DNA from: Candidatus Altimarinota bacterium
GTDB lineage: Bacteria > Patescibacteriota > Gracilibacteria > UBA4473
Direction: 5' to 3'
NCBI GenBank assembly: GCA_021734785.1
Contig: JAIPIF010000001.1
Location: forward strand, 124,001 to 188,000
Length of the DNA: 64,000 nucleotides
In this document: piece after piece, positions 1-64,000 of the stretch
Layout of the letters: every line of letters begins with the position of its first letter
Position numbering within the stretch: the first letter of the stretch is position 1
Program-made: the position numbers and the translations under genes
Notes under the pieces: generated by a model
Databases searched by the model: none
The model's input: the letters and a program-made list of their open reading frames with translations, nothing else
Told to the model about the DNA's origin: nothing

Positions 1-1418
1 GGACAGACCCAAAACACCTGCCGCTCCTTGGCCACCTGATCATCCAGAAAGACTTCCATTTTTTCGCGCGTTTTTGTATCGCCGATCACGCGGGTGACGA
101 TTTGTTTCCGCCCCGGCGGCAATTCATCAATCACTGAAATATCCTGATCTCCGTAAATGGTGAGGGCCAGCGTGCGTGGAATCGGCGTGGCGGTCATGGC
201 GACTGTGTGGCACTGGGTTTCCTGCAAAATAGCCCGTTGCTTTACCCCAAATCGGTGCTGCTCATCGATCACCGCGAGCCCGAGATTTGCAAACTCGGTA
301 TCCTCGGTCAAAATTGCATGCGTGCCCACCAGCACATCGATTTCTCCGGCCCTGAGCGCGGATTTGATTTCCTCCTTTTTTTTGCCCGGGACCGATCCAG
401 TCAGGAGTGCCACGTGCGCATCATCTCCAAAAAATTTCTTGGCCCCTGTGAAGTGCTGCTGCGCCAAAATTTCCGTCGGAGCCAGAAGCGCAACCTGGTT
501 TCCGGCCCGCACCTGCACGAGCCCCGCCAGAAACGCGACGACGGTTTTGCCACTCCCCACATCGCCCTGTACCAGGCGGTGCGCGGGGCGGTCTTTTTCG
601 AAATCCTTCAAAATATGCAACAAGACGCGTTTTTGTGCCTGGGTGAGCTCGAAGGGGAGTCGCTCGAAATCTTGCTTCACTTGTGCAGCATCAAAAGACA
701 CCCGGTACTGATTTTTTGCCTGCTGCTCCCGCAAAAATTTTTCCTGCAGGGATCGCACCTGGACCTCAAACACTTCTTCAAAGGCGAGCCGCTTTCTCGC
801 CGCCTCCCACTCGTCCCAGGATTTCGGCTTATGAATAGCTCGTACCGCTTCCGATTTTCCGATAAGATTTTCTGCTTCCAAAATTTCCGCCGGCAGGATC
901 TCTCCAAATTCTTTGACCAGGGGGAGGAGCCCGACGATTTTTTCGCGTAGCCATTTGCTCGTAATGGGGGGGGACTCAGAGTAGACCGCTCGCAGGCCCC
1001 CCACGTGGACGGCTTTCTCTACATGGACTTCGGGGTTGGAGATCTGAATTTGACCATAATTTCGATCGACTTTGCCAACGAGAAAAACACGGGATTCATC
1101 TTTGAGGTTTCGCAGCAAGTACGGGATCTGAAACCACACGACTTCTACGGTCGCTCCATCGGCCAGTACCAGCGCGGCACGGCCGAGCGTTTTGCCGCGC
1201 GCTGTTTTTTCTCGGCGGAAATCACAGAGTGTTCCCACGAGCGTATTTTTTTCTCCTAATTTTACCGACGGAAAGTCTTCGATAATTTCTGTCGACTCAA
1301 CTTTTCGGGGAAAATATTCCAGCAAATCTTGGACGGTTTTTTTGTCCAGGGATTCAAGTTTCTTGAGGTGGGCACTGGTGGTTTTGAGGACGGATTTCAA
1401 CGGCAGAGACAGACTCAT
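1..1418 (-). CDS. recG: ATP-dependent DNA helicase RecG (3' part outside window)
   Basis: Reverse-strand reading frame open from the ATG at 1418 to the window edge, about 472 codons of a protein that is usually near 700 residues, so the C-terminal part is missing. RecG remodels stalled replication forks and branched DNA. Visible are the N-terminal OB/wedge region, the Walker A motif GDVGSGKT (about 560 bases from the edge), the DEQHRFG box and the following TATPIPRTLA motif, an arrangement specific to RecG. A TAGAAT box at 1426-1431 ends 7 nt before the ATG, so the mRNA is probably leaderless. The gene diverges from the pilin gene at 1580. Identification is very secure. Confidence 0.96.
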   Translation of the reverse strand, partial: MSLSLPLKSVLKTTSAHLKKLESLDKKTVQDLLEYFPRKVESTEIIEDFPSVKLGEKNTLVGTLCDFRREKTARGKTLGRAALVLADGATVEVVWFQIPYLLRNLKDESRVFLVGKVDRNYGQIQISNPEVHVEKAVHVGGLRAVYSESPPITSKWLREKIVGLLPLVKEFGEILPAEILEAENLIGKSEAVRAIHKPKSWDEWEAARKRLAFEEVFEVQVRSLQEKFLREQQAKNQYRVSFDAAQVKQDFERLPFELTQAQKRVLLHILKDFEKDRPAHRLVQGDVGSGKTVVAFLAGLVQVRAGNQVALLAPTEILAQQHFTGAKKFFGDDAHVALLTGSVPGKKKEEIKSALRAGEIDVLVGTHAILTEDTEFANLGLAVIDEQHRFGVKQRAILQETQCHTVAMTATPIPRTLALTIYGDQDISVIDELPPGRKQIVTRVIGDTKTREKMEVFLDDQVAKERQVFWVC

Positions 1419-1493
1419 CGGTTGGATTCTATCAAAAAACTCGAAAAAAACTTGCCAAAAAAAATATTTTGCCTGAAAATTCACCTGAAGAGC

Positions 1494-1522
1494 TTGTGAA
1501 GCTTCCTTTTCTCGGGTATACT
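1494..1522 (+). promoter_or_regulatory. sigma70-type promoter of the pilin gene
   Basis: TTGTGA (1494-1499), 17 nt spacer, TATACT (1517-1522). Predicted start near 1529 gives a leader of about 50 nt before the ATG at 1580, one of the minority of long leaders in this window. Confidence 0.7.
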
Positions 1523-1579
1523 TGTCCCAGTTTCCGCGGAAAACCGCTTCTCTCACTCCTCCCTAAAAACTCCCGTACA

Positions 1580-1951
1580 ATGAAAAAATTCCTTGCTCCC
1601 GTCCTCGGACTCTTACTGGCGGTCAGTCTTTTGACAATCGAGCCAGCTGCGGCACAGCTCATTGATCCCGCTGACAGCCCAAATAACATCACCACCGCGA
1701 CGGGTGGCGAAGGATCGGCCCGAAGTCTGGCACGCACGATCATCAACTTTTTCCTCTACTTCCTCGGACTGGTGGCGACCATCATGGTGATTTACGGAGG
1801 ATTTCTCTACATCACCGCGGGGGGAGGCGACACCGAAAAAGCCAAAAAAGTTCTTTTGTACGCCGCCATCGGCATCATCGTAGTCTTGATCTCCTTTGCA
1901 CTGGTCAACACGCTCCTGCGGTCGGCAGATGGAGTGAGTACGGGATTCTGA
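1580..1951 (+). CDS. T4SS pilin-like small membrane protein (VirB2/TrbC type)
   Basis: 123 residues. A signal peptide (about 1-24, ending AAA/QL) is followed by a short polar stretch and two membrane helices (about 55-77 and 86-110) joined by a loop of the form GGG-DTEKAKK. This is the architecture of the T4SS_pilin family often seen in CPR genomes: a secreted pilin subunit or pore component. Start chosen at the MKKF methionine because it begins the signal peptide. No SD motif precedes it. The same helix-loop-helix unit occurs three times in each of the proteins encoded at 6626-7615 and 7615-8835, which suggests a shared envelope or secretion machine. Family call from motif resemblance; role inferred. 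Confidence 0.75.
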   Translation: MKKFLAPVLGLLLAVSLLTIEPAAAQLIDPADSPNNITTATGGEGSARSLARTIINFFLYFLGLVATIMVIYGGFLYITAGGGDTEKAKKVLLYAAIGIIVVLISFALVNTLLRSADGVSTGF

Positions 1952-1974
1952 CGAATCTTTTTAACGAAAATCAA

Positions 1975-2003
1975 GAGGCCGCCCCAGATGGGCGGTCTTT
2001 TTT
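1975..2003 (+). terminator. intrinsic terminator after the pilin gene
   Basis: GC-rich hairpin with arms GGCCGCCC and GGGCGGTC followed by a run of T, just after the pilin stop codon. Confidence 0.85.
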
Positions 2004-2061
2004 GTGAACAGACCTGCGCTCTGTCAAAAAAATTTATCAAGAAGGAGTACTCTTTTTTGTA

Positions 2062-3138
2062 CTAGTGCCGTTTCCACTGCTTCTCGGCCATTTTGGCCGC
2101 GTGCTGCATCGTGCGGAGGGAGAGCTGGCCTTCTTGGGCACCAAACTCCTGAATCACGGCATTGGAGTTGAGGCTGCCCCACAGGAGCTGCTCGGCGGGG
2201 GATTTCCCCTTCAGCCTCGCCGCCAGGAGTCCCACCGAAAAACTGTCGCCCGCGCCGAGGGTACTGACGGGTTTTTTTTCCGAAATGGTGGGGGCAAACA
2301 GATGACAGACTTTTTCCGGAGCGCCGGGGCATTCAGCGAAGTACTGAGCACCATTTTTCCCATCCGTGACACAGAGTGCGCCCACGCCCGCATCGAGAAA
2401 TCTCTCCGCGATCGGTCGCAGATCCGCGATGTGGTCGGGGAGGCTGTTTTGCCATTTGAGAATCTCCGCCCCGGATTTTTGTGGTGTGATCTGGCGCGCC
2501 TTTTTTTCTGCGAAGGCTTCGGCCTCTTCCGTGTTGAGAATCAGCACATCGATGTGTGGAAACAGCATTCGGAATTTCTCAAATCCCTTTTCAAACTGTG
2601 TCTTGCCGGGGTTCCACCCCAGCAGCAATTGCTTGTTCCACCGGCTGGACATTTTGTGGGCGACGATTTTTTCAAAGGCATCTTCTTCCCCAGTGGTCAG
2701 GTGCCCCACGTACAGGGCCCGGCACCGAGGAAATTGATGGTACGCCGAGTGGGCGGTCCGTTCATGAAAGACCGTCCGCCGTCCATCCGGCGTGACAAAA
2801 ATCTGAGAAGACGAAGAGGGCTGCCGTTTTTTTATTTTCAAATGCTCGGTCTCGACGCCCGCCTGCTGGAGTTTGTGCTGGATAAACTCACCGTGGTCGT
2901 CGTCCCCGATGGTCCCCAGTGCTGCGATGGTGAGTCCGAGTTTCGCAAATCCGATGGCGGCGTTGGCGCTGCTGCCGCCCACGTGACGGGCGAGGGTTTT
3001 CGTCAGGATTTTCCCCCCCACGGGAAAGAGCATCATCTCCGGGCGGTGTCGGAGCGAGAGGAGCTCCATCTCACTCGGCTCCAAAAAGGTGTCCAGCACC
3101 ACAGATCCGAGCGTACAGACGTCAAATTTTTTGGCCAT
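2062..3138 (-). CDS. PfkB-family carbohydrate kinase (ribokinase-like)
   Basis: 358 residues. PfkB kinases transfer phosphate from ATP to a sugar or nucleoside hydroxyl. The N-terminal part holds the glycine-rich GGSSANAAIGFAKLG segment that contacts substrate. The C-terminal signature TLGAGDSFSVGLLAA carries the catalytic Asp and the anion hole. Substrate cannot be told from sequence; ribose, adenosine or fructose-type substrates are all possible. A TACAAT box at 3157-3162 lies 18 nt before the ATG, giving a short leader. The gene sits alone between the pilin terminator and ftsK. Confidence 0.9.
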   Translation of the reverse strand: MAKKFDVCTLGSVVLDTFLEPSEMELLSLRHRPEMMLFPVGGKILTKTLARHVGGSSANAAIGFAKLGLTIAALGTIGDDDHGEFIQHKLQQAGVETEHLKIKKRQPSSSSQIFVTPDGRRTVFHERTAHSAYHQFPRCRALYVGHLTTGEEDAFEKIVAHKMSSRWNKQLLLGWNPGKTQFEKGFEKFRMLFPHIDVLILNTEEAEAFAEKKARQITPQKSGAEILKWQNSLPDHIADLRPIAERFLDAGVGALCVTDGKNGAQYFAECPGAPEKVCHLFAPTISEKKPVSTLGAGDSFSVGLLAARLKGKSPAEQLLWGSLNSNAVIQEFGAQEGQLSLRTMQHAAKMAEKQWKRH

Positions 3139-3170
3139 GAGTGTGTGTTTGCACTGATTGTACCCGGAAA

Positions 3171-5489
3171 CTACTGTGGCCCAAAAATTTCTCGCGGTTT
3201 GGCGCCTCTGGCTGGCCCGACAATTCCCTTCGACTCCATCTGATCCAAAATTCTCGCCGCCCGCGCGTACCCCACTTCCAGTCGTCGCTGGAGAAAACTC
3301 GCCGAGGCTTTTTTGGTCTCCATCACGAGCGCGACAGCTTCGTCAAAAAGCGCATCAAGTTTTTCGTCCGGGACTTCCTCTTTTTCCGTCCCCGCGGTGA
3401 GGACCCGTCCCTTTGCCATGCCTTCGATTGACTCAGAGGTCACGTCCTCCTGTGCCATCATTTCGGGAAACTGAAGTTTAATGTTGTTGGTGACGCGTTC
3501 GACTTCTTCCGTGGAAATATAAATTCCCTGAATCCGAATCAGATCACCGGAGTTTCCCTCCAGCATGAGCATGTCTCCAAATCCGAGCAAATCTTCCGCC
3601 CCGATTCCATCAATGATCGTTCGCGAGTCTACTTGCGAGGAAACCCGAAACGCAATGCGCGCCGGAAGGTTGGCCTTGATCAACCCGGTCACGACGTCCA
3701 CGCTGGGGCGCTGGGTGGCAATCATCAGGTGCAGCCCCACAGCGCGAGCCAGCTGTGCAATCCGACAGACGGCGGCTTCCACATCCTTGCCGGCGACCAT
3801 CATCAGATCGGCCAGCTCATCGATCACGATCACAATGAACGGCTCTTTTTCATCCGGTTTTTTGGCGTTCAATTCCTGAATATTTCGCACGCTCGCCGCA
3901 GAAAGCTTTCGGTACCGTCGGTTCATCTCTGCCACGGCCCAGGCGAGAGCGGAGACGGCTTTTTCTGGCTCGACGATCACCGGGGTCAGCAGATGCGGCA
4001 GATGGTTGTATGGCTTGAGTTCCACGCGCTTTGGGTCGATCAAAATCAGTCGCAAATCTTCCGGAGAATTGTTCCACAAGAGCGACGTGAGAAAGGCATT
4101 CATGGCCACGGACTTCCCCGACCCCGTTTTCCCCGCGATGAGAAGATGTGGCATACGAGCAAGATCCATCATGATGGGTTTTCCTGCCACGTCTCGCCCG
4201 ACCGCGAGTTTGAGCGGAGCATCCAGTTCTTCCCAGGTGTCGGATTCAATCATTTCGCGCATCCCCACGATGGCTCGTTTTTTATTGGGAATTTCAATGC
4301 CTACCAAGGATTTCCCGCGTATGGGAGCTTCAATTCGAATGTTTTCTGCGGCCAGCGTGAGGGCCAGATCGCTTTTGAGCGCGGTGATTTTGGTCAATTT
4401 TACCCCCGGGGCTGGCTCCAGCGTAAACTGGGTCACCGTCGGTCCCACGTGTACGGACTTCATCGTCACATCGATTCCAAACTGAAAGAGCTTTTCTTGA
4501 ATTTTCTGCGCATTCTCACGCAGAAGCGTTTCGTCCACGGTGATGGTCGAGTCATTTTCCCGCAAAAGCTCCAGATCCGGCGGAGCCCATTCGCCGCTGG
4601 GGGGGGCGTTTTTTGCTTCAGTGAGCGCATCCTCATCCTCGAGCTCGATCTTTTTTCCCACGCCATTTTTTTTCTGATTTTGTGACGAGTCCACAATCTC
4701 CAGTTCATTCTTAAACCGCTCTCGGGGGGTGAGTGCTTCCCCCGATTTTTTGGAGTCTTCGGTTGTAGATTTTGTTTCCTGGGACTTTGACGTTTCCCTG
4801 TCGCCAGAAGCCGATGCTGTGACCCCTTTTCCCCACGAAAATAGCTGCGAAAAAGACAAACGAAATCCCGCCATCGCACACAGCCATCCCAAGCCCACAA
4901 AGAGAACCGCCGTTACGGCCGTCCCAAAAATTTCTCGTGGAAAATATCCGATGGCAAATCCCACGGCCCCGCCAAATTCATGCGCCAGGGCAAGCGAGTC
5001 TGCGTGCGAAACAAAGAGATTTGCCACGCCCAAAAAACAAACAAAAACTCCCATCAGGGCAGCGATTCGTATAGGCGGAAAAAGTGGTTTTTCTTTGGAC
5101 GATCGGAGGAGCACCACCCCTACTGCTAGGAAAACAAGGGGAATCAGCCAGGTGCCGACCCCAAACAATTTTCGAAAAAAAACAAAAACATCTTGTGCCG
5201 CTGTGGCAGCACTGGCAAAAATTGCCACAAGAATTACGGCCAACACGATCCACACGCCGCCCCAGATTTCTTGTCGCAGAGTATCGTCAAAAAACTCAGA
5301 GTGGGACTCTGCTTTTTGTCGTTGGCGTTCGACTTTCTTTTTGGCCTGGGTTTTGGCTTTTTCACGCAGGGCTTTTTGGCGTTCTTTTTTTTGTTCGGCC
5401 GCCAGCATTTTTTTGGCAGCTTTTTGGGCCTCCTTTCGCAGGACAGATGCGGGAATTTTGACGCTGGGGCGTTTTGTTTTGCGGGCCAT
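3171..5489 (-). CDS. ftsK: FtsK/SpoIIIE DNA translocase
   Basis: 772 residues from the ATG at 5489, chosen because a promoter lies directly upstream; an earlier in-frame ATG at 5531 overlaps the -35. FtsK pumps chromosome ends through the division septum. Order: charged, partly coiled N-terminus; four membrane helices (about residues 75-225); acidic linker; motor domain with Walker A GKTGSGKS and Walker B VIVIDELADLMM; C-terminal gamma winged helix (LQRRLEVGYARAARILDQME) that reads KOPS-like sites. All expected parts are present, so a functional translocase is likely. Confidence 0.96.
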   Translation of the reverse strand: MARKTKRPSVKIPASVLRKEAQKAAKKMLAAEQKKERQKALREKAKTQAKKKVERQRQKAESHSEFFDDTLRQEIWGGVWIVLAVILVAIFASAATAAQDVFVFFRKLFGVGTWLIPLVFLAVGVVLLRSSKEKPLFPPIRIAALMGVFVCFLGVANLFVSHADSLALAHEFGGAVGFAIGYFPREIFGTAVTAVLFVGLGWLCAMAGFRLSFSQLFSWGKGVTASASGDRETSKSQETKSTTEDSKKSGEALTPRERFKNELEIVDSSQNQKKNGVGKKIELEDEDALTEAKNAPPSGEWAPPDLELLRENDSTITVDETLLRENAQKIQEKLFQFGIDVTMKSVHVGPTVTQFTLEPAPGVKLTKITALKSDLALTLAAENIRIEAPIRGKSLVGIEIPNKKRAIVGMREMIESDTWEELDAPLKLAVGRDVAGKPIMMDLARMPHLLIAGKTGSGKSVAMNAFLTSLLWNNSPEDLRLILIDPKRVELKPYNHLPHLLTPVIVEPEKAVSALAWAVAEMNRRYRKLSAASVRNIQELNAKKPDEKEPFIVIVIDELADLMMVAGKDVEAAVCRIAQLARAVGLHLMIATQRPSVDVVTGLIKANLPARIAFRVSSQVDSRTIIDGIGAEDLLGFGDMLMLEGNSGDLIRIQGIYISTEEVERVTNNIKLQFPEMMAQEDVTSESIEGMAKGRVLTAGTEKEEVPDEKLDALFDEAVALVMETKKASASFLQRRLEVGYARAARILDQMESKGIVGPARGAKPREIFGPQ

Positions 5490-5502
5490 TTGTGCAGAGC
5501 CG

Positions 5503-5531
5503 ATTGTACCAGAGTCCTCCCAAAAACTCAA
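5503..5531 (-). promoter_or_regulatory. ftsK promoter
   Basis: TTGAGT (5531-5526), 17 nt spacer, extended -10 TGG-TACAAT (5508-5503). The -10 ends 13 nt before the ftsK ATG, leaving a leader of about 7 nt. The -35 overlaps the start of the spacer after mutY. Confidence 0.8.
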
Positions 5532-6584
5532 TCAAACGCGCATCTTCTTGAGTTTTTCCAGTGCTTCGGCATTGGTGTCGAGAAAATCGATCTTTCCAAA
5601 ATCTGCCGGTGCCACCCAATCCAGCTTTTGCCCTTCCAGCGGTTTGGGTTCTCCTTTTTGAATTTGGCAACGGTGAAACCGAAGCAGGAGATCTGTTTTT
5701 TCAAACGGCAAAATTGTCTGAAAAAAATGGGGTCGCACGGAGACTTCCACGCCGATCTCCTCCCGTACCTCCCGCTGGACACACGCCCGAAACGACTCTC
5801 CCCTTTGCCGCTTTCCTCCCGGAAATTCCCACTGTCCGGAGAAGGTTTTGTCCTCTGGCCGAGTCTGAATCAGGTATTTTCCCTCTCGGTGAATGCAGGC
5901 AATGCCGATCTCCAGCCGCCATTTTTTTTGTGCGGGCTTTTTGGCGCTCCGTTTTTTGCGTTGGGGCTGAAATTTTTGCTGCACGTTTTCCGGAAAAAAT
6001 GCTCCGAGCTTTCCCGAAATAGTTTCCCCACCCCGCAGCGCCGTGGCCAGGTCCATCATGGCATTGTTCCATTTTCGTCCAGAACCACTGGCCACTACCA
6101 GCTCCTGTGCCATTTTTTCCACCCGTTTTCGGGGCCAGAGGACGCGAATGATTTTTTGGACATTCGTATCAATCGCCGCCACCGGATCGTCCCAAGCAAA
6201 GGCCCGGATGGCGGATGCAGTGTAGCTCCCGATCCCAGGAAGTGATTCGAGCGTTTTTTGTTCTCGCGGAAAGGTTCCCCCATATTTTTGGGCAATGATT
6301 TTGGCCGCGCGGAGCACATTTTTGCCTCGAGAATAGTATCCCAGTCCTTGCCAGACAGGAAAGACCTCCTCCCACGTCGCCCGTGCCAGCGTTTCAACCG
6401 TTGGAAATTGTGTCAAAAATGCTGGAAAATACTGTTTCTGTACACGCGGAACCTGGGTCTGCTGAAGCATGATTTCGCTGATCCAGATGGCATACGGATC
6501 TGTGGTTTTTCGCCAGGGCAGATCCCGCTTGTGTTGGTCGTACCAGTCGAGCAGTGCGTTACAAAAAGCTTTCGGCGTGGGCAT
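5532..6584 (-). CDS. mutY: MutY adenine glycosylase fused to a MutT-like Nudix hydrolase
   Basis: 350 residues. The N-terminal half is a MutY glycosylase: SEIMLQQTQV with catalytic Glu37, helix-hairpin-helix LPGIGSYTASAI (115-126) and catalytic Asp139 in AIDTNV. It removes A paired with 8-oxoG. The four Fe-S cysteines that normally follow (around 185-210) are absent, so this is a clusterless MutY. The C-terminal domain (223-350) keeps a complete Nudix box (G257-x5-E263-x7-REVREEIGV) and a MutT-like EGQ-LDW segment, whereas ordinary MutY C-domains have lost this box. It may therefore also hydrolyse 8-oxo-dGTP. ATG 6584 lies 8 nt after a TACAAC box. Confidence 0.93.
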   Translation of the reverse strand: MPTPKAFCNALLDWYDQHKRDLPWRKTTDPYAIWISEIMLQQTQVPRVQKQYFPAFLTQFPTVETLARATWEEVFPVWQGLGYYSRGKNVLRAAKIIAQKYGGTFPREQKTLESLPGIGSYTASAIRAFAWDDPVAAIDTNVQKIIRVLWPRKRVEKMAQELVVASGSGRKWNNAMMDLATALRGGETISGKLGAFFPENVQQKFQPQRKKRSAKKPAQKKWRLEIGIACIHREGKYLIQTRPEDKTFSGQWEFPGGKRQRGESFRACVQREVREEIGVEVSVRPHFFQTILPFEKTDLLLRFHRCQIQKGEPKPLEGQKLDWVAPADFGKIDFLDTNAEALEKLKKMRV

Positions 6585-6592
6585 CACACAAG

Positions 6593-6621
6593 GTTGTACC
6601 GAATTTTTTCCGAAAAAGCAA
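6593..6621 (-). promoter_or_regulatory. mutY promoter, leaderless
   Basis: TTGCTT (6621-6616), 17 nt, TACAAC (6598-6593), then 8 nt to the ATG at 6584. Confidence 0.75.
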
Positions 6622-6625
6622 CGGA

Positions 6626-7615
6626 TTAGAGGCTTACAGGAGAGGCAAACTGATTGACGATCGTCCAGGCAGAGAAGGCCAAAAGCAGCCCAATTCCACA
6701 GGCAATCATAATTTTTTTGGCATTCTGCATGGCGTTTTCATCTCCAAAATTGATGATTAGTCGCACTCCCGCATACAACAGGCCGATTACGGCGGCTACG
6801 GCGATGAGCCCGAGGAGATAGTTTCCCCATTTTGCGATGAGGTCGATCAGACGATATGAATTGGCGACCTGGATGCGGCCATCAGCTGCGGTGAAGAGAT
6901 CCCGGAGTGGTTTGATCGAAATGAGAATGACCATGCCGGTAATCGAAAAAATGATCCGCTTTTTGGCGTTGGTAATCTGCTGTTCATTTTCTCCGCCGGC
7001 GAGAATCATGGTAAAGGCGTTATACACGATGTAGCCCACCATTACGATGACCGCCAGTGTCACCATCATGTCAAAAAGTCCTTCGATTTCCCAGACCCCG
7101 CGTCGGGCAAATTCTGCCGTATCAATGAGGTTTCCGGATCCATCCGTCTCCCGGAGAATTTCTCCTTCGTTTCCAAATACGACCCAGTCCACCAGATGCG
7201 TCGTCAAAATCATCAATAAAAATCCAGTAGCAATGGCGAGCAGCTGGTTGACTTTGCTCTTGTATTTTTCTTCATTTCCTTGGGAGACAAACAGCTCAAT
7301 CCCCGCGTACGAAAGCAGAATAATGCCAATCGGAATGGCAGCATTTTGCAAAAACTTGCTGACAATCGTGACCGTATTTCGAAACTGCTCTGTCCCAGGG
7401 CGATCATTTCCCCCGGTGTAGTCCGGGAGTCCAGAATCTCCATTTTCATCAAAAAACTTTCCTCCTCCCTGAAAGAGGGCGCTGGAATCGGGGATAGCAG
7501 CAGCTCCGCTGGGCAGGATATACTCCTCCCTCGGCATGTCGGTTTCTTGCGCAAAGAGCGTTCCCCCGTTTCCACAGAGGAGAAGAAACACAAAGAGCAG
7601 GAGAAATTTTTTCAT
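6626..7615 (-). CDS. secreted membrane protein with three tandem T4SS-pilin-like hairpins
   Basis: 329 residues, no close family recognised by name. Signal peptide (1-22), an extracytoplasmic segment of about 55 residues, then three similar helix-loop-helix units at about 80-148, 178-242 and 256-324. The loops read QGNEEKYKSKVNQL, GGENEQQITNAKKRI and FGDENAMQNAKKI and match the loop of the pilin at 1580-1951. The start overlaps the stop of the upstream gene (TGATG), so the two are translationally coupled and probably form one complex. A membrane channel or scaffold of a type IV secretion or DNA-uptake system is a reasonable guess, not shown by the sequence. Confidence 0.7.
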   Translation of the reverse strand: MKKFLLLFVFLLLCGNGGTLFAQETDMPREEYILPSGAAAIPDSSALFQGGGKFFDENGDSGLPDYTGGNDRPGTEQFRNTVTIVSKFLQNAAIPIGIILLSYAGIELFVSQGNEEKYKSKVNQLLAIATGFLLMILTTHLVDWVVFGNEGEILRETDGSGNLIDTAEFARRGVWEIEGLFDMMVTLAVIVMVGYIVYNAFTMILAGGENEQQITNAKKRIIFSITGMVILISIKPLRDLFTAADGRIQVANSYRLIDLIAKWGNYLLGLIAVAAVIGLLYAGVRLIINFGDENAMQNAKKIMIACGIGLLLAFSAWTIVNQFASPVSL

Positions 7616-8835
7616 CAGGAATTGATCAAAAATCGAGCAATGGTGTAGGCGGAGAAGCTGATAATCACTCCCAAAACATTGGCCATCAAAATGCGCTTTG
7701 CGCGGTTCATTTGATCCTCATTTCCAAAGCTCATGACATAGTACAGGCTCGAAAAAATCAACATGACGGTGGCAACAATTGCGACAAAAGAGAGCATGAA
7801 ATTGATCAATCCGCCGACCTCAGCTGCGAATATCAACCCGGTCATTTCGACGCCTTCCTTGAAGGAAAAAATCCGGATAAATACCTCTGCCATTAGGATA
7901 AAAATTGCTCCGAGCAAGAAGGACTGTAAAAACTGTTTTTCCTGAGAAATCGCTTCTTCTTTTTGTCCGCGGATAATGAGGTTATAGCCGGACATCAGCC
8001 CATTGAGGAGCATGAATCCCCCCACGATGTACTCAAAGAATCGGACAATTTGTTTTACCTTCTGGTACATGTTTGGCACCGCTCCGTCATTTCCTTGCAG
8101 GAGATCCCGATTGACCGGATCCAGGACTTTGAAGCCGACAAATTCCGCGACAGAAATAATAGCGAGTCCCAGAATAATCCAGCCAAACTGTTCTTTGTAT
8201 TTGCTGATGCGCTCATCCTGCCCTTGGGCGATAATAAATTTTATGCCCAGAACAATCAGATAAATAATGCCGATCCCTCCCAGGATTCGGTTGATCGTGC
8301 GCATGAGTTTTCCGTTTCGCCACGAAAACATGTCCCGGAGGCGATCTTCGTTGTCACCCATAAAATTATCGCCGGCCTGCATGACGAGATTTTTGTCTGT
8401 GTAAATGGGGTCGTAGTTTCGCGTGGTGAGAGGAAGATATTTCCCGAGCTCTTCAAAAAGAGCTTTTGCGTTTTCAAACTCTTTTGCCGCCTCGTAGCAA
8501 TTTTGAAACGAGAGCCCTTCTATCGAATATCCTTGGGGGAGAGCCCTTTTTGCTTTTCGGTCTTCTTCTGTGAGTTCGATATTCATTTTTCCTTTCCCTT
8601 TCTCAAAAGATTCCCGTGCTTCTCTGAGGAGTTTTGGATTGCTGTCGGCATTGTATTCCAGAAACGTTTGAAACTCTTCGGAGGTGCTTTGGGCACGGTA
8701 TGCTTTGAGATATTCACTTTTGGCTCCTTCACAGACATTTTGTATTACCGTCTCGCTTGGGGCGGCCCAGACAGCGCTTCCCGCCGACAAAAGCAGGGCA
8801 AATCCAAGTAAAAACCCACGAGATAGTTTTTTCAT
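7615..8835 (-). CDS. secreted membrane protein with N-terminal helical domain and three pilin-like hairpins
   Basis: 406 residues from ATG 8835. Signal peptide 1-24 (AWA/A), a charged, mostly helical exported domain (25-178, with cysteines at 35 and 113 that could pair), then three helix-loop-helix units at about 179-236, 261-324 and 341-405. The loops are AQGQDERISKYKEQ, RGQKEEAISQEKQF and FGNEDQMNRAKRI. It shares this threefold plan with the next gene downstream, with which it overlaps by one base. A TACAAT box ends 7 nt before the ATG. Possible role: paired subunits of a VirB6-like or pilin-derived membrane pore. Confidence 0.7.
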   Translation of the reverse strand: MKKLSRGFLLGFALLLSAGSAVWAAPSETVIQNVCEGAKSEYLKAYRAQSTSEEFQTFLEYNADSNPKLLREARESFEKGKGKMNIELTEEDRKAKRALPQGYSIEGLSFQNCYEAAKEFENAKALFEELGKYLPLTTRNYDPIYTDKNLVMQAGDNFMGDNEDRLRDMFSWRNGKLMRTINRILGGIGIIYLIVLGIKFIIAQGQDERISKYKEQFGWIILGLAIISVAEFVGFKVLDPVNRDLLQGNDGAVPNMYQKVKQIVRFFEYIVGGFMLLNGLMSGYNLIIRGQKEEAISQEKQFLQSFLLGAIFILMAEVFIRIFSFKEGVEMTGLIFAAEVGGLINFMLSFVAIVATVMLIFSSLYYVMSFGNEDQMNRAKRILMANVLGVIISFSAYTIARFLINS

Positions 8836-8842
8836 TCTCCAG

Positions 8843-8871
8843 ATTGTACCAGAAAAAGCGTTTGTTTTCAA
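8843..8871 (-). promoter_or_regulatory. promoter of the tandem-pilin operon, leaderless
   Basis: TTGAAA (8871-8866), 17 nt, TACAAT (8848-8843), then 7 nt to the ATG at 8835. Confidence 0.85.
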
Positions 8872-8901
8872 GTCCTGATGCTGGTTTCTCCCGCAGGGGA
8901 T

Positions 8902-8929
8902 TTGACAAAAAAAAATCGCTCTCTACAAT
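8902..8929 (+). promoter_or_regulatory. promoter of small membrane protein gene
   Basis: Consensus TTGACA (8902-8907), 16 nt A-rich spacer, TACAAT (8924-8929). Leader of about 23 nt to the ATG at 8959. Confidence 0.85.
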
Positions 8930-8958
8930 GCCGCTGCTTTTGTTCTTTTTCACTCGCA

Positions 8959-9198
8959 ATGATCGCGTGGTTGTTGATTCCCGGCGGGATTGTGATCCTG
9001 GTGTACGCCGTCAAAATTGTAGACCAATTTTTGGGTGAAATCGCTTTTGCTGAGCGAGTTCTCGGCAGTGGCGGGACGTACACCTTTGTCAAACTTTTGG
9101 GGGTGGCGACGACGTTCCTCTCCATCATGTGGTTGACGGGCGATCTGCCCCGATGGTTGCGATCGACCTTTGGCATGTTTTTCGGCGGAATAGGATGA
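8959..9198 (+). CDS. small two-helix membrane protein, function unknown
   Basis: 79 residues with two hydrophobic segments (about 3-24 and 43-62) and a short amphipathic C-terminus ending FFGGIG. Start chosen at MIAWLL because it follows a strong promoter and begins the first helix. Its stop lies only 3 bases before tRNA-Ala, so gene and tRNAs may share a transcript. No family recognised. Confidence 0.6.
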   Translation: MIAWLLIPGGIVILVYAVKIVDQFLGEIAFAERVLGSGGTYTFVKLLGVATTFLSIMWLTGDLPRWLRSTFGMFFGGIG

Positions 9199-9201
9199 TA
9201 T

Positions 9202-9278
9202 GGGGCCATAGCTCAGATGGCTAGAGCACCTGCTTTGCAAGCAGGGGGTCCAGGGTTCGAGTCCCTGTGGCTCCACCA
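9202..9278 (+). tRNA. tRNA-Ala (TGC)
   Basis: Complete cloverleaf with acceptor GGGGCCA/TGGCTCC, anticodon loop TTTGCAA (anticodon TGC), T-loop TTCGAGT and encoded CCA at 9276-9278. Confidence 0.97.
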
Positions 9279-9398
9279 CGTCGGTGTTCGCCTGCGCGCG
9301 CTTCGTTCTCCGCTTGCGCGGAGCACTCCGCTCGCTTGGCGACCCCTCCTCTTCCCCAAAAAATCTTCGATTTTCTGGGGGCCCCGAAAAAACACTCC

Positions 9399-9473
9399 GG
9401 GTGAGTAGCTCAGTGGTAGAGCAGTAGCCTTTTAAGCTATTGGCCGTGGGTTCGAACCCCACCTCACCCACCA
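9399..9473 (+). tRNA. tRNA-Lys (TTT), integration target
   Basis: Acceptor GGGTGAG/CTCACCC, anticodon loop CTTTTAA (anticodon TTT), T-loop TTCGAAC, encoded CCA at 9471-9473. The reverse-strand serine recombinase ORF ends inside the anticodon loop (9432), and the last seven bases CCCACCA recur at 15745-15751. The tRNA thus seems to be the attachment site of the element to its right. Confidence 0.97.
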
Positions 9474-11213
9474 TTTATCAGAATTTGCCCCGAACTCTTC
9501 AAGGATATCCTGGGGGAGTTTTAGCTTGAATAAGAGCTTGTGAGTAATTTTTTGTCCTGCGGTGCGCCTCCCGGCAATAGGATCACTTGGTGTCACAGGA
9601 CGAGAATATACGATTATTTCTTGGATGAGGAGGTGAAATATTTTGTATAATTCCTCGCGGTCTTTTGTCACGCTAGTAAGCATTTTCTTGTATTTTTCTG
9701 AGAAGGCTTCCAGGGTTTTTTGATACCCAGTAGAAAGCGTTTTTTGGGCAATTTGTTCTTCCACAGTTTCAAGTGTTTTTTTAGTCTCTCTTGCTCCGTT
9801 TCTTATTTGTTCGATCTCCGCCTTTAGCGTGTCTGAATCAATGAATCCTTCAGTATGTTGAAATCGAAGAGACTGTTCCCTTTCTGGGGTGCCATTAACT
9901 ACCTTCCGCAATCTCTCAGCTTCTTTTCTTAGTTTTTCGACTTCTTTCTGTGTGGACTTCAGCCCTTGTTGGTATTCAAAAGCGGCTTTTGGATTCTTTA
10001 ATAATTTTTTCACAAATTCTAAAACGAAAGCTTCAATTTCATCGGCATTTATGGGAAGGGTTTTGCACTGTGAACTTGTTTTCCCCCCTTTTCGTTGGCC
10101 GCATTTATAGTAGAAGGAAAAGCGGTCTTTTCCTTTTTTGATTCGTTTTCGCTCTCCTACCCAGGTCATGTATTTTTTCTCTCCTTCTTTTGTGCTGGAG
10201 CAACAATCACATTTCAAAAGGCCTCGAAGCAGATAGAGGTGTTCGTCTTGTTTTCGTCGGGAAAGGTATTTTTCTGAAAGAAGCCGCCTTTTAGCTTTTT
10301 CAAAAGTAACACGATCTATGATAGCCGGTTGGCGAAAAGATGATTTTTTCCATTTTTCCCGCTTCAATCTTTTTCCCTTGCTAGTCTTATTGTAGTAATA
10401 ATCACCCACATAAATGCTGTCACTAAGTGTTTTTTTGATTTGCTCCGCCCGCCAAAAAGAAGGCGTATTTTTTTTGGTAAGGCTTCCTTTCCGTTTCACA
10501 TTCTTTATGGCTGATGCCTCAGGAGATAAGACTTCTTGATTGGTAAGTTTTTTTGCGATTGCAGCAAAGGAATGTTTTTGATCTACAAACTCATCAAAGA
10601 TAAAGCGGACAATTTCAGCTTCCTCTGGGAATATCTCAAGCCTCTTATCTGCACTTTTTTTGTAGCCATAAGGGGGAACTTTTCCCATGAAAACTCCCGC
10701 CCTAGCAGCCGCATCTCGTCCCGCCTGTGATCGCTCCCGGAATGTTTCCATTTCCAACTCTGCTATTACTCCTACGATTCCAAGGATAGCTCGCCCAAAG
10801 GCAGTAGAAGTATCAATGTTTTCATGTACGGAAAAAAATTCAACGTTGTGTTCTCCTAAAAAATCGATGACGTCCAGTAAAATTTTAAGCTTTCGGGCAA
10901 AGCGATCCATTTTGTACACAGCCACCATGTCAAAAGGCTTCTGGCCCTTTGGAGCATTCAAAATGGCCTCTTGTAGTTTTGCGAAGCCAGGTCTTTCTTC
11001 CATGGGAGTGGTCCCACTTACATCTTGGTCGATGTAAATATGCTCTTTTCCGGCAGAAATAAATCCTCCCCCCGGAGCATAAGACTTTGATTTTATGAGG
11101 CTTTCGATAGCGTGTTTTTGCAGAGCTATTCCGTATTTTTCCGTTTGGTCTTCAGTTGAAACCCTTAGGTAAATCGCAACGCGTTTCGGTGGAGCTTCTT
11201 GGTCTGACGGCAT
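9432..11213 (-). CDS. large serine recombinase / integrase
   Basis: 593 residues from ATG 11213 (8 nt after a TATACT box). N-terminal resolvase domain with catalytic Ser in IYLRVSTEDQ, DVSGTTPMEERPGF, and YKMDRFARKLK; recombinase domain (PYGYKK...); zinc ribbon around residues 350-400 (CDCC...YKCG...C); then a coiled coil (about 430-510). Such enzymes integrate and excise mobile elements at short att sites. Its last codons are read from the tRNA-Lys gene (the tail WWVRWGSNPRPIA is tRNA-derived), which shows that integration created the present stop and places the element directly right of the tRNA. Confidence 0.95.
   Translation of the reverse strand: MPSDQEAPPKRVAIYLRVSTEDQTEKYGIALQKHAIESLIKSKSYAPGGGFISAGKEHIYIDQDVSGTTPMEERPGFAKLQEAILNAPKGQKPFDMVAVYKMDRFARKLKILLDVIDFLGEHNVEFFSVHENIDTSTAFGRAILGIVGVIAELEMETFRERSQAGRDAAARAGVFMGKVPPYGYKKSADKRLEIFPEEAEIVRFIFDEFVDQKHSFAAIAKKLTNQEVLSPEASAIKNVKRKGSLTKKNTPSFWRAEQIKKTLSDSIYVGDYYYNKTSKGKRLKREKWKKSSFRQPAIIDRVTFEKAKRRLLSEKYLSRRKQDEHLYLLRGLLKCDCCSSTKEGEKKYMTWVGERKRIKKGKDRFSFYYKCGQRKGGKTSSQCKTLPINADEIEAFVLEFVKKLLKNPKAAFEYQQGLKSTQKEVEKLRKEAERLRKVVNGTPEREQSLRFQHTEGFIDSDTLKAEIEQIRNGARETKKTLETVEEQIAQKTLSTGYQKTLEAFSEKYKKMLTSVTKDREELYKIFHLLIQEIIVYSRPVTPSDPIAGRRTAGQKITHKLLFKLKLPQDILEEFGANSDKWWVRWGSNPRPIA
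9467..9473 (+). repeat. attL-like core in tRNA-Lys 3' end
   Basis: CCCACCA, identical to 15745-15751. On the left it completes tRNA-Lys; on the right the copy is followed by CGTCG, the sequence that follows the CCA end of the other two tRNAs here. This makes it the likely left crossover region of the element. Confidence 0.55.
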
Positions 11214-11307
11214 GGAGAGAAAGTATAGGATTGGCAATACCCGAAGTACTAAGCTTGTATTTCTTCTTTATTCTTATTTCTTATAAAAACTTCTTTTTAA
11301 ATATCCT

Positions 11308-11336
11308 TTGACGGACCTACATTATTCTTATATAAT
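11308..11336 (+). promoter_or_regulatory. promoter of the DUF1508-DUF3800 pair
   Basis: TTGACG (11308-11313), 17 nt, TATAAT (11331-11336). Short leader to the ATG at 11366. It diverges from the recombinase promoter. Confidence 0.8.
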
Positions 11337-11365
11337 TTTTGTGTCAAAATTTTCTAACTAAAAAT

Positions 11366-11536
11366 ATGATGGTGAACAGAGACAAATGGGAATTTTACAA
11401 GGATCGGAAGGGGGAACATCGCTGGCGCGTAATTTCTGTGAATGGGCGCGTTGTAGGGGCTTCTACGGAAGGATATGCGAACAAACAAGCTGCAGAAAAA
11501 AATGCTATGAGATTTGGTTATAAGAAAAGGAAATGA
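11366..11536 (+). CDS. DUF1508 (YegP-like) small protein
   Basis: 56 residues. The whole protein matches one DUF1508 repeat: KWEFYKDRKGEHRWRV, then a GRVVGASTEGYANKQAAEKNA segment. Members are small, of unknown biochemical role, and common on mobile elements. Its stop overlaps the start of the DUF3800 gene (ATGA), so the two are co-translated. Confidence 0.85.
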   Translation: MMVNRDKWEFYKDRKGEHRWRVISVNGRVVGASTEGYANKQAAEKNAMRFGYKKRK

Positions 11537-12252
11537 ATGCTTCTGACTCTAAAACATTGCACATTTTTATTGATGAGGGCGGTGATAGGTACTTTACTGA
11601 ATCTAGTTCAAAGTATTTTACTTTAACTGCTGTTGCCTGTATGCCCGATTCAGCAACAGTTTCAGAACTATACTGTTTAAGGAAAGAGCTCTTTCCCCGC
11701 GTTTACGAGCAATCGAAAAGTGCGGAGAAGTCCACAACCAATATCCTTGAAAGTTTCCATGCTTCAGAAGATTTTCAATTTGTGAGAGATAGAGTATTTG
11801 AAATTATCGAAAAGCAGGAAGGACTTCAGGTTTTTAGTGTTATTATTGAAAAAAGAAAAACAAATCCTAGTTTACAAGACATATCGGCTTTTTATACTAA
11901 GGCTTGCATATGGCTTATGCATGGCCTTTTGTACAATATATCATTAACGGATTACAATTGTTTGATAATTTATTTTGATGGAATGCCCATTAAGGTAAAT
12001 AAGAAAAAAGCAATGTTCAAAGGAATAAAGCTTAAGATTGCTGAATTTTTCAGAGAGAAAAAAATTTCTGTGCCTTATTATTTAGTAACCCATCAGTCAA
12101 AAGCGGACGTGTATTTACAAATAGTGGATTATGTAAATTGGGCAATTTTTATTAAAAATGAAAGAGGCGAAATAAGACCCTATGAGCAAATAAAAAAACT
12201 TATTAAAAATGAATTTTATCCCTTTGCAACAGGGACTACCTTTTTTTATTAA
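11533..12252 (+). CDS. DUF3800 protein
   Basis: 239 residues. The N-terminal FIDEGGDRYF matches the Asp-rich opening motif of DUF3800, a family with an RNase H-like fold found in mobile and defence islands. A second acidic patch (IIYFDGMPIKV) and the KADVYLQIVDYVNWA segment fit the family active-site pattern. Base composition is clearly AT-richer than the flanking chromosome, a sign of transfer. Nuclease activity is likely but unproven. Confidence 0.8.
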   Translation: MNASDSKTLHIFIDEGGDRYFTESSSKYFTLTAVACMPDSATVSELYCLRKELFPRVYEQSKSAEKSTTNILESFHASEDFQFVRDRVFEIIEKQEGLQVFSVIIEKRKTNPSLQDISAFYTKACIWLMHGLLYNISLTDYNCLIIYFDGMPIKVNKKKAMFKGIKLKIAEFFREKKISVPYYLVTHQSKADVYLQIVDYVNWAIFIKNERGEIRPYEQIKKLIKNEFYPFATGTTFFY

Positions 12253-12253
12253 A

Positions 12254-12284
12254 AAAAACCCCCCGCAGATGCAAGGGGTTTTTG
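12254..12284 (+). terminator. terminator after DUF3800 gene
   Basis: Arms AAACCCC (12256-12262) and GGGGTTT (12275-12281) followed by T. Confidence 0.85.
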
Positions 12285-12363
12285 ACCTTTCTGACTATTT
12301 CCAAGAGGGAAAGGAACCGAGGGAGGGGGTTGTTTCACCAAAAAGGAACCTTTAAAAGAGCTA

Positions 12364-12390
12364 TTGACAGGTATTTTTTTTAATTATATG
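12364..12390 (+). promoter_or_regulatory. candidate promoter of the structured leader
   Basis: TTGACA (12364-12369), 15 nt, TATATG (12385-12390). Transcription would pass through two hairpin regions before the gene at 12657. Confidence 0.45.
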
Positions 12391-12404
12391 TGTCCTAATT
12401 TTGT

Positions 12405-12450
12405 CTGTACCCTCCGGGTGGAGGGCACCCGAAGGGTACAGATGTTTTCT
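12405..12450 (+). terminator. strong hairpin in the leader, possible attenuator
   Basis: CTGTACCCT (12405-12413) pairs with AGGGTACAG (12433-12441), with an inner GGGTG/CACCC stem, followed by ATGTTTTCTT. Either a terminator or an attenuator in front of the structured region at 12525. Confidence 0.5.
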
Positions 12451-12524
12451 TGAAAAGTCAATTTAAAAGCTTAATTAAATTAAATTAAATTGACTTAACT
12501 TTGCCTAATCTCTAATTTTTCCAG

Positions 12525-12655
12525 TGCACCTACTACTTTTTTAACTTTTGCGGCATTTTTTGTCTCTTGGAGAACCGTGAAGATGGGGCAACACCGTCTA
12601 ACGGTTCTCCGCAAGGAAGAAGTAGTTAGGTGCAGCGGTTTGTTGCCCCATTTTT
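12525..12655 (+). other. nested inverted repeats forming a potential pseudoknot leader
   Basis: Outer arms TGCACCTACTACTT (12525-12538) and AAGTAGTTAGGTGCA (12620-12634, one bulge); inner arms GGAGAACCGT (12569-12578) and ACGGTTCTCC (12601-12610). The inner loop contains TGGGGCAACA (12584-12593), exactly complementary to TGTTGCCCCA (12641-12650), which is followed by TTTTT. The structure therefore makes an H-type pseudoknot or an alternative terminator, directly before the gene at 12657. Confidence 0.6.
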
Positions 12656-12656
12656 G

Positions 12657-12980
12657 ATGACAAAAAAGCCCAAAAATCATACCATAAAAAAATTGTCAAT
12701 AATCGCTTTATGCCTTATAATAAGCGGGGTATTGGCAGTTGCTCTTTGGCAAAATCAACAGCGTTTGAAGAGCAAATATTGCTACATGATGTATCAGAGC
12801 GAGATTCAGTATTGTAAGTCCGTTACCCCGGCAAATATTCGTTATTCAGAATACTTGCAGGGCACAGGTTGTATGCAGGGAGTCCAAGAACGTTTTCGGC
12901 GATGCCTGGAAGGAGACAAAGAGATTTATCAAAGCAGATTGAAAACCATGCGGAACCTGGAAAAATCTTCAAAAAATTAA
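12657..12980 (+). CDS. membrane-anchored Cys-containing small protein, unknown
   Basis: 107 residues from the ATG at 12657; a GTG at 12630 would lie inside the structured leader. Lysine-rich N-terminus, one membrane helix (about 14-33, IIALCLIISGVLAVALW), then an exported domain with four cysteines (CYMMYQSEIQYC ... GCMQG ... RRC) suited to two disulfides. No family recognised. It is followed at 10 nt by another exported protein, suggesting a cell-surface pair in the mobile element. Confidence 0.6.
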   Translation: MTKKPKNHTIKKLSIIALCLIISGVLAVALWQNQQRLKSKYCYMMYQSEIQYCKSVTPANIRYSEYLQGTGCMQGVQERFRRCLEGDKEIYQSRLKTMRNLEKSSKN

Positions 12981-12990
12981 TCCCCTTTCC

Positions 12991-13680
12991 ATGAGACACC
13001 TTCTCCTCGGTTTCGGCATTATTTCATTCTTTTTCTGTTTTAATGTTTCTGCTCAGGCACGATATTCGCTAGGACCTAGAACGCTGAATACTATTGTGGA
13101 CATGTGCATGGGAAAGACAGAATGGCCCAGTGGCACTTCCCAGTCTGAAATTGATGAGAAATGTGATCGTTACAACAGCCTAATTGAAAACAAGAGGGAA
13201 CGAGAGGTGGATGCCGTTCGTAATATTTCTAACAGGCAAAACCGGCTTCGCTCAAAGTATGATATTCCGATCTTAGAAAATAAGGCGAAAGAAATTGAAA
13301 AAGAAATGGAAGAAACCTCAGAAGAGACAAATAATGACTATCACACTCTTCCTGGAAGGATTCAACAGATCAACCAGCAACAGAAAATCGCTGAAAAAAA
13401 TATTGCCGTAATAGACGAAAAAGCCTCGAAACCTAACCCCAAATGTATAACTCCCGTTGGAGGTTGGACAAACAGTCTGCGTGACAGAATTAGAAAAAGG
13501 CTTTGTGGATATGACACTGCTACCCAACCTTCTCGACGTAGTAGAGACACCTTAAGCGATGAAAAAAAAGAAAATAGGCAAAGCTCCCTTCTTCAAGAAA
13601 TAAATAGCATAAAGCGAGAAATAAGACGCCTACAGACGAAACTTCGTTCCTTGCTCAAACAAATGGAAGATGAGGGCTAA
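12991..13680 (+). CDS. secreted coiled-coil protein, unknown
   Basis: 229 residues with a signal peptide (1-22, ending VSA/QA), then long charged helices with heptad character (about 70-135 and 190-225) separated by a Pro/Cys-containing segment. Four cysteines could form disulfides outside the cell. Overlaps the next small ORF by 11 bases. No family recognised. Probable surface protein encoded by the element. Confidence 0.6.
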   Translation: MRHLLLGFGIISFFFCFNVSAQARYSLGPRTLNTIVDMCMGKTEWPSGTSQSEIDEKCDRYNSLIENKREREVDAVRNISNRQNRLRSKYDIPILENKAKEIEKEMEETSEETNNDYHTLPGRIQQINQQQKIAEKNIAVIDEKASKPNPKCITPVGGWTNSLRDRIRKRLCGYDTATQPSRRSRDTLSDEKKENRQSSLLQEINSIKREIRRLQTKLRSLLKQMEDEG

Positions 13681-13828
13681 AAGAATTCTTTTCCCCAAAG
13701 ACATCACGTCAAAAGAAGCGGCGGAGATATTACAAGCACTTAAAAATCCGGCATTTCGGGAAAAATTTACCAAACCTTACATTTCATACGAGGAAGCAAA
13801 GGAAGTCTTACGAAAAACAAAAAAGTAG
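13670..13828 (+). CDS. 52-residue basic protein, unknown
   Basis: Starts inside the end of the preceding gene (ATG at 13670) and ends at TAG 13826-13828. Sequence is regular and codon-like, with SKEAAEILQAL and SYEEAKEVLRKTKK suggesting two short helices. The overlap supports co-translation. It could be a small DNA-binding or antitoxin-like protein, but nothing identifies a family. Confidence 0.45.
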   Translation: MRAKRILFPKDITSKEAAEILQALKNPAFREKFTKPYISYEEAKEVLRKTKK

Positions 13829-14061
13829 CCCCCCGGGGAGTAGGGAGCCATAGGGGGTGGAGATTTATGTAAAAATCCTTTTGCTTCGTTGATTTTTTAA
13901 AAAACACCGGAACACCCATTGAGAAAGCAAAGATCCACGTTAGAAGAAAAAAGAAAAATGAGACTTTTGCAAAATAAGAATACAAAATCCACAAAGTAGA
14001 GAATGCTATGTTATAAGCGACTTTTTTTCGTTTTTTTAGAAACGAAAACTGCAAAAAAAAC

Positions 14062-14361
14062 CTATTTTTTGGAGACTGCCCCTTGAAAAAGAGAATGTAA
14101 TATTTTCTCGTCATCATTTTTTGCAGCGTACAGTTCTATTTCTATTTCGCGTGGAAGTGTTTTTTTATTTACAGTGAGGGTAGGGGCCTTTGCCGTAAAA
14201 AATTGGACGAGAGTGCCTTTTTTGTCCTTTTCAGAAGAAAATGATTTGTGTTCGATGGTGACTCCTTTTCCTAATTTTTTTACCAGCCCTTGTGTTACTT
14301 CTTCGATGGAAGTTTCTTTCAAGGGATCGTCGGACTTTGTGACGATTATTTTTTGCTTCAC
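14062..14361 (-). CDS. hypothetical 99-residue protein
   Basis: GTG start at 14361, preceded by TATCAT (14373-14368) with 6 nt between, as at other leaderless GTG genes here. The residues look like a small mixed alpha/beta domain with no membrane or signal segment. No family recognised. It diverges from the AlbA_2 gene, and the two promoters lie within about 50 bases of each other. Confidence 0.55.
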   Translation of the reverse strand: MKQKIIVTKSDDPLKETSIEEVTQGLVKKLGKGVTIEHKSFSSEKDKKGTLVQFFTAKAPTLTVNKKTLPREIEIELYAAKNDDEKILHSLFQGAVSKK

Positions 14362-14387
14362 GCGCTCATGATATCACATTTAGTTGG

Positions 14388-14417
14388 TTGGTAAAAACCC
14401 TCCAAAAAGCGTATAAT
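14388..14417 (+). promoter_or_regulatory. promoter of AlbA_2 gene, leaderless
   Basis: TTGGTA (14388-14393), 18 nt, consensus TATAAT (14412-14417), then 7 nt to the ATG at 14425. An upstream in-frame ATG at 14416 overlaps the -10 box and so cannot be the start. Confidence 0.75.
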
Positions 14418-14424
14418 GAGGGCG

Positions 14425-15648
14425 ATGTTGTATTTGGGAAAACCCGTCCACGAAATAAACCAAGCTGATCTTCAAAAGCTCATTGAGGAAGAGGTTGAAG
14501 AGAGCAAGCACATTGAGTACAAAGAATCACTTCCTTCAAACGGAGCAGAAGACAAAAAAGAATTTGCAGCAGACGTTTCAGCTTTTGCAAATGCTGATGG
14601 AGGAGTGATTATTTATGGTATGAAAGAAAATAGAGAAACGGGAATGCCAGAAGAGCTTTGTGGAGTAAGTGTTGACAATAGAGACGATGCGGTGCGACGA
14701 CTAGATCAAATGATAATGAATAAGATAGCTCCAAGAATACCTGGTGTAGAAATTGTTTCTGTGGAGTTAGAAGATGGGAAAATAGTGTTGATAATAAACA
14801 TTCCTAAAAGTTTCTCAATGCCTCACATGGTCTCTATAGGGGATTCTAGGTTTTATTTAAGGCGCTCTAAGAGCAGGCCTCCTCTCGACATAGAAGAAAT
14901 AAGAAACGCTTTTCTATTTTCAGATACTATTACCGAAAAAATTAAAAATTTTCGAACGGAAAGAATCGCCAAAATCTTAGCGGAAGACACGCCAGTAAAA
15001 CTAATATCCGGGGCAAAGATAGTATTACATATGGTGCCACTTGCAGCCTTTCATTCTCCCATGGAAGCCAATCTCCGATTCCTTTTGGAAAATTATTCAG
15101 AACACAGTAATGACCTACAGCCTTTTTGGTCCGGTGGTGGTTGGAATCCACCGCGTCCTAATTTTGATGGTTTAATCTCAGCACTGCCTCCCTCTGAAGG
15201 GAGAGAGGGAGTCGATACTTACTTTCAAATTTTTAAAAATGGAGCATTTGAAGCAGTAGATGTTGGCTTGTTATCAGAAGGAGAACAAATACCAATGTCG
15301 CTTTGCGAGGGGACGTTATTGAACGCTTTAACCCGCTATCTTAGGATTCAGAGAAAATTAGGAGTTTCTCCTCCGATTTTTATAATGGTTACCCTTCTTG
15401 AAGTGAAAAATTATATCGTTGATTCTGTGCCGCCTCCTGCGGGAAGAATCCCCATAGGAAGAAGAAATGACGTCAAGATTGATCGTGAAAACCTATTTTT
15501 GCCAGAAATAGTTTTGAAAGATTTTGACCAAAGCCTTCCTGAGCTAATGAAGCCGATCTTTGATGCTATGCACAATGCGGGAGGGTATGTAGGTTCTCGC
15601 AGTTACGATAATGAAGGAAATTATTGTGTTAATTGGGAACGTTCATAA
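14425..15648 (+). CDS. AlbA_2 (Schlafen-type) DNA-binding domain protein
   Basis: 407 residues. Residues about 15-165 form an AlbA_2 domain: ESKHIEYKESL, FANADGGVIIYGM, and the RFYLRRSKSRPPL segment ending the fold. The C-terminal 230 residues have no family I recognise. AlbA_2/Schlafen proteins bind nucleic acid and occur as regulators and as antiphage effectors. Location as the last gene of an integrative element makes a defence or element-control role plausible. AT-rich codons like the rest of the island. Confidence 0.85.
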   Translation: MLYLGKPVHEINQADLQKLIEEEVEESKHIEYKESLPSNGAEDKKEFAADVSAFANADGGVIIYGMKENRETGMPEELCGVSVDNRDDAVRRLDQMIMNKIAPRIPGVEIVSVELEDGKIVLIINIPKSFSMPHMVSIGDSRFYLRRSKSRPPLDIEEIRNAFLFSDTITEKIKNFRTERIAKILAEDTPVKLISGAKIVLHMVPLAAFHSPMEANLRFLLENYSEHSNDLQPFWSGGGWNPPRPNFDGLISALPPSEGREGVDTYFQIFKNGAFEAVDVGLLSEGEQIPMSLCEGTLLNALTRYLRIQRKLGVSPPIFIMVTLLEVKNYIVDSVPPPAGRIPIGRRNDVKIDRENLFLPEIVLKDFDQSLPELMKPIFDAMHNAGGYVGSRSYDNEGNYCVNWERS

Positions 15649-15744
15649 TTCGTTTTCCAATACGTCTGATCTTCTTATCGATCCCGTAGCAGTAAAGGCA
15701 AAGATGGTGTCTTTCTAGTAAGACTTCGGGGTATTTGCTGGTAT

Positions 15745-15751
15745 CCCACCA
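15745..15751 (+). repeat. attR-like core
   Basis: CCCACCA copy followed by CGTCG. Because tRNA-Ala and tRNA-Pro are both followed by CGTCGG, the sequence right of this copy looks like the original downstream flank of tRNA-Lys. It would be separated from the tRNA by an insertion of about 6.3 kb. Confidence 0.5.
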
Positions 15752-15943
15752 CGTCGCTAGAGGATTTCACTCGTGGCTCGTCCCCGCCAAGGCGGGGTCT
15801 CGCACTGAGTTTCATCCTCGCTCCTCTCTCCGCGCAAAATCTGCGATTTTGCTTGGAATTTTTTAGGGAATCTTTCATTTCACGAGAGCCCCAAAAGAAG
15901 CACCCGGTTCACTCGGCGTTTTTTGAAGTGGCTAGATTTTTGC

Positions 15944-15971
15944 TTGGAAAATTTTCTCATTTCCCCACAAT
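15944..15971 (+). promoter_or_regulatory. mtaB promoter, leaderless
   Basis: TTGGAA (15944-15949), 16 nt, CACAAT (15966-15971), 8 nt to the ATG at 15980. Confidence 0.6.
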
Positions 15972-15979
15972 CGGTCCCG

Positions 15980-17182
15980 ATGCGTGTTTGGTTTGAAACC
16001 CTCGGCTGCAAAATGAATCTGGTGGATACAGCCTTTGCCGAGCGGCAATTGCAAAAACTCGGATTCACCATCACAGAGGAGGATCCCGATTTCGTTGTGG
16101 TCAACACCTGCACCGTCACACATGCGGCGGATCGCAAATCCCGAACTCGAGCCAAGCACTTCTCCCGTCAGGGTTCACAAATTGTCGTGACGGGTTGTTC
16201 GACCAAAATTGCGCCCGAAAAATGGCAGGAGGCATTTCCCGGATGTGCGGTTTGCCCCACACCGGAGGAGGTGGTGGCGTTTTTCAAATCCCTTCCTGCT
16301 CCTGAGCGAGAGGAGGGATTTCCGCTCCCGCTCGAGCGCACCCGGCGCAACATTGCTATCCAGACGGGTTGTGACACGTACTGCAGCTACTGCATCATCC
16401 CATTTGCACGGGGGAGCTCACAGAGTTTTTCCCGATCGGACATTTTGGCACAAGTCTCTCGCGCCGAACAAGATGGAGTGCAGGAAATCATTTTGACGGG
16501 GATCAATCTGGCGGCATGGGGGGCTTCGCACACGCGGAAACCAGCGGAATCTCGGTTCCCCGAGCTGCTCTCTGCAATTTTGAAAGAAACATCTATTCCC
16601 CGTATTCGCCTCAGCTCCGTGGGGCCAGAATTTTTGTCCGATGCATTTTTTGAAATATTTGCCTCCCCCCGAATCTGTGATCACCTGCATGTGTCTGTGC
16701 AGTCGGGGAGTGCAGAAATTTTGCGTGCGATGAATCGCGGCCACGGTGTGGGGGACATTTCCCGTGTTTTACAATGCGCTCGGGAAGTACGTCCGGATGT
16801 CTGTATTTCTTCGGATGTGATCGTGGGGTTTCCGGGAGAAACCGAATCCCTTTTCCACGAAACAGTCGATCAGCTTGAGCAGTGGCAGATCTCCAAACTG
16901 CACGTGTTTCCCTTTTCTCCGCGCTCAGGGACGGTGGCCGCGGGACTTCCCGATCCGGTTTCCTCCGCAGTCAAAAAAGAGCGAGCCAAAAAACTTCGAA
17001 CTCTTGGGAAAAAATTAAAGCAGGATTTTGTCTCCTCGCAGCTGCGGAAAGAAAAAGAAGTGCTTTGGGAGCAGGATGGTGCGGGCTGGACGACCAACTT
17101 TCTCCGCGTGAAGAATTTGAAAAATGAACCAGAAAATACCATTTCTCTGCTCACCCTTTCTCCAGAAAATCTGGCCGAGTGA
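15980..17182 (+). CDS. mtaB: MtaB-type tRNA methylthiotransferase
   Basis: 400 residues. Radical-SAM enzyme that adds a methylthio group to t6A37 of tRNA. N-terminal UPF0004 domain with the three auxiliary-cluster cysteines (GCKMN, NTCTVT, TGCSTK). Radical-SAM motif is CDTYCSYC with the usual downstream IPFARG. C-terminal TRAM-like tail is short. The MtaB subgroup is indicated by the ETLGCKMNLVDT opening; MiaB or RimO would be the alternatives. Start placed at MRVWFETLGCK, which fits the family start and the promoter. Confidence 0.92.
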   Translation: MRVWFETLGCKMNLVDTAFAERQLQKLGFTITEEDPDFVVVNTCTVTHAADRKSRTRAKHFSRQGSQIVVTGCSTKIAPEKWQEAFPGCAVCPTPEEVVAFFKSLPAPEREEGFPLPLERTRRNIAIQTGCDTYCSYCIIPFARGSSQSFSRSDILAQVSRAEQDGVQEIILTGINLAAWGASHTRKPAESRFPELLSAILKETSIPRIRLSSVGPEFLSDAFFEIFASPRICDHLHVSVQSGSAEILRAMNRGHGVGDISRVLQCAREVRPDVCISSDVIVGFPGETESLFHETVDQLEQWQISKLHVFPFSPRSGTVAAGLPDPVSSAVKKERAKKLRTLGKKLKQDFVSSQLRKEKEVLWEQDGAGWTTNFLRVKNLKNEPENTISLLTLSPENLAE

Positions 17183-17224
17183 ATCTTGCGCCGGAAAAAT
17201 TTTGTGCTACGATCGCCGCCGCAT

Positions 17225-17300
17225 CGGGGTGTAGCTCAGTTGGTAGAGTACACGGCTGGGGGTCGTGTGGTCGCTGGTTCGAGTCCAGTCACCCCGACCA
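17225..17300 (+). tRNA. tRNA-Pro (GGG)
   Basis: Acceptor CGGGGTG/CACCCCG, anticodon stem CACGG/TCGTG with loop CTGGGGG (anticodon GGG), T-loop TTCGAGT, encoded CCA at 17298-17300. Followed by CGTCGG as after tRNA-Ala. Confidence 0.96.
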
Positions 17301-17440
17301 CGTCGGAGCTCGGCTGCGCGAGTTCCGTTTTTTGCGTTGCAAAAAAACTCCACAAACTTGCCGGCTCCTCCTCTTTCCTCACAAACGTTCCGTTTGTTCG
17401 GAGAGCGCAAAACCTGCGGCTTTGCTTGGGTTTTTGGGAG

Positions 17441-17469
17441 TTGATTTTTACTTTGTTACATGGTAAAAT
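17441..17469 (+). promoter_or_regulatory. promoter of the 17493 gene
   Basis: TTGATT (17441-17446), 17 nt, extended -10 TGG-TAAAAT (17464-17469). Leader about 17 nt. Confidence 0.75.
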
Positions 17470-17492
17470 GGTCCCTTGTGTTTTCAAAAATT

Positions 17493-18263
17493 ATGAACGA
17501 AGGCCAGCTCGAACTGTTCAGAAACCGAGGATTGATTGCTTCCCTCAAGCGAGACCTGAAATTTCAGAACGATAAGTTGCAGGCGGTGTACACGCTTTTT
17601 TGTGAAAGAATGGATCAGGCCGATGCACAGGGGTTTCCTTCGGAGATAGTGTGGCAACAGCGAAACATTCAAGAAGAAGCTTCACGGATCTGTCAAAACT
17701 GGGGGATCAAAAATGAAAGTGGCGCATTTGCGGATCGGTTTAATTTGTTGCAGAAAATGCTGATTATTCTCGAGCAAGACCCAAGAGACCTGAGTTTAAA
17801 ACTCCAAGAGCTGGTGGATTGGTATGCGGATCAAGTGCTGCACACAGATGCAGGCATGTCCCCCAAGAAAGGCGCGGAGAAAAAAGATCGAAAAGACTTT
17901 GCGGCGTTTTGGGATGAATATGGAAAGTTTTTGGAACAACTGGGAGTGTACAATCCGTATCCGTCAAAGGTTACACAGCAAACAATAAAAAAAATTACGG
18001 AGGTGAAGCAAAAAAAACAGATGAATTTAACTGAGCATCTGGAAGAATTTCGTTCTGGGGAGCGTAAAACCCAGTATGGTACGCTGGCGAATATCAAGCT
18101 TCTCTATCAGATGCAGCAGCACTTGGGTTGGAAAAACTTTCTCGAACAATTTCCGCAGGAGGTGGAAGATCTCAAAATTACCGATTCACAAACATTGTAC
18201 GGGTATATCGTTTTTCCAGAAACGATTCCCCCGATTGCCCGATCTCCGAAGACGGATCATTAA
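17493..18263 (+). CDS. hypothetical helical cytoplasmic protein
   Basis: 256 residues from the ATG at 17493, chosen by its distance from the promoter. The sequence is soluble, almost all helix-forming, rich in K, E and Q, with no signal peptide, membrane segment or cysteine motif. No family recognised. It ends by overlapping the last bases of the convergent ahpC gene (4 bases). Confidence 0.6.
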   Translation: MNEGQLELFRNRGLIASLKRDLKFQNDKLQAVYTLFCERMDQADAQGFPSEIVWQQRNIQEEASRICQNWGIKNESGAFADRFNLLQKMLIILEQDPRDLSLKLQELVDWYADQVLHTDAGMSPKKGAEKKDRKDFAAFWDEYGKFLEQLGVYNPYPSKVTQQTIKKITEVKQKKQMNLTEHLEEFRSGERKTQYGTLANIKLLYQMQQHLGWKNFLEQFPQEVEDLKITDSQTLYGYIVFPETIPPIARSPKTDH

Positions 18264-18823
18264 TCCGCCTTTCCCAGTGTCTTCTCGCCCTCGTCCCAGC
18301 TGACGGGGCAGAGTTCGCCTGTCTGAAACGCTTTGAGTGTCCGCAGAAGTTCTTTTGGGTTGCGCCCCACGTCCAGATTATTGATCGTCATCGACTGGAG
18401 CTTGCCGTCCGGGTCGATCAAAAACGCGCCCCGCAGACTCATGCCGTCCTCGTGCAGGACGCCATAGTCGTATGAGAGCTCCTTGGTCATGTCCGACAGC
18501 ATGGGAAATCCCAATTTTGCAATGCGTTCGTCGGCCTTGGCCCAGCCTTCGTGTGAGAAAACCGAGTCCACCGACACGCTGAGAATCTGACAGTTGTGCT
18601 TTTCAAATTCCTCACGCATTTTTCCCAATTCGATCAGCTCGGTGGGGCAGACAAAGGTAAAGTCGAGGGGATAAAAGAACAAAAGAACCCATTTTCCTTT
18701 GTAGTCGGAGAGGGAAATCTTGTGCTCCACGGATTCTTTCTGATACGCAGGAGCCGTGAAATCAGGAGCGGGGGCTCCGATGCAGAGTGAATGGCAGCCG
18801 GTGTCGTGATCGCAGTGGTTCAT
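18260..18823 (-). CDS. ahpC: 2-Cys peroxiredoxin (AhpC family)
   Basis: 187 residues. Reduces hydrogen and organic peroxides. Peroxidatic Cys in FYPLDFTFVCPTE (about 59), resolving Cys in GELCPVSWDEG near the C-terminus, and the GGxG-like region replaced by normal AhpC sequence. The first 15 residues (MNHCDHDTGCHSLC) are an extra His/Cys-rich tail, possibly metal-binding. It lies 57 nt downstream of the Fur-family gene on the same strand, so peroxide-controlled co-expression is likely. Confidence 0.95.
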   Translation of the reverse strand: MNHCDHDTGCHSLCIGAPAPDFTAPAYQKESVEHKISLSDYKGKWVLLFFYPLDFTFVCPTELIELGKMREEFEKHNCQILSVSVDSVFSHEGWAKADERIAKLGFPMLSDMTKELSYDYGVLHEDGMSLRGAFLIDPDGKLQSMTINNLDVGRNPKELLRTLKAFQTGELCPVSWDEGEKTLGKAD

Positions 18824-18880
18824 GAAATTGAAGAATTACAAATTATAAATGACAGGCGATAAGTGGAGAGAAAAACAACA

Positions 18881-19324
18881 TCATTTTTTGCTCTCTTTTT
18901 TCTGTGCAGGATTTCGGACAAAGAAATTGACAGACACTCCTTCTAGCGAGAGATGCTGTACCTCTTTTGGCACGGGAACGGTTCCCACCGCTTCGGCTCG
19001 CACGTCTAGGATATCTCCGGTATCGAGATTGATGATGTGGTGATGATCGGCGAGATTGGCATCGTACCGGGCGGTGTTGTCTTTCATTTCGATCTCACGA
19101 ACGAGACGAAGGATTTTAAGTTTCTTCAAATTTTTGTACACCGTCGAAAATGAAATCCGTGGGAACTTTTTTTTCATTGCCACAAAAATCTCCTGCGCAG
19201 AGGGGTGGGCGGTTGATTCGGCAAGAAATTTAAAAATTTCTGTTTTTTGCGGGGTGAGCGGCAACTTATTTTCCCGACAAATATCCTCAAAGTATTCGAG
19301 CCGTTTCTTGAGAGTGAAATTCAT
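18881..19324 (-). CDS. Fur/PerR-family regulator lacking zinc-site cysteines
   Basis: 147 residues. Winged-helix domain (about 20-90, with [13 protein letters not shown]) then dimerisation domain with [13 protein letters not shown] and LDTGDILDV, giving the His and Asp ligands of the regulatory metal site. The CxxC pairs that hold structural zinc in most Fur and PerR proteins are missing; only one Cys (16) is present. Upstream of ahpC on the same strand, so a PerR-like peroxide response is the best guess. An inverted repeat over its own promoter suggests autoregulation. Confidence 0.85.
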
Positions 19325-19331
19325 TGAAAAA

Positions 19332-19356
19332 AATTATTTTTCCGTGGAAAATTATT
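19332..19356. promoter_or_regulatory. inverted repeat, probable Fur-family operator
   Basis: AATTATTTTTCC - GT - GGAAAATTATT, an imperfect AT-rich palindrome just upstream of the fur start and overlapping its likely -10 region (TTGACT is at 19379-19374 on the reverse strand). Resembles Fur/Per boxes in length and composition. Confidence 0.55.
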
Positions 19357-19400
19357 GTCCACCGTTATCCAGAAGTCAAGTTTTTTCCCGGGAAAAAAGT

Positions 19401-19428
19401 TTGACAAAGTCGATTGGCACACTAAAAT
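19401..19428 (+). promoter_or_regulatory. tuf promoter
   Basis: Consensus TTGACA (19401-19406), 16 nt, TAAAAT (19423-19428). Leader about 44 nt. Confidence 0.85.
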
Positions 19429-19478
19429 CCGACCGCAGTTTTGTATTTTCTTTTCTTTACTTTTTAAACCCCACAAAG

Positions 19479-20675
<1,197 letters not shown>

Positions 20676-20708
20676 GTTGAGATCTCAACTTCAGAACTCA
20701 AAAGAAGA

Positions 20709-20736
20709 TCCCTGCCACGCGGCGGGGATTTTTTTA
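20709..20736 (+). terminator. tuf terminator
   Basis: 9-bp stem ATCCCTGCC / GGCGGGGAT with loop ACGC followed by seven T. Confidence 0.92.
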
Positions 20737-21233
20737 TATCTCGGTTTTTGTTTTCCAAATTTCGAGCCGAGCGATGTCGATTTTTGATTCTGGATCACCC
20801 GTCCATTCAGATTCAAATCCCTGTGATTTCAAAAAATTTTGAAAGAGTGAAATGGCATTCGATATATCTTTTCGTTGAATCAAAGGATCAGCTTCCTGTA
20901 GCTTTTTCAAAAACTCAGAATTTTCACTGTCCCAATTTCCGTACAGGCTTCCAAAATCAATGGCATATTTTTCCCCGTTTCCAGTTTGAAAAAATTTAAT
21001 AATTTCCTTGAATTTATCCGCAAAAATTGGTTGCATTTTTTGGGCAGTGTTTTGAGCATTCTCAGGTCTATAATTTCGTGTAAAGCTCTTTGTTTTGTTT
21101 CTGGCAATAGTTCTTCGAGCTCAAAAATCTTTTCTGGAAAATATTTTTGAAAAACTTGCACCGTCCCTTCATCAATTTCTTTTTCAGAGAAGAGTTTGCG
21201 AACACGATCAATATTGAAACCTTCTTTTTTCAT
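20734..21233 (-). pseudogene. hypothetical gene split by a frameshift at a poly-A run
   Basis: Two overlapping frames. The first starts at 21233 (MKKEGFNIDRVRKLF). The second begins in another frame and continues to 20734. Joining them at the six-A run before the ATG at 21036 (as if one A were missing) gives a smooth 166-residue soluble helical protein; the alternative tail of the first frame is less protein-like. It is a frameshift mutation, a sequencing error in a homopolymer, or two separate small genes. No family recognised. Confidence 0.45.
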
Positions 21234-21257
21234 GGTTTCTTAATACACAATTAGAGA

Positions 21258-23729
21258 TTATACGTCAAGTCTTGTAAAGATCTCTTTCTCCACATATTTT
21301 TTGCTCCGGGCATAGGTCAGGCGTGAGATCTGTTTCAGCGCGGAAGCGACTTCAGCACTGCCCTCCTCGAGGTACGGGTTGAGCGGAACAATACTAAAGG
21401 GTCGACTGGGCTGGGTGTCGATTGAGAGTTTCATGACGGCTTTGTATTTATCGATGTTGATCAGATCCTGATCGCTGAAGACGGGGGCCATCTCCTTGGC
21501 CATGGGCTCGGCATCCTGGGCGCCAATTTTGTAAGACATCATCGTTCCGACGTTTCCAAAAACCGCATCTTTGAGGTTGACTCCCCCCGAGCGTTTCTGC
21601 TGTGTGGTGTCGATTTGCCCGAGGTACTGGTGGGCCATCGCGAGTCCCAGCCGATATTTTCTCGCCTCGGAGAGAATGGATTCAATGGAATCGGTGACGT
21701 AGTTTTGAAACTCGTCGATGTACAAAAAGAAGTCCTGGGGTTTCTCACCAGCCGCCAGCCGTTTTTGTCGTCGCAGTGCTGCCACCTGTAGTTTTGACAC
21801 AATGATCAGTCCTAGCAGTTTCGAGTTAATTTCCCCCGTCATTCCTTTCGACAGGTTCATGAGCAAAATTTTTCCTTCCTCCATCACCCTGGCAAAGTCA
21901 AACGCCGACTTGGTCTGTCCGATGATGTTGCGCATCATGGCATTGGTCACAAATGCGCCAAATTTTGCCGCAAAATAGGGAATCATCTCCTGCTTTTCTC
22001 TCGCACCGGTTTGGGCCATCTGCTTGCTCCAAAAGCTTTTGACCACCGGATTTTGGACATGTTTTACCTTCGCTCGTTGAAAGGCATCATCGGTAAAAAG
22101 ACGAACAATGTCTGTCAGACAGCCGCCATTGGGATCTGCCATCAGGGTGAGGACACCATTGCGAAAATAATCCTGGATCCGTGGCCCAAAGACCTCTTCG
22201 TCAAACATCTTGAGCATGATATTCATCGCATCGAGGGCGACCATGTCTTTTTCTTCGTCGGTTTCGGCCTCCAGCAGATTGAGCCCCATCGGTCGCTCTA
22301 GATCAGAAGGATCAAAAATAATCACATCGTCCACACGATCTTTTGGCACGAAGGGCAGCAGTGACTCGATCAAGCTGCCGTGTGGATCTACGACACAGAG
22401 CCCTCGGCCTTCTCGCAGATCCTGTCGGGCCATCGACTGAAAGATCGACGACTTTCCGGTTCCCGTCTGTCCGATCACATAAAAGTGACGAAAACGGTCT
22501 TCGTTTTTTATGTAGATCGGCGTTTTTTTGCCACGATAAAAGTTATGTCCCAGCATCAGTCCTTCTTTTGGCACATTTGAGGGAGCCGGTGCCACCTTAA
22601 AGTTTTGCCATTTGACCCCCGGAATGTTGTTGAACTTTATGTGCGGGAAATGGTACAGCGAGGCAAGCTCTTCGCTATTGAGTTTCATCCGATGCTGGGG
22701 GACCCAGGTGCGGCGAAACGAGCGAAAGAGAAAATGGCGAATGAGTGCCCGGCGGGAATGATATTTCTGTGAGTTGTGTGTCTGAAATCTATTCAGTCCC
22801 GGCGAGCCATACTGGGCAAAGGAATTCAGAACAGAATTCATGTTGACCTGCGCAGTGCGCTTGTCTGCGGAGCTGGCTACACAGCGGATAATTGTCCGGA
22901 ATGCAGATTTCTCAGCCTTTTCTTCAATCGCTTTGACGGTCTCCTGCGATTCGGCATCTTTTTCTGTTTCATTTTGTTTGCTGGAATCCTCTCCCTCACC
23001 GGAGACCAGCATCTCAAAAATTTTCCCAAGCCAGGAAAAGGGATTCCACCACACCAGAGAACGCTTTCCGGATCCGAGTCGCTTCGCTAGTCGTCGGCCC
23101 TTTTTTTGCCAGTTATTTTTTACTGGACGGATCATGATCTGGATAGCGGCGGAGTTTCCCTGCTCATCCGAAGCATTGGACAGCGAATTGAGCACATTAT
23201 TGATTGGATCAGTGGATTCAAATTTTTGGTACGTGCGGATCGGATACAAAAACTTCTTTGCCGTTCGGAGGTAGCCGCTGACCTGGTGAGTCTTGGGATG
23301 AAAAAACTTCGGAGCCGGAGTTTCGGACAGGACGGCTTCTGGATAAAAACTCGTGATTTGTTTTTCGACAACCTTTTGAATCGATGCCGGACAGCCGACA
23401 TAAAATTTAATCTCTCCATCCGTGGCGATGTACTCCAGCGACAAAAAATCCTGCCGACGGAAAAAATGCTTCAGATCCGGAGAGTAGATTCCATAGAGGG
23501 ACCCAAAAAAATGCTCTCCAATGCCCACAACTCGCCGGATTTCACTGGTCTGATCTCGTTCGCGTTCGATATCTTCTTTGGATTCTTTTTTGGGGATGAG
23601 CACCTCCAAAAATACAAAATTGATGGATCGTCGAAAGTCGGCATGTCGCCGAATTCGCCAAACGATTCCCATGGCGAGGGCGATGGCAAGAAGACTGCCA
23701 CCAATCCAGATTCCAACCATCTCGATCAT
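21258..23729 (-). CDS. VirD4/TraG-like type IV secretion ATPase
   Basis: 823 residues. One N-terminal membrane helix (about 5-25), a beta-rich region of about 350 residues, then a RecA-type motor with Walker A VIGQTGTGKSS (about residue 430), Walker B FFLYIDEFQNYV and a TraM-recognition-like all-alpha insertion. This family couples substrates to a type IV secretion or conjugation channel. With the pilin-like genes at 1.6-8.8 kb it forms the only secretion machinery seen here; no relaxase or VirB4 is present. TACAAT (23742-23737) ends 7 nt before the ATG. Confidence 0.88.
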   Translation of the reverse strand: MIEMVGIWIGGSLLAIALAMGIVWRIRRHADFRRSINFVFLEVLIPKKESKEDIERERDQTSEIRRVVGIGEHFFGSLYGIYSPDLKHFFRRQDFLSLEYIATDGEIKFYVGCPASIQKVVEKQITSFYPEAVLSETPAPKFFHPKTHQVSGYLRTAKKFLYPIRTYQKFESTDPINNVLNSLSNASDEQGNSAAIQIMIRPVKNNWQKKGRRLAKRLGSGKRSLVWWNPFSWLGKIFEMLVSGEGEDSSKQNETEKDAESQETVKAIEEKAEKSAFRTIIRCVASSADKRTAQVNMNSVLNSFAQYGSPGLNRFQTHNSQKYHSRRALIRHFLFRSFRRTWVPQHRMKLNSEELASLYHFPHIKFNNIPGVKWQNFKVAPAPSNVPKEGLMLGHNFYRGKKTPIYIKNEDRFRHFYVIGQTGTGKSSIFQSMARQDLREGRGLCVVDPHGSLIESLLPFVPKDRVDDVIIFDPSDLERPMGLNLLEAETDEEKDMVALDAMNIMLKMFDEEVFGPRIQDYFRNGVLTLMADPNGGCLTDIVRLFTDDAFQRAKVKHVQNPVVKSFWSKQMAQTGAREKQEMIPYFAAKFGAFVTNAMMRNIIGQTKSAFDFARVMEEGKILLMNLSKGMTGEINSKLLGLIIVSKLQVAALRRQKRLAAGEKPQDFFLYIDEFQNYVTDSIESILSEARKYRLGLAMAHQYLGQIDTTQQKRSGGVNLKDAVFGNVGTMMSYKIGAQDAEPMAKEMAPVFSDQDLINIDKYKAVMKLSIDTQPSRPFSIVPLNPYLEEGSAEVASALKQISRLTYARSKKYVEKEIFTRLDV

Positions 23730-23759
23730 CGGACGGATTGTATCATAAATGCAAATTTC

Positions 23760-26438
23760 TCACTGTTTTTTTCTCGGCGCGAAGGTGCAGACTTTTTTGG
23801 CGGCATCATGAGAAACCTGATACGAGTTTCCTTCCTGCACCGTTCCTGCGATCATGGCTTCTGCCAGCGGATGTTCGATGCGGTCGGCAATCATTCGTCG
23901 AACCTCTCGCGCTCCGTATTCGGGATTGTACGCTGCTTTTGCGAGTGCATTGATTACGCTCCCCCCGATGTGAAGATCGATTTGGCGATCCTTGAGCCGG
24001 TCGAGGAATACATCGAGTTGAATTTTGACAATTGTTTTAATAGCGTCACGATCAAGTGGGCGGAAAATCACGGTCGAATCGAGTCGATTGAGAAACTCTG
24101 GCGTAAATTTTTTCTTCAGATCTTTTTTTACGTCCTCGGTGATCGACTCAAACTCTTGTTCGTGTTCAGCGAGATCCTTTTTTGTGTCCGTAAATCCAAT
24201 AGAATTTGCATTTTGCTGAAACCGATCAGCCCCGACATTTGATGTCATCACGACAATGGTATTTTTAAAACTCACCGTCCGTCCCTTTCCGTCTGTGAGT
24301 TCGCCGTCCTCAAAAATCTGCAAGAGCATGTTGTGTACGTCTCGGTGCGCTTTTTCTATCTCATCAAACAGCACAATCGAGTGGGGGCGTCGTCGGACCT
24401 TTTCCGTCAATTCTCCCCCCTCCTCATGGCCAACATACCCGGCTGTGGCTCCCACCAGTCGTGATCCGGTGTGGGGCTGGCTAAATTCTGACATATCAAT
24501 TTTAATCAGCGCCTTGTCGTCATGATAGATTTCGCGTGCGAGCTGGCGCACGAGTTCGGTTTTCCCCACCCCCGTTGGTCCCAAAAAAAGGAAAGCCCCC
24601 AGGGGTCTTTTTGGGTCGGCAAGTCCCATACGAGCGCGACGGATCGATTTGGCAATGCTTTCAATCGCCTCATCCTGTCCGGCAATTTTCTTTTTCAGCG
24701 TCTTTTCCAGTGCCGAGAGATTTTTCATCTCCGAGCGAATCAACTTTGATACAGGGATACCCGTCACTTGTTCCAGTACATGGGCAATGTCTTCGCGGCC
24801 GACAGTTTTGACTTTTTTGCCATCAATTTTTCGGGCTTTGAGCTTTTGAATTTCTTCCTGATGCTGTTGCTCTTCCTGGTGGAGTTTATTGGCCTTTTCG
24901 TAGTTTTGCTCGATGACGGCAGCTTCTTTTTTTTGCTGCAGGGCATTCAGCTTGCTGCGCAGTTCCTTGATTTCTTTGCCGTGTACCCGGTTGGTGAGAC
25001 TCTTTGCCGCACAGGCCTCATCCAAAAGATCCAACGACTTGTCCGGCAAGAATCGCTCAGCAATGTATCGCGAAGACAGCTTGACTGCGGCCTCCAGTGC
25101 TTCATCTTCGATACGGACGACGTGATAGTTTTCGTAGTGCTTTTTGAGTCCTCGGAGAATTTCGATGGCCTCTTCTTCTGTGGGTTCGGGGACATCTACC
25201 GGCTGAAATCGCCGCGCCAATGCCGCATCCTTTTCTACATGTCTGCGGAATTCCTCGACCGTCGTGGCACCGATCATTTGGATTTGACCACGGGAAAGAG
25301 CGGGTTTCAAGATATTTGCTGCATCCAGAGAGCCTTCGGAACTCCCGGCACCGATGATGGTATGGAGTTCATCAATAAAAAGAATCACTTCATTTTCGCT
25401 TGTCGCGGCTTCGTCAATGATTCGTTTAATGCGCTCTTCAAACTCTCCGCGGTATTTTGTCCCGGCCACCAGTGTCGCCATCGACAGCGACATGACTCGC
25501 TTATCCAGCAGGCTATCGGGGACGTCTCCTTCGGCAATACGCTGAGCAAGCCCCTCCACGACGGCGGTTTTCCCGACGCCCGGATCGCCCAAAAGGGCGG
25601 GATTATTTTTTGTTTTTCGGCTGAGAATCTGTACCACGCGTTCAATTTCTTTATTGCGGCCAATGATTTTGTCGAGCTTTCCTTGCTGTGCTTTTTCCGT
25701 AAAATCTTCACAAAAATAATCCAGAGCAAGCTTCTTTTTTCTTCCTGGTCGGCCCCCGCCGGCTCCACCGGGGGGCGGAGGAGTCACGTCAAAGGCGTCG
25801 GAATCTTCTTCAAATCGTTGGGGCGGGAACTGTCCACCCCCTCCCGTGCGTCCGGCATTTGGATTTTGGGCGATGCCCACCAAAATACTGTGAAGTCCGT
25901 CTAAAAGAGAATGAATCCCTGCTTGTTTGCTCGCACTCTCGGGGCCGGTCGATTGTTTTTTAAACAGCGCCTCCAGCGCTTCCTCGATCTGTTCTGGGCG
26001 AATCATCAGTGTTTTGAGAATGTGCACCGCGCCCGAATTTTTCTGTCGCAGGAGCGCATACAGAATATGCTCGCTGTCGACCATCGGATGTCCAAAATCC
26101 AGCGTTGCCTGTGCAGCCGCCTCGATGGATTTTTGAGCGAAAGGCGAAAAAATATTTTTTTCAGATTTTTCCTCTGGGCTTTTTTCCTTCTCGGTATCGG
26201 CAGGTTTCTTTTTTTCTGCGGGTTTGGTGCGAATGTCCTGCGAAATGCGGAAGGCATTTTCGTACGTCACTCCAAAATTCCGAAGCACTTCGCCAGCCAT
26301 AGATTTCGGCTGACGCAGGATCCCGAGTAAAAGATGCTGTGTCTGGACCTGTGATTCACCCAGGAGGCGCATTTCTTCTTGCGCCAGGATGAGAGTATTT
26401 TTGGCAAACTGCGTGAAGGAGTCAAAATGAGAACTCAT
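23760..26438 (-). CDS. clpC: ClpC/ClpB-type AAA+ unfoldase
   Basis: 892 residues. Two N-terminal Clp_N repeats (about 5-150), AAA1 with GDPGVGKTAVVEG, a short middle region with a UVR-type helical pair (NALQQKKEAAVIEQ), AAA2 with GPTGVGKTELVRQ and the C-terminal D2-small domain. The short middle domain favours ClpC over ClpB. It unfolds substrates for ClpP or re-solubilises aggregates. Start at MSSHFDSF (26438); the longer upstream frame lies across the promoter. Confidence 0.94.
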   Translation of the reverse strand: MSSHFDSFTQFAKNTLILAQEEMRLLGESQVQTQHLLLGILRQPKSMAGEVLRNFGVTYENAFRISQDIRTKPAEKKKPADTEKEKSPEEKSEKNIFSPFAQKSIEAAAQATLDFGHPMVDSEHILYALLRQKNSGAVHILKTLMIRPEQIEEALEALFKKQSTGPESASKQAGIHSLLDGLHSILVGIAQNPNAGRTGGGGQFPPQRFEEDSDAFDVTPPPPGGAGGGRPGRKKKLALDYFCEDFTEKAQQGKLDKIIGRNKEIERVVQILSRKTKNNPALLGDPGVGKTAVVEGLAQRIAEGDVPDSLLDKRVMSLSMATLVAGTKYRGEFEERIKRIIDEAATSENEVILFIDELHTIIGAGSSEGSLDAANILKPALSRGQIQMIGATTVEEFRRHVEKDAALARRFQPVDVPEPTEEEAIEILRGLKKHYENYHVVRIEDEALEAAVKLSSRYIAERFLPDKSLDLLDEACAAKSLTNRVHGKEIKELRSKLNALQQKKEAAVIEQNYEKANKLHQEEQQHQEEIQKLKARKIDGKKVKTVGREDIAHVLEQVTGIPVSKLIRSEMKNLSALEKTLKKKIAGQDEAIESIAKSIRRARMGLADPKRPLGAFLFLGPTGVGKTELVRQLAREIYHDDKALIKIDMSEFSQPHTGSRLVGATAGYVGHEEGGELTEKVRRRPHSIVLFDEIEKAHRDVHNMLLQIFEDGELTDGKGRTVSFKNTIVVMTSNVGADRFQQNANSIGFTDTKKDLAEHEQEFESITEDVKKDLKKKFTPEFLNRLDSTVIFRPLDRDAIKTIVKIQLDVFLDRLKDRQIDLHIGGSVINALAKAAYNPEYGAREVRRMIADRIEHPLAEAMIAGTVQEGNSYQVSHDAAKKVCTFAPRKKQ

Positions 26439-26462
26439 GAAACAAGGGATTTGGGTCGGAGA

Positions 26463-26490
26463 ATTGTAGCACAGAAGCGGCAAAAATCAA
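26463..26490 (-). promoter_or_regulatory. clpC promoter
   Basis: TTGATT (26490-26485), 16 nt, TACAAT (26468-26463). Leader about 18 nt. Confidence 0.75.
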
Positions 26491-26526
26491 ATCGTTTCCC
26501 CTTGATTTTTGCACTAAAAACTTTTT

Positions 26527-28116
26527 TTACTGCGTGTCACTTCGATCGATGATTGTGTATTCCTTGTCCGTTATCGAATTTCCCCAATTATCTTTGAGGC
26601 CTGAAAATTGAATGGAAAAGCGTTCATTTGGCTGGATCACTGACTGCCAAAAGCCCAGCAGCAGGGTTCGTCGATCCTCTAGCAGCACCCAGCTGTCGAC
26701 TTCTGGATGAGCCGTCTGCGGATCGGTGACATTTTTGTCCGTGAGAGTGACCGAAACCGTCTCTCGTTCGGAGGCATCAAAAAATACGGGCTCACTGAAA
26801 TGAATTTCTGCGACCGAAAACCGACGAGAAGAAACGAGAAAGTTTGCCCCCCATTTTGTTTCAAATGTTCGAGGAATGTTTTCAAGATCCAGCCATTCGT
26901 GCAGCGTTACAAAAGGAGGGGTTTTGTCGGGGATCGTTTCCCACGAAAACGTTTTTCGCATGGCGGGGATTTCCCCCAGAAACGTACCGACATTTTCATG
27001 CGTTTCAAACGTAGCATCGGCAAAAGACTGTTGGGGGTACAGCGAAATGCGAACATCGGCAAAGAGCTCCTGACTTCTCGGACGAAAAATCCCAAACGCA
27101 TGAAATGCCGCATCTGGGTCTTCAGCCAGCGCATCTTTTCCCACAAACTCCGCTTCGGTAAAATAAAACTCAAAGGCCTGCTCCCAGGTTTCTCCCGGCG
27201 GAATTTCTGCGGGAAAAAATCGGGCTTCGCGTCCGAGCATCGCGGGGAGGACGATCGTAAATCCCCCTTTCCACATCTGGCTGAGAGGCTCATCCCAGCC
27301 CCCGACATGCTCGACCGAGAGGGTTCCTTGTACTCGCCAATTTCCCGGTGTTTGTTCTCGGAGAGAGAGCTGGAGCATTTTTTTGAGGAATCGGGAACTT
27401 TTGGCTCCGCCCAGGTTCCACTCAATCACCCCAAAATCATGTTCTCCCAGGCCCAGCTCCGGGGAAACTTCTTCGATAAAAATTTCTCCCCGTTTCAGTG
27501 CTTGTGATTGAAGCCTGGCAGCGGCTGGCCAGAGCCAGGGAGCGGCAATGAGCTTTCGGGCGACATCTTTTCCGAGCTGTGCCACGGGAGATTTTCGCTG
27601 AGCGAGCGATTCTTCATCGTGTCGATCGACATTGGCGACTGAGCGCGTGAGCTGCGCAAAGAGATTTTTGCTCGTAAATCCATTGACCGGTTCTACCAGC
27701 TCCAGCAGGGCCTCCAGTGAGCCAAAATTGACCAATACCGCCCGATCAATGCCCTCATCAGGAAACCGCTTTCGAAACAATTCGGCGCAGTCTGGGAGAT
27801 TGGGGGAAAATCCAAGATCCCAAAACTTGAGGTCGCCGGAGACCTGATCCAGCGGAAAAGGTGCCGGGCCAAAACTATAATCCGAGAGAGCGTAGGCATT
27901 GTGAAACGATAGCTTTGGCGGGATCGCCTGAAACAAGGCGTATGCGGACAAAAAGCCCCCGCACGGGCGAGCCTCGGCTTCATTGGTCAGGAGGAGGAGA
28001 TGCTTGTCGGTCACTACCTGTGGATACAAAAAAGATCGGAGTGGCCACAGCGTCACCGTCAGAAATCCAACGATGAGGATGATCAGCCAAATCCACCAGC
28101 GAAGCCACCATTTCAT
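26527..28116 (-). CDS. DUF4012 membrane-anchored exported protein
   Basis: 529 residues from ATG 28116. One membrane helix (about 10-32) and a long outside domain opening with LLLLTNEAEARPCGGF, the signature of DUF4012 (normally Asn-Glu-x-RPxGGF). Members are large surface proteins of CPR and Actinobacteria with unknown role, sometimes near polysaccharide genes. The C-terminal part has beta-rich segments, perhaps Ig-like. GACAAT lies 8 nt before the ATG. Confidence 0.85.
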   Translation of the reverse strand: MKWWLRWWIWLIILIVGFLTVTLWPLRSFLYPQVVTDKHLLLLTNEAEARPCGGFLSAYALFQAIPPKLSFHNAYALSDYSFGPAPFPLDQVSGDLKFWDLGFSPNLPDCAELFRKRFPDEGIDRAVLVNFGSLEALLELVEPVNGFTSKNLFAQLTRSVANVDRHDEESLAQRKSPVAQLGKDVARKLIAAPWLWPAAARLQSQALKRGEIFIEEVSPELGLGEHDFGVIEWNLGGAKSSRFLKKMLQLSLREQTPGNWRVQGTLSVEHVGGWDEPLSQMWKGGFTIVLPAMLGREARFFPAEIPPGETWEQAFEFYFTEAEFVGKDALAEDPDAAFHAFGIFRPRSQELFADVRISLYPQQSFADATFETHENVGTFLGEIPAMRKTFSWETIPDKTPPFVTLHEWLDLENIPRTFETKWGANFLVSSRRFSVAEIHFSEPVFFDASERETVSVTLTDKNVTDPQTAHPEVDSWVLLEDRRTLLLGFWQSVIQPNERFSIQFSGLKDNWGNSITDKEYTIIDRSDTQ

Positions 28117-28124
28117 CGTCCCTG

Positions 28125-28152
28125 ATTGTCGCAGATTTTTCCAAACACGCAA
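28125..28152 (-). promoter_or_regulatory. DUF4012 gene promoter, leaderless
   Basis: TTGCGT (28152-28147), 16 nt, GACAAT (28130-28125), 8 nt to the ATG at 28116. Confidence 0.6.
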
Positions 28153-28195
28153 CCGTATCTCCCACATTGTTTCTCCCGAAAACCAGATACACAGA

Positions 28196-28224
28196 TTGCT
28201 TTTCTGCCCGTTTTTTTTTAGACT
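28196..28224 (+). promoter_or_regulatory. pheT promoter
   Basis: TTGCTT (28196-28201), 17 nt, TAGACT (28219-28224), 10 nt to the ATG at 28235. Confidence 0.65.
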
Positions 28225-28234
28225 CCGGCGCGGA

Positions 28235-30625
28235 ATGAAACTTTCGCTTCATTGGTTGCGGCAGTGGGTTGATCTCAAAAATCTTCCGCCGGAAAAAATA
28301 GGCCAGTCTCTGACGCTGCACACGGCAGAGCTCGAGGAAATTCTCGATCGAAAAAAAGATTTTGCCGAAGTGTATGCTGGAAAATTGCTTGAATTTCATC
28401 CCCATCCAAAAGCCGACAACCTCTTTGTTGCACAGTTTGATCTGGGAAAAACACGTGGCAAAAAACAGATCATTTTTGGCCAAGTGCACGAGCTGACGGC
28501 GGGCACCGTGTACCCTGTGGCACTCGAGGGAGCCCGGCTTCCCAGTGGCATTGCCATCCGCAAAACCACACTTCGCGGCGAAGTTTCCGAGGGTATGGTC
28601 TGTGACAACCCCGAACTCGGAATGAAAAACGAGGGGCTGCTTTCTTTTTCCCCGGTCGATGCGGGGAAACCGATTTCCGAAATCCTGGCGGCGCTGTCGG
28701 ATCATATTCTCGACATCGACAATAAAAGCCTTACTCATCGACCGGATTTGCTGGGGCACCGTGGGTTTGCACGAGAACTGGGAGCGATTTTTGACCGAAA
28801 ACTCTTAAAACAAGAGCCAAAGATTTCTTTTCCCTCCTCCGGCAAAAAAGTGGATGTCGAGATTCAGACAAAAAACGGTCGTCGGTTTTGTGCAGTGGAA
28901 ATGTCTGGAATTTCGGTGGGACCCTCTCCACTGGAGGAACAGATGTTGCTTGAAAATCTTGGGATCCGGGCGATTTCCAATATTGTTGACGTGACAAATT
29001 TGGTCCTGCTCGAGTACGGACAGCCGATGCATGCTTTTGACGCAGACAAGATTTCCGGGAAGATCATCGTTCGTCAGGCCAAAAAAGGAGAGACCTTGCT
29101 TGCCCTCGATGGGGAGGAGTACACGCTCTGTCCGGACGACATCGTGATTGCGGATGAAAAGAAGGTTTTGTCCATCGCGGGGATCATGGGCGGAGAAGCA
29201 TCCTCTGTTACCGAAAAAACGACCCGCATCATTTTCGAATCAGCCAACTTTGACGGAGCGAGGGTGCGACATACCTCGGCACGACTCGGGCTTCGATCGG
29301 AGAGCTCGATGCGGTTTGAAAAATCGCTCGATCCCGAGCAGTGCATTCCGGCGCTGCAATCGGCCTGTGCCCGCGTTCTCTCGCTGTGTCAAAAGGCACA
29401 AGTTTCGGCCCCGATCACGGACGAGTATCCGCATCCCTTCCCCCCCCTGACGATTGATCTTGATCCCGAGTTGGTTCGTGCTCGCGCTGGCATTTCCATC
29501 ACGGATGCGCAGATCAAAAAACACCTGGAGTCAATCGGTTTCACTGTCTCTGCTGCCAAAAAAGGATTTTCAGTAGAGGTCCCCTCCTGGCGGCGGACCA
29601 AAGACGTAGAAATTCCCGAAGACTTGATCGAAGAAGTGGTGCGATTGCACGGCTTTGAAAATATCCCCGCTCAGCTTCCGACCTTGCCGATCACCCCGCC
29701 CGGCCGCAACAAATTCCGTTCGATGGAATGGGGAATTCGGCATTTGCTCGCTCATCACGGGTTTCGTGAGGTGTATCATTCGTCCTTCGTCGGGCCACAG
29801 GATCCGGAATGGCTTGAAGTTTCTCCAGAAAAGTATGTTCAGACGATCAATGCGCACAGCGAGGAATATCTGTTTTTGCGCCAGCGACTGGTGTCCAACT
29901 TTGTTCGATCCCTCGAATCCGAACTCCGTTCCCACGGAAAAGTGTCGTTCTTCGAAATCGGAAAAGTGTATCTGCCGCCAGTGAACGAAGAGGCAAGACT
30001 CTGTCTCTTTTTTGCAGAAATGGGAAGTGCGAAAGAGTTTCATTTTTTCTGGTTGAAAAAGCAGCTTGAATTGCTGTTTGACCATCTTTCAATCGCCCCA
30101 GACTTGCTCGAATTTCGTCCGGCAGAGAAGCCCTCTTCTCTGGCCCATCCGACGCGGAGTGCGGACATTCTACTCGCCGGCAAACGCATCGGAGAGATGG
30201 CGCAGCTCCTCCCGCCCAAGAACCCGGTCAATCGTTCGGTGGCAGTGTTTGCTGAGCTTGATTTGGTGCCGTTGCTCTCGCATTTAGACTCCACGGGGAG
30301 CCAGTACCTGCCGCCCTCATCGTATCCGGCCGTACGGCGCGATCTATCGTTGATCGTGTCAGAGCGCACATTGTCTGGAGAGCTTCAGAAGGCCGCTTTT
30401 GGAGCAGCCCCGAATCTTCAGAAAATGGAACTGTTTGACGATTTTTCCGATGAAAATAAATTTGGGGCGGGCAAGAAAAATGTGGCTTTTCATCTGACCT
30501 TTCGTTCTGCTCAAAAAACCCTCACCGAAGCGGAGGTCGAGTCGCAGTTTCAGGCAATTGTAACGGCGCTCGGGAAAAAGCATGATGCCACACTTCGACT
30601 GGACTTTTCTCGCAAAAAAACGTAG
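28235..30625 (+). CDS. pheT: phenylalanyl-tRNA synthetase beta subunit
   Basis: 796 residues, normal for PheT. N-terminal hexapeptide MKLSLHWLRQWVDL; EMAP-type tRNA-binding domain (about 40-150, HPHPKADNLFVAQFDLG); B3/B4 editing domain (GISVGPSPLEEQMLL ... NIVDVTNLVLLEYGQPMHAFDADK); B5 domain; catalytic-like domain; C-terminal FDX-ACB anticodon domain (PAVRRDLSLIVSE). pheS is not in the window, so the two subunits are unlinked or pheS lies elsewhere. The upstream part of the frame (from 27983) overlaps the DUF4012 gene and is not coding. Confidence 0.96.
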   Translation: MKLSLHWLRQWVDLKNLPPEKIGQSLTLHTAELEEILDRKKDFAEVYAGKLLEFHPHPKADNLFVAQFDLGKTRGKKQIIFGQVHELTAGTVYPVALEGARLPSGIAIRKTTLRGEVSEGMVCDNPELGMKNEGLLSFSPVDAGKPISEILAALSDHILDIDNKSLTHRPDLLGHRGFARELGAIFDRKLLKQEPKISFPSSGKKVDVEIQTKNGRRFCAVEMSGISVGPSPLEEQMLLENLGIRAISNIVDVTNLVLLEYGQPMHAFDADKISGKIIVRQAKKGETLLALDGEEYTLCPDDIVIADEKKVLSIAGIMGGEASSVTEKTTRIIFESANFDGARVRHTSARLGLRSESSMRFEKSLDPEQCIPALQSACARVLSLCQKAQVSAPITDEYPHPFPPLTIDLDPELVRARAGISITDAQIKKHLESIGFTVSAAKKGFSVEVPSWRRTKDVEIPEDLIEEVVRLHGFENIPAQLPTLPITPPGRNKFRSMEWGIRHLLAHHGFREVYHSSFVGPQDPEWLEVSPEKYVQTINAHSEEYLFLRQRLVSNFVRSLESELRSHGKVSFFEIGKVYLPPVNEEARLCLFFAEMGSAKEFHFFWLKKQLELLFDHLSIAPDLLEFRPAEKPSSLAHPTRSADILLAGKRIGEMAQLLPPKNPVNRSVAVFAELDLVPLLSHLDSTGSQYLPPSSYPAVRRDLSLIVSERTLSGELQKAAFGAAPNLQKMELFDDFSDENKFGAGKKNVAFHLTFRSAQKTLTEAEVESQFQAIVTALGKKHDATLRLDFSRKKT

Positions 30626-30648
30626 GATTTTTCCGTAATTTTTCTCTC

Positions 30649-30855
30649 ATGAAAGCACCCAAACCCAAGAAAGAAAAAAAAGGAGGACTGCTGGCTGGAC
30701 TTATTGTCGGTGGCGCGATTGCGGGGGTGGCATCGATGCTCTTGTCCTCTGAAAAAAACCGAACCCGCACCCGGGCATTTGGAAAAACAGTAGGAAAGGC
30801 CGGGTTTCGGTTGATCAAAAAGGCAATCAAAAAAGCGAAGGAGTCCAAAAAATAA
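30649..30855 (+). CDS. YtxH-like small membrane protein
   Basis: 68 residues: Lys-rich N-terminus, Gly/Ala-rich membrane helix (about 12-32, GGLLAGLIVGGAIAGVASM), then a basic helical tail. This pattern resembles YtxH/DUF3618-type stress proteins. TAATTT lies 7 nt before the ATG. Follows pheT by 23 nt. Role unknown. Confidence 0.6.
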   Translation: MKAPKPKKEKKGGLLAGLIVGGAIAGVASMLLSSEKNRTRTRAFGKTVGKAGFRLIKKAIKKAKESKK

Positions 30856-30982
30856 CCTTGCACGATCGGTGATTTTCTGAAACACTCGGCGGAGCATTTA
30901 CAATTGGCAAATATCAAAGAGCAATGATGCAGTTTTTTGGGCGAAACAAAATTTGTCACGGGTTTTCACCACACAGAAAACA

Positions 30983-32956
30983 ATGAGCTCCTCGAAATTT
31001 AAATTGGTTGCGGAATTTGAGCCCACGGGCGATCAGCCTCGGGCGATTAAGAAGTTGATTGGGGGACTCGAGAACGGTCTCCGACATCAGACGCTGCTGG
31101 GAGCGACTGGGACCGGCAAGACATTTACCATGGCCAAGATTATTGAAGCGGTCCAGCGACCGACGCTGATTTTGGCGCACAATAAAACTTTGGCCGCACA
31201 GCTCTGTGCGGAGTTTCAGCAGTTTTTTCCGGAAAATGCTGTCAATTATTTCGTTTCGTACTACGACTACTACCAGCCGGAAGCCTACATGCCGCGCACG
31301 GACACCTACATCGAAAAAGAAGCTACGATCAATGACGAGATCGCCAAATTTCGGCATGCGGCGACGGCCAATCTTCTCACGCGCCCCGACAGCATCATCG
31401 TCAGCTCTGTGTCCTGTATTTATGGCATTGGAGATGTGGAGGACTACAAAAAACTGGCATTTCCGCTGAAAAAAGGACAGGACTATCCGCGCAAAGAACT
31501 GCTCACCTCTCTGGTCGATATTCAGTACCAGCGAGTCAAAGCAGATTTCGAGCGGGGGTCATTTGAGGTACTGGGGGACGTTGTTACCATTTTCCCCCCC
31601 AGTGGGGATATTGCCTACCAGCTGGAATTTTGGGGGGACACGCTGGATAAAATTACGGAAATTGACGCTTTTACCTCTGAAGCATTTCAAGAGCTCGATG
31701 AGGTCCTCATTTTTCCGGCCAAACACAACGTCACCACCCGCGACAAAATAGAAACCATCATTCCCCAGATCGAACAAGACCTGGAAATCCGCATTGCCCA
31801 ACTCCAAAAAGCCGGAAACCCTTTGGCCGCTCATCGGCTCCAACAGCGCACCAAATACGACATGGAAATGCTGCGAGAGGTGGGCTATGTCTCCGGCATC
31901 GAAAACTACACACGCTATCTTTCCGGAGGGAAACCGGGTGATCCCCCGACGACGCTTCTCGACTATTTCCCCAAAAACTTTGTCACGTTTGTCGACGAAT
32001 CGCACATCACGATTCCGCAGATTGGGGGCATGTACAATGGCAACCTCTCCCGCAAGCAGACCCTGATCGAACACGGATTTCGCCTGCCGTCGGCGCTGGA
32101 CAATCGACCACTCAAATTTGAGGAATTTGAATCCCGCGTGACCCAAGCCGTGTACGTCTCGGCGACCCCCGGAAAGTACGAGTACGCCCACAGCCCGCGC
32201 GGGGAGATTGTGGAGCAGATCATTCGCCCCACAGGCCTCCTGGACCCCACGATCGAAATTCGTTCGACCCAGCACCAGATTGATAATCTCCTCGAAGAAG
32301 TGCGCGAAACGATTGCTCGCAAAAACCGGATTTTGATCACCACGGTGACCAAAAAATCAGCAGAGGATTTGGCCGAATATTTGATCGAGGCGGGGATCAA
32401 GGCAAAATATTTACATTCTGAGATCGAAACGATCGAACGCATCGAAATTTTGCGTGAGCTCCGCGAGGGCAAGATTGAAGTGGTGGTGGGGATCAACCTG
32501 CTGCGAGAGGGGCTGGATCTCCCGGAGGTCGAGCTGATCGCGATTCTTGATGCGGACAAGGAAGGATTTCTCCGCTCTCGTGATGCCCTGCTGCAGGTCA
32601 TCGGCCGCGCCGCACGCAATGACAAAGGCCGCGTGATCATGTACGCTGACAAGATGACCGCGGCCATGAAAGCCGCCATCGACGAGACCGATCGTCGGCG
32701 CGAAAAGCAGGTCGCGCACAACAAAAAACACGGAATCACTCCCCGGACGATCGTGAAAAAAATCGTCGACATTTCTCGCGATTTGTCCGGAGGCAAGCCA
32801 CGAAACTTCGAAAAACTGACCAAAAAAGATCAGATCGGGCAGATGATCGTGGAGCTGGAGATGGAGATGGACATCGCGACGAAGAATTTGGACTTCGAGC
32901 GCGCGGCGATTCTGCGGGATCAGATCGAGGAGTTGGAGAGGAAACTGAAGAAATAA
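30983..32956 (+). CDS. uvrB: UvrABC excinuclease subunit B
   Basis: 657 residues, normal length. Damage-verifying helicase of nucleotide excision repair. Walker A LLGATGTGKTFT, the beta-hairpin with YYDYYQPEAYMPRTDTYIEK, DESH-type Walker B (FVDESHITIPQ), helicase motifs V-VI (INLLREGLDLPEV, IGRAARN) and a C-terminal UVR motif (ATKNLDFERAAILRDQI). Start at MSSSKFKLVAEFEP. Confidence 0.98.
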   Translation: MSSSKFKLVAEFEPTGDQPRAIKKLIGGLENGLRHQTLLGATGTGKTFTMAKIIEAVQRPTLILAHNKTLAAQLCAEFQQFFPENAVNYFVSYYDYYQPEAYMPRTDTYIEKEATINDEIAKFRHAATANLLTRPDSIIVSSVSCIYGIGDVEDYKKLAFPLKKGQDYPRKELLTSLVDIQYQRVKADFERGSFEVLGDVVTIFPPSGDIAYQLEFWGDTLDKITEIDAFTSEAFQELDEVLIFPAKHNVTTRDKIETIIPQIEQDLEIRIAQLQKAGNPLAAHRLQQRTKYDMEMLREVGYVSGIENYTRYLSGGKPGDPPTTLLDYFPKNFVTFVDESHITIPQIGGMYNGNLSRKQTLIEHGFRLPSALDNRPLKFEEFESRVTQAVYVSATPGKYEYAHSPRGEIVEQIIRPTGLLDPTIEIRSTQHQIDNLLEEVRETIARKNRILITTVTKKSAEDLAEYLIEAGIKAKYLHSEIETIERIEILRELREGKIEVVVGINLLREGLDLPEVELIAILDADKEGFLRSRDALLQVIGRAARNDKGRVIMYADKMTAAMKAAIDETDRRREKQVAHNKKHGITPRTIVKKIVDISRDLSGGKPRNFEKLTKKDQIGQMIVELEMEMDIATKNLDFERAAILRDQIEELERKLKK

Positions 32957-32965
32957 CCGGCTTCC

Positions 32966-33075
32966 TCATTCCCTTGAAAAAGGGAATCCAGCATGTTTCA
33001 TAAAAGAATGGATTCCCAATCAAGTTGGGAATGAGGGGATTTTATTTTTTGTCATTCCGGACTTGATCCGGAATC
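32966..33075. repeat. cluster of dispersed palindromic repeats
   Basis: Three related inverted units of the type TCATTCCC...GGGAATCCA: about 32966-32990, 33011-33036 and 33051-33075 (GTCATTCCGG-ACTTGAT-CCGGAATC). The last encodes the C-terminal SIPDQVRNDKK of the reverse-strand gene ending at 33042. Related copies occur at 36200, 55449 and 61357. Confidence 0.75.
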
Positions 33076-33809
33076 GAGTTTCGCAGAAATTGATTTCCGA
33101 CAAACTTACCCATTTCTTCTTTAATATAACCCCTATCTTCCTTTAAAACATGTCTAACCTCTTCATACCTCGTTTTAAATCTTATTGCCCCTAACAGGGA
33201 AAAGAATCCCCACAAAACGCCTATCACGTATAATATCCATTCAGGAAAATATTCATCCAAGAAAAACATTGGAATATCCCACAATTCTTTCTCTGACAAA
33301 AAACTTATTTTAACTATAAAAAATATTAAAGAAAAAAATACTGCAAATACATTCCCCTTTAAATATGACCAATGTTTAGAAAAAGAACTCCAATGGTTAA
33401 GTATTTCACACCCCCTTTCTTCATCTTTTTTCAATATCCAACTTGCGCATAATTTCAGCAATTTCAAACAGTAACTCAAACGCCCATTCATCATAGTAAA
33501 AAACATGCAAACTATTAAGAGATTGGTAATAAGAATAAGCCACAAAGACAAATGCATAAGTAAGCCCCAAAAAGAATTAAAAACAAAAAAACAAAACAAA
33601 GACATTGATAAAATTGCCGAAAAATAACTTAGCCTCTCAATACTAATTAAACGACCAATCACATTTTGTTTAGCTGTTTTCACATCTGTAAAAAATAGTG
33701 GACTATAATAAACAAAATTAAGTATATAATTAAATACACTCTCCCAAATAACACTGTATAAGTAAGAATAGAAAGATAAAACGATCAGACCACCAAATAT
33801 TTCACTCAT
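33042..33809 (-). CDS. AT-rich multi-pass membrane protein, unknown
   Basis: 255 residues with about five hydrophobic segments (near 5-25, 65-85, 90-110, 155-180 and 195-220) and basic loops. Start overlaps the aspS stop (ATGAGTGA), so it is co-translated. Base composition is far more AT-rich than its neighbours, suggesting recent arrival. Its last dozen residues come from the dispersed repeat, so the original stop may have been lost. No family recognised. Confidence 0.6.
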   Translation of the reverse strand: MSEIFGGLIVLSFYSYLYSVIWESVFNYILNFVYYSPLFFTDVKTAKQNVIGRLISIERLSYFSAILSMSLFCFFVFNSFWGLLMHLSLWLILITNLLIVCMFFTMMNGRLSYCLKLLKLCASWILKKDEERGCEILNHWSSFSKHWSYLKGNVFAVFFSLIFFIVKISFLSEKELWDIPMFFLDEYFPEWILYVIGVLWGFFSLLGAIRFKTRYEEVRHVLKEDRGYIKEEMGKFVGNQFLRNSIPDQVRNDKK

Positions 33810-35571
33810 CCTTTTCACTTAATTTCACCGAAATATTCTGCTCCGACAGCTCTTTTTCCGGCATCTCGGATGGAGCACCCAGCATGAGGTCCGCGGCGAC
33901 TTGATTTTTGGGGAAGGCAATGACTTCGCGGATGTTTGGCTCGTCGGCAAACAGCATCACCACACGATCCAGTCCCATCGCGCAGCCGCCATGTGGGGGA
34001 CAGCCGTACTCAAACGCTTTCAGCAGATGTCCAAATTTTGCCTGCGTCTCTTCTTCGCTCATCCCAAAAATATCGAAAATTTTGCGCTGCAGTTTTGGAT
34101 CGTGGATTCGAATGGATCCGCCGCCGAGCTCGACGCCGTTCAAAACAATGTCGTACGCCAGTGCCCGGCAGGACATCGGGTCGGAGTCGAGTTTTTCGCG
34201 GTCATCGGGATGCGGGGCGGTGAAGGGGTGGTGCTGGGCTTGTACGGTACCGTCATCTTTGACCTCAAACATCGGAAACTCGGTCACCCAGAGGTACGCC
34301 CAGTCGTCGGGATTGCGGAGATTGAGCGCATCGCCAATCTTTAATCTCACCGCACCGAGCGGCTCGGTGGCGTGCAAGAAGTCTCCCGCGCCAAACAGAA
34401 TCAGATCGCCGTCTTGTGCCTCAAAAATTTTCTTCAGTTCTGTGCGAAATTCCTCGCTCGCATTTTTTCCCACGGCTCCGGATTCTTCCCCAATCCGGTA
34501 CCAGGCCAGGCCGCCCGCACCGTTTTGTTTGGCGACGGCTTCCAGCTCTTCGATTTGTTTTCGACTGAATTCTCCCTTGGCTCGTGGCACGCAGAGCCCG
34601 AAGACGCGCTCTGATTTCTCAAACACCCCAAATCCGCAGTTCCGTGAAATTTTGGTTAAGTCTTTCAACTCCAATCCAAACCGCAGATCGGGTTTGTCCG
34701 ATCCAAAACGCTCCATCGCCTCCTGCCAGGTCAGTTTTACAAATCGGTTATTTTCCAAAAACTTTTGCCAGTTTTTTTCAGCAGCATGTTTTTCCGTGAG
34801 CTCGCGAAAACATTTTTCAATCACGTCGATCACGTCGTCCTGCTCACAAAACGACATCTCGATCTCAAACTGGGTAAACTCCGGCTGGCGATCACCGCGC
34901 AGGTCCTCATCGCGAAAGCATCGTGCCACCTGAAAATATTTGTCCACGCCCGACAGCATCAAGAGTTGCTTGAGCTGCTGCGGGGATTGGGGGAGCACAT
35001 AAAATTTCCCGGGATGAATCCGCGACGGCACCAGGTACTCGCGCGAGCCCTCCGGCGTGCCCTTGACCATGATCGGGGTCTCGACGTCCCAGAAGTTTTC
35101 CTGATTGAAAAAATTCCGAATCGTCAGCACCAGGTCGTGGCGGAGTTTCAGATTTTCTTGCATTCGTTCTCGTCGCAGATCGAGGTACCGGTACTCGAGC
35201 CGCAGGTCTTCATTTCGCACCTCTGCATCGGTCTCAAACGGTGGCGTTTTTGCTTGGTTGAGAATTTCCAGCTTCTCCGGCGCAATCTCGATTTCTCCCG
35301 TGGTCTGCTCGGGCTTCTCCTGTCCGGGGGCTCGTTTTTTTACCTCTCCGGTGACTTTTAGCACAAACTCTGCTCGCACTTTTTCGGCGATTGTATGCGC
35401 GTGGGGGCACTGCTCGGGATCCAGAATGATCTGCGTCCGGCCGTACCGATCGCGCAGCGTGAGGAAGATCAGTCCGCCCAGGTCGCGGCGGTCGTGGACC
35501 CAGCCGCACAGGGTGACTTTTTGGCCGATCTGTTTGGCGGTGAGTTCGCCACAGGTGTGAGTGCGAAGCAT
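33802..35571 (-). CDS. aspS: aspartyl-tRNA synthetase
   Basis: 589 residues, the bacterial type with GAD insertion. OB-fold anticodon domain (LCGWVHDRRDLGGLIFLTLRDR), class II motif 2 (FRDEDLRGDRQPEFTQFEIE), GAD domain (about 290-410) and motif 3 (GCAMGLDRVVMLFA). Charges tRNA-Asp; since asnS is also present, tRNA-Asn need not be made by the indirect route. Start at MLRTHTCGEL. Promoter TTGACT-17-CACACT (35627-35599). Confidence 0.97.
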   Translation of the reverse strand: MLRTHTCGELTAKQIGQKVTLCGWVHDRRDLGGLIFLTLRDRYGRTQIILDPEQCPHAHTIAEKVRAEFVLKVTGEVKKRAPGQEKPEQTTGEIEIAPEKLEILNQAKTPPFETDAEVRNEDLRLEYRYLDLRRERMQENLKLRHDLVLTIRNFFNQENFWDVETPIMVKGTPEGSREYLVPSRIHPGKFYVLPQSPQQLKQLLMLSGVDKYFQVARCFRDEDLRGDRQPEFTQFEIEMSFCEQDDVIDVIEKCFRELTEKHAAEKNWQKFLENNRFVKLTWQEAMERFGSDKPDLRFGLELKDLTKISRNCGFGVFEKSERVFGLCVPRAKGEFSRKQIEELEAVAKQNGAGGLAWYRIGEESGAVGKNASEEFRTELKKIFEAQDGDLILFGAGDFLHATEPLGAVRLKIGDALNLRNPDDWAYLWVTEFPMFEVKDDGTVQAQHHPFTAPHPDDREKLDSDPMSCRALAYDIVLNGVELGGGSIRIHDPKLQRKIFDIFGMSEEETQAKFGHLLKAFEYGCPPHGGCAMGLDRVVMLFADEPNIREVIAFPKNQVAADLMLGAPSEMPEKELSEQNISVKLSEKDE

Positions 35572-35629
35572 GTTTTTTTGACTCAAAAAATCGCTCGCAG
35601 TGTGCCGGAAATGCGGGGGAGAGTCAAAG

Positions 35630-35657
35630 TTGACAAATTTTTTTGAAAATGTATTTT
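35630..35657 (+). promoter_or_regulatory. ridA promoter
   Basis: Consensus TTGACA (35630-35635), 16 nt, TATTTT (35652-35657). Leader about 87 nt with two hairpins: ACCAGA/TCTGGT (35685-35700) and TCTGGC/GCCAGA (35700-35723). The leader is unusual in a window dominated by leaderless genes and could be regulatory. Confidence 0.6.
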
Positions 35658-35750
35658 TCCATCAGTTCTAAAAAGTGAAGTTAAACCAGAAAGGTCTGGT
35701 CTGGCTTCCATTGGAACGCCAGATCGATCTTTCACAAAATCTTAAAAAGT

Positions 35751-36140
35751 ATGAAAAGAGTTTATTACGTAAAAAAAGTAGCAGGCGTTCCATCCCCCGT
35801 GGCTCACTACTGTACAGCAGCTAAGGTATTGCATCCTGCAGAATGGGTTTTCCCATCAGGAATTTTGCCGCTCGGGGAAAAAGGTCAGCTTGCTCGTGGA
35901 ATCGAAGCTCAGACTAAGCAGGCTTTGGAAAATATGGAAAAAATTCTCAGGGATGTGGGATTTAGGCTGGAAGACATTGTCAAAGTCAATGTCATGCTCA
36001 AATCCATGGGAGACTTCCAAAAATTCAACCAAATTTACACAGAATTTATGGGCGATGTTTGCCCCGCACGTGCAGCGTACGGACAGGCGGAGATTGCCTT
36101 GGGGGCACTCGTCGAAATTGAGGTAATTGCGGCGAACTAA
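35751..36140 (+). CDS. RidA/YjgF family enamine/imine deaminase
   Basis: 129 residues. RidA proteins hydrolyse reactive 2-aminoacrylate and related enamines. VFPSGILPL, QALENMEKILRDVGFRLEDIVKVNVML and the closing PARAAYGQAEIALGALVEIEVIA pattern with the conserved Arg (in PARAAY) and Glu are in place. N-terminus is slightly longer than usual. Monocistronic, flanked by its own promoter and terminator. Confidence 0.93.
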   Translation: MKRVYYVKKVAGVPSPVAHYCTAAKVLHPAEWVFPSGILPLGEKGQLARGIEAQTKQALENMEKILRDVGFRLEDIVKVNVMLKSMGDFQKFNQIYTEFMGDVCPARAAYGQAEIALGALVEIEVIAAN

Positions 36141-36158
36141 AAAACGATCTAGTAAATA

Positions 36159-36195
36159 AAAAGCGACCCTCGTACCGAAGGTCGCTTTTTTTTTC
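36159..36195 (+). terminator. ridA terminator
   Basis: Stem AAGCGACC (36161-36168) / GGTCGCTT (36180-36187) followed by a long T run. Confidence 0.92.
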
Positions 36196-36199
36196 TTTT

Positions 36200-36254
36200 G
36201 TCATCCCAAACTTGATTTGGGATCTCTGGATTCCGGATCAAGTCCGGAATGACA
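36200..36254. repeat. double copy of the dispersed palindromic repeat
   Basis: GTCATCCCAAACTTGATTTGGGAT followed directly by the inverted copy ending CCGGAATGAC. Same family as 33051-33075. Confidence 0.8.
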
Positions 36255-36262
36255 AGGCGCGT

Positions 36263-37651
36263 TCAAAATTCCGCATTCCGCGGCGTGCGCGGGAAGGGGA
36301 TCACGTCGCGGATGTTTGCCACGCCCGAGACGTACTGCACCAGTCGCTCAAACCCGAGTCCAAACCCGGCGTGGGGGACCCCGCCAAATCGGCGCAGGTC
36401 GCGGTACCACCAGTAATCTTTTGGATCGAGCCCCATCTCTTTGATTCGCGCGTCCAGTACGTCGAGTCGCTCTTCACGTTGGGAGCCGCCGATGATTTCC
36501 CCCACCCCCGGCACCAGCAGATCGACCGCAGCGACGGTTTTTTGGTCGTCATTCATCCGCATGTAAAACGCCTTGATGTCCTTGGGGTAATCAGTGACAA
36601 AGACCGGCTTGCCGGCTTTTTTGCACAAAAACTGCTCGTGTTCGGCCTGCAGGTCCGCGCCCCACTTGACGGGGAATTCAAATTTTTGGTCGGCTTTTTC
36701 CAAAATCTTGATCGCCTCGGTGTACGGCATCCGCACAAAATCCGCCGCGATGATTTTTTCCAGCCGGTCAATCAGCCCTTCCTGCAAAAATTTCTCAAAA
36801 AATTCCATTTCCTCGGGGAGCTTTTCGAGGGCTGTCTTGAAAAGAAATTTGACCATTTCCTCCGCCAGATCCATGTCGCCAGAGAGATCGCAAAACGCCA
36901 TTTCCGGTTCGATCATCCAAAACTCCGACGCGTGCCGGGGGGTGTTTGAGTTTTCGGCACGGAAGGTGGGCCCGAAGGTGTACGTGTCGCGGAATGCCAT
37001 CGCGAAGGCCTCGGCGTTGAGTTGCCCGGAGACGGTGAGGTTGGTTTCTTTGTGAAAAAAATCTTTGGAAAAATCGACGGTTCCCGCTTCTGTCAGTGGG
37101 GGATTCTGGGCATCCAGTGTGCTCACGCGAAACATCTCTCCGGCACCCTCGCAGTCAGAGCCGGTGATGATCGGGCTGTGGCAGTACACAAAATTTCGTT
37201 TCTGAAAAAACTCGTGTACCGCGCCTGCCAGCACGCTCCGCAGACGAAAGACCGCCTGAAAGGTGTTTGTCCGCGGGCGCAGGTGCGCGATCGTGCGGAG
37301 GTACTCCAGGGTGTGTCGTTTTTTTTGCAGCGGAAAATCGGCCTCAGCCGCCTGAATGATTTCCACAGATTTGGCTTGGACTTCATATTTTTGGCCGCCT
37401 CCCTGCGACTCGACGAGTTTCCCCGAAACCTTTACAGACGACCCGACGGGAAGTTTTTCCACCTCCTCAAAATTTGAAATCTCACTCGGCACCACGATTT
37501 GGATCGGCCCAAAAAACGTGCCGTCTCGGAGCGAGATAAAAGCGAGATTCTTGCTCGCGCGGACAGTGAGGACCCATCCGGCGAGATTGATATTCCCATT
37601 CAAAAATTTCTGTGGGGTACGAAAGACGGAGCGGACGGTGGTCGTTTCCAT
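36263..37651 (-). CDS. asnS: asparaginyl-tRNA synthetase
   Basis: 462 residues. OB-fold ([22 protein letters not shown]), class II motif 1, motif 2 ([21 protein letters not shown]) and motif 3 ([13 protein letters not shown]). The AENSNTxRH pattern identifies AsnRS rather than class IIb AspRS or LysRS. Promoter TTGACT-17-CACACT (37707-37679), short leader. Confidence 0.97.
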
Positions 37652-37708
37652 TGTGAATGGGGGTTAAGAAGTGCGGTGAGTGTGGCACGAGAGGGGACAA
37701 AAGTCAAT

Positions 37709-37737
37709 TTGACAGATTTTTTCTTCCACAGTAAAAA
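37709..37737 (+). promoter_or_regulatory. promoter of the small gene at 37758
   Basis: TTGACA (37709-37714), 17 nt, TAAAAA (37732-37737). Its -35 lies back to back with the asnS -35. Confidence 0.65.
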
Positions 37738-37757
37738 TGAAGAAATAATTTCTCCGA

Positions 37758-37940
37758 ATGCAGCCAGAAAATGTCAGCAGAATAGTCCCGGCACACGAGT
37801 TAAACATGGAAAAGGCGAAAGAGGCTGCTTTGAAATCGAAAGAACCAGAGATTGATTTTGATCAGTACCAAAAGGCAGTAAAGGGAGCTATTGCGCGGTG
37901 GGGGGAAGATCCAGAGATTACTTCCACCGAGGGCTTCTGA
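37758..37940 (+). CDS. hypothetical 60-residue protein
   Basis: Short acidic/basic helical protein (MEKAKEAALKSK, DFDQYQKAVKGAIARWGED) with no signal or membrane part. Supported by a good promoter 20 nt upstream. No family recognised; a small regulator or structural peptide is possible. Confidence 0.5.
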   Translation: MQPENVSRIVPAHELNMEKAKEAALKSKEPEIDFDQYQKAVKGAIARWGEDPEITSTEGF

Positions 37941-38009
37941 GAAACTTGCGTTTTTTTTTGAAAATTTCTAGAGTGAGGGATGCTTCTTTATCCTTTCTTC
38001 CTTTTTCTC

Positions 38010-38201
38010 ATGAAAAGCACGTTTCTCGGCATCGTTACCTTTTTGCTGGTGATCATTGGTGCGGTCAATTGGGGTCTGGTAGGTGTTTTTGATTTCAATC
38101 TGGTCACCTGGCTCTTTGGCGCGGGGGTGGTGACACAGGTGATCTACATCTTGGTCGGGGTGTCCGCCTTGGTGCAGCTGGGGATGTGGTCCAAAAAATA
38201 G
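38010..38201 (+). CDS. DUF378 two-helix membrane protein
   Basis: 63 residues. The IIGAVNWGLVGVFDFNLV segment between two membrane helices is the DUF378 signature. Start at MKSTFLG; an in-frame ATG at 37980, 5 nt after a TAGAGT box, would add ten residues. Function unknown in all organisms. Confidence 0.85.
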   Translation: MKSTFLGIVTFLLVIIGAVNWGLVGVFDFNLVTWLFGAGVVTQVIYILVGVSALVQLGMWSKK

Positions 38202-38257
38202 TTTTCTTTTTGCCACACAAAAAAACACGCTCGCTCTGTGCTCCCGGAGCGAGGGGG

Positions 38258-39520
38258 TTATTTTTTTGGATGCAGCCAGTCACGTGCAAACTGGGAAATA
38301 TTTCCTGCGCCGCAAAAAATGACGGTGTCGCCGGATGAAAATTGCTTCCAAAATTGATCGACGTCCTCCCAGTTTTCCACCGGCATGGCTTCGGGGAGGG
38401 CGGCACGGAGTTTGGCGTTGGGCATTCTTTTTTTGTCTTCCGCCGAATCCCGTGCTGTATAAATGGGAAAAAGTCCGATCACATCTGCCGTCCTCAAGGC
38501 AGAAAGGAACTCCGGCAGTAGTGCGGCGGTTCGCGAGTGCTGGTGGGGCTCAAAAATAATGCCGAGTTTGCCGTGCTTTTCTCGCTCCCGAATGCCGTCG
38601 ATCAGGGCTCGGATTTCCGTTGGGTGGTGCGCGTAGTCATCGTAAATCTTGACCCCCTCGTGCTCTCCCAGGACTTCCTGTCTCCGCCCAGAGCCTTTAA
38701 ACATTTCCAGCCCCGCCTGAAATTTTTTGAGATCGAGATTCAGCTCCCGCGCGACAGCCCACGCGAGTGCGGCATTTTTTTGATTGAATTCTCCGGGGAC
38801 TTTGAGATCCATTTTGGGGACTTCCTCTCTCGAGACCGGTACCTTTTTTCCCAAAAAATTTTCCAGAACCCGACGCGCATTGCCGTCGTCAGCGTGAAAA
38901 ATGACAATGTCGGCTTTTTCGACGAGATTTTCAAATGCCGAAAAATAGGATTCCTCCGTGGGGAATGCATCAAAATGATCGTGTTCGACGCTGGTGAGAA
39001 CGACAATTTCTGGTTCCAGAAATCGGAAATTTCGCCGATATTCACAGGCTTCCACGGCAAACCAGTCATTGGTTCCGCGGTGAAAATTGGAGTTTTCAAA
39101 CTCCTGGAGTTGTGTGCCGATCACGACAGTGGGATCAAATTTTCCTTTCTGCGAAGCCGTTGCAAAAAGGGCGAGAGAGCTTGTTTTTCCATGCGTTCCC
39201 GCGAAAGCGATGGTGCGAAATTGTTTCGACACCTCTCCCAGATACTCAAAATACGAGGCCTGTCGGATGCCCCGTTTTTTGGCAGCTTTTCGTTCCGGGT
39301 TTGTCTCGGGGACGGCTTCAGAGTACACCAGGAGATCCAAATCTTCCGTGATGTTGTCGGTTCTTTGCTGCATTATTACTGGAATCCCCAGGCGCTCCAG
39401 CACGGGAAAAACTTCCGATCGCACTTTTTCTGACCCCGATACCACATCCCCCCGCGAGAGGCAGAGTTGTGCGAGGGCAGAAATTCCAATCCCACCGATG
39501 CCGCTGAAATGAATTCTCAC
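38258..39520 (-). CDS. murC: UDP-N-acetylmuramate--alanine ligase
   Basis: 420 residues. Adds L-Ala to UDP-MurNAc in peptidoglycan synthesis. N-terminal Rossmann FSGIGGIGISALAQL, ATP loop AGTHGKTSSLAL, central EACEYRRNF and VLTSVEHDHFDAF, and C-terminal DDYAHHPTEIRA ... EPHQHSRTAAL. GTG start at 39520, 7 nt after TACACT. Slightly short (usual about 450). No other mur gene is nearby. Confidence 0.96.
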   Translation of the reverse strand: MRIHFSGIGGIGISALAQLCLSRGDVVSGSEKVRSEVFPVLERLGIPVIMQQRTDNITEDLDLLVYSEAVPETNPERKAAKKRGIRQASYFEYLGEVSKQFRTIAFAGTHGKTSSLALFATASQKGKFDPTVVIGTQLQEFENSNFHRGTNDWFAVEACEYRRNFRFLEPEIVVLTSVEHDHFDAFPTEESYFSAFENLVEKADIVIFHADDGNARRVLENFLGKKVPVSREEVPKMDLKVPGEFNQKNAALAWAVARELNLDLKKFQAGLEMFKGSGRRQEVLGEHEGVKIYDDYAHHPTEIRALIDGIREREKHGKLGIIFEPHQHSRTAALLPEFLSALRTADVIGLFPIYTARDSAEDKKRMPNAKLRAALPEAMPVENWEDVDQFWKQFSSGDTVIFCGAGNISQFARDWLHPKK

Positions 39521-39527
39521 AACCGCG

Positions 39528-39555
39528 AGTGTACTGTGAAATGAGAATCGGGCAA
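39528..39555 (-). promoter_or_regulatory. murC promoter, leaderless GTG
   Basis: TTGCCC (39555-39550), 16 nt, TACACT (39533-39528), 7 nt to the GTG at 39520. Confidence 0.7.
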
Positions 39556-39558
39556 GAT

Positions 39559-39586
39559 TTGACTTTCTATAAAAAAGAAGTATTTA
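39559..39586 (+). promoter_or_regulatory. promoter of the split gene at 39595, leaderless
   Basis: TTGACT (39559-39564), 16 nt, TATTTA (39581-39586), 8 nt to the ATG at 39595. The -35 boxes of this and the murC promoter are 3 nt apart. Confidence 0.65.
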
Positions 39587-39594
39587 TTCTAACA

Positions 39595-40030
39595 ATGGAA
39601 GAAAAAAAATCGGGAGAGCGAAGACAGTATTTTTTCCTATCTCCCTGCTTGGAGAAAAATTACGAACCCTCAAGCTGCCTTTTGGGATATCCAAGAAATG
39701 GCCCAACACTTTGAAGCGGAAAATACTTTTGTTTCTGCTGGAGAAATCCCTCCGCCTGCGGTACGAACTTTTTTGAAGATTCACTATGTTTTTCCAGGAG
39801 AAAATGGAGGAGGAGACGCAGAGCCTGAAGGATCCGCACACGAAACCACTGCCTACTGGGAGCCCGACCAGCAAAAACTGTATTTTCGGCGAAAACAACA
39901 TGAACGCGATATCCGAGAAGCACAGTGGTTTCGATTGTCAGAGGTGGTCATCAGCCACACTCATGAAAAAATTGGAAAAATTCTTTCCGAAGAATATTTT
40001 TCCGTCGAAATTGAGGAAATCAAGCCGTAA
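39595..40030 (+). CDS. hypothetical protein encoded in two frames across an A8 run
   Basis: The ATG at 39595 is fixed by its promoter, but its frame stops at 39714. Dropping one A from the eight-A run at 39602-39609 joins it to the frame that ends at 40030 and gives 144 coherent residues (SIFSYLPAWRKITNPQ, AAFWDIQEMAQHFEAENTF). The protein is soluble and acidic with no recognised family. Causes could be transcriptional slippage, phase variation, inactivation or a sequencing error. The last 11 bases overlap the convergent gpmI stop. Confidence 0.5.
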
Positions 40031-41540
40031 GGGATTCACCGGTCATCACATCCGGTTTTTTCAGCTCCAAAATTTCCAGTGCTGTGGGGGCAATGTCGGC
40101 GAGGGTTCCCTTTGGCCGTGTTTTGATCTGGTTTCCTTGGGGATCACGCAAAACACAGGGAACCGGGTTTTGGGTATGGTTGGCGGCGGGTTTTCCGTCT
40201 CGCTCGACCATGTTATCGGCATTGCCGTGGTCGGCACAGATCAGGACATGATATCCCGATTTTTGAAGGACGGGCAGTTCTTGTGCCAAGCAGGCATCCA
40301 CGACTTCGATGGCTTTTTTTGCCGCCTCAAGATTTCCAGAATGCCCCACCAAGTCTGGGTTGGCAAAGTTTTGGACGATCAGTGAAATGTTGTTTTCGGT
40401 TTCTAGTTTTTTCACCAGTGCGTCGGTCTGCTCGCGCGCGGACATCTCGGGTTTCTCGGCGTAGGAGGGGCATTTTGGTGAAGGAATGAGGATCCGCTCC
40501 TCTCCCGGAAATTCATTTTTTCGTTCCCCCGAAAAGAAAAAGGTCACGTGATTAAATTTCTCCGTTTCGCTGATCCGGAGCTGCCGGAGGCCGGCATCAG
40601 ACACCACTTCTCCCAGCGTTTTTTGCACTCCATCAGCAGTGAGGTCGTAGACTTTTTGGGCTTGGTCGGAGTAGTCCCCAAAAATGCCGACATTTTGTGC
40701 CTGCAGTTTTACAGGAGTTTCAAAGCTTTGAAATCCTGGATCGAGCATGATTTGGACAATCTGCCGCATCCGATCGGAGCGGAAATTGAAGAAAATCACC
40801 ACGTCATCTGGTTGGATCTGCCCCTCTTTTTCCAGCAGCGCAGGCGGCAGGTAGTAGTCTGATTTGTCAGAATGTTGATAAAAATCTTCGAGGTATTCTT
40901 TCCAAGACTGATCGATCGGCTCCGTCTCTGGGTGGCAAAACACATCGTAGGCGTCTTTTTCCCGATCCCAGTTTGCGTCCCGATCCATCGCAAAGAAACG
41001 ACCGCCGATGCTTGCGATTTTTCCAGCAGGGCCTTTTTCCGCCGTTTCCAAAAACGGAATGGCACTGCGCTCGCCGACATCTCTTCCGTCGGTCAGTGCG
41101 TGAATGTAGGTTTTGGGAATGCCATATTTTTTCGCCAACTTTTGTAATCCCTGCAGGTGGGAGAGGTAGCTGTGAATGCCGCCGTCGGAAACCAGTCCGA
41201 GAAAATGAATTCGTTTTTTTTGTTTCGCGGCCTCAAAGAGCTTGACCAGTACGGGATTTTTTTCAAAATCGCCGGCTTTGATTTCATCGTCGATGACTGT
41301 GAGCAGTTGCTTGATTGGTCGTCCGGCTCCGAGGGTGAGGTGTCCTGCTTCAGATCCCCCCGTCTGCTGCTCTGGGAGGCCGACGCTGCGGCCGTGGGTT
41401 TTGAGCTGGGTAATTTTTTGGGGATCAAAATTTTGAAAGAGCTGATCGAGAAAGGGTTTTTTTGCTGCGGCAATGGCATCCCCCCTTCCATGATCTCCCA
41501 TTCCAAATCCATCGAGGACAATCAAACAAAACTTTTTCAT
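40020..41540 (-). CDS. gpmI: 2,3-bisphosphoglycerate-independent phosphoglycerate mutase
   Basis: 506 residues. Glycolytic interconversion of 3- and 2-phosphoglycerate with two Mn ions. CLIVLDGFGMGDHGRGDAI (metal Asp), QQTGGSEAGHLTLGAGR with the catalytic Ser, HALTDGRDV, FFNFRSDRMRQI, FANPDLVGHSG and CADHGNADNM with His/Asp ligands. Start at MKKFCLIVLDGFG, 7 nt after CACAAT (41553-41548). A second ATG nine bases upstream overlaps the -10 box. Confidence 0.96.
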   Translation of the reverse strand: MKKFCLIVLDGFGMGDHGRGDAIAAAKKPFLDQLFQNFDPQKITQLKTHGRSVGLPEQQTGGSEAGHLTLGAGRPIKQLLTVIDDEIKAGDFEKNPVLVKLFEAAKQKKRIHFLGLVSDGGIHSYLSHLQGLQKLAKKYGIPKTYIHALTDGRDVGERSAIPFLETAEKGPAGKIASIGGRFFAMDRDANWDREKDAYDVFCHPETEPIDQSWKEYLEDFYQHSDKSDYYLPPALLEKEGQIQPDDVVIFFNFRSDRMRQIVQIMLDPGFQSFETPVKLQAQNVGIFGDYSDQAQKVYDLTADGVQKTLGEVVSDAGLRQLRISETEKFNHVTFFFSGERKNEFPGEERILIPSPKCPSYAEKPEMSAREQTDALVKKLETENNISLIVQNFANPDLVGHSGNLEAAKKAIEVVDACLAQELPVLQKSGYHVLICADHGNADNMVERDGKPAANHTQNPVPCVLRDPQGNQIKTRPKGTLADIAPTALEILELKKPDVMTGESLTA

Positions 41541-41570
41541 CGCGTCCATTGTGGGGTAGAATGAAAAAAA

Positions 41571-42545
41571 ATGAAACCCAAAAACGCTGGCATTTCCCTC
41601 ATTATTGCGCTTGTGACCTCCTTCTTTCTGTTGGGGGTGACACTGGAAGTGCTTCGGCTGGCAGGGGTTTCTCTGGAGCGGGCACAGTTTCTCACGCGAG
41701 GAAACCAGGTGTTTTACGCCGCGGAATCGGGGCTGGAGGCAGCTTTTTTTCATCACAATGCTCGGGGTCAAGGAGTGGACTTTGGCTCTCTCGATGACGC
41801 CGGCAATGCTCAGATGATTTCCGTGTTGGATGACACAATCTCGGTGGAGTGGACCGTCGACGGACGCTCGGCGAGTAGCGATCCTTCTACGGGCGTCTTG
41901 CACGAATACGAAACCGTACAGATCCCCCTGTTTTGGGATGGAGCGGCCGATCCCACAGAGGAAATAAATCTCATTGATATCGAAAATAACCACCTTGAGG
42001 TTATGTTTGATACTCCCAGTACCGATATTTTGCTTCCGGGAGGAGTGGATCGGGTCATGGTAACCTGGGAACTCAAAAAAATAGAAAAAGATGCAGGAGA
42101 AAATATCAAAGAAATTACAACATTTGTGCCGACATCAACGGCAGTGGAAGATCCCTGTGAGGGATCATTTCCGGTGGGGCATTCTTTTTTCTGTGCGAGT
42201 GATCTCAATGCGGGGAATAAGAGTTTTCAGTCTACAGATGCGCTCCCCGGAAAAGTACTTCCAGGAGAAGTGGAAACCGATCTTTTGGATTTTTATGATG
42301 CGATCTCTGGATATGAGTATGTACTCACCCTTCGATCCGTTGGGGGGCTTGATGCGGCCTCGGGAGTAGACAAAATTCAGTCGCTTCATTTTTCTGTCGA
42401 TACCGTGACGGCACAGGGGGATCTGCCGCTTCCCGAATATCAGGCAAAAGCCCGTGTCTCGACAGGAGATTTTCAAAAAACAATTGCCGTGACCATTCCC
42501 GAGCGAGCAGTGATGGGCGTCTTTGATTCCGTGATCTTTGATTAG
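41571..42545 (+). CDS. PilX-like type IV pilus minor pilin / assembly protein
   Basis: 324 residues. N-terminal positively charged leader then a hydrophobic helix (GISLIIALVTSFFLLGVTLEVLRLA) continuing into an amphipathic helix with FYAAESGLEAA, the usual opening of PilX_N proteins and class-III-like pseudopilins. The rest is a large exported beta-rich domain with one Cys pair (DPCEGSF ... FFCAS). Likely a minor pilin. TAGAAT lies 8 nt before the ATG, back to back with the gpmI promoter. Stop overlaps the convergent pyrH stop. Confidence 0.8.
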   Translation: MKPKNAGISLIIALVTSFFLLGVTLEVLRLAGVSLERAQFLTRGNQVFYAAESGLEAAFFHHNARGQGVDFGSLDDAGNAQMISVLDDTISVEWTVDGRSASSDPSTGVLHEYETVQIPLFWDGAADPTEEINLIDIENNHLEVMFDTPSTDILLPGGVDRVMVTWELKKIEKDAGENIKEITTFVPTSTAVEDPCEGSFPVGHSFFCASDLNAGNKSFQSTDALPGKVLPGEVETDLLDFYDAISGYEYVLTLRSVGGLDAASGVDKIQSLHFSVDTVTAQGDLPLPEYQAKARVSTGDFQKTIAVTIPERAVMGVFDSVIFD

Positions 42546-43255
42546 GGCACGATTTTGGTTCCGATCGTTTTGCCGGTGACAGCTTTTTTGAGGTTTCCCT
42601 TTCCCATCAGCCGAAACACCTGAATCGGCATGTGATGATCTCGGCACTGGGCGATGGCGGTGGCATCCATGACCCGAAGCTCCTTCTCGAGTATTTCGTT
42701 GAAGGTGATGGTTTCAAATTTCTGAGCGGTGGAGACCTTTTCCGGATCGGCATCGTAGACACCATCGACGTTGGTCGCCTTCATCAAGATGTCACACTTG
42801 AGCTCGAGTGCTCGGAGCGCTGCAGCAGAATCGGTCGTAAAAAACGGATTCCCCGTGCCCGCGGCACAGATAACGATTCGATTTTTGTCCAAATGTCGCA
42901 GAACCCGTCGTGTGATGTAGGGTTCGGCCACAGCGGGAATATCCAGCGCAGAGCAGACACGCGTTTGGATGCCGTGTTTTTTTTCGAGATTTGCCTGGAG
43001 CGCAACGGAATTCATCACAGTCCCCAGCATGCCGATGTAGTCTGAAGCCACTCGATCAATGCCAGAGTCCGAATTTTCCCCGCCCCGCCAAATATTTCCG
43101 GCGCCGATCACGAGAACGATTTCCACTCCCATTTCGTGGACCTCTGCGATCTCATTACAGATCATGTCCAGGATCGAATAATCAATGCCAAAGTGTTTCT
43201 CTCCCAGGAGGGCTTCGCCGGAGAGCTTGAGGAGGATGCGTTTGGGTTTTTTCAT
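42542..43255 (-). CDS. pyrH: UMP kinase
   Basis: 237 residues. Amino-acid-kinase fold: KRILLKLSGEALLG, VIGAGNIWRGGE, AAGTGNPFFTTDSAAALRALE and MKATNVDGVYDADPEK. Phosphorylates UMP to UDP. The family usually sits between tsf and frr; here neither is present. Confidence 0.97.
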   Translation of the reverse strand: MKKPKRILLKLSGEALLGEKHFGIDYSILDMICNEIAEVHEMGVEIVLVIGAGNIWRGGENSDSGIDRVASDYIGMLGTVMNSVALQANLEKKHGIQTRVCSALDIPAVAEPYITRRVLRHLDKNRIVICAAGTGNPFFTTDSAAALRALELKCDILMKATNVDGVYDADPEKVSTAQKFETITFNEILEKELRVMDATAIAQCRDHHMPIQVFRLMGKGNLKKAVTGKTIGTKIVP

Positions 43256-43262
43256 CTTTGAA

Positions 43263-43290
43263 ATTGTCCCACGACGGGGAATATTTTCAA
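43263..43290 (-). promoter_or_regulatory. pyrH promoter, leaderless
   Basis: TTGAAA (43290-43285), 16 nt, GACAAT (43268-43263), 7 nt to the ATG at 43255. Confidence 0.75.
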
Positions 43291-43901
43291 CTTTTTTCTT
43301 CGTTTTTCAAAAAAGCAATCAATTGCTGGACGGATTTTCCACGATGAGAAATTTTATTTTTTTCAGATTTTGACAGAGCCGAATATACTTTTTCTTGTCC
43401 TGCTGCGCGAAAGACTGCTGACACAGGAATGCCCGGCTCGATGGGGGCTTCTGGAGTTTGAGTAATCACGCCGGGGGTTTGTCCCAAAAAGGTGCGAGTT
43501 TGTCCAGTTTTCGGATCAAAAAAAGCCGTGGCTGAAAAAAAAGCAGCCTGCCGTGTCGGGGCATTTGTGAGCATTTTCAAAAAAAGATCGAGCCATTGTT
43601 CGTCCAACGCCCCATCGATTTCTCGTCGCGTCCGAACCCCAAATTTTTCGGGAAACGCTTCGAGCACGATCCCGGAGTCTTCTCCCAGCGTTGGGATGCC
43701 CGCCTTCTTCCCAAAAAATTCTGCCTTGAGACGCGCATTTTCTTCAAATGTTTTACCGGTTTCCTCGACATCTTCCGTGATCTGTGGAAATGTTTCCAAC
43801 CCCACAAACTCCCACCCTGGGAGCCTGCCGTGGATTTCAAACGCCTCGAGCAACTCTTGTTTTTTTCCCGGGTTTCCCGTGGCCAGGAGGAGTGTTTTCA
43901 T
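43287..43901 (-). CDS. rdgB: XTP/dITP pyrophosphatase (RdgB/Ham1)
   Basis: 204 residues. Cleans non-canonical purine nucleotides. LLLATGNPGKKQELLEAF, GKTFEENARLKAEFF, TLGEDSGIVLEAF and the C-terminal SHRGKSVQQLIAFL. Start overlaps the rbfA stop (ATGA), so coupled to rbfA. The longer upstream frame overlaps rbfA and is not coding. Confidence 0.95.
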   Translation of the reverse strand: MKTLLLATGNPGKKQELLEAFEIHGRLPGWEFVGLETFPQITEDVEETGKTFEENARLKAEFFGKKAGIPTLGEDSGIVLEAFPEKFGVRTRREIDGALDEQWLDLFLKMLTNAPTRQAAFFSATAFFDPKTGQTRTFLGQTPGVITQTPEAPIEPGIPVSAVFRAAGQEKVYSALSKSEKNKISHRGKSVQQLIAFLKNEEKS

Positions 43902-44227
43902 GAGTCTTTCATCAGTTCCTCCATTTTTTTTACGTGCAGTGGAGCCGTGTCCCGCTTCCAGCGGAGGGTCATTTTGCGTCGGAGTTTGAGCATTTTTGCC
44001 ACTTCGTGTTCCAATTTGGGACTGATTTTTTGGAGCGCTTCTACAAAATTGGCGGGGGCGCCCAGGCTGTCGACATACACATCTGCCACCCCGAGATCCC
44101 CCGATACTTCTACCGCCGTCACCGAACAAAGTCCCACTTGATTGGGCGTCTGGTGTTTTTCAATCAATGGGGGCAGGATTTCTGCCAGCATGCCGCCGAC
44201 CTTTTGACTCCGAGGAGAGGATTTCAT
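43898..44227 (-). CDS. rbfA: ribosome-binding factor A
   Basis: 109 residues. Small KH-type protein needed for maturation of the 30S 5' end. VTAVEVSGDLGVADVYVDSLG and LEHEVAKMLKLRRKMTLRWKRD follow the RbfA pattern (SxDLxxAxVYVS ... RYTPELxFxxD). First gene of a two-gene operon with rdgB. Confidence 0.88.
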   Translation of the reverse strand: MKSSPRSQKVGGMLAEILPPLIEKHQTPNQVGLCSVTAVEVSGDLGVADVYVDSLGAPANFVEALQKISPKLEHEVAKMLKLRRKMTLRWKRDTAPLHVKKMEELMKDS

Positions 44228-44235
44228 GTAGGGCG

Positions 44236-44286
44236 ATTGTGCCGTATTTTTCCAGATTTGCAAGTTGGGGCTTCCCGCAGTAGACT
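44236..44286. promoter_or_regulatory. divergent leaderless promoters sharing one -35 hexamer
   Basis: Self-complementary TTGCAA (44258-44263). Leftward: 16 nt then CACAAT (44241-44236), 8 nt to the rbfA ATG at 44227. Rightward: 17 nt then TAGACT (44281-44286), 7 nt to the ATG at 44294. Confidence 0.7.
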
Positions 44287-44293
44287 AGACGGG

Positions 44294-46540
44294 ATGCAGT
44301 ATTGCTTTCTCGATCTGGAGACGACGGGGTTGGATCCACAACGGGATTCAATTCTTGAGATTTCCTGGGTCCTCGAAGACGAAACCGGGCAACAAATTGA
44401 AACCTTTGACGAAGTGTTTCATCCGGATAAATCGCCCCTGACCCCGTTTGTCACACATCTGACAGGCATCACCGAATCGGAAATTTCTCGGAAAGGAAAA
44501 AGACTCGCGACCCTGCGGACAGTGCTCTCAGAAAAACTTAAGAACTCCGTGATCGTAGGACACAACATTGATTTCGATCTGCAGTTTTTGCAGGAAAACG
44601 GAGTGGAAGTTTCCCAAAATCAGCGTATCGATACCCATGAGTTAGCGCGTATTTTGCTCGTGGGAGAGGAAAGCTTTTCCCTTGAGGTGCTGTCAAAGAA
44701 ATACGACTTTGAACACAAAGATGCCCATCGCGCTCTGTCTGACGCGCGGGCCTCTCGGGAGCTCTTTCGGTTTCTTCAGCAAAAAATAGAGGCCCTGTCC
44801 CCAGATTTTTTGAAAACTATTCAGGTTATTCTGGAAGAAAAAACAGACTGGATTGCCAAAGAGCTGTTTCTCCACGCCGCCGCAACGGGAGAATTTGCTC
44901 CCAAACGAGAGCCGGCTTCCTATCGCACAGCCCCCCCGGAAAGCGTGTCCGATGCGGATCAGAAAAAAGTTCTTGAGCCCAAAACAGCGTTTATTCGGGC
45001 GGGAGATTCACACGCTACGGCGAACCTCCAAAAGTCCCTTGCGTTTCGTGCTGCAGAGGAGGGCCCCGGGGCACTGATCGTCACACCGAAACTCGATTTT
45101 TTTGCCGATCTACCGTGGTTTCCCGTACCAGAAGTCCTTTTGGATCCGGTGCGACTAGAGCAGTTTGCTTCTTCGCGAGAAACCCTTTCAAATGCCGAGT
45201 GCACCTTTTTTCTCCAGGCAAAATTTCGACACTTTCTCGGCTATCGTGGCAAGGATTTTTTTGACCTCTTTGCTGGCCAGAGAAATTTTTGGCCAGAGGT
45301 TTGTGCGTCGGAAAAAAGCAATGTTTTTGCGACTGTATTGCAAGAAAAAAAATCGGAAAAAATCCTTGTACTTTCCCCGCGAGCTTTTTTGCGTTTTCGA
45401 AACCTGGATTGGTTTGCTGGACGAAAAATCTTGGTCGATGAGGCAGAGCTTTTTGCGGAAGATCTGCTTTTTTTCCCGTCGACGCAGTGGTCCTTGGCCA
45501 CCCGGCTTCGGAGCTCGGATGAAGATATTTCAGCGGCAACGCAGTTTTTTATCCGAAATTTTTGTCGCGAAGTAATTGAAAAAAAACTAAATCGTACGCT
45601 TTCCACTTTTCCCGAGCGTATTTTGCTCGACTCGTCGCAGGACATGTCCTCTTTTTCGGAGGCAATTTCGGCATGGGGGGATTCCACGTTTGCCACACTG
45701 ACTGAGGCACTTTCGACGCCTCGAGAACGATTGGTTCGATGGACGACGTACTCGCCCCAAAGTGGAAACCTGTCTTTTGGGGCTTGGCACCCGGATGATT
45801 GGCGGGATCTCAAAAAAGAGCTTGGGCAGTTTTCAGTGGTCTATTTTTATCGTCATGTACTGGGAGAGGCCAATCTCTTTTTTCGCATCTTTGTGGGCAC
45901 CTTTGAAGGCGTTCGATTTTTCTTTCCCGGACTTTTTCCCCAAGGACCTCCACGCAAAAAGCTTGAAATTCCCGGGCACTTGGTTTCTGCCAAATCTCCA
46001 GAATTTAACCGCTTTTCCCTTCATAAAATTCAAGAAATTGTTTCTCAAAAAATTGCACCAGACCATGCGGTGGCCGTCAATTTTTCTAGTCTTGAAACCC
46101 TCAAAAATGTGTTTTTGGAGTTTTCTCATTTTCTCTCTGACCAACTCAAGGATGCAGACGTTTCTGCCTTTGGCGAAAAAGTGTCTGGGGGAGATGGCAA
46201 GCTTTTGCAGCTGGCACAGCAGCCCAAAAAACTCGTGCTTTTTTTCCAAAAAATGATGACCGCTGAGTTGGAACAATTTCCTTTTCGCACGTTGATTTTT
46301 CAGAAATTTCCCTTTGACCCGCCCCATCCTTTGTTTGAAGCAGTCGAAAAGGCGCTGGAAGAGTCAAGACTAAAGCTGTGGGATCTGTGGACGATTCCAC
46401 GGGTTTCTGCAAATATTTCGCGTCGGGATTCTCTTTTTCCTCATCGTGAAAAAATTCTCTTTCTTGACTCGAGAGAAAATGCCTCCTGGGGGCGAGAAAT
46501 TTTGCATTCGGCATTTCCTGATTTTTCGGTCGAATCATGA
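44294..46540 (+). CDS. DnaQ-type exonuclease fused to a degenerate DinG-like helicase
   Basis: 748 residues. Residues 1-170 are an intact DEDDh 3'-5' exonuclease: YCFLDLETTGLDP, GHNIDFDLQFL and HRALSDARASREL. The remaining 570 residues follow the layout of exonuclease-DinG proteins, with VDEAELF at the DEAH position and a late FPF-DPPHPLFEA segment as in DinG. The Walker A position reads RAGDSHATAN instead of GxGKT/S, so ATP binding is doubtful. Probably a DNA repair nuclease with a structural ex-helicase part. Stop overlaps the gpsA start. Confidence 0.82.
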   Translation: MQYCFLDLETTGLDPQRDSILEISWVLEDETGQQIETFDEVFHPDKSPLTPFVTHLTGITESEISRKGKRLATLRTVLSEKLKNSVIVGHNIDFDLQFLQENGVEVSQNQRIDTHELARILLVGEESFSLEVLSKKYDFEHKDAHRALSDARASRELFRFLQQKIEALSPDFLKTIQVILEEKTDWIAKELFLHAAATGEFAPKREPASYRTAPPESVSDADQKKVLEPKTAFIRAGDSHATANLQKSLAFRAAEEGPGALIVTPKLDFFADLPWFPVPEVLLDPVRLEQFASSRETLSNAECTFFLQAKFRHFLGYRGKDFFDLFAGQRNFWPEVCASEKSNVFATVLQEKKSEKILVLSPRAFLRFRNLDWFAGRKILVDEAELFAEDLLFFPSTQWSLATRLRSSDEDISAATQFFIRNFCREVIEKKLNRTLSTFPERILLDSSQDMSSFSEAISAWGDSTFATLTEALSTPRERLVRWTTYSPQSGNLSFGAWHPDDWRDLKKELGQFSVVYFYRHVLGEANLFFRIFVGTFEGVRFFFPGLFPQGPPRKKLEIPGHLVSAKSPEFNRFSLHKIQEIVSQKIAPDHAVAVNFSSLETLKNVFLEFSHFLSDQLKDADVSAFGEKVSGGDGKLLQLAQQPKKLVLFFQKMMTAELEQFPFRTLIFQKFPFDPPHPLFEAVEKALEESRLKLWDLWTIPRVSANISRRDSLFPHREKILFLDSRENASWGREILHSAFPDFSVES

Positions 46541-47715
46541 AAAAACGAGTGGGAATTATCGGGAAGGGGAGTTTTGGTTCTGCCCTGGAGCGGGCGTTTT
46601 TGGCACTCGTTCCCACACAAATTTCTGATCTGGCCGCCTGGGAGGGACATAAAAATCGCCCGGACTGGACGCCCGATATCCTGGTTTTGGCGATCCCATC
46701 TGTCGCCCGGAATGGCGATCGATTGGCTATTTTGGACTACATCGAGCAATTCCCCCAGGCGCAGGTGATCGTCACCTCCAAGGGAGAGATGGCACTGCAA
46801 ATATTTCGCAAAAAAATAGAAAACACAGACACAAAAAGATGTTTTTCTCTCTCGGGGCCCAACATCGCCGACGAAATTGGACGATCCCCCGCGGCCACGG
46901 TTTTGGCGGGGACGGATTTTTCTGCAACGGAGTCGTTGGCACAGATTCTTGACGGAACGTCCCTGCATGTCACGCCCTCGAGTTCGCTCGAAGTCGTCCA
47001 GCGCGGCGGTATGCTCAAGAATTTCTGTGTCTTTGAACTCGGAAAAATCTGGGACGTGCTGGGGACACCGATGGCGCGATTTGAAGCAACAATTTCTGCG
47101 CTGAAACTGGCGTTTGCCTCCATCGACAAGTGGGCGCCGCCGGCGGAGGATCGCGCAGAATTTTTTGGTCTCTCAGGGCTGGGAGATCTGCTGCTCTGTC
47201 TTGATATTTTTCCGGGAGCCGCGGGATCGCGCAACTTTCGTGCGGGAAAGATGATTGGCGCAGTATCTTCGATTTCCGAGGTTTTGCAAGAGTTTCGCAC
47301 GCTCGAGGGACTGCGTTTGGGCACGGCATTTCACACGGACGATCCGCCCGAATTTTTGCGAGGAATGTTCGCAGAAGAATTTCTCGACCTCACGCTCGCG
47401 CCAGAAAAAGTGTCTCCACAGGTTTCTCCAGAGGCGGCGATGCTGGCAGAGGCCGATGCCCTGTGGGAACAGTATTTGGGTATCGCTCCGTCTCAAAACT
47501 TTCTTCCCAACACCCATGCGTGGGTGGCGTGTGAGATTTTTGCGCTTTTGGCGGAGCAATTTGAAATCGATCTCTCCGATTTTTCCGCATCAGAAAAACT
47601 GCTCCGGGCGTTTCTCCAGGCGATTTTTGTCCCCGGGATTGAGGTTCCTCTCTCTGCCAAACAGACCCAAAAGCACTGGAAAAAATTGGAGGAGCGGCTT
47701 CCGTTTTTACGGTGA
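46537..47715 (+). CDS. gpsA: glycerol-3-phosphate dehydrogenase (GpsA-like)
   Basis: 392 residues, longer than the usual 330. NAD(P)-binding GIIGKGSFGSAL, SGPNIADEIG, the catalytic-Lys helix (MLKNFCVFELGK), GLSGLGDLLLC and SRNFRAGKMIG match GpsA. It makes glycerol 3-phosphate for phospholipids. Divergent spacing and an extended C-terminal region leave some doubt about the substrate. Starts with an ATGA overlap on the exonuclease gene. Confidence 0.82.
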   Translation: MKKRVGIIGKGSFGSALERAFLALVPTQISDLAAWEGHKNRPDWTPDILVLAIPSVARNGDRLAILDYIEQFPQAQVIVTSKGEMALQIFRKKIENTDTKRCFSLSGPNIADEIGRSPAATVLAGTDFSATESLAQILDGTSLHVTPSSSLEVVQRGGMLKNFCVFELGKIWDVLGTPMARFEATISALKLAFASIDKWAPPAEDRAEFFGLSGLGDLLLCLDIFPGAAGSRNFRAGKMIGAVSSISEVLQEFRTLEGLRLGTAFHTDDPPEFLRGMFAEEFLDLTLAPEKVSPQVSPEAAMLAEADALWEQYLGIAPSQNFLPNTHAWVACEIFALLAEQFEIDLSDFSASEKLLRAFLQAIFVPGIEVPLSAKQTQKHWKKLEERLPFLR

Positions 47716-48246
47716 AGTTGCGGGCACTCGGTATACAAATATTTTCGATTTCCCGACGATTTCGGTTTTTTCTGGGGTGAGATTTTCAATTGGAAACTGG
47801 TGCGAAATAATTCTTGCTCCCGGCTTGAGTTTGCCCTCAAAAGTGGTCCAGAATTTTTTCATTGCGTTGGGCCAGAGGTAGCAAAAAATCACGTCGAATT
47901 CTTTGAGCTCTGCCTGGAAAAAATCCTCTGTTCGAAACTCGATCGGGCGTTTTTGTAGGCGGTTTGCTCCGCGGCAGAGCCACACCAGCGGCAGGATGAG
48001 TTCGTACCCGACGCCGTGGGCGCCTGATTTCCCTGCCATCCGCACGAGCGTCCCCTCCCCGCACCCCAGATCCACAAATTTTTTCTCCGCATCAAGTTCG
48101 GCCAGCTCGACCATTTTTTGGGCCACCGGTTTTGAGGTGGGGACAAACGGGATACCCGTGCGAAAAAGATACAATAGATAAAATACTGCAAAAATACTCA
48201 GTGCCAGCAGCACGAGGATGATCAGAAACAGGATGAGATTTACCAT
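47707..48246 (-). CDS. membrane-anchored SAM-dependent methyltransferase
   Basis: 179 residues. One N-terminal membrane helix (about 3-28) then a short Rossmann methyltransferase with motif I FVDLGCGEGTLV, motif II GYEL and DVIFCYLWP. Small size and anchor resemble CPR/archaeal class I methyltransferases of unknown substrate; a lipid, quinone or envelope target is possible. Start at MVNLILF. Convergent with gpsA (9-base overlap). Confidence 0.8.
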   Translation of the reverse strand: MVNLILFLIILVLLALSIFAVFYLLYLFRTGIPFVPTSKPVAQKMVELAELDAEKKFVDLGCGEGTLVRMAGKSGAHGVGYELILPLVWLCRGANRLQKRPIEFRTEDFFQAELKEFDVIFCYLWPNAMKKFWTTFEGKLKPGARIISHQFPIENLTPEKTEIVGKSKIFVYRVPATSP

Positions 48247-48267
48247 TTGGAAGAGTTGCAATAGAAT
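48240..48267 (+). promoter_or_regulatory. promoter of the DUF192 gene, leaderless GTG
   Basis: TTACCA (48240-48245), 16 nt, TAGAAT (48262-48267), 6 nt to the GTG at 48274. Confidence 0.6.
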
Positions 48268-48273
48268 GAAAAC

Positions 48274-48714
48274 GTGCAGAAATTTTTTCTCTTTTGTATT
48301 GTGGCATTTTTTCTTACCGGATGCGAGCCGGCGTCGCCGGAAAATATTCTCTCCACAATCCCTGTGCAGGTGGGAGATCAGACCTTCGTTGCGGAAGTAG
48401 CAGACACGCCCGCACTTCGCTCAGCCGGGCTGATGCATCGGGCAGATTTAGCTCCTGACGCGGGGATGCTCTTTGTGTTTGATACCCCTGACACGTACAG
48501 TTTTTGGATGAAAAACACGCTGATTCCGCTGGATGTGATCTGGATTTCTTCAGAAAAGGAAGTTGTGGAGGCTCAAACGCTGGAGCCCTGTCCGCTGACG
48601 GCACGCGAGTGTCCGTCTTTTGCCCCTTCTGCGCCGGCGCAGTGGGTGCTGGAAGTGGGAGCGGGGCAGTTTTCCGGGCAGATCGGGGACCGGGTGGAAT
48701 TTGATTTTGACTGA
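48274..48714 (+). CDS. DUF192 lipoprotein
   Basis: 146 residues. GTG start; the ATG at 48266 is in another frame. Lipoprotein signal ending LTG-C16. DUF192 domain: ADTPALRSAGLMHRADLAPDAGM, FVFDTPDTYSFWMKNTLIPLDVIWI and ending QWVLEVGAGQ. Members are exported small beta proteins of unknown role. A Cys pair (PCPLTARECP) may form a disulfide. Confidence 0.9.
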   Translation: MQKFFLFCIVAFFLTGCEPASPENILSTIPVQVGDQTFVAEVADTPALRSAGLMHRADLAPDAGMLFVFDTPDTYSFWMKNTLIPLDVIWISSEKEVVEAQTLEPCPLTARECPSFAPSAPAQWVLEVGAGQFSGQIGDRVEFDFD

Positions 48715-48729
48715 GTTTTTCGCTACAAA
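48701..48729 (+). promoter_or_regulatory. promoter of the dus operon, leaderless GTG
   Basis: TTGATT (48701-48706), 17 nt, TACAAA (48724-48729), 6 nt to the GTG at 48736. Lies over the end of the DUF192 gene. Confidence 0.65.
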
Positions 48730-48735
48730 TCGCGC

Positions 48736-49716
48736 GTGGGAAAACTCTTTGCCGACCTTCCGCGCCCCCTTCTTGCCCTCGCCCCGATGGCGGGCTACAC
48801 CGAGAGTCCGTTTCGACGGATGGTGCGGGAGATCGAGTCAAGCACGATTTTAGTCTCGGAGCTTCTCTCCGCCGAAGCGCTGCGGCGGGGATCGGAAAAA
48901 ACGCTTCGAATGGCCCAGTTTCATCCGAGCGAAAAACAGTATTTCGGTATCCAGCTTTTTGGGGCATCGGCCGAGGCGTTTGTGGCGGCATCTTCTATCA
49001 TTGAGGATTTGGGGGCGGACTTCATCGACCTCAATTTTGGCTGTCCTTCGCCCAAAATTATCAACTCCGGCAATGGTTCGGCGCTGCTTCAAGATTCCAG
49101 TGCCAGCGCGCGGATGATCGAGACACTCGTTGCCTCGACCTCCCTCCCAGTCACGGTCAAGATGCGACTGGGATTTTATTCGGACGACGATTTTTTGACC
49201 ACCTGCCAAAACTTCGAATCGGCTGGCATTTCGGCACTCGCTGTCCACGGCCGGACGACGAAGCAAAAATTCTCTGGGCAGGCGGATTGGGAAAAAATTT
49301 ATGAAGCCAAAGAACATTTAAACATCCCCGTGATCGGCAACGGAGACATCGATTCGGCGGAGACGGCAGTTGCTCGTCTCCAAAATTTAGATGGAGTGAT
49401 GATCGGCCGGGCGGCGATCCGCAATCCCTGGATTTTTGTGCAGTGTCGGGCGGCGTTTGCAGGCAAGCCCATTCCCCCCACGCCGGAGCTCTCCGCACTC
49501 TTGCAGTTTTTTCGCCGGCATGCGGAGCTCTCGATTGAGCAGAAGGGAGAAAAATGGGCGATGATGGAACTGCGAAAACATTTTGCCCATCTGGTTCGCG
49601 GAATGCCGGGGGCGGCACAGTTTCGCGAGCGGCTCATTCGGGTGGAGACATTTCCTGAGCTTACAGAAATTTTTGACGCGATCTCTGCTTCCGTGCACAC
49701 TCAAAACGATGTCTGA
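48736..49716 (+). CDS. dus: tRNA-dihydrouridine synthase
   Basis: 326 residues. FMN TIM-barrel: LAPMAGYTESPFRRMVRE, QLFGASAEAFVAAS, DLNFGCPSPKI with catalytic Cys, VKMRLGFYSDD, AVHGRTTKQKFSGQADW, NGDIDSAETAV and MIGRAAIRNPWIF. DusB-type by these motifs. First gene of a four-gene operon joined by short overlaps. Confidence 0.96.
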   Translation: MGKLFADLPRPLLALAPMAGYTESPFRRMVREIESSTILVSELLSAEALRRGSEKTLRMAQFHPSEKQYFGIQLFGASAEAFVAASSIIEDLGADFIDLNFGCPSPKIINSGNGSALLQDSSASARMIETLVASTSLPVTVKMRLGFYSDDDFLTTCQNFESAGISALAVHGRTTKQKFSGQADWEKIYEAKEHLNIPVIGNGDIDSAETAVARLQNLDGVMIGRAAIRNPWIFVQCRAAFAGKPIPPTPELSALLQFFRRHAELSIEQKGEKWAMMELRKHFAHLVRGMPGAAQFRERLIRVETFPELTEIFDAISASVHTQNDV

Positions 49717-50320
49717 ATACGATGCCTTTGCCGATGACTTCTCTGCCACGCGCAAAAACCCCTGGCCGGAGTTTGATCTGCTGTTTCCGCTCCTGCGGCG
49801 AGGGGATCGGGTGTTGGATTTGGGCTGCGGCAATGCGCGACTGCGACACTCCCTGCCGGAGACGATGATCCCGGCGGGCAATTATTTTGGCTTCGATCTT
49901 TCCCAGGAGCTTTTGCAGCACGCCAAGGCTGCCTTCCCGAACGATCACTTTTTTCGTGGGGATTTTGGCAAAGAATTCCCCTTTGGTGCGGACAATTTCG
50001 AAATCGTGACGGCGGTGGCGAGCTTTCATCATCTGCTTTCAACATCGGAACAGCATCAATTTTTCTCGGAAGTGTCTCGCGTCTTAAAACCGGACGGAAT
50101 GCTCTTTCTCACCACCTGGAAACTGCCCAAAAAATTTCGCTGGCGCAACCTTGGTCGCCGAAACTGGACCATTCCATTTGGCTCGGAAAAACGGCCTCGT
50201 ACGTATCGCAAAACTTCGGCGCGGTTGCTTCGATCTCTGGCAAAAAAACACGGCTTTGTGATACAATCTTGCACATTGGAGCGCGATCGTAACTTTGTCC
50301 TCATTGCCCAAAAAAAATGA
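49709..50320 (+). CDS. class I SAM-dependent methyltransferase
   Basis: 203 residues. Motif I RVLDLGCGNARLRHSL, FGFDLS, then FEIVTAVASFHHL (motif IV-like) and LKPDGMLFLTTWK. Resembles ALKBH8/TRM9-like or UbiE-type methyltransferases; next to dus, tRNA is an attractive substrate but unproven. ATG overlaps the dus stop by 8 bases. Confidence 0.88.
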   Translation: MSEYDAFADDFSATRKNPWPEFDLLFPLLRRGDRVLDLGCGNARLRHSLPETMIPAGNYFGFDLSQELLQHAKAAFPNDHFFRGDFGKEFPFGADNFEIVTAVASFHHLLSTSEQHQFFSEVSRVLKPDGMLFLTTWKLPKKFRWRNLGRRNWTIPFGSEKRPRTYRKTSARLLRSLAKKHGFVIQSCTLERDRNFVLIAQKK

Positions 50321-51366
50321 AGCGATACTTTGATGCAGCGGCTTCGTCCCCCCTCGATCCGCGAGTGGTCACAGAAATGCAATCGCATTTCGACAAATTT
50401 GGTAACAACAACTCGCACCACGTGCGCGGCTTTGAGGCACAAAAAGTTATCGACGATTCGCTTTTGCTCATCGCCGACTGTCTCGGTGTGGCTCCGGCGG
50501 AGCTGGCACTGACGTACGCGGGAACCGACGCCAACCGTCGATTTCTCTGGGCGTGTGCTCGGCGGTGGGGGTGGGAAAATATGTTTTGCTCTGCCGTGGA
50601 GCATTCGTCGGTGCGCGATGAAATTATGCCCGAAAATCAGTTTGATCCCCGTTCCGGCGGTGTGGATTTCAAAAAGAAAAAACCAGCGGTGATCGCCCAG
50701 ATGAAAGCCAATGCTGAGACGGGAGAGATCTTTGACGCGCAGCCCCTGCGGGAGCGCTTTCCTGACGCCGTCATCCTGGAGGACTGGGCGCAGGCGACTG
50801 CGAAAGGGATTCCCTTCCAAACCGTCGCCGACGCAGTGAGTTTCGCGCCCCAAAAAATCTACGGTCCCAAAACCATTGGACTCCTGTGGCTGCGTCACCC
50901 CCAAGATTTCCCCGAGCTTTCCAAAGACTCCCACACCAAAAACTGTTGGCTGATCGCCGGCATGGCCAAGGCCTTTGAGATTGCTTTCTCAGAGCAGGAC
51001 GAGACACTTGCCAAACTGAAGAAATGGACGGAGAAAATTGAAAAAACGATTGCCCAAATCCCCGATTCCAAAATTCACGCCGCAGATCATCCTCGAGTCC
51101 CCGGAACGATTTCAGCCGCCTTTCGTGGAGTGCGGGGAGCGGCACTGATGTCTGTTTTGTCCGAAAAGGAACAGATCTGTGTCTCGACGGGTTCTGCGTG
51201 CACCAGCGACATCCTGGTCCCCACGGCCACGATCGCGCACATCGAAGACGATCCGGCATTCCAGTTTCCGATCCGGATATCCCTCCACAAATTTCTTGAT
51301 GATGCGGCGGTGGAAGAGTTTTGTGAGATTTTGACGCACTACATCACTGACATGCGCAATCGATGA
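50317..51366 (+). CDS. cysteine desulfurase-like aminotransferase class V
   Basis: 349 residues. PLP enzyme of the NifS/IscS type: N-terminal YFDAAASSPLDPRV, His in AVEHSSV, Schiff-base Lys in SFAPQKIYGPKTIG, and active-site Cys in STGSACTSDI. It likely supplies sulfur for tRNA thiolation or Fe-S clusters. The sequence lacks several standard IscS stretches and is short. No scaffold or TusA-like gene is adjacent. ATGA overlaps on both sides. Confidence 0.85.
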   Translation: MKRYFDAAASSPLDPRVVTEMQSHFDKFGNNNSHHVRGFEAQKVIDDSLLLIADCLGVAPAELALTYAGTDANRRFLWACARRWGWENMFCSAVEHSSVRDEIMPENQFDPRSGGVDFKKKKPAVIAQMKANAETGEIFDAQPLRERFPDAVILEDWAQATAKGIPFQTVADAVSFAPQKIYGPKTIGLLWLRHPQDFPELSKDSHTKNCWLIAGMAKAFEIAFSEQDETLAKLKKWTEKIEKTIAQIPDSKIHAADHPRVPGTISAAFRGVRGAALMSVLSEKEQICVSTGSACTSDILVPTATIAHIEDDPAFQFPIRISLHKFLDDAAVEEFCEILTHYITDMRNR

Positions 51367-52142
51367 AAATCCTCAGCTGGAATGTCAACGGGCTGCGTGC
51401 CGTGGAGCGAAAAGGGGAGCTGGAGAATCTTCTCGACACACATCGACCCGATATTTTGCTTCTCCAAGAAATTAAATCGCGTGAGGATCAGGTTCGAACA
51501 TTGGCTGGAAAATATGGAAACTACCAGCAGTGGTACCACTCTGCTGAGAAGCCCGGGTACGCAGGGACAGCGATTTGGGGGCATCGAGACTTCAGTCCCA
51601 TGCCGGACGTGCAGTTTCACACGGGGATGCCCGGATTTGATGACACCGAGGGACGCATTTCCCGCGTCAGTTTTGAGGACTTCGAAATCCTCGGGGTGTA
51701 TTTCCCAAACGGTGGCAAATCCCCCGAAGCCTGGAAAGGAAAGCTGAAATTTTATGAGCAGTTTCTTGATTTTGTGAACTCGCTCCGCTCCGCTGGCAAA
51801 AAAGTCATTTTTGCTGGAGACATAAACTGTGCGCACGAGCCGATTGATCTGGCGCGTCCGGACGAAAATGACGGGGCAATTGGGTTTCACCCCGACGAGC
51901 GGGCGTGGATTTCCAAATGGATTGCTGATGGCTGGGTGGATGTCTGGCGCGATCGCAACCCCACCGTTTCTGACGTGTACTCGTGGTGGCACGTGATCAC
52001 CCGCGCGCGAGATCGGAATGTTGGCTGGCGGATTGATTATTTTTTTGTCGATCAAAAACTTGCTCCGCAGGTAAAAAAAGTTCGATATTTGACCGAACAG
52101 ATGGGGAGTGACCATTGTCCGGTGGAGATGTCAATAAAATAA
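51363..52142 (+). CDS. xth: exodeoxyribonuclease III (AP endonuclease)
   Basis: 259 residues. Base-excision repair nuclease. ILSWNVNGLRAV, LLLQEIKS (metal Glu), GTAIWG, FAGDINCAHEPIDLARP, WWHVITRARDRNVGWRIDYFFVD and GSDHCPVEM are in order. Last gene of the dus operon. Confidence 0.97.
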   Translation: MKILSWNVNGLRAVERKGELENLLDTHRPDILLLQEIKSREDQVRTLAGKYGNYQQWYHSAEKPGYAGTAIWGHRDFSPMPDVQFHTGMPGFDDTEGRISRVSFEDFEILGVYFPNGGKSPEAWKGKLKFYEQFLDFVNSLRSAGKKVIFAGDINCAHEPIDLARPDENDGAIGFHPDERAWISKWIADGWVDVWRDRNPTVSDVYSWWHVITRARDRNVGWRIDYFFVDQKLAPQVKKVRYLTEQMGSDHCPVEMSIK

Positions 52143-52143
52143 A

Positions 52144-52171
52144 TTGACAATTCTGTAAAACAAGGTAGAAA
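52144..52171 (+). promoter_or_regulatory. ppnN promoter
   Basis: TTGACA (52144-52149), 16 nt, TAGAAA (52166-52171), 11 nt to the ATG. The GGAGG at 52172-52176 looks like an SD box but lies between the -10 and the expected start site. Confidence 0.65.
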
Positions 52172-52182
52172 GGAGGGGAAAG

Positions 52183-53565
52183 ATGCGAACAGGAACATCG
52201 GATTTGAGCATTCCGCTTTCGGCGACAGAGTTGGGAGTGGAAGGAGTGGATCGTTCTATTTTGGAGCAAATTTCTCGATCAATTGCTCTGCATCCTGCTC
52301 GATTGCGAAACACGGTGGCGTCCATCCTCGAAAGGGAGCCGATTCCGGATTTTAAAGGAGAAAGATCAGAAATTGATATTGAAGAAGATCATAAGCTCCT
52401 GCGTCAAAATTTTCATGACATGGCCTTGCAAGTCATTGGAGATGAAAAACTCCCTTCGCTGCACCTTTCAAACGTTCCGAGTGCTCCCCTCATCCCAGAT
52501 CCAACAACCGGGAAAAGATTCATCAGTCCACTCCGAGAGAAGCAAATCAATCAGGCACTTCGGGACCTGTGTTTGGAGATCGGAAATGGAAAAAGTGTCC
52601 CGGAGCAAGTGAAGGCCATTTTGGAACGGGGACACATTTTAGATCGAAATCCACGGCCGCGTACGTTTGTCTGGGGGGGGCATCGAACACAGCCACTCGT
52701 GTACAAATATTCAAAAACACTTGGGTACTGGGATGCCGTAGTGAATCAAACAGAATTTACGACGGGCTCTGGTCCTGGAATCATGAAGGCTCCTTTTTCC
52801 GGATCTATTCCGGCGTACCTAGATCGGGGGATCACTCACGAAAGAAATGCAATCGGATTTTCAGAACCAGGCATCATCACGGCAGAACGTCCAAATGCCC
52901 GAATTGATGAGCTCTTTATTTTTCCAGATATTTCCAAACGAATTATTGCTTTTATCGCTGCAAATCATCGAGGGCGGATCGAAGAGGGGGGTGTTGGAAC
53001 CGGACAAGAAATGCTCAGTTTTCTTTCAATCATGTCCCACGGAAACAATAAAAAAATTGAATATCCTTGTGATGCATTAGGGATCAGTACGAAATCAATT
53101 GTTCATCAGTATAAAAAGTTTCTTGAGGCATTTTTTAAGAGAGATGAGATAAAAAAATATTTTAAATTTCATTTTGGAAAAGCCCCAGACAAGTTTGCAG
53201 AATACGTTGCTCGCAGCAACAAGAGCCTTGATTTTTCAAAGCTGTATCATGACGATATTGATTTTCCAGAACATGTCTGGTATCCCACTCCAGCGAGCTT
53301 TGATGCCATTGAGCAACTTAATTTTTCCCCTGAAAACCATAATATTTCCACTCTCGCTAAGGAAATCGAAAAACTTTTTAATTTTTATGTGGAATTGACA
53401 GTTGTGGCACCAGAACAGGTCGATTCTTGGGGAAAAGACCGCCCCTTGCTCAAAGGAGAGCGAACAAAGGTACGACTCATTACCAATTTGATTGATCGGA
53501 TGATTGCTGAAAAAAGACTTTTTGCTCCACAGGGACAACGACTTTTTCGAACGGGATGGGAGTGA
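52183..53565 (+). CDS. PpnN-like nucleotide 5'-monophosphate nucleosidase (LOG family)
   Basis: 460 residues. The central TTGSGPGIMKAPFSG ... FSEPGIITAERPN ... ELFIFPDISKRIIAF ... EEGGVGTGQEMLSFLSI matches E. coli YgdH/PpnN, which splits purine and pyrimidine nucleotide monophosphates and responds to (p)ppGpp. The length is like PpnN (454). The second Gly-rich motif GGVGTxQE is the LOG active site. N-terminal 130 residues are the regulatory region. Confidence 0.85.
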   Translation: MRTGTSDLSIPLSATELGVEGVDRSILEQISRSIALHPARLRNTVASILEREPIPDFKGERSEIDIEEDHKLLRQNFHDMALQVIGDEKLPSLHLSNVPSAPLIPDPTTGKRFISPLREKQINQALRDLCLEIGNGKSVPEQVKAILERGHILDRNPRPRTFVWGGHRTQPLVYKYSKTLGYWDAVVNQTEFTTGSGPGIMKAPFSGSIPAYLDRGITHERNAIGFSEPGIITAERPNARIDELFIFPDISKRIIAFIAANHRGRIEEGGVGTGQEMLSFLSIMSHGNNKKIEYPCDALGISTKSIVHQYKKFLEAFFKRDEIKKYFKFHFGKAPDKFAEYVARSNKSLDFSKLYHDDIDFPEHVWYPTPASFDAIEQLNFSPENHNISTLAKEIEKLFNFYVELTVVAPEQVDSWGKDRPLLKGERTKVRLITNLIDRMIAEKRLFAPQGQRLFRTGWE

Positions 53566-54669
53566 TCACACATTAAATTTAAAATGCATCACGTCGCCAT
53601 CTCGGACCACGTACTCTTTTCCCTCGGTCCGCAGCTTGCCTGCATCACGTGCGCCTGATTCTCCGCGGTTTTTTACAAAATCTTCGTATGCGATGACATC
53701 GGCCTTGATAAATCCTTTTTCAAAATCCGTGTGAATGGCTCCTGCGGCTTGAGGCGCAGTCTCTCCCTGACGAATAGTCCAGGCGCGGACTTCTTTTGGC
53801 CCTGCGGTGAAATACGTTTGCAACCCGAGCAGAGTGAAACTTTTTTGTGCGAGCGCCTCGAGTCCGGATTTTTTCGCTCCGAGCTCTGCGAGGAATTCTT
53901 TCCGTTCCTCCGGGTCAAGCTCACTTAGCTCCGCTTCCGTGCGGGCGCAGATGGGGATGATGGGAATGGATTCAAATTTCCCTCCCAGTTTTTCTCGGAA
54001 CGCGGCCTCATCCCAGTCCACAAAACGCGCTTCACTGGTATTTGCCACGATCAAAAAGGGCTTTGCTGTGAGCAAATGGATTGTTTTGAAAATTTTGTAT
54101 TCTTCTTCACTGAGGCTTCCTCGAAGCTCGCTCGCGAGGTTCCCCGCCTCCAAAAGCTCTTTTACTTGCTCCAGAATTTTCAATTCTGCTTTGGCGGTTT
54201 TGTCACCGGATTTTGCCTTTTTTCCCACGCGCTCGATCTGTCGATCGACTGATTCCAGATCTGCCAGGATGAGTTCGGTGAGGATCACTTCCAGATCTTC
54301 TGCCGGGCTTACTCGTGCCGAAACGTGGTGGACATTTTCATCTTCAAAATCCCGCAGTACGTGCGCAATCGCCTGACATTCGCGGATGTGAGAGAGGAAC
54401 TTATTCCCGAGTCCTTCGCCCTGACTCGCTCCAGCCACCAGCCCCGCGATGTCGACAAATTCAATCACTGCAGGGAGGACCCTCTCCGGGTTTGCAATCT
54501 CCGCGAGCTTTCCCAGCCGATCATCGGGGACGCTCACGATGCCGACATTTGGGTCAATCGTACAAAAAGGGAAGTTTTCGGCAGCGGCATTTTTCGCCCC
54601 CGTCAACGCGTTAAACAGTGTTGACTTCCCGACATTTGGCAGACCGACGATTCCAATTTTTAGATTCAT
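53566..54669 (-). CDS. ychF: ribosome-binding ATPase YchF
   Basis: 367 residues. Obg-related: KIGIVGLPNVGKSTLFNAL, FPFCTIDPNVGIV, DIAGLVAGASQGEGLGNKFL, then NTSEAR and the C-terminal TGS domain (ELSELDPEERKEFL ... FTAGPKEVRAWTI). The G4 motif NKxD is replaced by NTSE as usual in YchF, which prefers ATP. Convergent with ppnN with no gap. Confidence 0.97.
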   Translation of the reverse strand: MNLKIGIVGLPNVGKSTLFNALTGAKNAAAENFPFCTIDPNVGIVSVPDDRLGKLAEIANPERVLPAVIEFVDIAGLVAGASQGEGLGNKFLSHIRECQAIAHVLRDFEDENVHHVSARVSPAEDLEVILTELILADLESVDRQIERVGKKAKSGDKTAKAELKILEQVKELLEAGNLASELRGSLSEEEYKIFKTIHLLTAKPFLIVANTSEARFVDWDEAAFREKLGGKFESIPIIPICARTEAELSELDPEERKEFLAELGAKKSGLEALAQKSFTLLGLQTYFTAGPKEVRAWTIRQGETAPQAAGAIHTDFEKGFIKADVIAYEDFVKNRGESGARDAGKLRTEGKEYVVRDGDVMHFKFNV

Positions 54670-54676
54670 CGAAGAG

Positions 54677-54704
54677 AGTGTACGAAATGAAAATATTTTT
54701 TCAA
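54677..54704 (-). promoter_or_regulatory. ychF promoter, leaderless
   Basis: TTGAAA (54704-54699), 16 nt, TACACT (54682-54677), 7 nt to the ATG at 54669. Confidence 0.75.
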
Positions 54705-54723
54705 TTCGCGAAAGAGATTTTTC

Positions 54724-54752
54724 TTGACCAACTTTTGTGTTCGGAATACATT
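54724..54752 (+). promoter_or_regulatory. promoter of the structured RNA
   Basis: TTGACC (54724-54729), 17 nt, TACATT (54747-54752). Predicted start near 54759. Confidence 0.65.
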
Positions 54753-54758
54753 CTCTGT

Positions 54759-54905
54759 GACTGGAATGTGCGTGGGCTTCTGAGAACTTTTTCTCCTAAT
54801 CACCACGACAAGGGAGCCACGATCAGTCTGTCTGCGGGCAGACGTACGGGCACCCACCTGAAACCTCGCAGGAAAAAATGTCCTGCGGAAGCCACGGCAT
54901 TCTGG
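54759..54905 (+). ncRNA. rod-like structured RNA, possible 6S RNA
   Basis: No ORF with protein-like sequence lies here, yet a promoter and a terminator frame about 150 bases. The two ends pair: GGAATGTGCGTGGGCTTC with GAAGCCACGGCATTCT, a long interrupted stem. Inside are hairpins GAGAA/TTCTC, GTCTG/CAGAC and CGCAGGA/TCCTGCG. A rod with terminal closing stem and central bubbles is the form of 6S RNA, which binds RNA polymerase. Other small RNAs cannot be ruled out; tmRNA and SRP RNA signatures are not seen. Confidence 0.5.
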
Positions 54906-54920
54906 TGGAATATCACAAAG

Positions 54921-54949
54921 AAACCTCGCTCAAGCGGGGTTTTATTTTT
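54921..54949 (+). terminator. terminator of the structured RNA
   Basis: AAACCTCGCT - CA - AGCGGGGTTT followed by TATTTTT. Confidence 0.85.
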
Positions 54950-55391
54950 ACTGGATCCCGTCGAAATGGAGTTCCGTGGGAGGGGAAATGTTGTTTGGTT
55001 TTTTCTGCGGCTGTGGTGGCTGCGAAATTTTGTGAAGTTGCAAACGGTATTCCAGCATGACCTGGCTTGCAAGCGCCATCAAAAGAAGTTTTGTCGAGGA
55101 GGAGGATTCTTTTTCCAAAAACACATCTATTTTTTCCCCAAATTCTGCAGCTGATTGCTCGAGGTTCTGTTCCTTAAAAAATTCCACATTTTCTCGGCGC
55201 AATTCTTGCCACCAGTTTTCGGTGTTTGGCCGAAAGGTTCCCCAGGCGACTCCATTCATTGCTGTTTCAACTTTTTGCGTAAAAATTCCTACTGCCTGTT
55301 GAATTTTGGGAGCGGCATTTTCGGGTCCTATTTTGGAAACCGTTCTTTCGATTTCTGTTTGTACCGAGGGCCGAGAAAGAAAGTTTTTCAT
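54948..55391 (-). CDS. hypothetical helical protein
   Basis: 147 residues from ATG 55391; a TTG at 55427 would add twelve. Charged helices, Trp-containing centre (WGTFRPNTENWWQEL) and a Pro/Gln-rich tail. A hydrophobic stretch (TKLLLMALASQVML) near residue 110 is too short to be sure of a membrane helix. No family recognised. It converges on the structured RNA and shares its terminator region. Confidence 0.5.
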   Translation of the reverse strand: MKNFLSRPSVQTEIERTVSKIGPENAAPKIQQAVGIFTQKVETAMNGVAWGTFRPNTENWWQELRRENVEFFKEQNLEQSAAEFGEKIDVFLEKESSSSTKLLLMALASQVMLEYRLQLHKISQPPQPQKKPNNISPPTELHFDGIQ

Positions 55392-55448
55392 TTTTTGTCT
55401 GCTGCTTTTTGCATTATTTTTATCCAAAAGTCAAATGAATTGAGAAAA

Positions 55449-55802
55449 TAAATTTTCTGGATTCCGGATCAAGTCTTGTCTTCTTCAAAGGCTCTGGCGG
55501 AGCAAGCCGGAATAGCAAAATTTAAGAACCAAAAAATTCTCTTTCACTTGCAGGGGCAAGTGTGCAGGTCATTTTTTATGAAAAAAAGCACAAGCGCTTT
55601 TTTCACACGAAAAATTCTCTTTCACTTACTTCGTAAGTGTTTCGTTCGCGTTTTCATAAAAAAGAGAGCTTGCTCTCTTTTTGTACGAAAAAAGCTCTCT
55701 CACACTTCGGACGCATGTCGACCTCGGGATTTACGGGCTTGGGAATCAATGAAGAACCAAACCGTTTTCGTTTCGAAATGAAACATACCCTGAGAGCCTC
55801 TG
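55449..55802. repeat. gene-free 16S downstream region with tandem hairpin units
   Basis: A fragment of the dispersed palindromic repeat (55449-55475), then two copies of an approximately 80-base unit beginning AAAAATTCTCTTTCACTT (about 55533 and 55611) and a partial third. Each unit has hairpins: CACTTGC/GCAAGTG and AAAAGC/GCTTTT in the first, CACTTAC/GTAAGTG and AGAGAGC/GCTCTCT in the second. Read from the 16S strand several look like successive terminators. No 23S, 5S or tRNA gene follows. Confidence 0.65.
55657..55682 (-). terminator. intrinsic terminator downstream of 16S
   Basis: Reverse strand: AAAGAGAGC - AA - GCTCTCTTTTTT. Strong symmetrical hairpin with T tract, about 120 nt after the 16S 3' end. 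Confidence 0.75.
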
Positions 55803-57287
<1,485 letters not shown>

Positions 57288-57535
57288 AAAAAGAAAAAGC
57301 TTGAAAATAGTTGTGCCAAGAATGGTGTCTACTGGCGATGCCAGCATTTCCCATCTCAGCGGGATCAAACTCTTTCTCAAAGAGTTGATACTTTTCCAAT
57401 ACACGCAAAGCGCGACTGAAAAAGATTTTATCACTAAAGAATAAACATTGATTTTTTACTGCGTCCGAAATGAAAAAGAACTTTTGACCGTCTGTCTCAC
57501 GTTTTCTTCTGTGTATCCGACGAAACGGCTGGGCG

Positions 57536-57563
57536 ATTATAGGGAGAGAAGGGGACCTGTCAA
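57536..57563 (-). promoter_or_regulatory. 16S rRNA promoter
   Basis: Perfect TTGACA (57563-57558), 16 nt, perfect TATAAT (57541-57536). Start near 57529 gives a pre-16S leader of about 240 nt (57288-57529), which holds no gene. Confidence 0.92.
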
Positions 57564-57601
57564 ATTTTTTTCCTCAGAATTTTGGAACAAGGCACTGACA
57601 G

Positions 57602-57629
57602 TTGTTTTTTCCCCTAAAATCACTACAAT
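57602..57629 (+). promoter_or_regulatory. promoter of the 57637 gene, leaderless
   Basis: TTGTTT (57602-57607), 16 nt, TACAAT (57624-57629), 7 nt to the ATG. Diverges from the rRNA promoter. Confidence 0.7.
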
Positions 57630-57636
57630 ACTGGCG

Positions 57637-58038
57637 ATGGAAGGCGAGATTTTTCTGGGAATTGTTGTCCTCATTGTCCTTTTGGGGGCGGCAGTGATGA
57701 TTTCTCGTCGCAAACCAAAACTTTCGGCAGGAGATCGACAGCATTTTCAGCAACAAATCGCCGCGACAGCTTCGTTGGATCCAGCGCATTCTGTGTTGGA
57801 ATCTCACAAGATTTTTATCACAGCGTTGGGTCAGCTTTTGGGGGATCGTGGCACAAAACTAATGGCAGCCGAACGCGTGCGGCGTTTTCAGGCTCGGTTT
57901 CCCAATGCCAAACACGTGTGGGTGTCTCATCGATTGCGCAATCGCATTGCTCATGAAACCGGCATACAGGTTTCTGCGGTTCAGGCCGAGCAGGCCCGCG
58001 CCAATTTTTCTCGCGCGCTGGGGGCACTCAGCCGTTGA
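57637..58038 (+). CDS. membrane-anchored hypothetical protein
   Basis: 133 residues from the ATG placed by the promoter. N-terminal membrane helix (about 4-24, IFLGIVVLIVLLGAAVMI), then a basic helical cytoplasmic domain (HVWVSHRLRNRIAHETGIQVS) with a pattern typical of small CPR proteins. No family recognised. Convergent with rmlD, 11 bases overlapping. Confidence 0.65.
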   Translation: MEGEIFLGIVVLIVLLGAAVMISRRKPKLSAGDRQHFQQQIAATASLDPAHSVLESHKIFITALGQLLGDRGTKLMAAERVRRFQARFPNAKHVWVSHRLRNRIAHETGIQVSAVQAEQARANFSRALGALSR

Positions 58039-58864
58039 GTTCTTCGAGATACCTTTCTAGGCTCTCACGCCAGTCTGGCATCTCGGGAAGTTTTGTATTT
58101 TTGAGTACCGAATTAATCGGCCGTTTTGCGGGTCGCGAAAGTTCTTTTCCCGAAATATGCGTGACCGTCCCCAGCCATCCGTGGAGGTGGAGAATTTTTT
58201 CGGCGAGTTCTGCCCGACTGACAGGGGGACCAGAATTTTGTAAATGGTAGTGGCCTTTTTCGGGTGTCTGTTTCACAAAATGCTCAATCGTGTGGCGAGC
58301 AAGATCATCGGTAAATGTCGGGCGTCCGATCTCATCACTCACCACCTGGATCACGGACTGTCGTTCTGCCCGGTGAAGGATTTTGCTGACAAAATTGGCC
58401 CCGGCCATCCCCACCAGCCACGTCGTGCGCACATTCCACCAGGGAGTGCGGTTCCGTTCCAGCAGGATTTCCGCTTTGGCTTTGCTCTGACCGTACTGGT
58501 TTTGTGGATCTCGCGGGAAATTTTCTGGTATTTCAATCCGCGAAGGAGCCCCAAACACATAATCAGTTGAAAAATGGAGTATCGGAATTTTGTACTGGAG
58601 GAGTCGCTCGAGCGCAACGACATTGACGGCTTCACATTTTTGCTTTTCCGTTTCGGCGCGGTCGACGTCCGTCCAGGCGGCGCAGTGGAGAATCTTTTCA
58701 AATCCTTCCGGGGGATGTTTGCGAAAAAAGAGTGCCATTGAGTCGGCACTCGCCAGATCAAGTGTGTCGTGTCTGGGAGCGAGGAAGTCAATTTTCTCTT
58801 TTGTGAGCCGTTTTTCTATCGCACTTCCCAGGAGCCCTGTCCGTCCGAGTAACAGCAATTTCAT
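58028..58864 (-). CDS. rmlD: dTDP-4-dehydrorhamnose reductase (RmlD-like)
   Basis: 278 residues. Short-chain NAD(P)-dependent reductase of the RmlD substrate-binding family: LLLLGRTGLLGSAI, DLASADSMALFF, HCAAWTDVDRAE, STDYVFG and catalytic NQYGQSKAKAE (Tyr-x3-Lys). It makes dTDP-L-rhamnose for surface glycans. The other rml genes are absent here, and MAT2B-like or other SDR substrates are possible. Confidence 0.88.
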   Translation of the reverse strand: MKLLLLGRTGLLGSAIEKRLTKEKIDFLAPRHDTLDLASADSMALFFRKHPPEGFEKILHCAAWTDVDRAETEKQKCEAVNVVALERLLQYKIPILHFSTDYVFGAPSRIEIPENFPRDPQNQYGQSKAKAEILLERNRTPWWNVRTTWLVGMAGANFVSKILHRAERQSVIQVVSDEIGRPTFTDDLARHTIEHFVKQTPEKGHYHLQNSGPPVSRAELAEKILHLHGWLGTVTHISGKELSRPAKRPINSVLKNTKLPEMPDWRESLERYLEELNG

Positions 58865-58871
58865 CGATTTT

Positions 58872-58900
58872 CTTGTACCCCAAAACACAGACTAGATCAA
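58872..58900 (-). promoter_or_regulatory. rmlD promoter, leaderless
   Basis: TTGATC (58900-58895), 17 nt, TACAAG (58877-58872), 7 nt to the ATG at 58864. Confidence 0.65.
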
Positions 58901-58916
58901 GCCGGTGCGTTGAGGA

Positions 58917-59288
58917 TGTCTTTTGGGGATAAGCCGAGTTCTGTCGTGGACCGTCATTTCTCTGATCCCCCGCCAGGGCGGGGTGTCATCGGCGGGACCG
59001 GCGTCTGGCTCCATCGTGGGAAAAACACCACTTGCCAGGGTCGGGCCATCCGCTTCTCCACCGGGAGGGTTTACCATCAGTGCCGCTTGCGCGGCACCAA
59101 ACTGAAGCACGGTGCACTTCAGACTTTTCACCGTTCCCCCGCCGAGGCGGGGACGTTTTGTTTCTGTGGCACTTTCCCTCATGCACCGTCACCGATGCAT
59201 GGATCCGCCGTGAGCGGTTCCCGTGTTTTTCGTGTGGCTCGGACTTTCCTCCCCGCCAAGGCGGGGCGACGATCTCCCAAAAGAGCGT
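58917..59288 (-). ncRNA. rnpB: RNase P RNA
   Basis: Reverse strand. 5' GAGGAAAGTCCGAGC, GAAAGTGCCACAGAAAC and 3' ACAGAACTCGGCTTAT are the universal RNase P core elements. P1 forms between TCTTTTGGGAGAT and ATCCCCAAAAGA. Three helices contain the palindrome CCCCGCC-NN-GGCGGGG (58968, 59137 and 59251). About 372 nt. ORFs across it are not coding. Confidence 0.96.
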
Positions 59289-59326
59289 CTTGGTTTTAGT
59301 CGACTCTCCAAAAAATGCAAGCGGAA

Positions 59327-59536
59327 TTAGTTTTCGAGGTTTACCCCGCCTTGATGATTGATTGCCCTTTTCAGTTCTTCCTCATTTACCTGTCCCGCAA
59401 AGCCAATGTTGAAAACGATCCCTTTTTGTTCGGGGGCTTTGGATGAATAGGTTCCTCGCTCACTTCTGAACTCATTGTTTCCCACGATTCCGTCAGAGCC
59501 AATTCCGAGGTCCCAATCAATTTTTTCTTTCGCCAT
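59327..59536 (-). CDS. hypothetical 69-residue protein
   Basis: ATG 59536, about 28 nt after TTGACT-16-TAAAAG (reverse strand). Starts MAKEKIDWDLGIGSDGIVGNN and ends in an acidic helix (NEEELKRAIN). Soluble, no motif recognised. Sits between rnpB and the divergent dnaG. The longer frame to 59803 overlaps dnaG and is not coding. Confidence 0.5.
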   Translation of the reverse strand: MAKEKIDWDLGIGSDGIVGNNEFRSERGTYSSKAPEQKGIVFNIGFAGQVNEEELKRAINHQGGVNLEN

Positions 59537-59612
59537 TTTTGACACAATTACGTTTGAGTTGCTTTTATTGACAAAGTGGACAAAGTCAAGCGAATTCTCG
59601 AGAATTTTTTGA

Positions 59613-59641
59613 TTGTATTTTTCCCGCCGTCCTGCTAGGTT
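59613..59641 (+). promoter_or_regulatory. dnaG promoter, leaderless
   Basis: TTGTAT (59613-59618), 17 nt, TAGGTT (59636-59641), 7 nt to the ATG at 59649. Confidence 0.65.
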
Positions 59642-59648
59642 TCGCCCG

Positions 59649-61301
59649 ATGAATGATCGGTTTACGGAGGATCTCAAAAATCGTCTCGACATCGTCGAAA
59701 TCGTGCGGAAGTACGCCGAGCTCAAAAAGTCGGGGAAAAATTTCATGTGTAAATCACCGTTTCGCAATGAGCGCACGCCGAGTTTTTGCGTTTCGCCGGA
59801 CAAACAGTTTTGGTACGACTTCGGTTCCAGTGAGGGAGGAGACGTGATCTCCTTTATCGAGCGGATTGAAAACTTGAGTTTCCCAGAAGCCGTCGATCAT
59901 TTGGCACAAGTCGCGGGAGTGGATGTCCCCAAAAACTTCGGCGGGGGGAGTGTTTCCCAAGAAAAAAAAACGGACCTCTTTGCTCTGCATCGAAAAGCCG
60001 CCGAGTACTTTTCCCAACAGCTTCAGGCGTCTCCCATCGCCCAAAAATATCTGGCCGATCGCGGAATTTCCGACACAGAGATTTCCGACTGGAACCTGGG
60101 ATACGGCGGAGACACGGCGGACGGGCTGACCAAATTTCTCCTGGCGGACGGGTACTCGCCCTCGCAGATTGCGGAGTCTGGGGTGGCGTTTGAGCGGGAG
60201 TTTGGCCAAAAGACCATGCGTGACCGGTTTGATGGACGTATCATGATTCCGATTCATGAGCCACGCAACGGGGAAATTATTGCTTTTACCGGTCGAAAAT
60301 TGCGAGAAGATCAGCACGGCGGGAAGTATGTGAATTCCCCCGAAAACCCTGTGTACCACAAGAGTGCGACGCTCTTTGGTCTGCACCGCGCGCGAAAAAA
60401 AATTCGAGATCGAGATGCCGCGATTTTGGTGGAAGGAAATTTTGATGTGATTTCCGCACACGCGGCGGGGTTTGACCACTGCGTGGCGACCTGCGGGACG
60501 GCGCTGACCGAGGACCATTTGCGCGTACTGCGGCGTCTGACCAAAAATATTTTGCTCGCATTTGATACCGATGCCGCCGGCAAAAAAGCCACGCTTCGTG
60601 CCGTTGAATTGTGTTTACGGATAGAGTTGGAGCCACGAATCGTCGAAATTTCAGCCGGAAAAGATCTTGATGACCTGTTTCATCAGGATGCCAAAGCCGC
60701 TTCAAAATCAATCAAAGAAGCCCAGCCGGCGCTGGAGTTTCTCTTCGAAAAAATTGCCGAAAAACTTCTGGATGGTTCGATTGCGGGAGAAAAAAAGTTT
60801 CTGGATACCTTTTTCTTTTTCCTCGCGCTCGTGTCCCGTCCAGTAGAAGTGGACGAGTGGATCCGTCGGCTTTCTGAAAAGTTAAATCGCTCACGGCAGG
60901 TGATCGAGGACGAATTCAAAAAGTTTTCCGTGCGGGATGCCGGGTACCAAAAAGAAAAACTGGTCGATTCTTCACGTCAAAAAATCTCACGCCCGGAATC
61001 TTTTGTCGGGTTTCTCTCAGCGTTTTGGGATTTTTTCTCGTCAAAGCTGGATCCCAAGATTTTGGACATTTTCCCAGACGGCGACGCACGAGATCTGTTG
61101 GGCAAGAAGATTTTGAATCAAGATTTGTCTGATGAGGAGCGGGTGCGTCTGGCAGGATGGGAGCTCTCGCAAGCAAATTTATATGACGAGCATGTGGGGG
61201 AGGATCTGCTCAAACAGACGTTTGAGTCCTTTGCTCAGATTTTGCAGCGAGAAAAACAAAAATGTGATCGACGAGAGGCGGCGAAAAACTTGAAGTTTTG
61301 A
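59649..61301 (+). CDS. dnaG: DNA primase DnaG without zinc ligands
   Basis: 550 residues. Makes RNA primers for replication. The N-terminal CHC2 domain is recognisable (RLDIVEIVRKYAELKKSG, PSFCVSPDKQFWYDFG, SEGGDVISFIE), but the four zinc ligands are replaced: KSPFR for the CPFH motif and YDFGS for the HCFGC motif. The RNA polymerase domain is normal, with EGNFDVI and the TOPRIM DTDAAGKKA. The C-terminal helicase-binding region is short and divergent. Start at MNDRFTEDL. Confidence 0.95.
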   Translation: MNDRFTEDLKNRLDIVEIVRKYAELKKSGKNFMCKSPFRNERTPSFCVSPDKQFWYDFGSSEGGDVISFIERIENLSFPEAVDHLAQVAGVDVPKNFGGGSVSQEKKTDLFALHRKAAEYFSQQLQASPIAQKYLADRGISDTEISDWNLGYGGDTADGLTKFLLADGYSPSQIAESGVAFEREFGQKTMRDRFDGRIMIPIHEPRNGEIIAFTGRKLREDQHGGKYVNSPENPVYHKSATLFGLHRARKKIRDRDAAILVEGNFDVISAHAAGFDHCVATCGTALTEDHLRVLRRLTKNILLAFDTDAAGKKATLRAVELCLRIELEPRIVEISAGKDLDDLFHQDAKAASKSIKEAQPALEFLFEKIAEKLLDGSIAGEKKFLDTFFFFLALVSRPVEVDEWIRRLSEKLNRSRQVIEDEFKKFSVRDAGYQKEKLVDSSRQKISRPESFVGFLSAFWDFFSSKLDPKILDIFPDGDARDLLGKKILNQDLSDEERVRLAGWELSQANLYDEHVGEDLLKQTFESFAQILQREKQKCDRREAAKNLKF

Positions 61302-61356
61302 TGTTCGGGAAAACAGCAAAGGGGGGCATTGAAAAAAAGAGAGAAAATTATATTGT

Positions 61357-61410
61357 TATCCTGCGCTTGTTTCAGGATCTTTCGATTCTGGATCAAGTCC
61401 GGAATGACAT
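61357..61410. repeat. dispersed palindromic repeat between dnaG and the Cys-rich gene
   Basis: TTATCCTGCGC-TTGTTTCAGGATC followed by TTCTGGATCAAGTCCGGAATGACA. Same family as at 33051 and 36200; spelled DQVRND in one frame. Confidence 0.75.
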
Positions 61411-61417
61411 TGAAACC

Positions 61418-63061
61418 ATGCAAAAAATCTGTGCAGTCTCCGGCCAGCCCTTCGAAATTTCTGAAGCAGACTTGAAAGTGTACGAGCGACTGGGGCTCCC
61501 GGCGCCGACCCTGTGCCCGGACGAGCGCAATCGTCGCCGGATGGCTTGGCGAAATGACCGGGTATTTTATCGTCGGAAATGCGATCTGACGGGCAAGCCG
61601 ATTATTTCCATTTACCCCGAAAAAACGCCCTTTCCCGTCTACGAGCACAACGCCTGGTGGAAAGAAAACTGGGATCCGCTCGCCTTTGGCCGCGATTTTG
61701 ATTTCCATCGCCCGTTCTTTGATCAGTGGAAGGAATTGATGCACTCAGTTCCACGAAGAAGTCTGGACACGGTCAACTGCGAAAACTCTGACTACTGCAA
61801 CTACTGCGGTGACGATAAAAATTGCTACCTCGACATCGCCGGAGAGGCAAACGAGGACTGCTACTACAACCTTTTTACCAAATACTCTAAAAATTGCGCC
61901 GACAACACATTTGTGTACCGCTCAGAGCTGGTGTACGAGTCGATCAGTTGCTACGAATGCTTTGACTGCCGGTGGTCGATGCTGCTCGAGAATTGTTCTG
62001 CATGTGACTTCTGCTACGACTGCAAGGGATGCAGTGACTGCATTTTTTGCTGGAATTTGCGACGCAAAAAGTACTGCATTTTTAACGAACAACTGAGCAA
62101 GGAGGAATTTGAAAAACGAAAAGCCGAACTTCGAACGGATTCCCACAAACATTTAGAGATGTACCGCCAGAAATTTGCTGAAATGCTCCGAGACTCCGCC
62201 ACACACAAGACGATGCAGATTCTCAACGGCGAAAATTGCGACGGCAATAACATCAAAAACTCCAAAAATACGCATTTTGCATTTAACGTCTCCGACTGCT
62301 GGGATTCGTCGTTTCTCTCCGACGTGCTGGAGGCGACCGACTGCCGTGATCTCAATTATTCCCTCTACAAACCGGAGGGGAGTGTAGAGCTGATCAGTAC
62401 GCTCAACATGAAATTCTGCTTCGCCTGCATGGGCACCCATTTTTCACACGAGTTGGCGTACTGCGATCACTGCGAAAATTCACACGACTGCTTCGGTTGC
62501 ATTGGGCTGAATCACGGTGAGTACTGCATTCTCAACAAAAAATATTCGAAAGAAGCGTATTTTGCTCTGCGCGAAAAAATTGTGGCGCACATGAAAGAAA
62601 CCGGCGAATGGGGGGAATTTTTTCCGGCCGCTATTTCCCCGCATGCGTACAATGAGACGGTTGCACACGAGTACTTTCCTCTTTCAAAATCCGAAGTGGA
62701 ATCGCGAGGGCTCCGCTGGAAAGAGCCAGACAAACGCGACTTTGCTCCGCAAACATTTCAGCTCCCAGATCTACTGGAGGACACAGAGGATTCTGTCTGC
62801 AACGAAACGTTGGCGTGTGCAAAGACGGGCAAAAATTTCAAAATCATTCCCCAAGAATTGAAGTTTTACCGAAAAATGAATGTCGCCCTCCCACGACTCT
62901 GCCCGGACGCACGGCATGAGGCACGGATGGCGGTGCGGCAGCCGCGACAGCTCTTTTCCCGCACCTGTGGAAAATGTAGTGTCGAGATGCAGAGTACATT
63001 TGCACCGGATCGCCCGGAAAAAGTGCTGTGTGATGCCTGTTTTGTGGAGACGGTGAATTAA
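61418..63061 (+). CDS. Cys-rich protein with flanking zinc-ribbon-like modules
   Basis: 547 residues from the ATG at 61418, with 37 cysteines; I recall similar proteins in other Patescibacteria but know no assigned function. Similar N- and C-terminal modules: C-x-SGxPFEI ... LPAPTLCPDERNRRRM ... RRKCDLTG and C-x-TGKNFKI ... ALPRLCPDARHEARM ... SRTCGKCS. Between them are two Cys-dense blocks (about 140-230 and 270-390), each ending in a YCI-x-N-x4-SKE segment, so the middle looks duplicated too. No signal peptide, so the cysteines likely bind metal in the cytoplasm. Follows dnaG after a repeat insertion. Confidence 0.75.
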   Translation: MQKICAVSGQPFEISEADLKVYERLGLPAPTLCPDERNRRRMAWRNDRVFYRRKCDLTGKPIISIYPEKTPFPVYEHNAWWKENWDPLAFGRDFDFHRPFFDQWKELMHSVPRRSLDTVNCENSDYCNYCGDDKNCYLDIAGEANEDCYYNLFTKYSKNCADNTFVYRSELVYESISCYECFDCRWSMLLENCSACDFCYDCKGCSDCIFCWNLRRKKYCIFNEQLSKEEFEKRKAELRTDSHKHLEMYRQKFAEMLRDSATHKTMQILNGENCDGNNIKNSKNTHFAFNVSDCWDSSFLSDVLEATDCRDLNYSLYKPEGSVELISTLNMKFCFACMGTHFSHELAYCDHCENSHDCFGCIGLNHGEYCILNKKYSKEAYFALREKIVAHMKETGEWGEFFPAAISPHAYNETVAHEYFPLSKSEVESRGLRWKEPDKRDFAPQTFQLPDLLEDTEDSVCNETLACAKTGKNFKIIPQELKFYRKMNVALPRLCPDARHEARMAVRQPRQLFSRTCGKCSVEMQSTFAPDRPEKVLCDACFVETVN

Positions 63062-63063
63062 AA

Positions 63064-63095
63064 ACCCCCGTCTCAAATGAAACGGGGGTCCTGTT
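63064..63095 (-). terminator. terminator of the radical-SAM gene
   Basis: ACCCCCGT / ACGGGGGT stem (63064-63089); on the reverse strand it is followed by TTTTTAA. It may serve both convergent genes. Confidence 0.85.
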
Positions 63096-63102
63096 GCGTT
63101 CT

Positions 63103-64000
63103 TTAGTATTTTCCACGAATTTGTAAATCGTCCAGGATCGCTGTGGCCGATCGCTGGTCGCCCAAAATATTTTGGAAACGATTCGGATTGCATCCCGAGA
63201 GATTCCCTCCGACAGCTGGTCGTGGTGCCAGATCTCTCACATTCACAATATTCTCTACCGACAGAATAAACGATTCTGTTTCTCGGGCGGTAATGTAAAT
63301 TTTTGTTTCTGGGAGAGCGAGTCGGAGCAGGCTGAGATAAAAAATGTAGGTTTCGTCATCCACGCGTGTTCCGTGTTCGATTGTTTTGTCGGGCATGTGT
63401 TGCACTCGAGGGATCGCCACACTCGCCGGAAGCTTTCCGGTGAGTTCTTGGAGAACACACGCGTGCTGAATGAGCGATAAAATTTCAACATCGTTTCCCC
63501 TTTTTCCTTTCAAATTTATTCCCAGCAGTGCGCCGATCCCGACACTTGCAAATCCAGCATTCATCGCCCGTGTCTGAGCATGATACCGAAACCGAAAGTC
63601 AGACTTTGGTCCGGTCGGGTGATTTTCCGTGTACGATTCTCGATCGTACGTTTCCTGAAAAACACGGAACTGCAGTGGAACGTTAGAGTTTGAATTTTCG
63701 ATAATTTTTCGAAACCCAGCTTCCTCCAGAGGAGCGACGTTGAGACTGATTTGTCGCAACGGATTTCCAAATACTGGATTGAGTTTGTTCAGGATTTGAA
63801 TGGCCGCGATGACAGCGTGCGTGGAACCGGGATGTTCTCCAGCCAACACACAAAATTCTTGTGGGCGGAATTGGAGAACGACAGAAAAATCCTCTTCCAT
63901 CTCTTCAGGCGAGAGCGTCGATCGTTTTTTTTTATTTTCTGCGCTATGTCCACAATATTTGCAGTGATTCACACAACGATCCGAAATGTAACTGATCCCA
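63103..64000 (-). CDS. ThiH/HydG-like radical SAM enzyme (5' end outside window)
   Basis: 299 codons present, the start is beyond the window. Radical-SAM motif CVNHCKYC just inside the edge, then VLAGEHPGS, QISLNVAPLEEAGFRKII, FQETYDRESY, HPTGPKSDFRFR and GFASVGIGALLGINL, which fit the ThiH (tyrosine lyase for thiazole synthesis) and HydG (hydrogenase maturation) families. The C-terminus lacks the extra Cys motif of HydG, so ThiH or a related tyrosine lyase is somewhat more likely. No thi or hyd partner gene is visible. Confidence 0.82.
   Translation of the reverse strand, partial: GISYISDRCVNHCKYCGHSAENKKKRSTLSPEEMEEDFSVVLQFRPQEFCVLAGEHPGSTHAVIAAIQILNKLNPVFGNPLRQISLNVAPLEEAGFRKIIENSNSNVPLQFRVFQETYDRESYTENHPTGPKSDFRFRYHAQTRAMNAGFASVGIGALLGINLKGKRGNDVEILSLIQHACVLQELTGKLPASVAIPRVQHMPDKTIEHGTRVDDETYIFYLSLLRLALPETKIYITARETESFILSVENIVNVRDLAPRPAVGGNLSGCNPNRFQNILGDQRSATAILDDLQIRGKY

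What the first reader, a model, noticed from the sequence alone, without database searches (positions are those of the whole stretch)
1418..59649. Most promoters end 6-8 nt before the start codon: pervasive leaderless transcription
More than 20 genes on both strands have a sigma70-type -10 box with only 6-8 nt before the ATG or GTG (start positions 1418, 6584, 8835, 11213, 14361, 14425, 15980, 23729, 28116, 39520, 39595, 41540, 41571, 43255, 44227, 44294, 48274, 48736, 54669, 57637, 58864, 59649), most of them also with a -35 box at 16-18 nt. Transcripts would begin at or within a base or two of the start codon. Genes inside operons instead use ATGA/TGATG overlaps. Leaderless genes are established as common in Actinobacteria and Deinococcus; as the dominant mode in a CPR-type genome this looks notable.
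Basis: seen in the sequence. Interest (0 to 1): 0.85.

Follow-up and report, generated by a model that had tools for sequence, protein, structure and literature searches.

The report
Leaderless genes with eroded anti-Shine-Dalgarno
In this uncultured bacterium with a small genome, roughly a third of promoters appear to start the messenger RNA at, or one letter before, the protein's first codon, and the ribosome's usual RNA matching sequence has decayed, so its genes seem to be translated without the textbook signal.

Summary
The listed sites are real: 21 of 22 have a -10 box with at least 4/6 matches 6-8 nt before the codon (internal ATG/GTG: 38 of 616). Starts called without this signal show the same peak, 56 TANNNT hits against 9.7 expected in 246 genes; E. 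coli K-12 shows none. Family profiles fix the start for 10 of 10 listed genes scanned. 'Most promoters' is too strong: 23 of 58 strong promoters are leaderless; many others have U-rich leaders without SD words. New here: the 16S 3' end in the window reads CCGCC, not CCUCC; 10 of 12 readable tails of this Gracilibacteria family are altered, and SD words are not above background. When the canonical -10 lies 7-8 nt away, G precedes AUG in 20/31 genes, and in 32/57 in seven relatives versus 64/502: a predicted one-nucleotide leader, 5'-G-AUG. One genome of another family predicts 5'-AUG. Leaderless bacterial genes are known, and SD scarcity without CCUCC is reported for a few CPR genomes (PMC10783764). 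There are no transcript data; 5' ends are inferred.

The parts
55804..57288 (-). 16S rRNA gene (only one found in the assembly)
   Evidence: RF00177 1450.7 bits, model 1-1533
55807..55811 (-). anti-Shine-Dalgarno core, reads CCGCC instead of CCTCC (context GGAATACCGCCTTT)
   Evidence: relatives
54669..54682 (-). leaderless promoter -10 TACACT, 7 nt before ATG of ychF (start 54669)
   Evidence: TIGR00092 residue 1 = model 1
43255..43268 (-). -10 GACAAT 7 nt before ATG of pyrH (43255); a second candidate -10 GAAAAT at 27 nt
44227..44241 (-). -10 CACAAT 8 nt before ATG of rbfA-like gene (44227); my caller chose 44191
41540..41553 (-). -10 CACAAT 7 nt before ATG of gpmI (41540); my caller chose 41549; divergent promoter overlaps that of 41571
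41557..41571 (+). -10 TAGAAT 8 nt before ATG 41571; TAAAAT 8 nt before the start in the same-genus relative G001
39520..39533 (-). -10 TACACT 7 nt before GTG of murC (39520)
8835..8848 (-). -10 TACAAT 7 nt before ATG 8835; TATAAT 7 nt before the start in G001
23729..23742 (-). -10 TACAAT 7 nt before ATG 23729
44281..44294 (+). -10 TAGACT 7 nt before ATG 44294; TACACT 8 nt before the start in G001
57624..57637 (+). -10 TACAAT 7 nt before ATG 57637
14412..14425 (+). -10 TATAAT (6/6) 7 nt before ATG 14425
14361..14373 (-). -10 TATCAT 6 nt before GTG 14361
1418..1431 (-). -10 TAGAAT 7 nt before ATG 1418 (ORF runs off the window)
6584..6598 (-). -10 TACAAC 8 nt before ATG of mutY-like gene (6584)
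11213..11227 (-). -10 TATACT 8 nt before ATG 11213
15966..15980 (+). -10 CACAAT 8 nt before ATG of a MiaB/MtaB-type gene (15980); a second candidate -10 GAAAAT at 27 nt
28116..28130 (-). -10 GACAAT 8 nt before ATG 28116
48262..48274 (+). -10 TAGAAT 6 nt before GTG 48274 (my caller chose 48364)
48724..48736 (+). -10 TACAAA 6 nt before GTG of dusB-like gene (48736)
58864..58877 (-). -10 TACAAG 7 nt before ATG of rmlD-like gene (58864)
59636..59649 (+). -10-like TAGGTT 7 nt before ATG of dnaG (59649); weakest of the list (3/6); another candidate pair with -10 GAGAAT at 43 nt
39583..39595 (+). listed site 39595: TTTATT before a 39-codon ORF, probably not a gene start

Best explanation
This Gracilibacteria-class genome starts translation largely without Shine-Dalgarno pairing, by at least two routes. 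Route 1, leaderless, about a third of transcription units by my estimate: a sigma70-type promoter places the -10 box (often TACAAT or TACACT) 6-8 nt before the start codon, so RNA polymerase begins at the first codon or, in this family, most often at a G one base before it (5'-G-AUG); the ribosome presumably engages the 5'-terminal start codon directly. Route 2, leadered: the same promoter type lies roughly 15-50 nt upstream, followed by a U/C-rich, G-poor leader often ending in C before AUG. About half of closely following genes overlap their neighbour (ATGA, TGATG) and presumably reinitiate. As none of these gene classes shows SD words above background, the 16S anti-SD would be under little constraint and has drifted to CCGCC and similar forms in this family. 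Shown: box positions, lack of SD words, the altered 16S tail, homology-fixed starts, partial conservation in relatives. Inferred: exact 5' ends, direct ribosome binding, reinitiation, the order of loss.
For: Positional peak against shuffles, internal ATGs and E. coli. TTGAC/TTGCC/TTGTC/TTGAA words peak 35-37 nt before starts (7, 10 and 9 hits versus about 2 per position). TACANT precedes 4 of 11 tRNA genes at 16-30 nt, so it is not a start-codon signal. N-termini placed by NCBIfam models in 10 of 10 listed genes scanned. Orthologues in f1 relatives (29-83% aa identity) have TANNNT at 6-8 nt in 18 of 43 pairs, versus 15 of 85 where the query lacks it (p=0.003). YR step at -2/-1 in 22 of 36 canonical leaderless genes versus 44 of 185. 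SD words in 7 of 246 upstreams versus 15-25 in control windows; E. coli 46 of 92 versus 2-8. Anti-SD changed in 10 of 12 readable f1 tails; NNGCC variant in 3 of 379 phylum genomes, all f1, intact core in 98.
Against: No transcript or protein data. TTG at the -35 place is only weakly enriched (17/55 versus 30/178, p=0.02) and about as frequent as before TANNNT boxes elsewhere (31/109). 25 of 246 genes have T-rich TANNNT hits that are probably leader sequence. Several leaderless-looking genes also carry an upstream -35/-10 pair, for example 43255, 15980, 59649 and L012:5738. Three of 11 tRNA genes have no TANNNT within 60 nt and one has it at 5 nt. Two f1 genomes show a weak peak (G015, G012). 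Genus g10 keeps CCTCC yet G010 shows no SD (0 of 127), so anti-SD loss does not simply track SD loss. IF3, which disfavours leaderless mRNA in E. coli (recalled), is present in 57 of 60 genomes searched.
Confidence: 0.8

Rival explanations
1. The TANNNT motif before starts is a translation or AT-rich context signal (as in Bacteroidota), and transcripts start further upstream.
For: A T-rich subset (25 of 246 genes) looks like leader sequence, some with a strong promoter 24-26 nt upstream.
Against: The canonical subset has TACAAT/TACACT, hexamers also found before 4 of 11 tRNA genes; TTGAC-like words peak at 35-37 nt; an initiator-like YR step is enriched just before the AUG.
Confidence: 0.1
2. 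The peak is an artefact of start calling: codons were chosen, by the reader or by the caller, because a box lay nearby.
Against: The caller used coding potential and a bonus for ATG only and still gives the peak; model-placed N-termini in 10 of 10; E. coli shows no peak with the same code.
Confidence: 0.03
3. The organism uses an altered SD matching its own CCGCC tail (GGCGG-type leaders), so SD pairing is kept by co-evolution.
For: Such compensation is reported for Acidilobus sp. 7A (PMC10783764, passages read).
Against: AGGC/GGCG/GCGG in 7 of 165 first-gene and 2 of 80 operon-gene upstreams, versus 8-10 and 7-10 in control windows.
Confidence: 0.04
4. The altered 16S tail is an assembly or binning error.
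For: Single-copy 16S in a 77% complete draft genome.
Against: Altered tails in several genera and in 12 of 19 named loci sharing the family's helix 45 sequence; the trailer can still pair with the changed core.
Confidence: 0.03

Closest known systems
Leaderless genes of Actinobacteria and Deinococcus-Thermus (Zheng 2011 PMC3160421; Shell 2015 PMC4633059; passages read)
   Same: TANNNT Pribnow-like box about 10 bp upstream of the start; around 20% (Actinobacteria) and around 40% (five Deinococcus-Thermus genomes) of genes
   Different: No anti-SD loss is mentioned for them in the passages read; in M. tuberculosis the RTG codon sits at +1 (1098) more often than at +2 to +5 together (558), whereas here the predicted AUG position is mostly +2 after a G
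SD-scarce organisms lacking CCUCC, category iv of PMC10783764 (passages read)
   Same: Few SD words and altered anti-SD core; its Table 4 already names CPR members (Absconditabacteria, Campbellbacteria, Wolfebacteria, Peribacter riflensis of Peregrinibacteria). It already argues, for Nanoarchaeia, that leaderless mRNAs relax selection on CCUCC, and mentions leaderless mRNA for some Flavobacteriia
   Different: In the passages read there is no promoter analysis or leaderless claim for the CPR members, and I did not see this family named; its supplementary lists were not readable
Bacteroidota / FCB initiation with AT-rich non-SD signals (PMC9581028 and PMC10783764, passages read)
   Same: Leaders without SD, AT-rich upstream signal
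   Different: Here the upstream leaders are U/C-rich and coexist with a leaderless class whose -10 box is positioned at 6-8 nt

Membership tests
Bacterial leaderless genes | -10 box ending about 6-8 nt before the start codon, above chance | tested here: met
   56 versus 9.7 in 246 genes; E. coli 4 versus 3.8
Bacterial leaderless genes | start codon fixed independently of the box | tested here: met
   10 of 10 listed genes scanned align from near the model N-terminus
Bacterial leaderless genes | -35 element at 16-18 nt | tested here: inconclusive
   TTGAC-like peak at 35-37 nt, but TTG-in-place 17/55 versus 30/178
Bacterial leaderless genes | mRNA 5' end at +1 of the start codon | not testable with these tools
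   needs differential RNA-seq
SD-scarce organisms lacking CCUCC | 16S core not CCUCC | tested here: met
   CCGCC; 10 of 12 readable f1 tails altered
SD-scarce organisms lacking CCUCC | few genes with SD words | tested here: met
   word count only, no hybridisation energies: 7 of 246 versus 15-25 in control windows
SD with altered but co-evolved anti-SD | leaders complementary to the own tail | tested here: not met
   7 of 165 and 2 of 80, at or below controls

The most novel reading that the evidence does not exclude
A whole bacterial family has made the one-nucleotide leader 5'-G-AUG its standard form of 'leaderless' mRNA, uses U-rich leaders (ending in C before AUG in this genome) for its other promoters, and has given up SD/anti-SD pairing; a related family (one f5 genome seen) settled on 5'-AUG exactly. 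Initiation without SD would then be lineage-tuned at single-nucleotide precision.
Probability: 0.45. Interest if true: 0.75.

Novelty: new variant of a known kind. Interest (0 to 1): 0.62.

Why it matters
It offers a natural system in which leaderless promoters, lack of SD words and anti-SD decay occur together, with relatives that keep CCUCC. That makes the question of whether SD loss precedes anti-SD decay testable in bacteria, and gene callers tuned to SD may misplace starts in this group. The predicted G-AUG 5' end is a sharp, falsifiable claim about how ribosomes recognise leaderless messages.

Tried and rejected
An EM motif search drifted to A-tracts and gave no usable spacing. Early per-genome gene calls failed on TGA-recoded genomes and did poorly on small or partly masked samples; reran them with TAA/TAG stops for G030, G032, G050, G057, G058. 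Genomes with under 40 kb of letters (G002, G003, G005, G013, G014, G031, G036, G042) were dropped from then on, but the f1 ones stayed in the orthologue search. G008 (26 genes; 3 versus 2.0) enters only through the f1 pool.

A class-wide leaderless claim was rejected: the canonical box (TANVVT) shows no significant peak in G021, G040, G024, G030, G032, G050, G057, G058; TANNNT as a whole is raised in G040, G032 and G058 (p=0.007, 0.02, 0.04), mainly by T-rich hits. Co-evolved SD was rejected. The TANVVT subset was defined after looking at the table; the G at -1 was first seen there and then tested in other genomes. Poisson and Fisher values treat genes as independent. Orthologues: 191 pairs, 144 alignable N-termini, 128 with a start codon within 4 codons (81 at the exact place).

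Literature: I searched for leaderless or SD work in CPR, and for gene-start tools. I read passages of PMC12641178, PMC6851277, PMC10783764, PMC9581028, PMC4535381, PMC3160421, PMC7441243, PMC4633059; other hits I saw only as listings, and some hits were not listed. Apart from PMC10783764 I saw no passage on SD or anti-SD loss in CPR, and none on leaderless genes there. Most subscription papers are not held and supplements could not be read.
Full report
What was checked. The window is G000:C1:124001-188000 of a 1,058,383-base, 9-contig genome, 76.8% complete. I call its family f1, after the tool's label. TGA is taken as a stop here (109 of 257 called genes end in it), while five class relatives (G030, G032, G050, G057, G058) show long ORFs mainly if TGA is sense.

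Of 22 listed starts, 21 have a hexamer with at least 4/6 identities to TATAAT ending 6-8 nt before the codon; among 616 internal ATG/GTG codons 38 do. Signal-blind calls give 17 of 48 window starts (p=2e-8). The ten listed genes that I scanned are ordinary housekeeping genes: ychF, pyrH, gpmI and dnaG above their NCBIfam cut-offs, a MiaB-family gene above its subfamily cut-off, and murC, rbfA, dusB, mutY and rmlD as best matches below cut-off. In all ten the model begins at protein residue 1-14 in step with model position 1-11, so the start codon cannot be far off. 39595 is not a convincing gene.

Genome scale. I sampled 310 kb of G000 (window plus 13 stretches). Genes were called by coding potential with a small bonus for ATG, not by upstream signals. 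TANNNT at 6-8 nt: 56 versus 9.7 expected from distances 15-55, 8.4 in dinucleotide shuffles; internal ATGs 1.3-1.6%. E. coli K-12 with the same code: 4 versus 3.8, and SD words in 46 of 92 upstreams. Seven other f1 genomes pooled: 134 versus 50.0; singly, G001, G010, G018 and G006 are clear for the canonical box, G015 and G012 weak. Outside the family the peak is clear in G035 (f5; 28 versus 5.0) and G025 (f7; 12 versus 3.2), modest in G043 (19 versus 9.5), and not significant for the canonical box in G021, G040, G024, G030, G032, G050, G057, G058. It is therefore not a class-wide trait in my samples, several of which are small.

Two promoter classes. Strong -35/-10 pairs before first genes: 23 of 58 lie 5-9 nt from the start, 14 at 20-29, 13 at 30 or more, 6 at 10-19, 2 below 5. 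In a looser set, 39 promoters 15-50 nt upstream have T-rich leaders poor in G, with C at -1 in 64%. A stricter set of 25 was sampled: of 10 proteins scanned, six had a family (S16, seryl-tRNA synthetase, SecD, a V-type ATPase B subunit, PurL, an aminotransferase) and four had none. Of 10 leaderless proteins outside the window, five had a family (RecJ, PyrB, an LctP-type permease, FtsW, CCA nucleotidyltransferase). The leadered sets include 43255 and 15980, which have candidate boxes at both places. Canonical SD words occur in 1 of 165 first-gene and 6 of 80 operon-gene upstreams (controls 12-16 and 3-10). TANNNT also catches 25 genes with T-rich hits, which I set apart. 37 of 157 divergent or distant genes have TANNNT at 6-8 nt; correcting roughly for background and for non-TANNNT boxes (13 of the 22 listed are TANNNT), about a third of first genes look leaderless. 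This is an estimate.

Genes inside operons. Of 80 codirectional genes within 40 nt, 40 overlap their neighbour (28 by 4 nt, 7 by 1 nt); 3 of those 40 have TANNNT at 6-8 nt, against 13 of the 40 that do not overlap, so some operon genes may have their own leaderless start.

The 5' end. With a canonical box 7-8 nt away, G stands before the AUG in 20 of 31 genes here and in 32 of 57 in seven relatives, versus 43/179 and 64/502 of other genes (p=2e-5 and 9e-13). With a canonical box 6 nt away, a pyrimidine precedes it in 4 of 5 here and 8 of 15 in relatives (G in 6 of those 15). In G035 the commonest distance is 6 and all 12 canonical ones have a pyrimidine at -1. A discriminator of about 6-7 nt and the usual pyrimidine-purine start step (recalled) then predict 5'-G-AUG in f1 and 5'-AUG in G035. 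This is inference.

The ribosome. The 16S 3' end inside the window reads GGAATACCGCCTTT. In f1, 10 of 12 readable tails have G in the core (CCGCC, TCGCC, CTGCC); the two with CCTCC are one genus, g10; the G008 tail is cut by the contig end and seven f1 genomes were not read. Of the 19 named loci, 12 tails are altered, six have CCTCC (three with the g10 tail, three with tails of the neighbouring family f15) and one is cut. In single-sequence folds the trailer still forms a hairpin with the changed core in each f1-like tail, which suggests that processing rather than mRNA pairing constrains it. In 379 genomes drawn from the phylum, the intact core pattern occurs in 98 and the G variant in 3, all f1; the others match neither exact pattern, so nothing is concluded for them. 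Among the listed rows (list cut short), f5 has C-to-T changes in 52 of 55 genomes and f14/f21 in 31 of 31 (hand count). SD words are not above background in 17 of 18 class genomes tabulated, G010 of g10 included (0 of 127); the exception is G058 (6 of 36 versus 1-2). As g10 keeps CCTCC without SD use, SD use was probably lost before the anti-SD drifted, unless g10 regained CCTCC. IF3 is found in 57 of 60 genomes searched, bS21 in 23 of 60 (9 above cut-off), and an S1-like protein, below the rpsA cut-off, in 19 of 20 relatives (G000 itself has only a weak S1-domain hit).

Conservation. For 43 orthologue pairs whose G000 member has TANNNT at 6-8 nt, 18 relatives have it too; for 85 other pairs, 15 do (p=0.003).

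Known or new. Leaderless genes at about 20-40% are known in Actinobacteria and Deinococcus-Thermus (PMC3160421, passages). SD-scarce genomes without CCUCC are known and already include CPR members, one a Peregrinibacterium; the same paper links leaderless mRNA to CCUCC loss in Nanoarchaeia (PMC10783764, passages). What I did not find in print in the searches named under Tried and rejected is the leaderless promoter architecture in Gracilibacteria, the one-nucleotide G leader, and this family's core change.

Noticed in passing
window 55780-55811 and f1 16S loci (L032-L039, L041, several of L143-L161): The eroded anti-SD can still pair with the first bases of the 16S trailer (for example CGCC with GGCG), with matching changes across relatives; a precursor hairpin seems conserved while the SD function is not.
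   Followed up: partly
class Gracilibacteria, families f5, f14, f21: The anti-SD core drifts by C-to-T changes (CTTCC, TCTCC, TTTCC) in most listed genomes of these families.
   Followed up: partly
window 41540-41571, 39520-39595, 44227-44294, 14361-14425: Divergent listed starts lie only 31-75 bp apart, so in 41540/41571 the two promoters overlap almost completely.
   Followed up: no
L013:3446-3964 (-): Ribosomal protein S16 of 173 aa; the family model covers residues 4-80 only, so there is a C-terminal extension of about 90 aa.
   Followed up: no
G058 sample (f14, TGA apparently sense): The only class genome tabulated with SD words above background (6 of 36 versus 1-2), although its core is TCTCC.
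   Followed up: no
tRNA upstreams in the G000 sample: Four of 11 tRNA genes have a TACANT box 16-30 nt upstream, so the genome's -10 seems to favour C at the third position.
   Followed up: partly
window 5532-6584 (-): MutY-type glycosylase whose C-terminal part (residues 223-347) matches MutT/Nudix models.
   Followed up: no

What the first reader, a model, noticed from the sequence alone, without database searches (positions are those of the whole stretch)
6626..8835. Two coupled membrane proteins each made of three tandem pilin-like hairpins
Six helix-loop-helix units (loops such as AGGENEQQITNAKK and SFGNEDQMNRAKR) match the single unit of the VirB2-like pilin at 1580-1951 (AGGGDTEKAKK). 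Two adjacent genes overlapping by one base both hold exactly three units behind signal peptides. Covalent pilin trimers could form a ring or pore, a design I do not know to be described.
Basis: partly seen in the sequence, partly recalled or inferred. Interest (0 to 1): 0.72.

Follow-up and report, generated by a model that had tools for sequence, protein, structure and literature searches.

The report
Paired triple-pilin membrane proteins of Gracilibacteria
Two neighbouring genes each encode three secretion-system pilin hairpins strung together in one membrane protein, and the pair is kept across a whole class of tiny host-dependent bacteria, so it is probably a fixed part of the machine they use on other cells, although that function is untested.

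Summary
Gene A (6626-7615) and gene B (7615-8835), minus strand, overlap by one base (TGATG). Each encodes a Sec-type signal peptide followed by exactly three VirB2-like hairpins. A profile built only from single-hairpin pilins finds all six units (domain E 2e-6 to 9e-19), above true non-pilin membrane proteins (4.6 bits or less) and reversed sequences (7.5 bits or less). AlphaFold2 gives three hairpins in each.

It occurs adjacent, in the order B-A, in 45 aligned loci from 16 families, and close relatives occur in almost every family of the class (Gracilibacteria). Each of the six units keeps its own identity across families (256 of 270 assigned correctly); A and B are paralogues. In 11 loci the pair lies just ahead of a giant pilin-hairpin-plus-PKD protein.

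My best reading is a membrane-resident hetero-oligomer at the base of the class's scattered type IV secretion/pilus machine. VirB6 replacement was considered and rejected: a divergent VirB6-like family occurs in 55 of 60 genomes. Fusions of 2, 4 and 5 hairpins occur elsewhere in the phylum, so this is a new variant of a known kind. Function and stoichiometry are inferred.

The parts
6626..7615 (-). Gene A: signal peptide plus three T4SS_pilin hairpins, 329 aa
7550..7615 (-). A signal peptide, residues 1-22
   Evidence: hydrophobic N-terminus ending ...LFA
7175..7396 (-). Hairpin A1 (residues 74-147)
   Evidence: 19.1 bits
6893..7120 (-). Hairpin A2 (residues 166-241)
   Evidence: 30.1 bits
6644..6868 (-). 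Hairpin A3 (residues 250-324), the most pilin-like unit of A
   Evidence: (50.9 bits)
7615..8835 (-). Gene B: signal peptide, variable extracytoplasmic N-terminal region, three T4SS_pilin hairpins, 406 aa; stop overlaps the start of A (TGATG)
8764..8835 (-). B signal peptide, residues 1-24
8122..8316 (-). Hairpin B1 (residues 174-238)
   Evidence: (23.0 bits)
7864..8085 (-). Hairpin B2 (residues 251-324), the most divergent unit
   Evidence: (14.1 bits)
7621..7851 (-). Hairpin B3 (residues 329-405), the most pilin-like unit of B
   Evidence: (53.9 bits)
1580..1951 (+). Single-hairpin VirB2-like pilin P, hairpin at residues 43-113; syntenic with the pair in close relatives

Best explanation
A and B are paralogous, Sec-exported polytopic membrane proteins, each three VirB2-like pilin hairpins fused in tandem. 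Shown: homology of all six units to single pilins, three-hairpin topology, common origin of A and B from an ancestor that already had three hairpins, fixed identity of each of the six positions, and class-wide conservation of the adjacent pair. Inferred: A and B bind each other in the cytoplasmic membrane and form a small, fixed, asymmetric hetero-oligomer at the base of the class's type IV secretion-derived pilus machine (VirB4, PrgI/VirB3, TrsD, a divergent VirB6 and single-hairpin pilins, scattered in the genome). The last hairpins (A3, B3) would present a pilin-like face on which single pilins and the pilin-anchored PKD adhesins pack, while A1, A2, B1 and B2 make contacts specific to the complex.
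For: All six units match a profile made only from single pilins and align with them by hhalign at 98.5% or more. A versus B profiles: probability 100%, E 2e-54, co-linear over 258 columns. In five-fold leave-out tests 256 of 270 units were assigned to their own position class; A3 and B3 are closest to each other and to single pilins. Such position-specific divergence fits a complex with defined neighbours better than a polymer of equivalent subunits (inference). Pair adjacent, co-directional, B then A, in all 45 loci used, mostly with -8 to +10 bp between them; all 145 class genomes sampled have a match to the A profile, most of them full length or nearly so. In close relatives the order is B-A-mutY-ftsK-pilin-recG-TrsD-PrgI. 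In 11 loci A is followed directly by a giant protein with an N-terminal T4SS_pilin hairpin and PKD arrays. VirB4 is found in 59 of 60 genomes, almost always in one copy.
Against: No interaction, localisation or multimer evidence. The pair is not next to virB4 or the VirB6-like gene; in the window's genome the giant and PKD proteins are at C1:275-282 kb and virB4 is on another contig. Linkage to pilin, TrsD and PrgI was seen only in the window's family and involves housekeeping genes too. The asymmetry argument would also fit minor subunits of a filament. The 45 loci were chosen because two adjacent ORFs could be called, so they do not measure how often A occurs without B.
Confidence: 0.45

Rival explanations
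1. A and B are minor or major subunits of the pilus itself: each polypeptide supplies three neighbouring protomers, linked on the outer surface, and the N-terminal extensions decorate the filament.
For: Units are pilin homologues, signal peptides and the predicted loop-inside topology are as in VirB2, and linkers between hairpins lie on the same face as VirB2 termini. Pilin gene arrays of 2-11 genes are common in Patescibacteria (PMC12102498), and fusions of 2-5 hairpins occur inside such arrays.
Against: Four of six hairpins are far from the pilin consensus (14-30 bits against 87-108 for most single pilins) yet conserved position by position, unlike equivalent protomers. N-terminal extensions reach 527 aa in B. 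The genome keeps separate single-hairpin pilins.
Confidence: 0.25
2. A and B belong to an adhesin-display complex that only borrowed the pilin hairpin as a membrane module: they hold the giant pilin-PKD protein and the PKD membrane protein at the surface, independently of any T4SS.
For: B-A-giant-PKD order in 11 loci from several families, two more with one extra hairpin protein in between; the giant has one T4SS_pilin hairpin near its N-terminus; no virB4, TrsD or PrgI next to the pair in those loci.
Against: The window's family, and others, do not have the giant next to the pair. The conserved block in close relatives includes a single pilin, TrsD and PrgI. VirB4 is kept alongside in 59 of 60 genomes.
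Confidence: 0.2
3. A and B replace VirB6, reported as absent from Gracilibacteria, as the polytopic channel subunit.
For: Each has six membrane helices; PMC12102498 reports VirB6 absent in Gracilibacteria; PF04610 was over its cut-off in only 5 of 60 class genomes; VirB2 and VirB6 have been proposed to share an origin (PMC9905601).
Against: A divergent VirB6-like family (A4) occurs in 55 of 60 class genomes, the window's own at G000:C2:42583-44205 included, and aligns to PF04610-bearing proteins at 98.6%, E 8e-16. A does not align to it (probability 5%).
Confidence: 0.04

Closest known systems
T4SS_pilin family PF18895 / VirB2-like pilins of Patescibacteria (PMC12102498)
   Same: Every unit is a member-like hairpin: helix, loop with glycine, acidic residues and lysine, helix; Sec-type signal peptide
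   Different: Three hairpins per polypeptide, two paralogous polypeptides, six position-specific unit types; the described pilins carry one hairpin
Multi-gene pilin arrays of Saccharibacteria and other Patescibacteria (six VirB2-like pilins in Southlakia epibionticum, essential; PMC12857230, PMC12102498)
   Same: Several divergent VirB2-like hairpins kept together, total often near six
   Different: Separate genes there, fused in two genes here; hairpin number per array varies from 3 to 9 in the 20 loci counted, so 'six' is not a fixed rule
VirB6/CedA/TrbL polytopic channel proteins (PF04610; PMC9259494, PMC9905601)
   Same: Several membrane helices; VirB6 is the proposed platform on which VirB2 is assembled; CedA N-terminus reported homologous to the CedA1 pilin
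   Different: No profile similarity of A to the class's VirB6-like family; that family is present separately
Conjugative pili of VirB2/TraA/CedA1 (solved as helical filaments with lipid)
   Same: Two-helix hairpin subunit
   Different: No sequence match of A or of the single pilin to any solved chain; tandem fusion not known there

Membership tests
T4SS_pilin (PF18895) | Score above the Pfam cut-off (26.6 bits) | tested here: met
   A 81 bits, B 39.5 bits, single pilin 35.6 bits
T4SS_pilin (PF18895) | Every unit individually homologous to single pilins | tested here: met
   All six units, E 2e-6 to 9e-19 with a singles-only profile; nulls at most 7.5 bits
VirB2 major pilin | One two-helix hairpin per mature polypeptide | tested here: not met
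   Three hairpins in A and in B; so not filed as a VirB2 major pilin
VirB2 major pilin | Cleavable Sec signal peptide | tested here: inconclusive
   Sec-like N-terminus by a simple rule in 43/45 A and 37/45 B; no dedicated predictor and no cleavage data
VirB2 major pilin | Polymerises into a pilus | not testable with these tools
   needs biochemistry or cryo-EM
TrbC/VirB2 (PF04956) | Score above the Pfam cut-off (27.9 bits) | tested here: not met
   A 24.1 bits, B not listed
VirB6/TrbL (PF04610 and the class's divergent VirB6-like family) | Sequence or profile similarity | tested here: not met
   No PF04610 hit for A or B at E 1 or less; hhalign of A to the A4 family 5%
Patescibacterial T4SS component | Encoded near virB4 | tested here: not met
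   virB4 is on another contig (C9:52.8-54.8 kb); T4SS genes are reported as dispersed in Gracilibacteria (PMC12102498)

The most novel reading that the evidence does not exclude
One A and one B close into a pseudo-sixfold ring of six non-identical pilin hairpins, a covalently pre-ordered pore or pilus base matching the six-fold VirB4/VirB3 inner-membrane complex, kept by a whole class of host-dependent bacteria in place of the free pilin arrays of other Patescibacteria.
Probability: 0.12. Interest if true: 0.8.

Novelty: new variant of a known kind. Interest (0 to 1): 0.52.

Why it matters
The T4SS is reported as essential for epibiotic growth in the one Patescibacterium tested (Saccharibacteria), but how pilins work in these monoderm cells is unknown. 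A class-wide pair of proteins carrying six fixed, distinguishable pilin hairpins offers a defined complex to express and solve, and a natural test of whether these hairpins build filaments or membrane pores. The search also turned up a divergent VirB6-like family across Gracilibacteria, where VirB6 was reported absent.

Tried and rejected
VirB6 replacement: pursued because VirB6 is reported absent in the class; dropped after an iterative profile search found a divergent VirB6-like family in 55 of 60 genomes. A constant total of six hairpins per array phylum-wide: counted 20 array loci outside the class, totals 3-9, so not a rule. Foldseek of A and B against PDB gave nothing at E 0.001 or better, and the second look on A gave only common helical-bundle rows. 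Sequence search of solved structures gave no relatives. Co-variation of N-terminal extension length between A and B is weak (Spearman 0.38) and the mirror-tree correlation of 0.89 cannot be separated from shared ancestry. The PKD membrane proteins next to the giants show only weak pilin matches, left open.

Full report
WHAT IS THERE. Gene A (6626-7615, minus, 329 aa) and gene B (7615-8835, minus, 406 aa from its ATG) are adjacent; the stop of B and the start of A share one base, TGATG. Pfam T4SS_pilin, PF18895, matches A at three places (81 bits), B at two (39.5 bits) and the nearby single pilin P (1580-1951) at one. NCBIfam names A with a pilin-like conjugal transfer model (NF045849, 52.1 bits, cut-off 40). 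The window's genome has 15 PF18895 stretches in about ten genes.

IS IT MORE THAN CHANCE. I built a profile from 49 single-hairpin pilins, gathered by iterating from P alone, with all A and B proteins and the two-hairpin proteins left out. It finds six units: A 19.1, 30.1 and 50.9 bits; B 23.0, 14.1 and 53.9 bits. Controls: of 71 other multi-helix membrane proteins six scored above 12 bits. Four of these are themselves multi-hairpin pilin-domain proteins, one is a PKD protein with a weak PF18895 match and one lies in a pilin array; the rest reached 4.6 bits or less, and 90 reversed A/B proteins reached 7.5 or less. In 42 of 45 A and 42 of 45 B orthologues exactly three units are found. Profile-profile comparison of each unit class with the singles gives 98.5% or more.

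SHAPE AND TOPOLOGY. AlphaFold2 on class-wide alignments gives three long-helix hairpins in each protein (pLDDT 74.6 and 75.4; pTM 0.57 and 0.47). The arrangement of the hairpins relative to each other is not reliable at these values. K+R per residue is higher in the hairpin loops than in the linkers (about 3 in 17 against 2 in 25-30), which fits loops inside and termini outside, as in VirB2 (inference from the positive-inside rule).

DISTRIBUTION AND AGE. Close relatives found by FtsK are mostly titled Candidatus Gracilibacteria, and several families of the class have in-frame TGA in A or B, as recoded Gracilibacteria do (established knowledge). I aligned 45 adjacent pairs from 16 families; all are co-directional with B first, spacing -8 to +192 bp, mostly 10 or less. 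Five more loci (L124, L125, L127, L130, L134) hold adjacent multi-hairpin genes. The A profile matches all 145 class genomes sampled at E 1e-15 or better, with full-length matches in families where single-protein searches had failed. Family f13 (L129) is a likely exception, with arrays of mostly single hairpins. Outside the class the same profile mostly finds one- or two-hairpin proteins. A-profile against B-profile: probability 100%, E 2e-54, co-linear over 258 columns, so A and B come from one ancestor that already had three hairpins. Six unit classes were tested in five-fold leave-out: 256 of 270 units go to their own class; A3 and B3 are the closest to each other and to single pilins. The six hairpins have thus been distinct parts since before the class radiated.

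SURROUNDINGS. In close relatives the order is B-A-mutY-ftsK-(pfkB)-single pilin-recG-TrsD-PrgI (in the window's genome PrgI and TrsD lie in L015). In 11 loci A is followed by a giant protein (about 1,500-1,700 aa) with a signal peptide, one T4SS_pilin hairpin and then PKD domains, usually followed by a PKD protein with several membrane helices; in two more loci one extra hairpin protein lies between (PKD content was tested on two giants, the others were assigned by similarity and hairpin position). In the window's genome these two genes are at C1:275-282 kb. VirB4 (NF045971, 381 bits, cut-off 325) is at C9:52.8-54.8 kb, and it is found in 59 of 60 class genomes, almost always in one copy. The parts of the machine are scattered, as reported for the class (PMC12102498).

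HOW IT MAY WORK. Position-specific conservation, two pilin-like last units, a strict two-gene pair, and neighbours that carry the same hairpin suggest a fixed hetero-oligomer in the membrane on which pilin-type hairpins pack. I put this ahead of a filament subunit because four of the six hairpins have left the pilin consensus while staying conserved, and because B carries large variable outer domains in several lineages. This step is inference; nothing here measures interaction or stoichiometry.

VIRB6. PMC12102498 reports VirB6 as absent in Gracilibacteria, and PMC9905601 reports that the CedA N-terminus is homologous to its pilin, so I tested whether A and B take VirB6's place. PF04610 is over its cut-off in 5 of 60 genomes. 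Profiles from those proteins led to a second, divergent family (638-909 aa, signal peptide plus about seven helices, no convincing Pfam match) found in 55 of 60 genomes, the window's own included, which aligns with the PF04610-bearing proteins at 98.6%. A does not align with it (5%). The replacement idea is disfavoured.

NOVELTY. PF18895 already recognises the repeats, and multi-hairpin fusions of 2, 4 and 5 units exist elsewhere in the phylum. Papers describe arrays of separate pilin genes; none of those I could search describes tandem hairpins in one protein (subscription papers and preprints not held). Hence: new variant of a known kind.

Noticed in passing
G000:C2:42583-44205; L262-L271 (alignment A4): Divergent VirB6-like family in 55 of 60 class genomes, without a convincing Pfam match; VirB6 had been reported absent in Gracilibacteria.
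   Followed up: partly
L010 7594-12213 (C1:275.6-280.2 kb); L076, L077, L079, L080, L082, L084, L093, L112-L115: Giant proteins (about 1,500-1,700 aa where complete) joining one T4SS_pilin hairpin to PKD arrays, right behind gene A in 11 loci: pilin-anchored adhesin-like proteins.
   Followed up: partly
L180 698-2077; L179 493-1737; L178 287-1381: Single proteins with five, four and four tandem pilin hairpins, one of them in a class genome (G081), the others elsewhere in the phylum.
   Followed up: partly
window 8878-9198 (+): Small divergently transcribed protein next to B, about 78-124 aa in relatives, conserved beside the pair in the family, no Pfam match.
   Followed up: no
window 9432-11237 (-): Large serine recombinase (Resolvase, Recombinase, Zn-ribbon domains) near the pair, possible mobile element boundary.
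   Followed up: no
window 5532-6587 (-): MutY-like HhH-GPD protein fused to a C-terminal NUDIX domain, syntenic with the pair in relatives.
   Followed up: no
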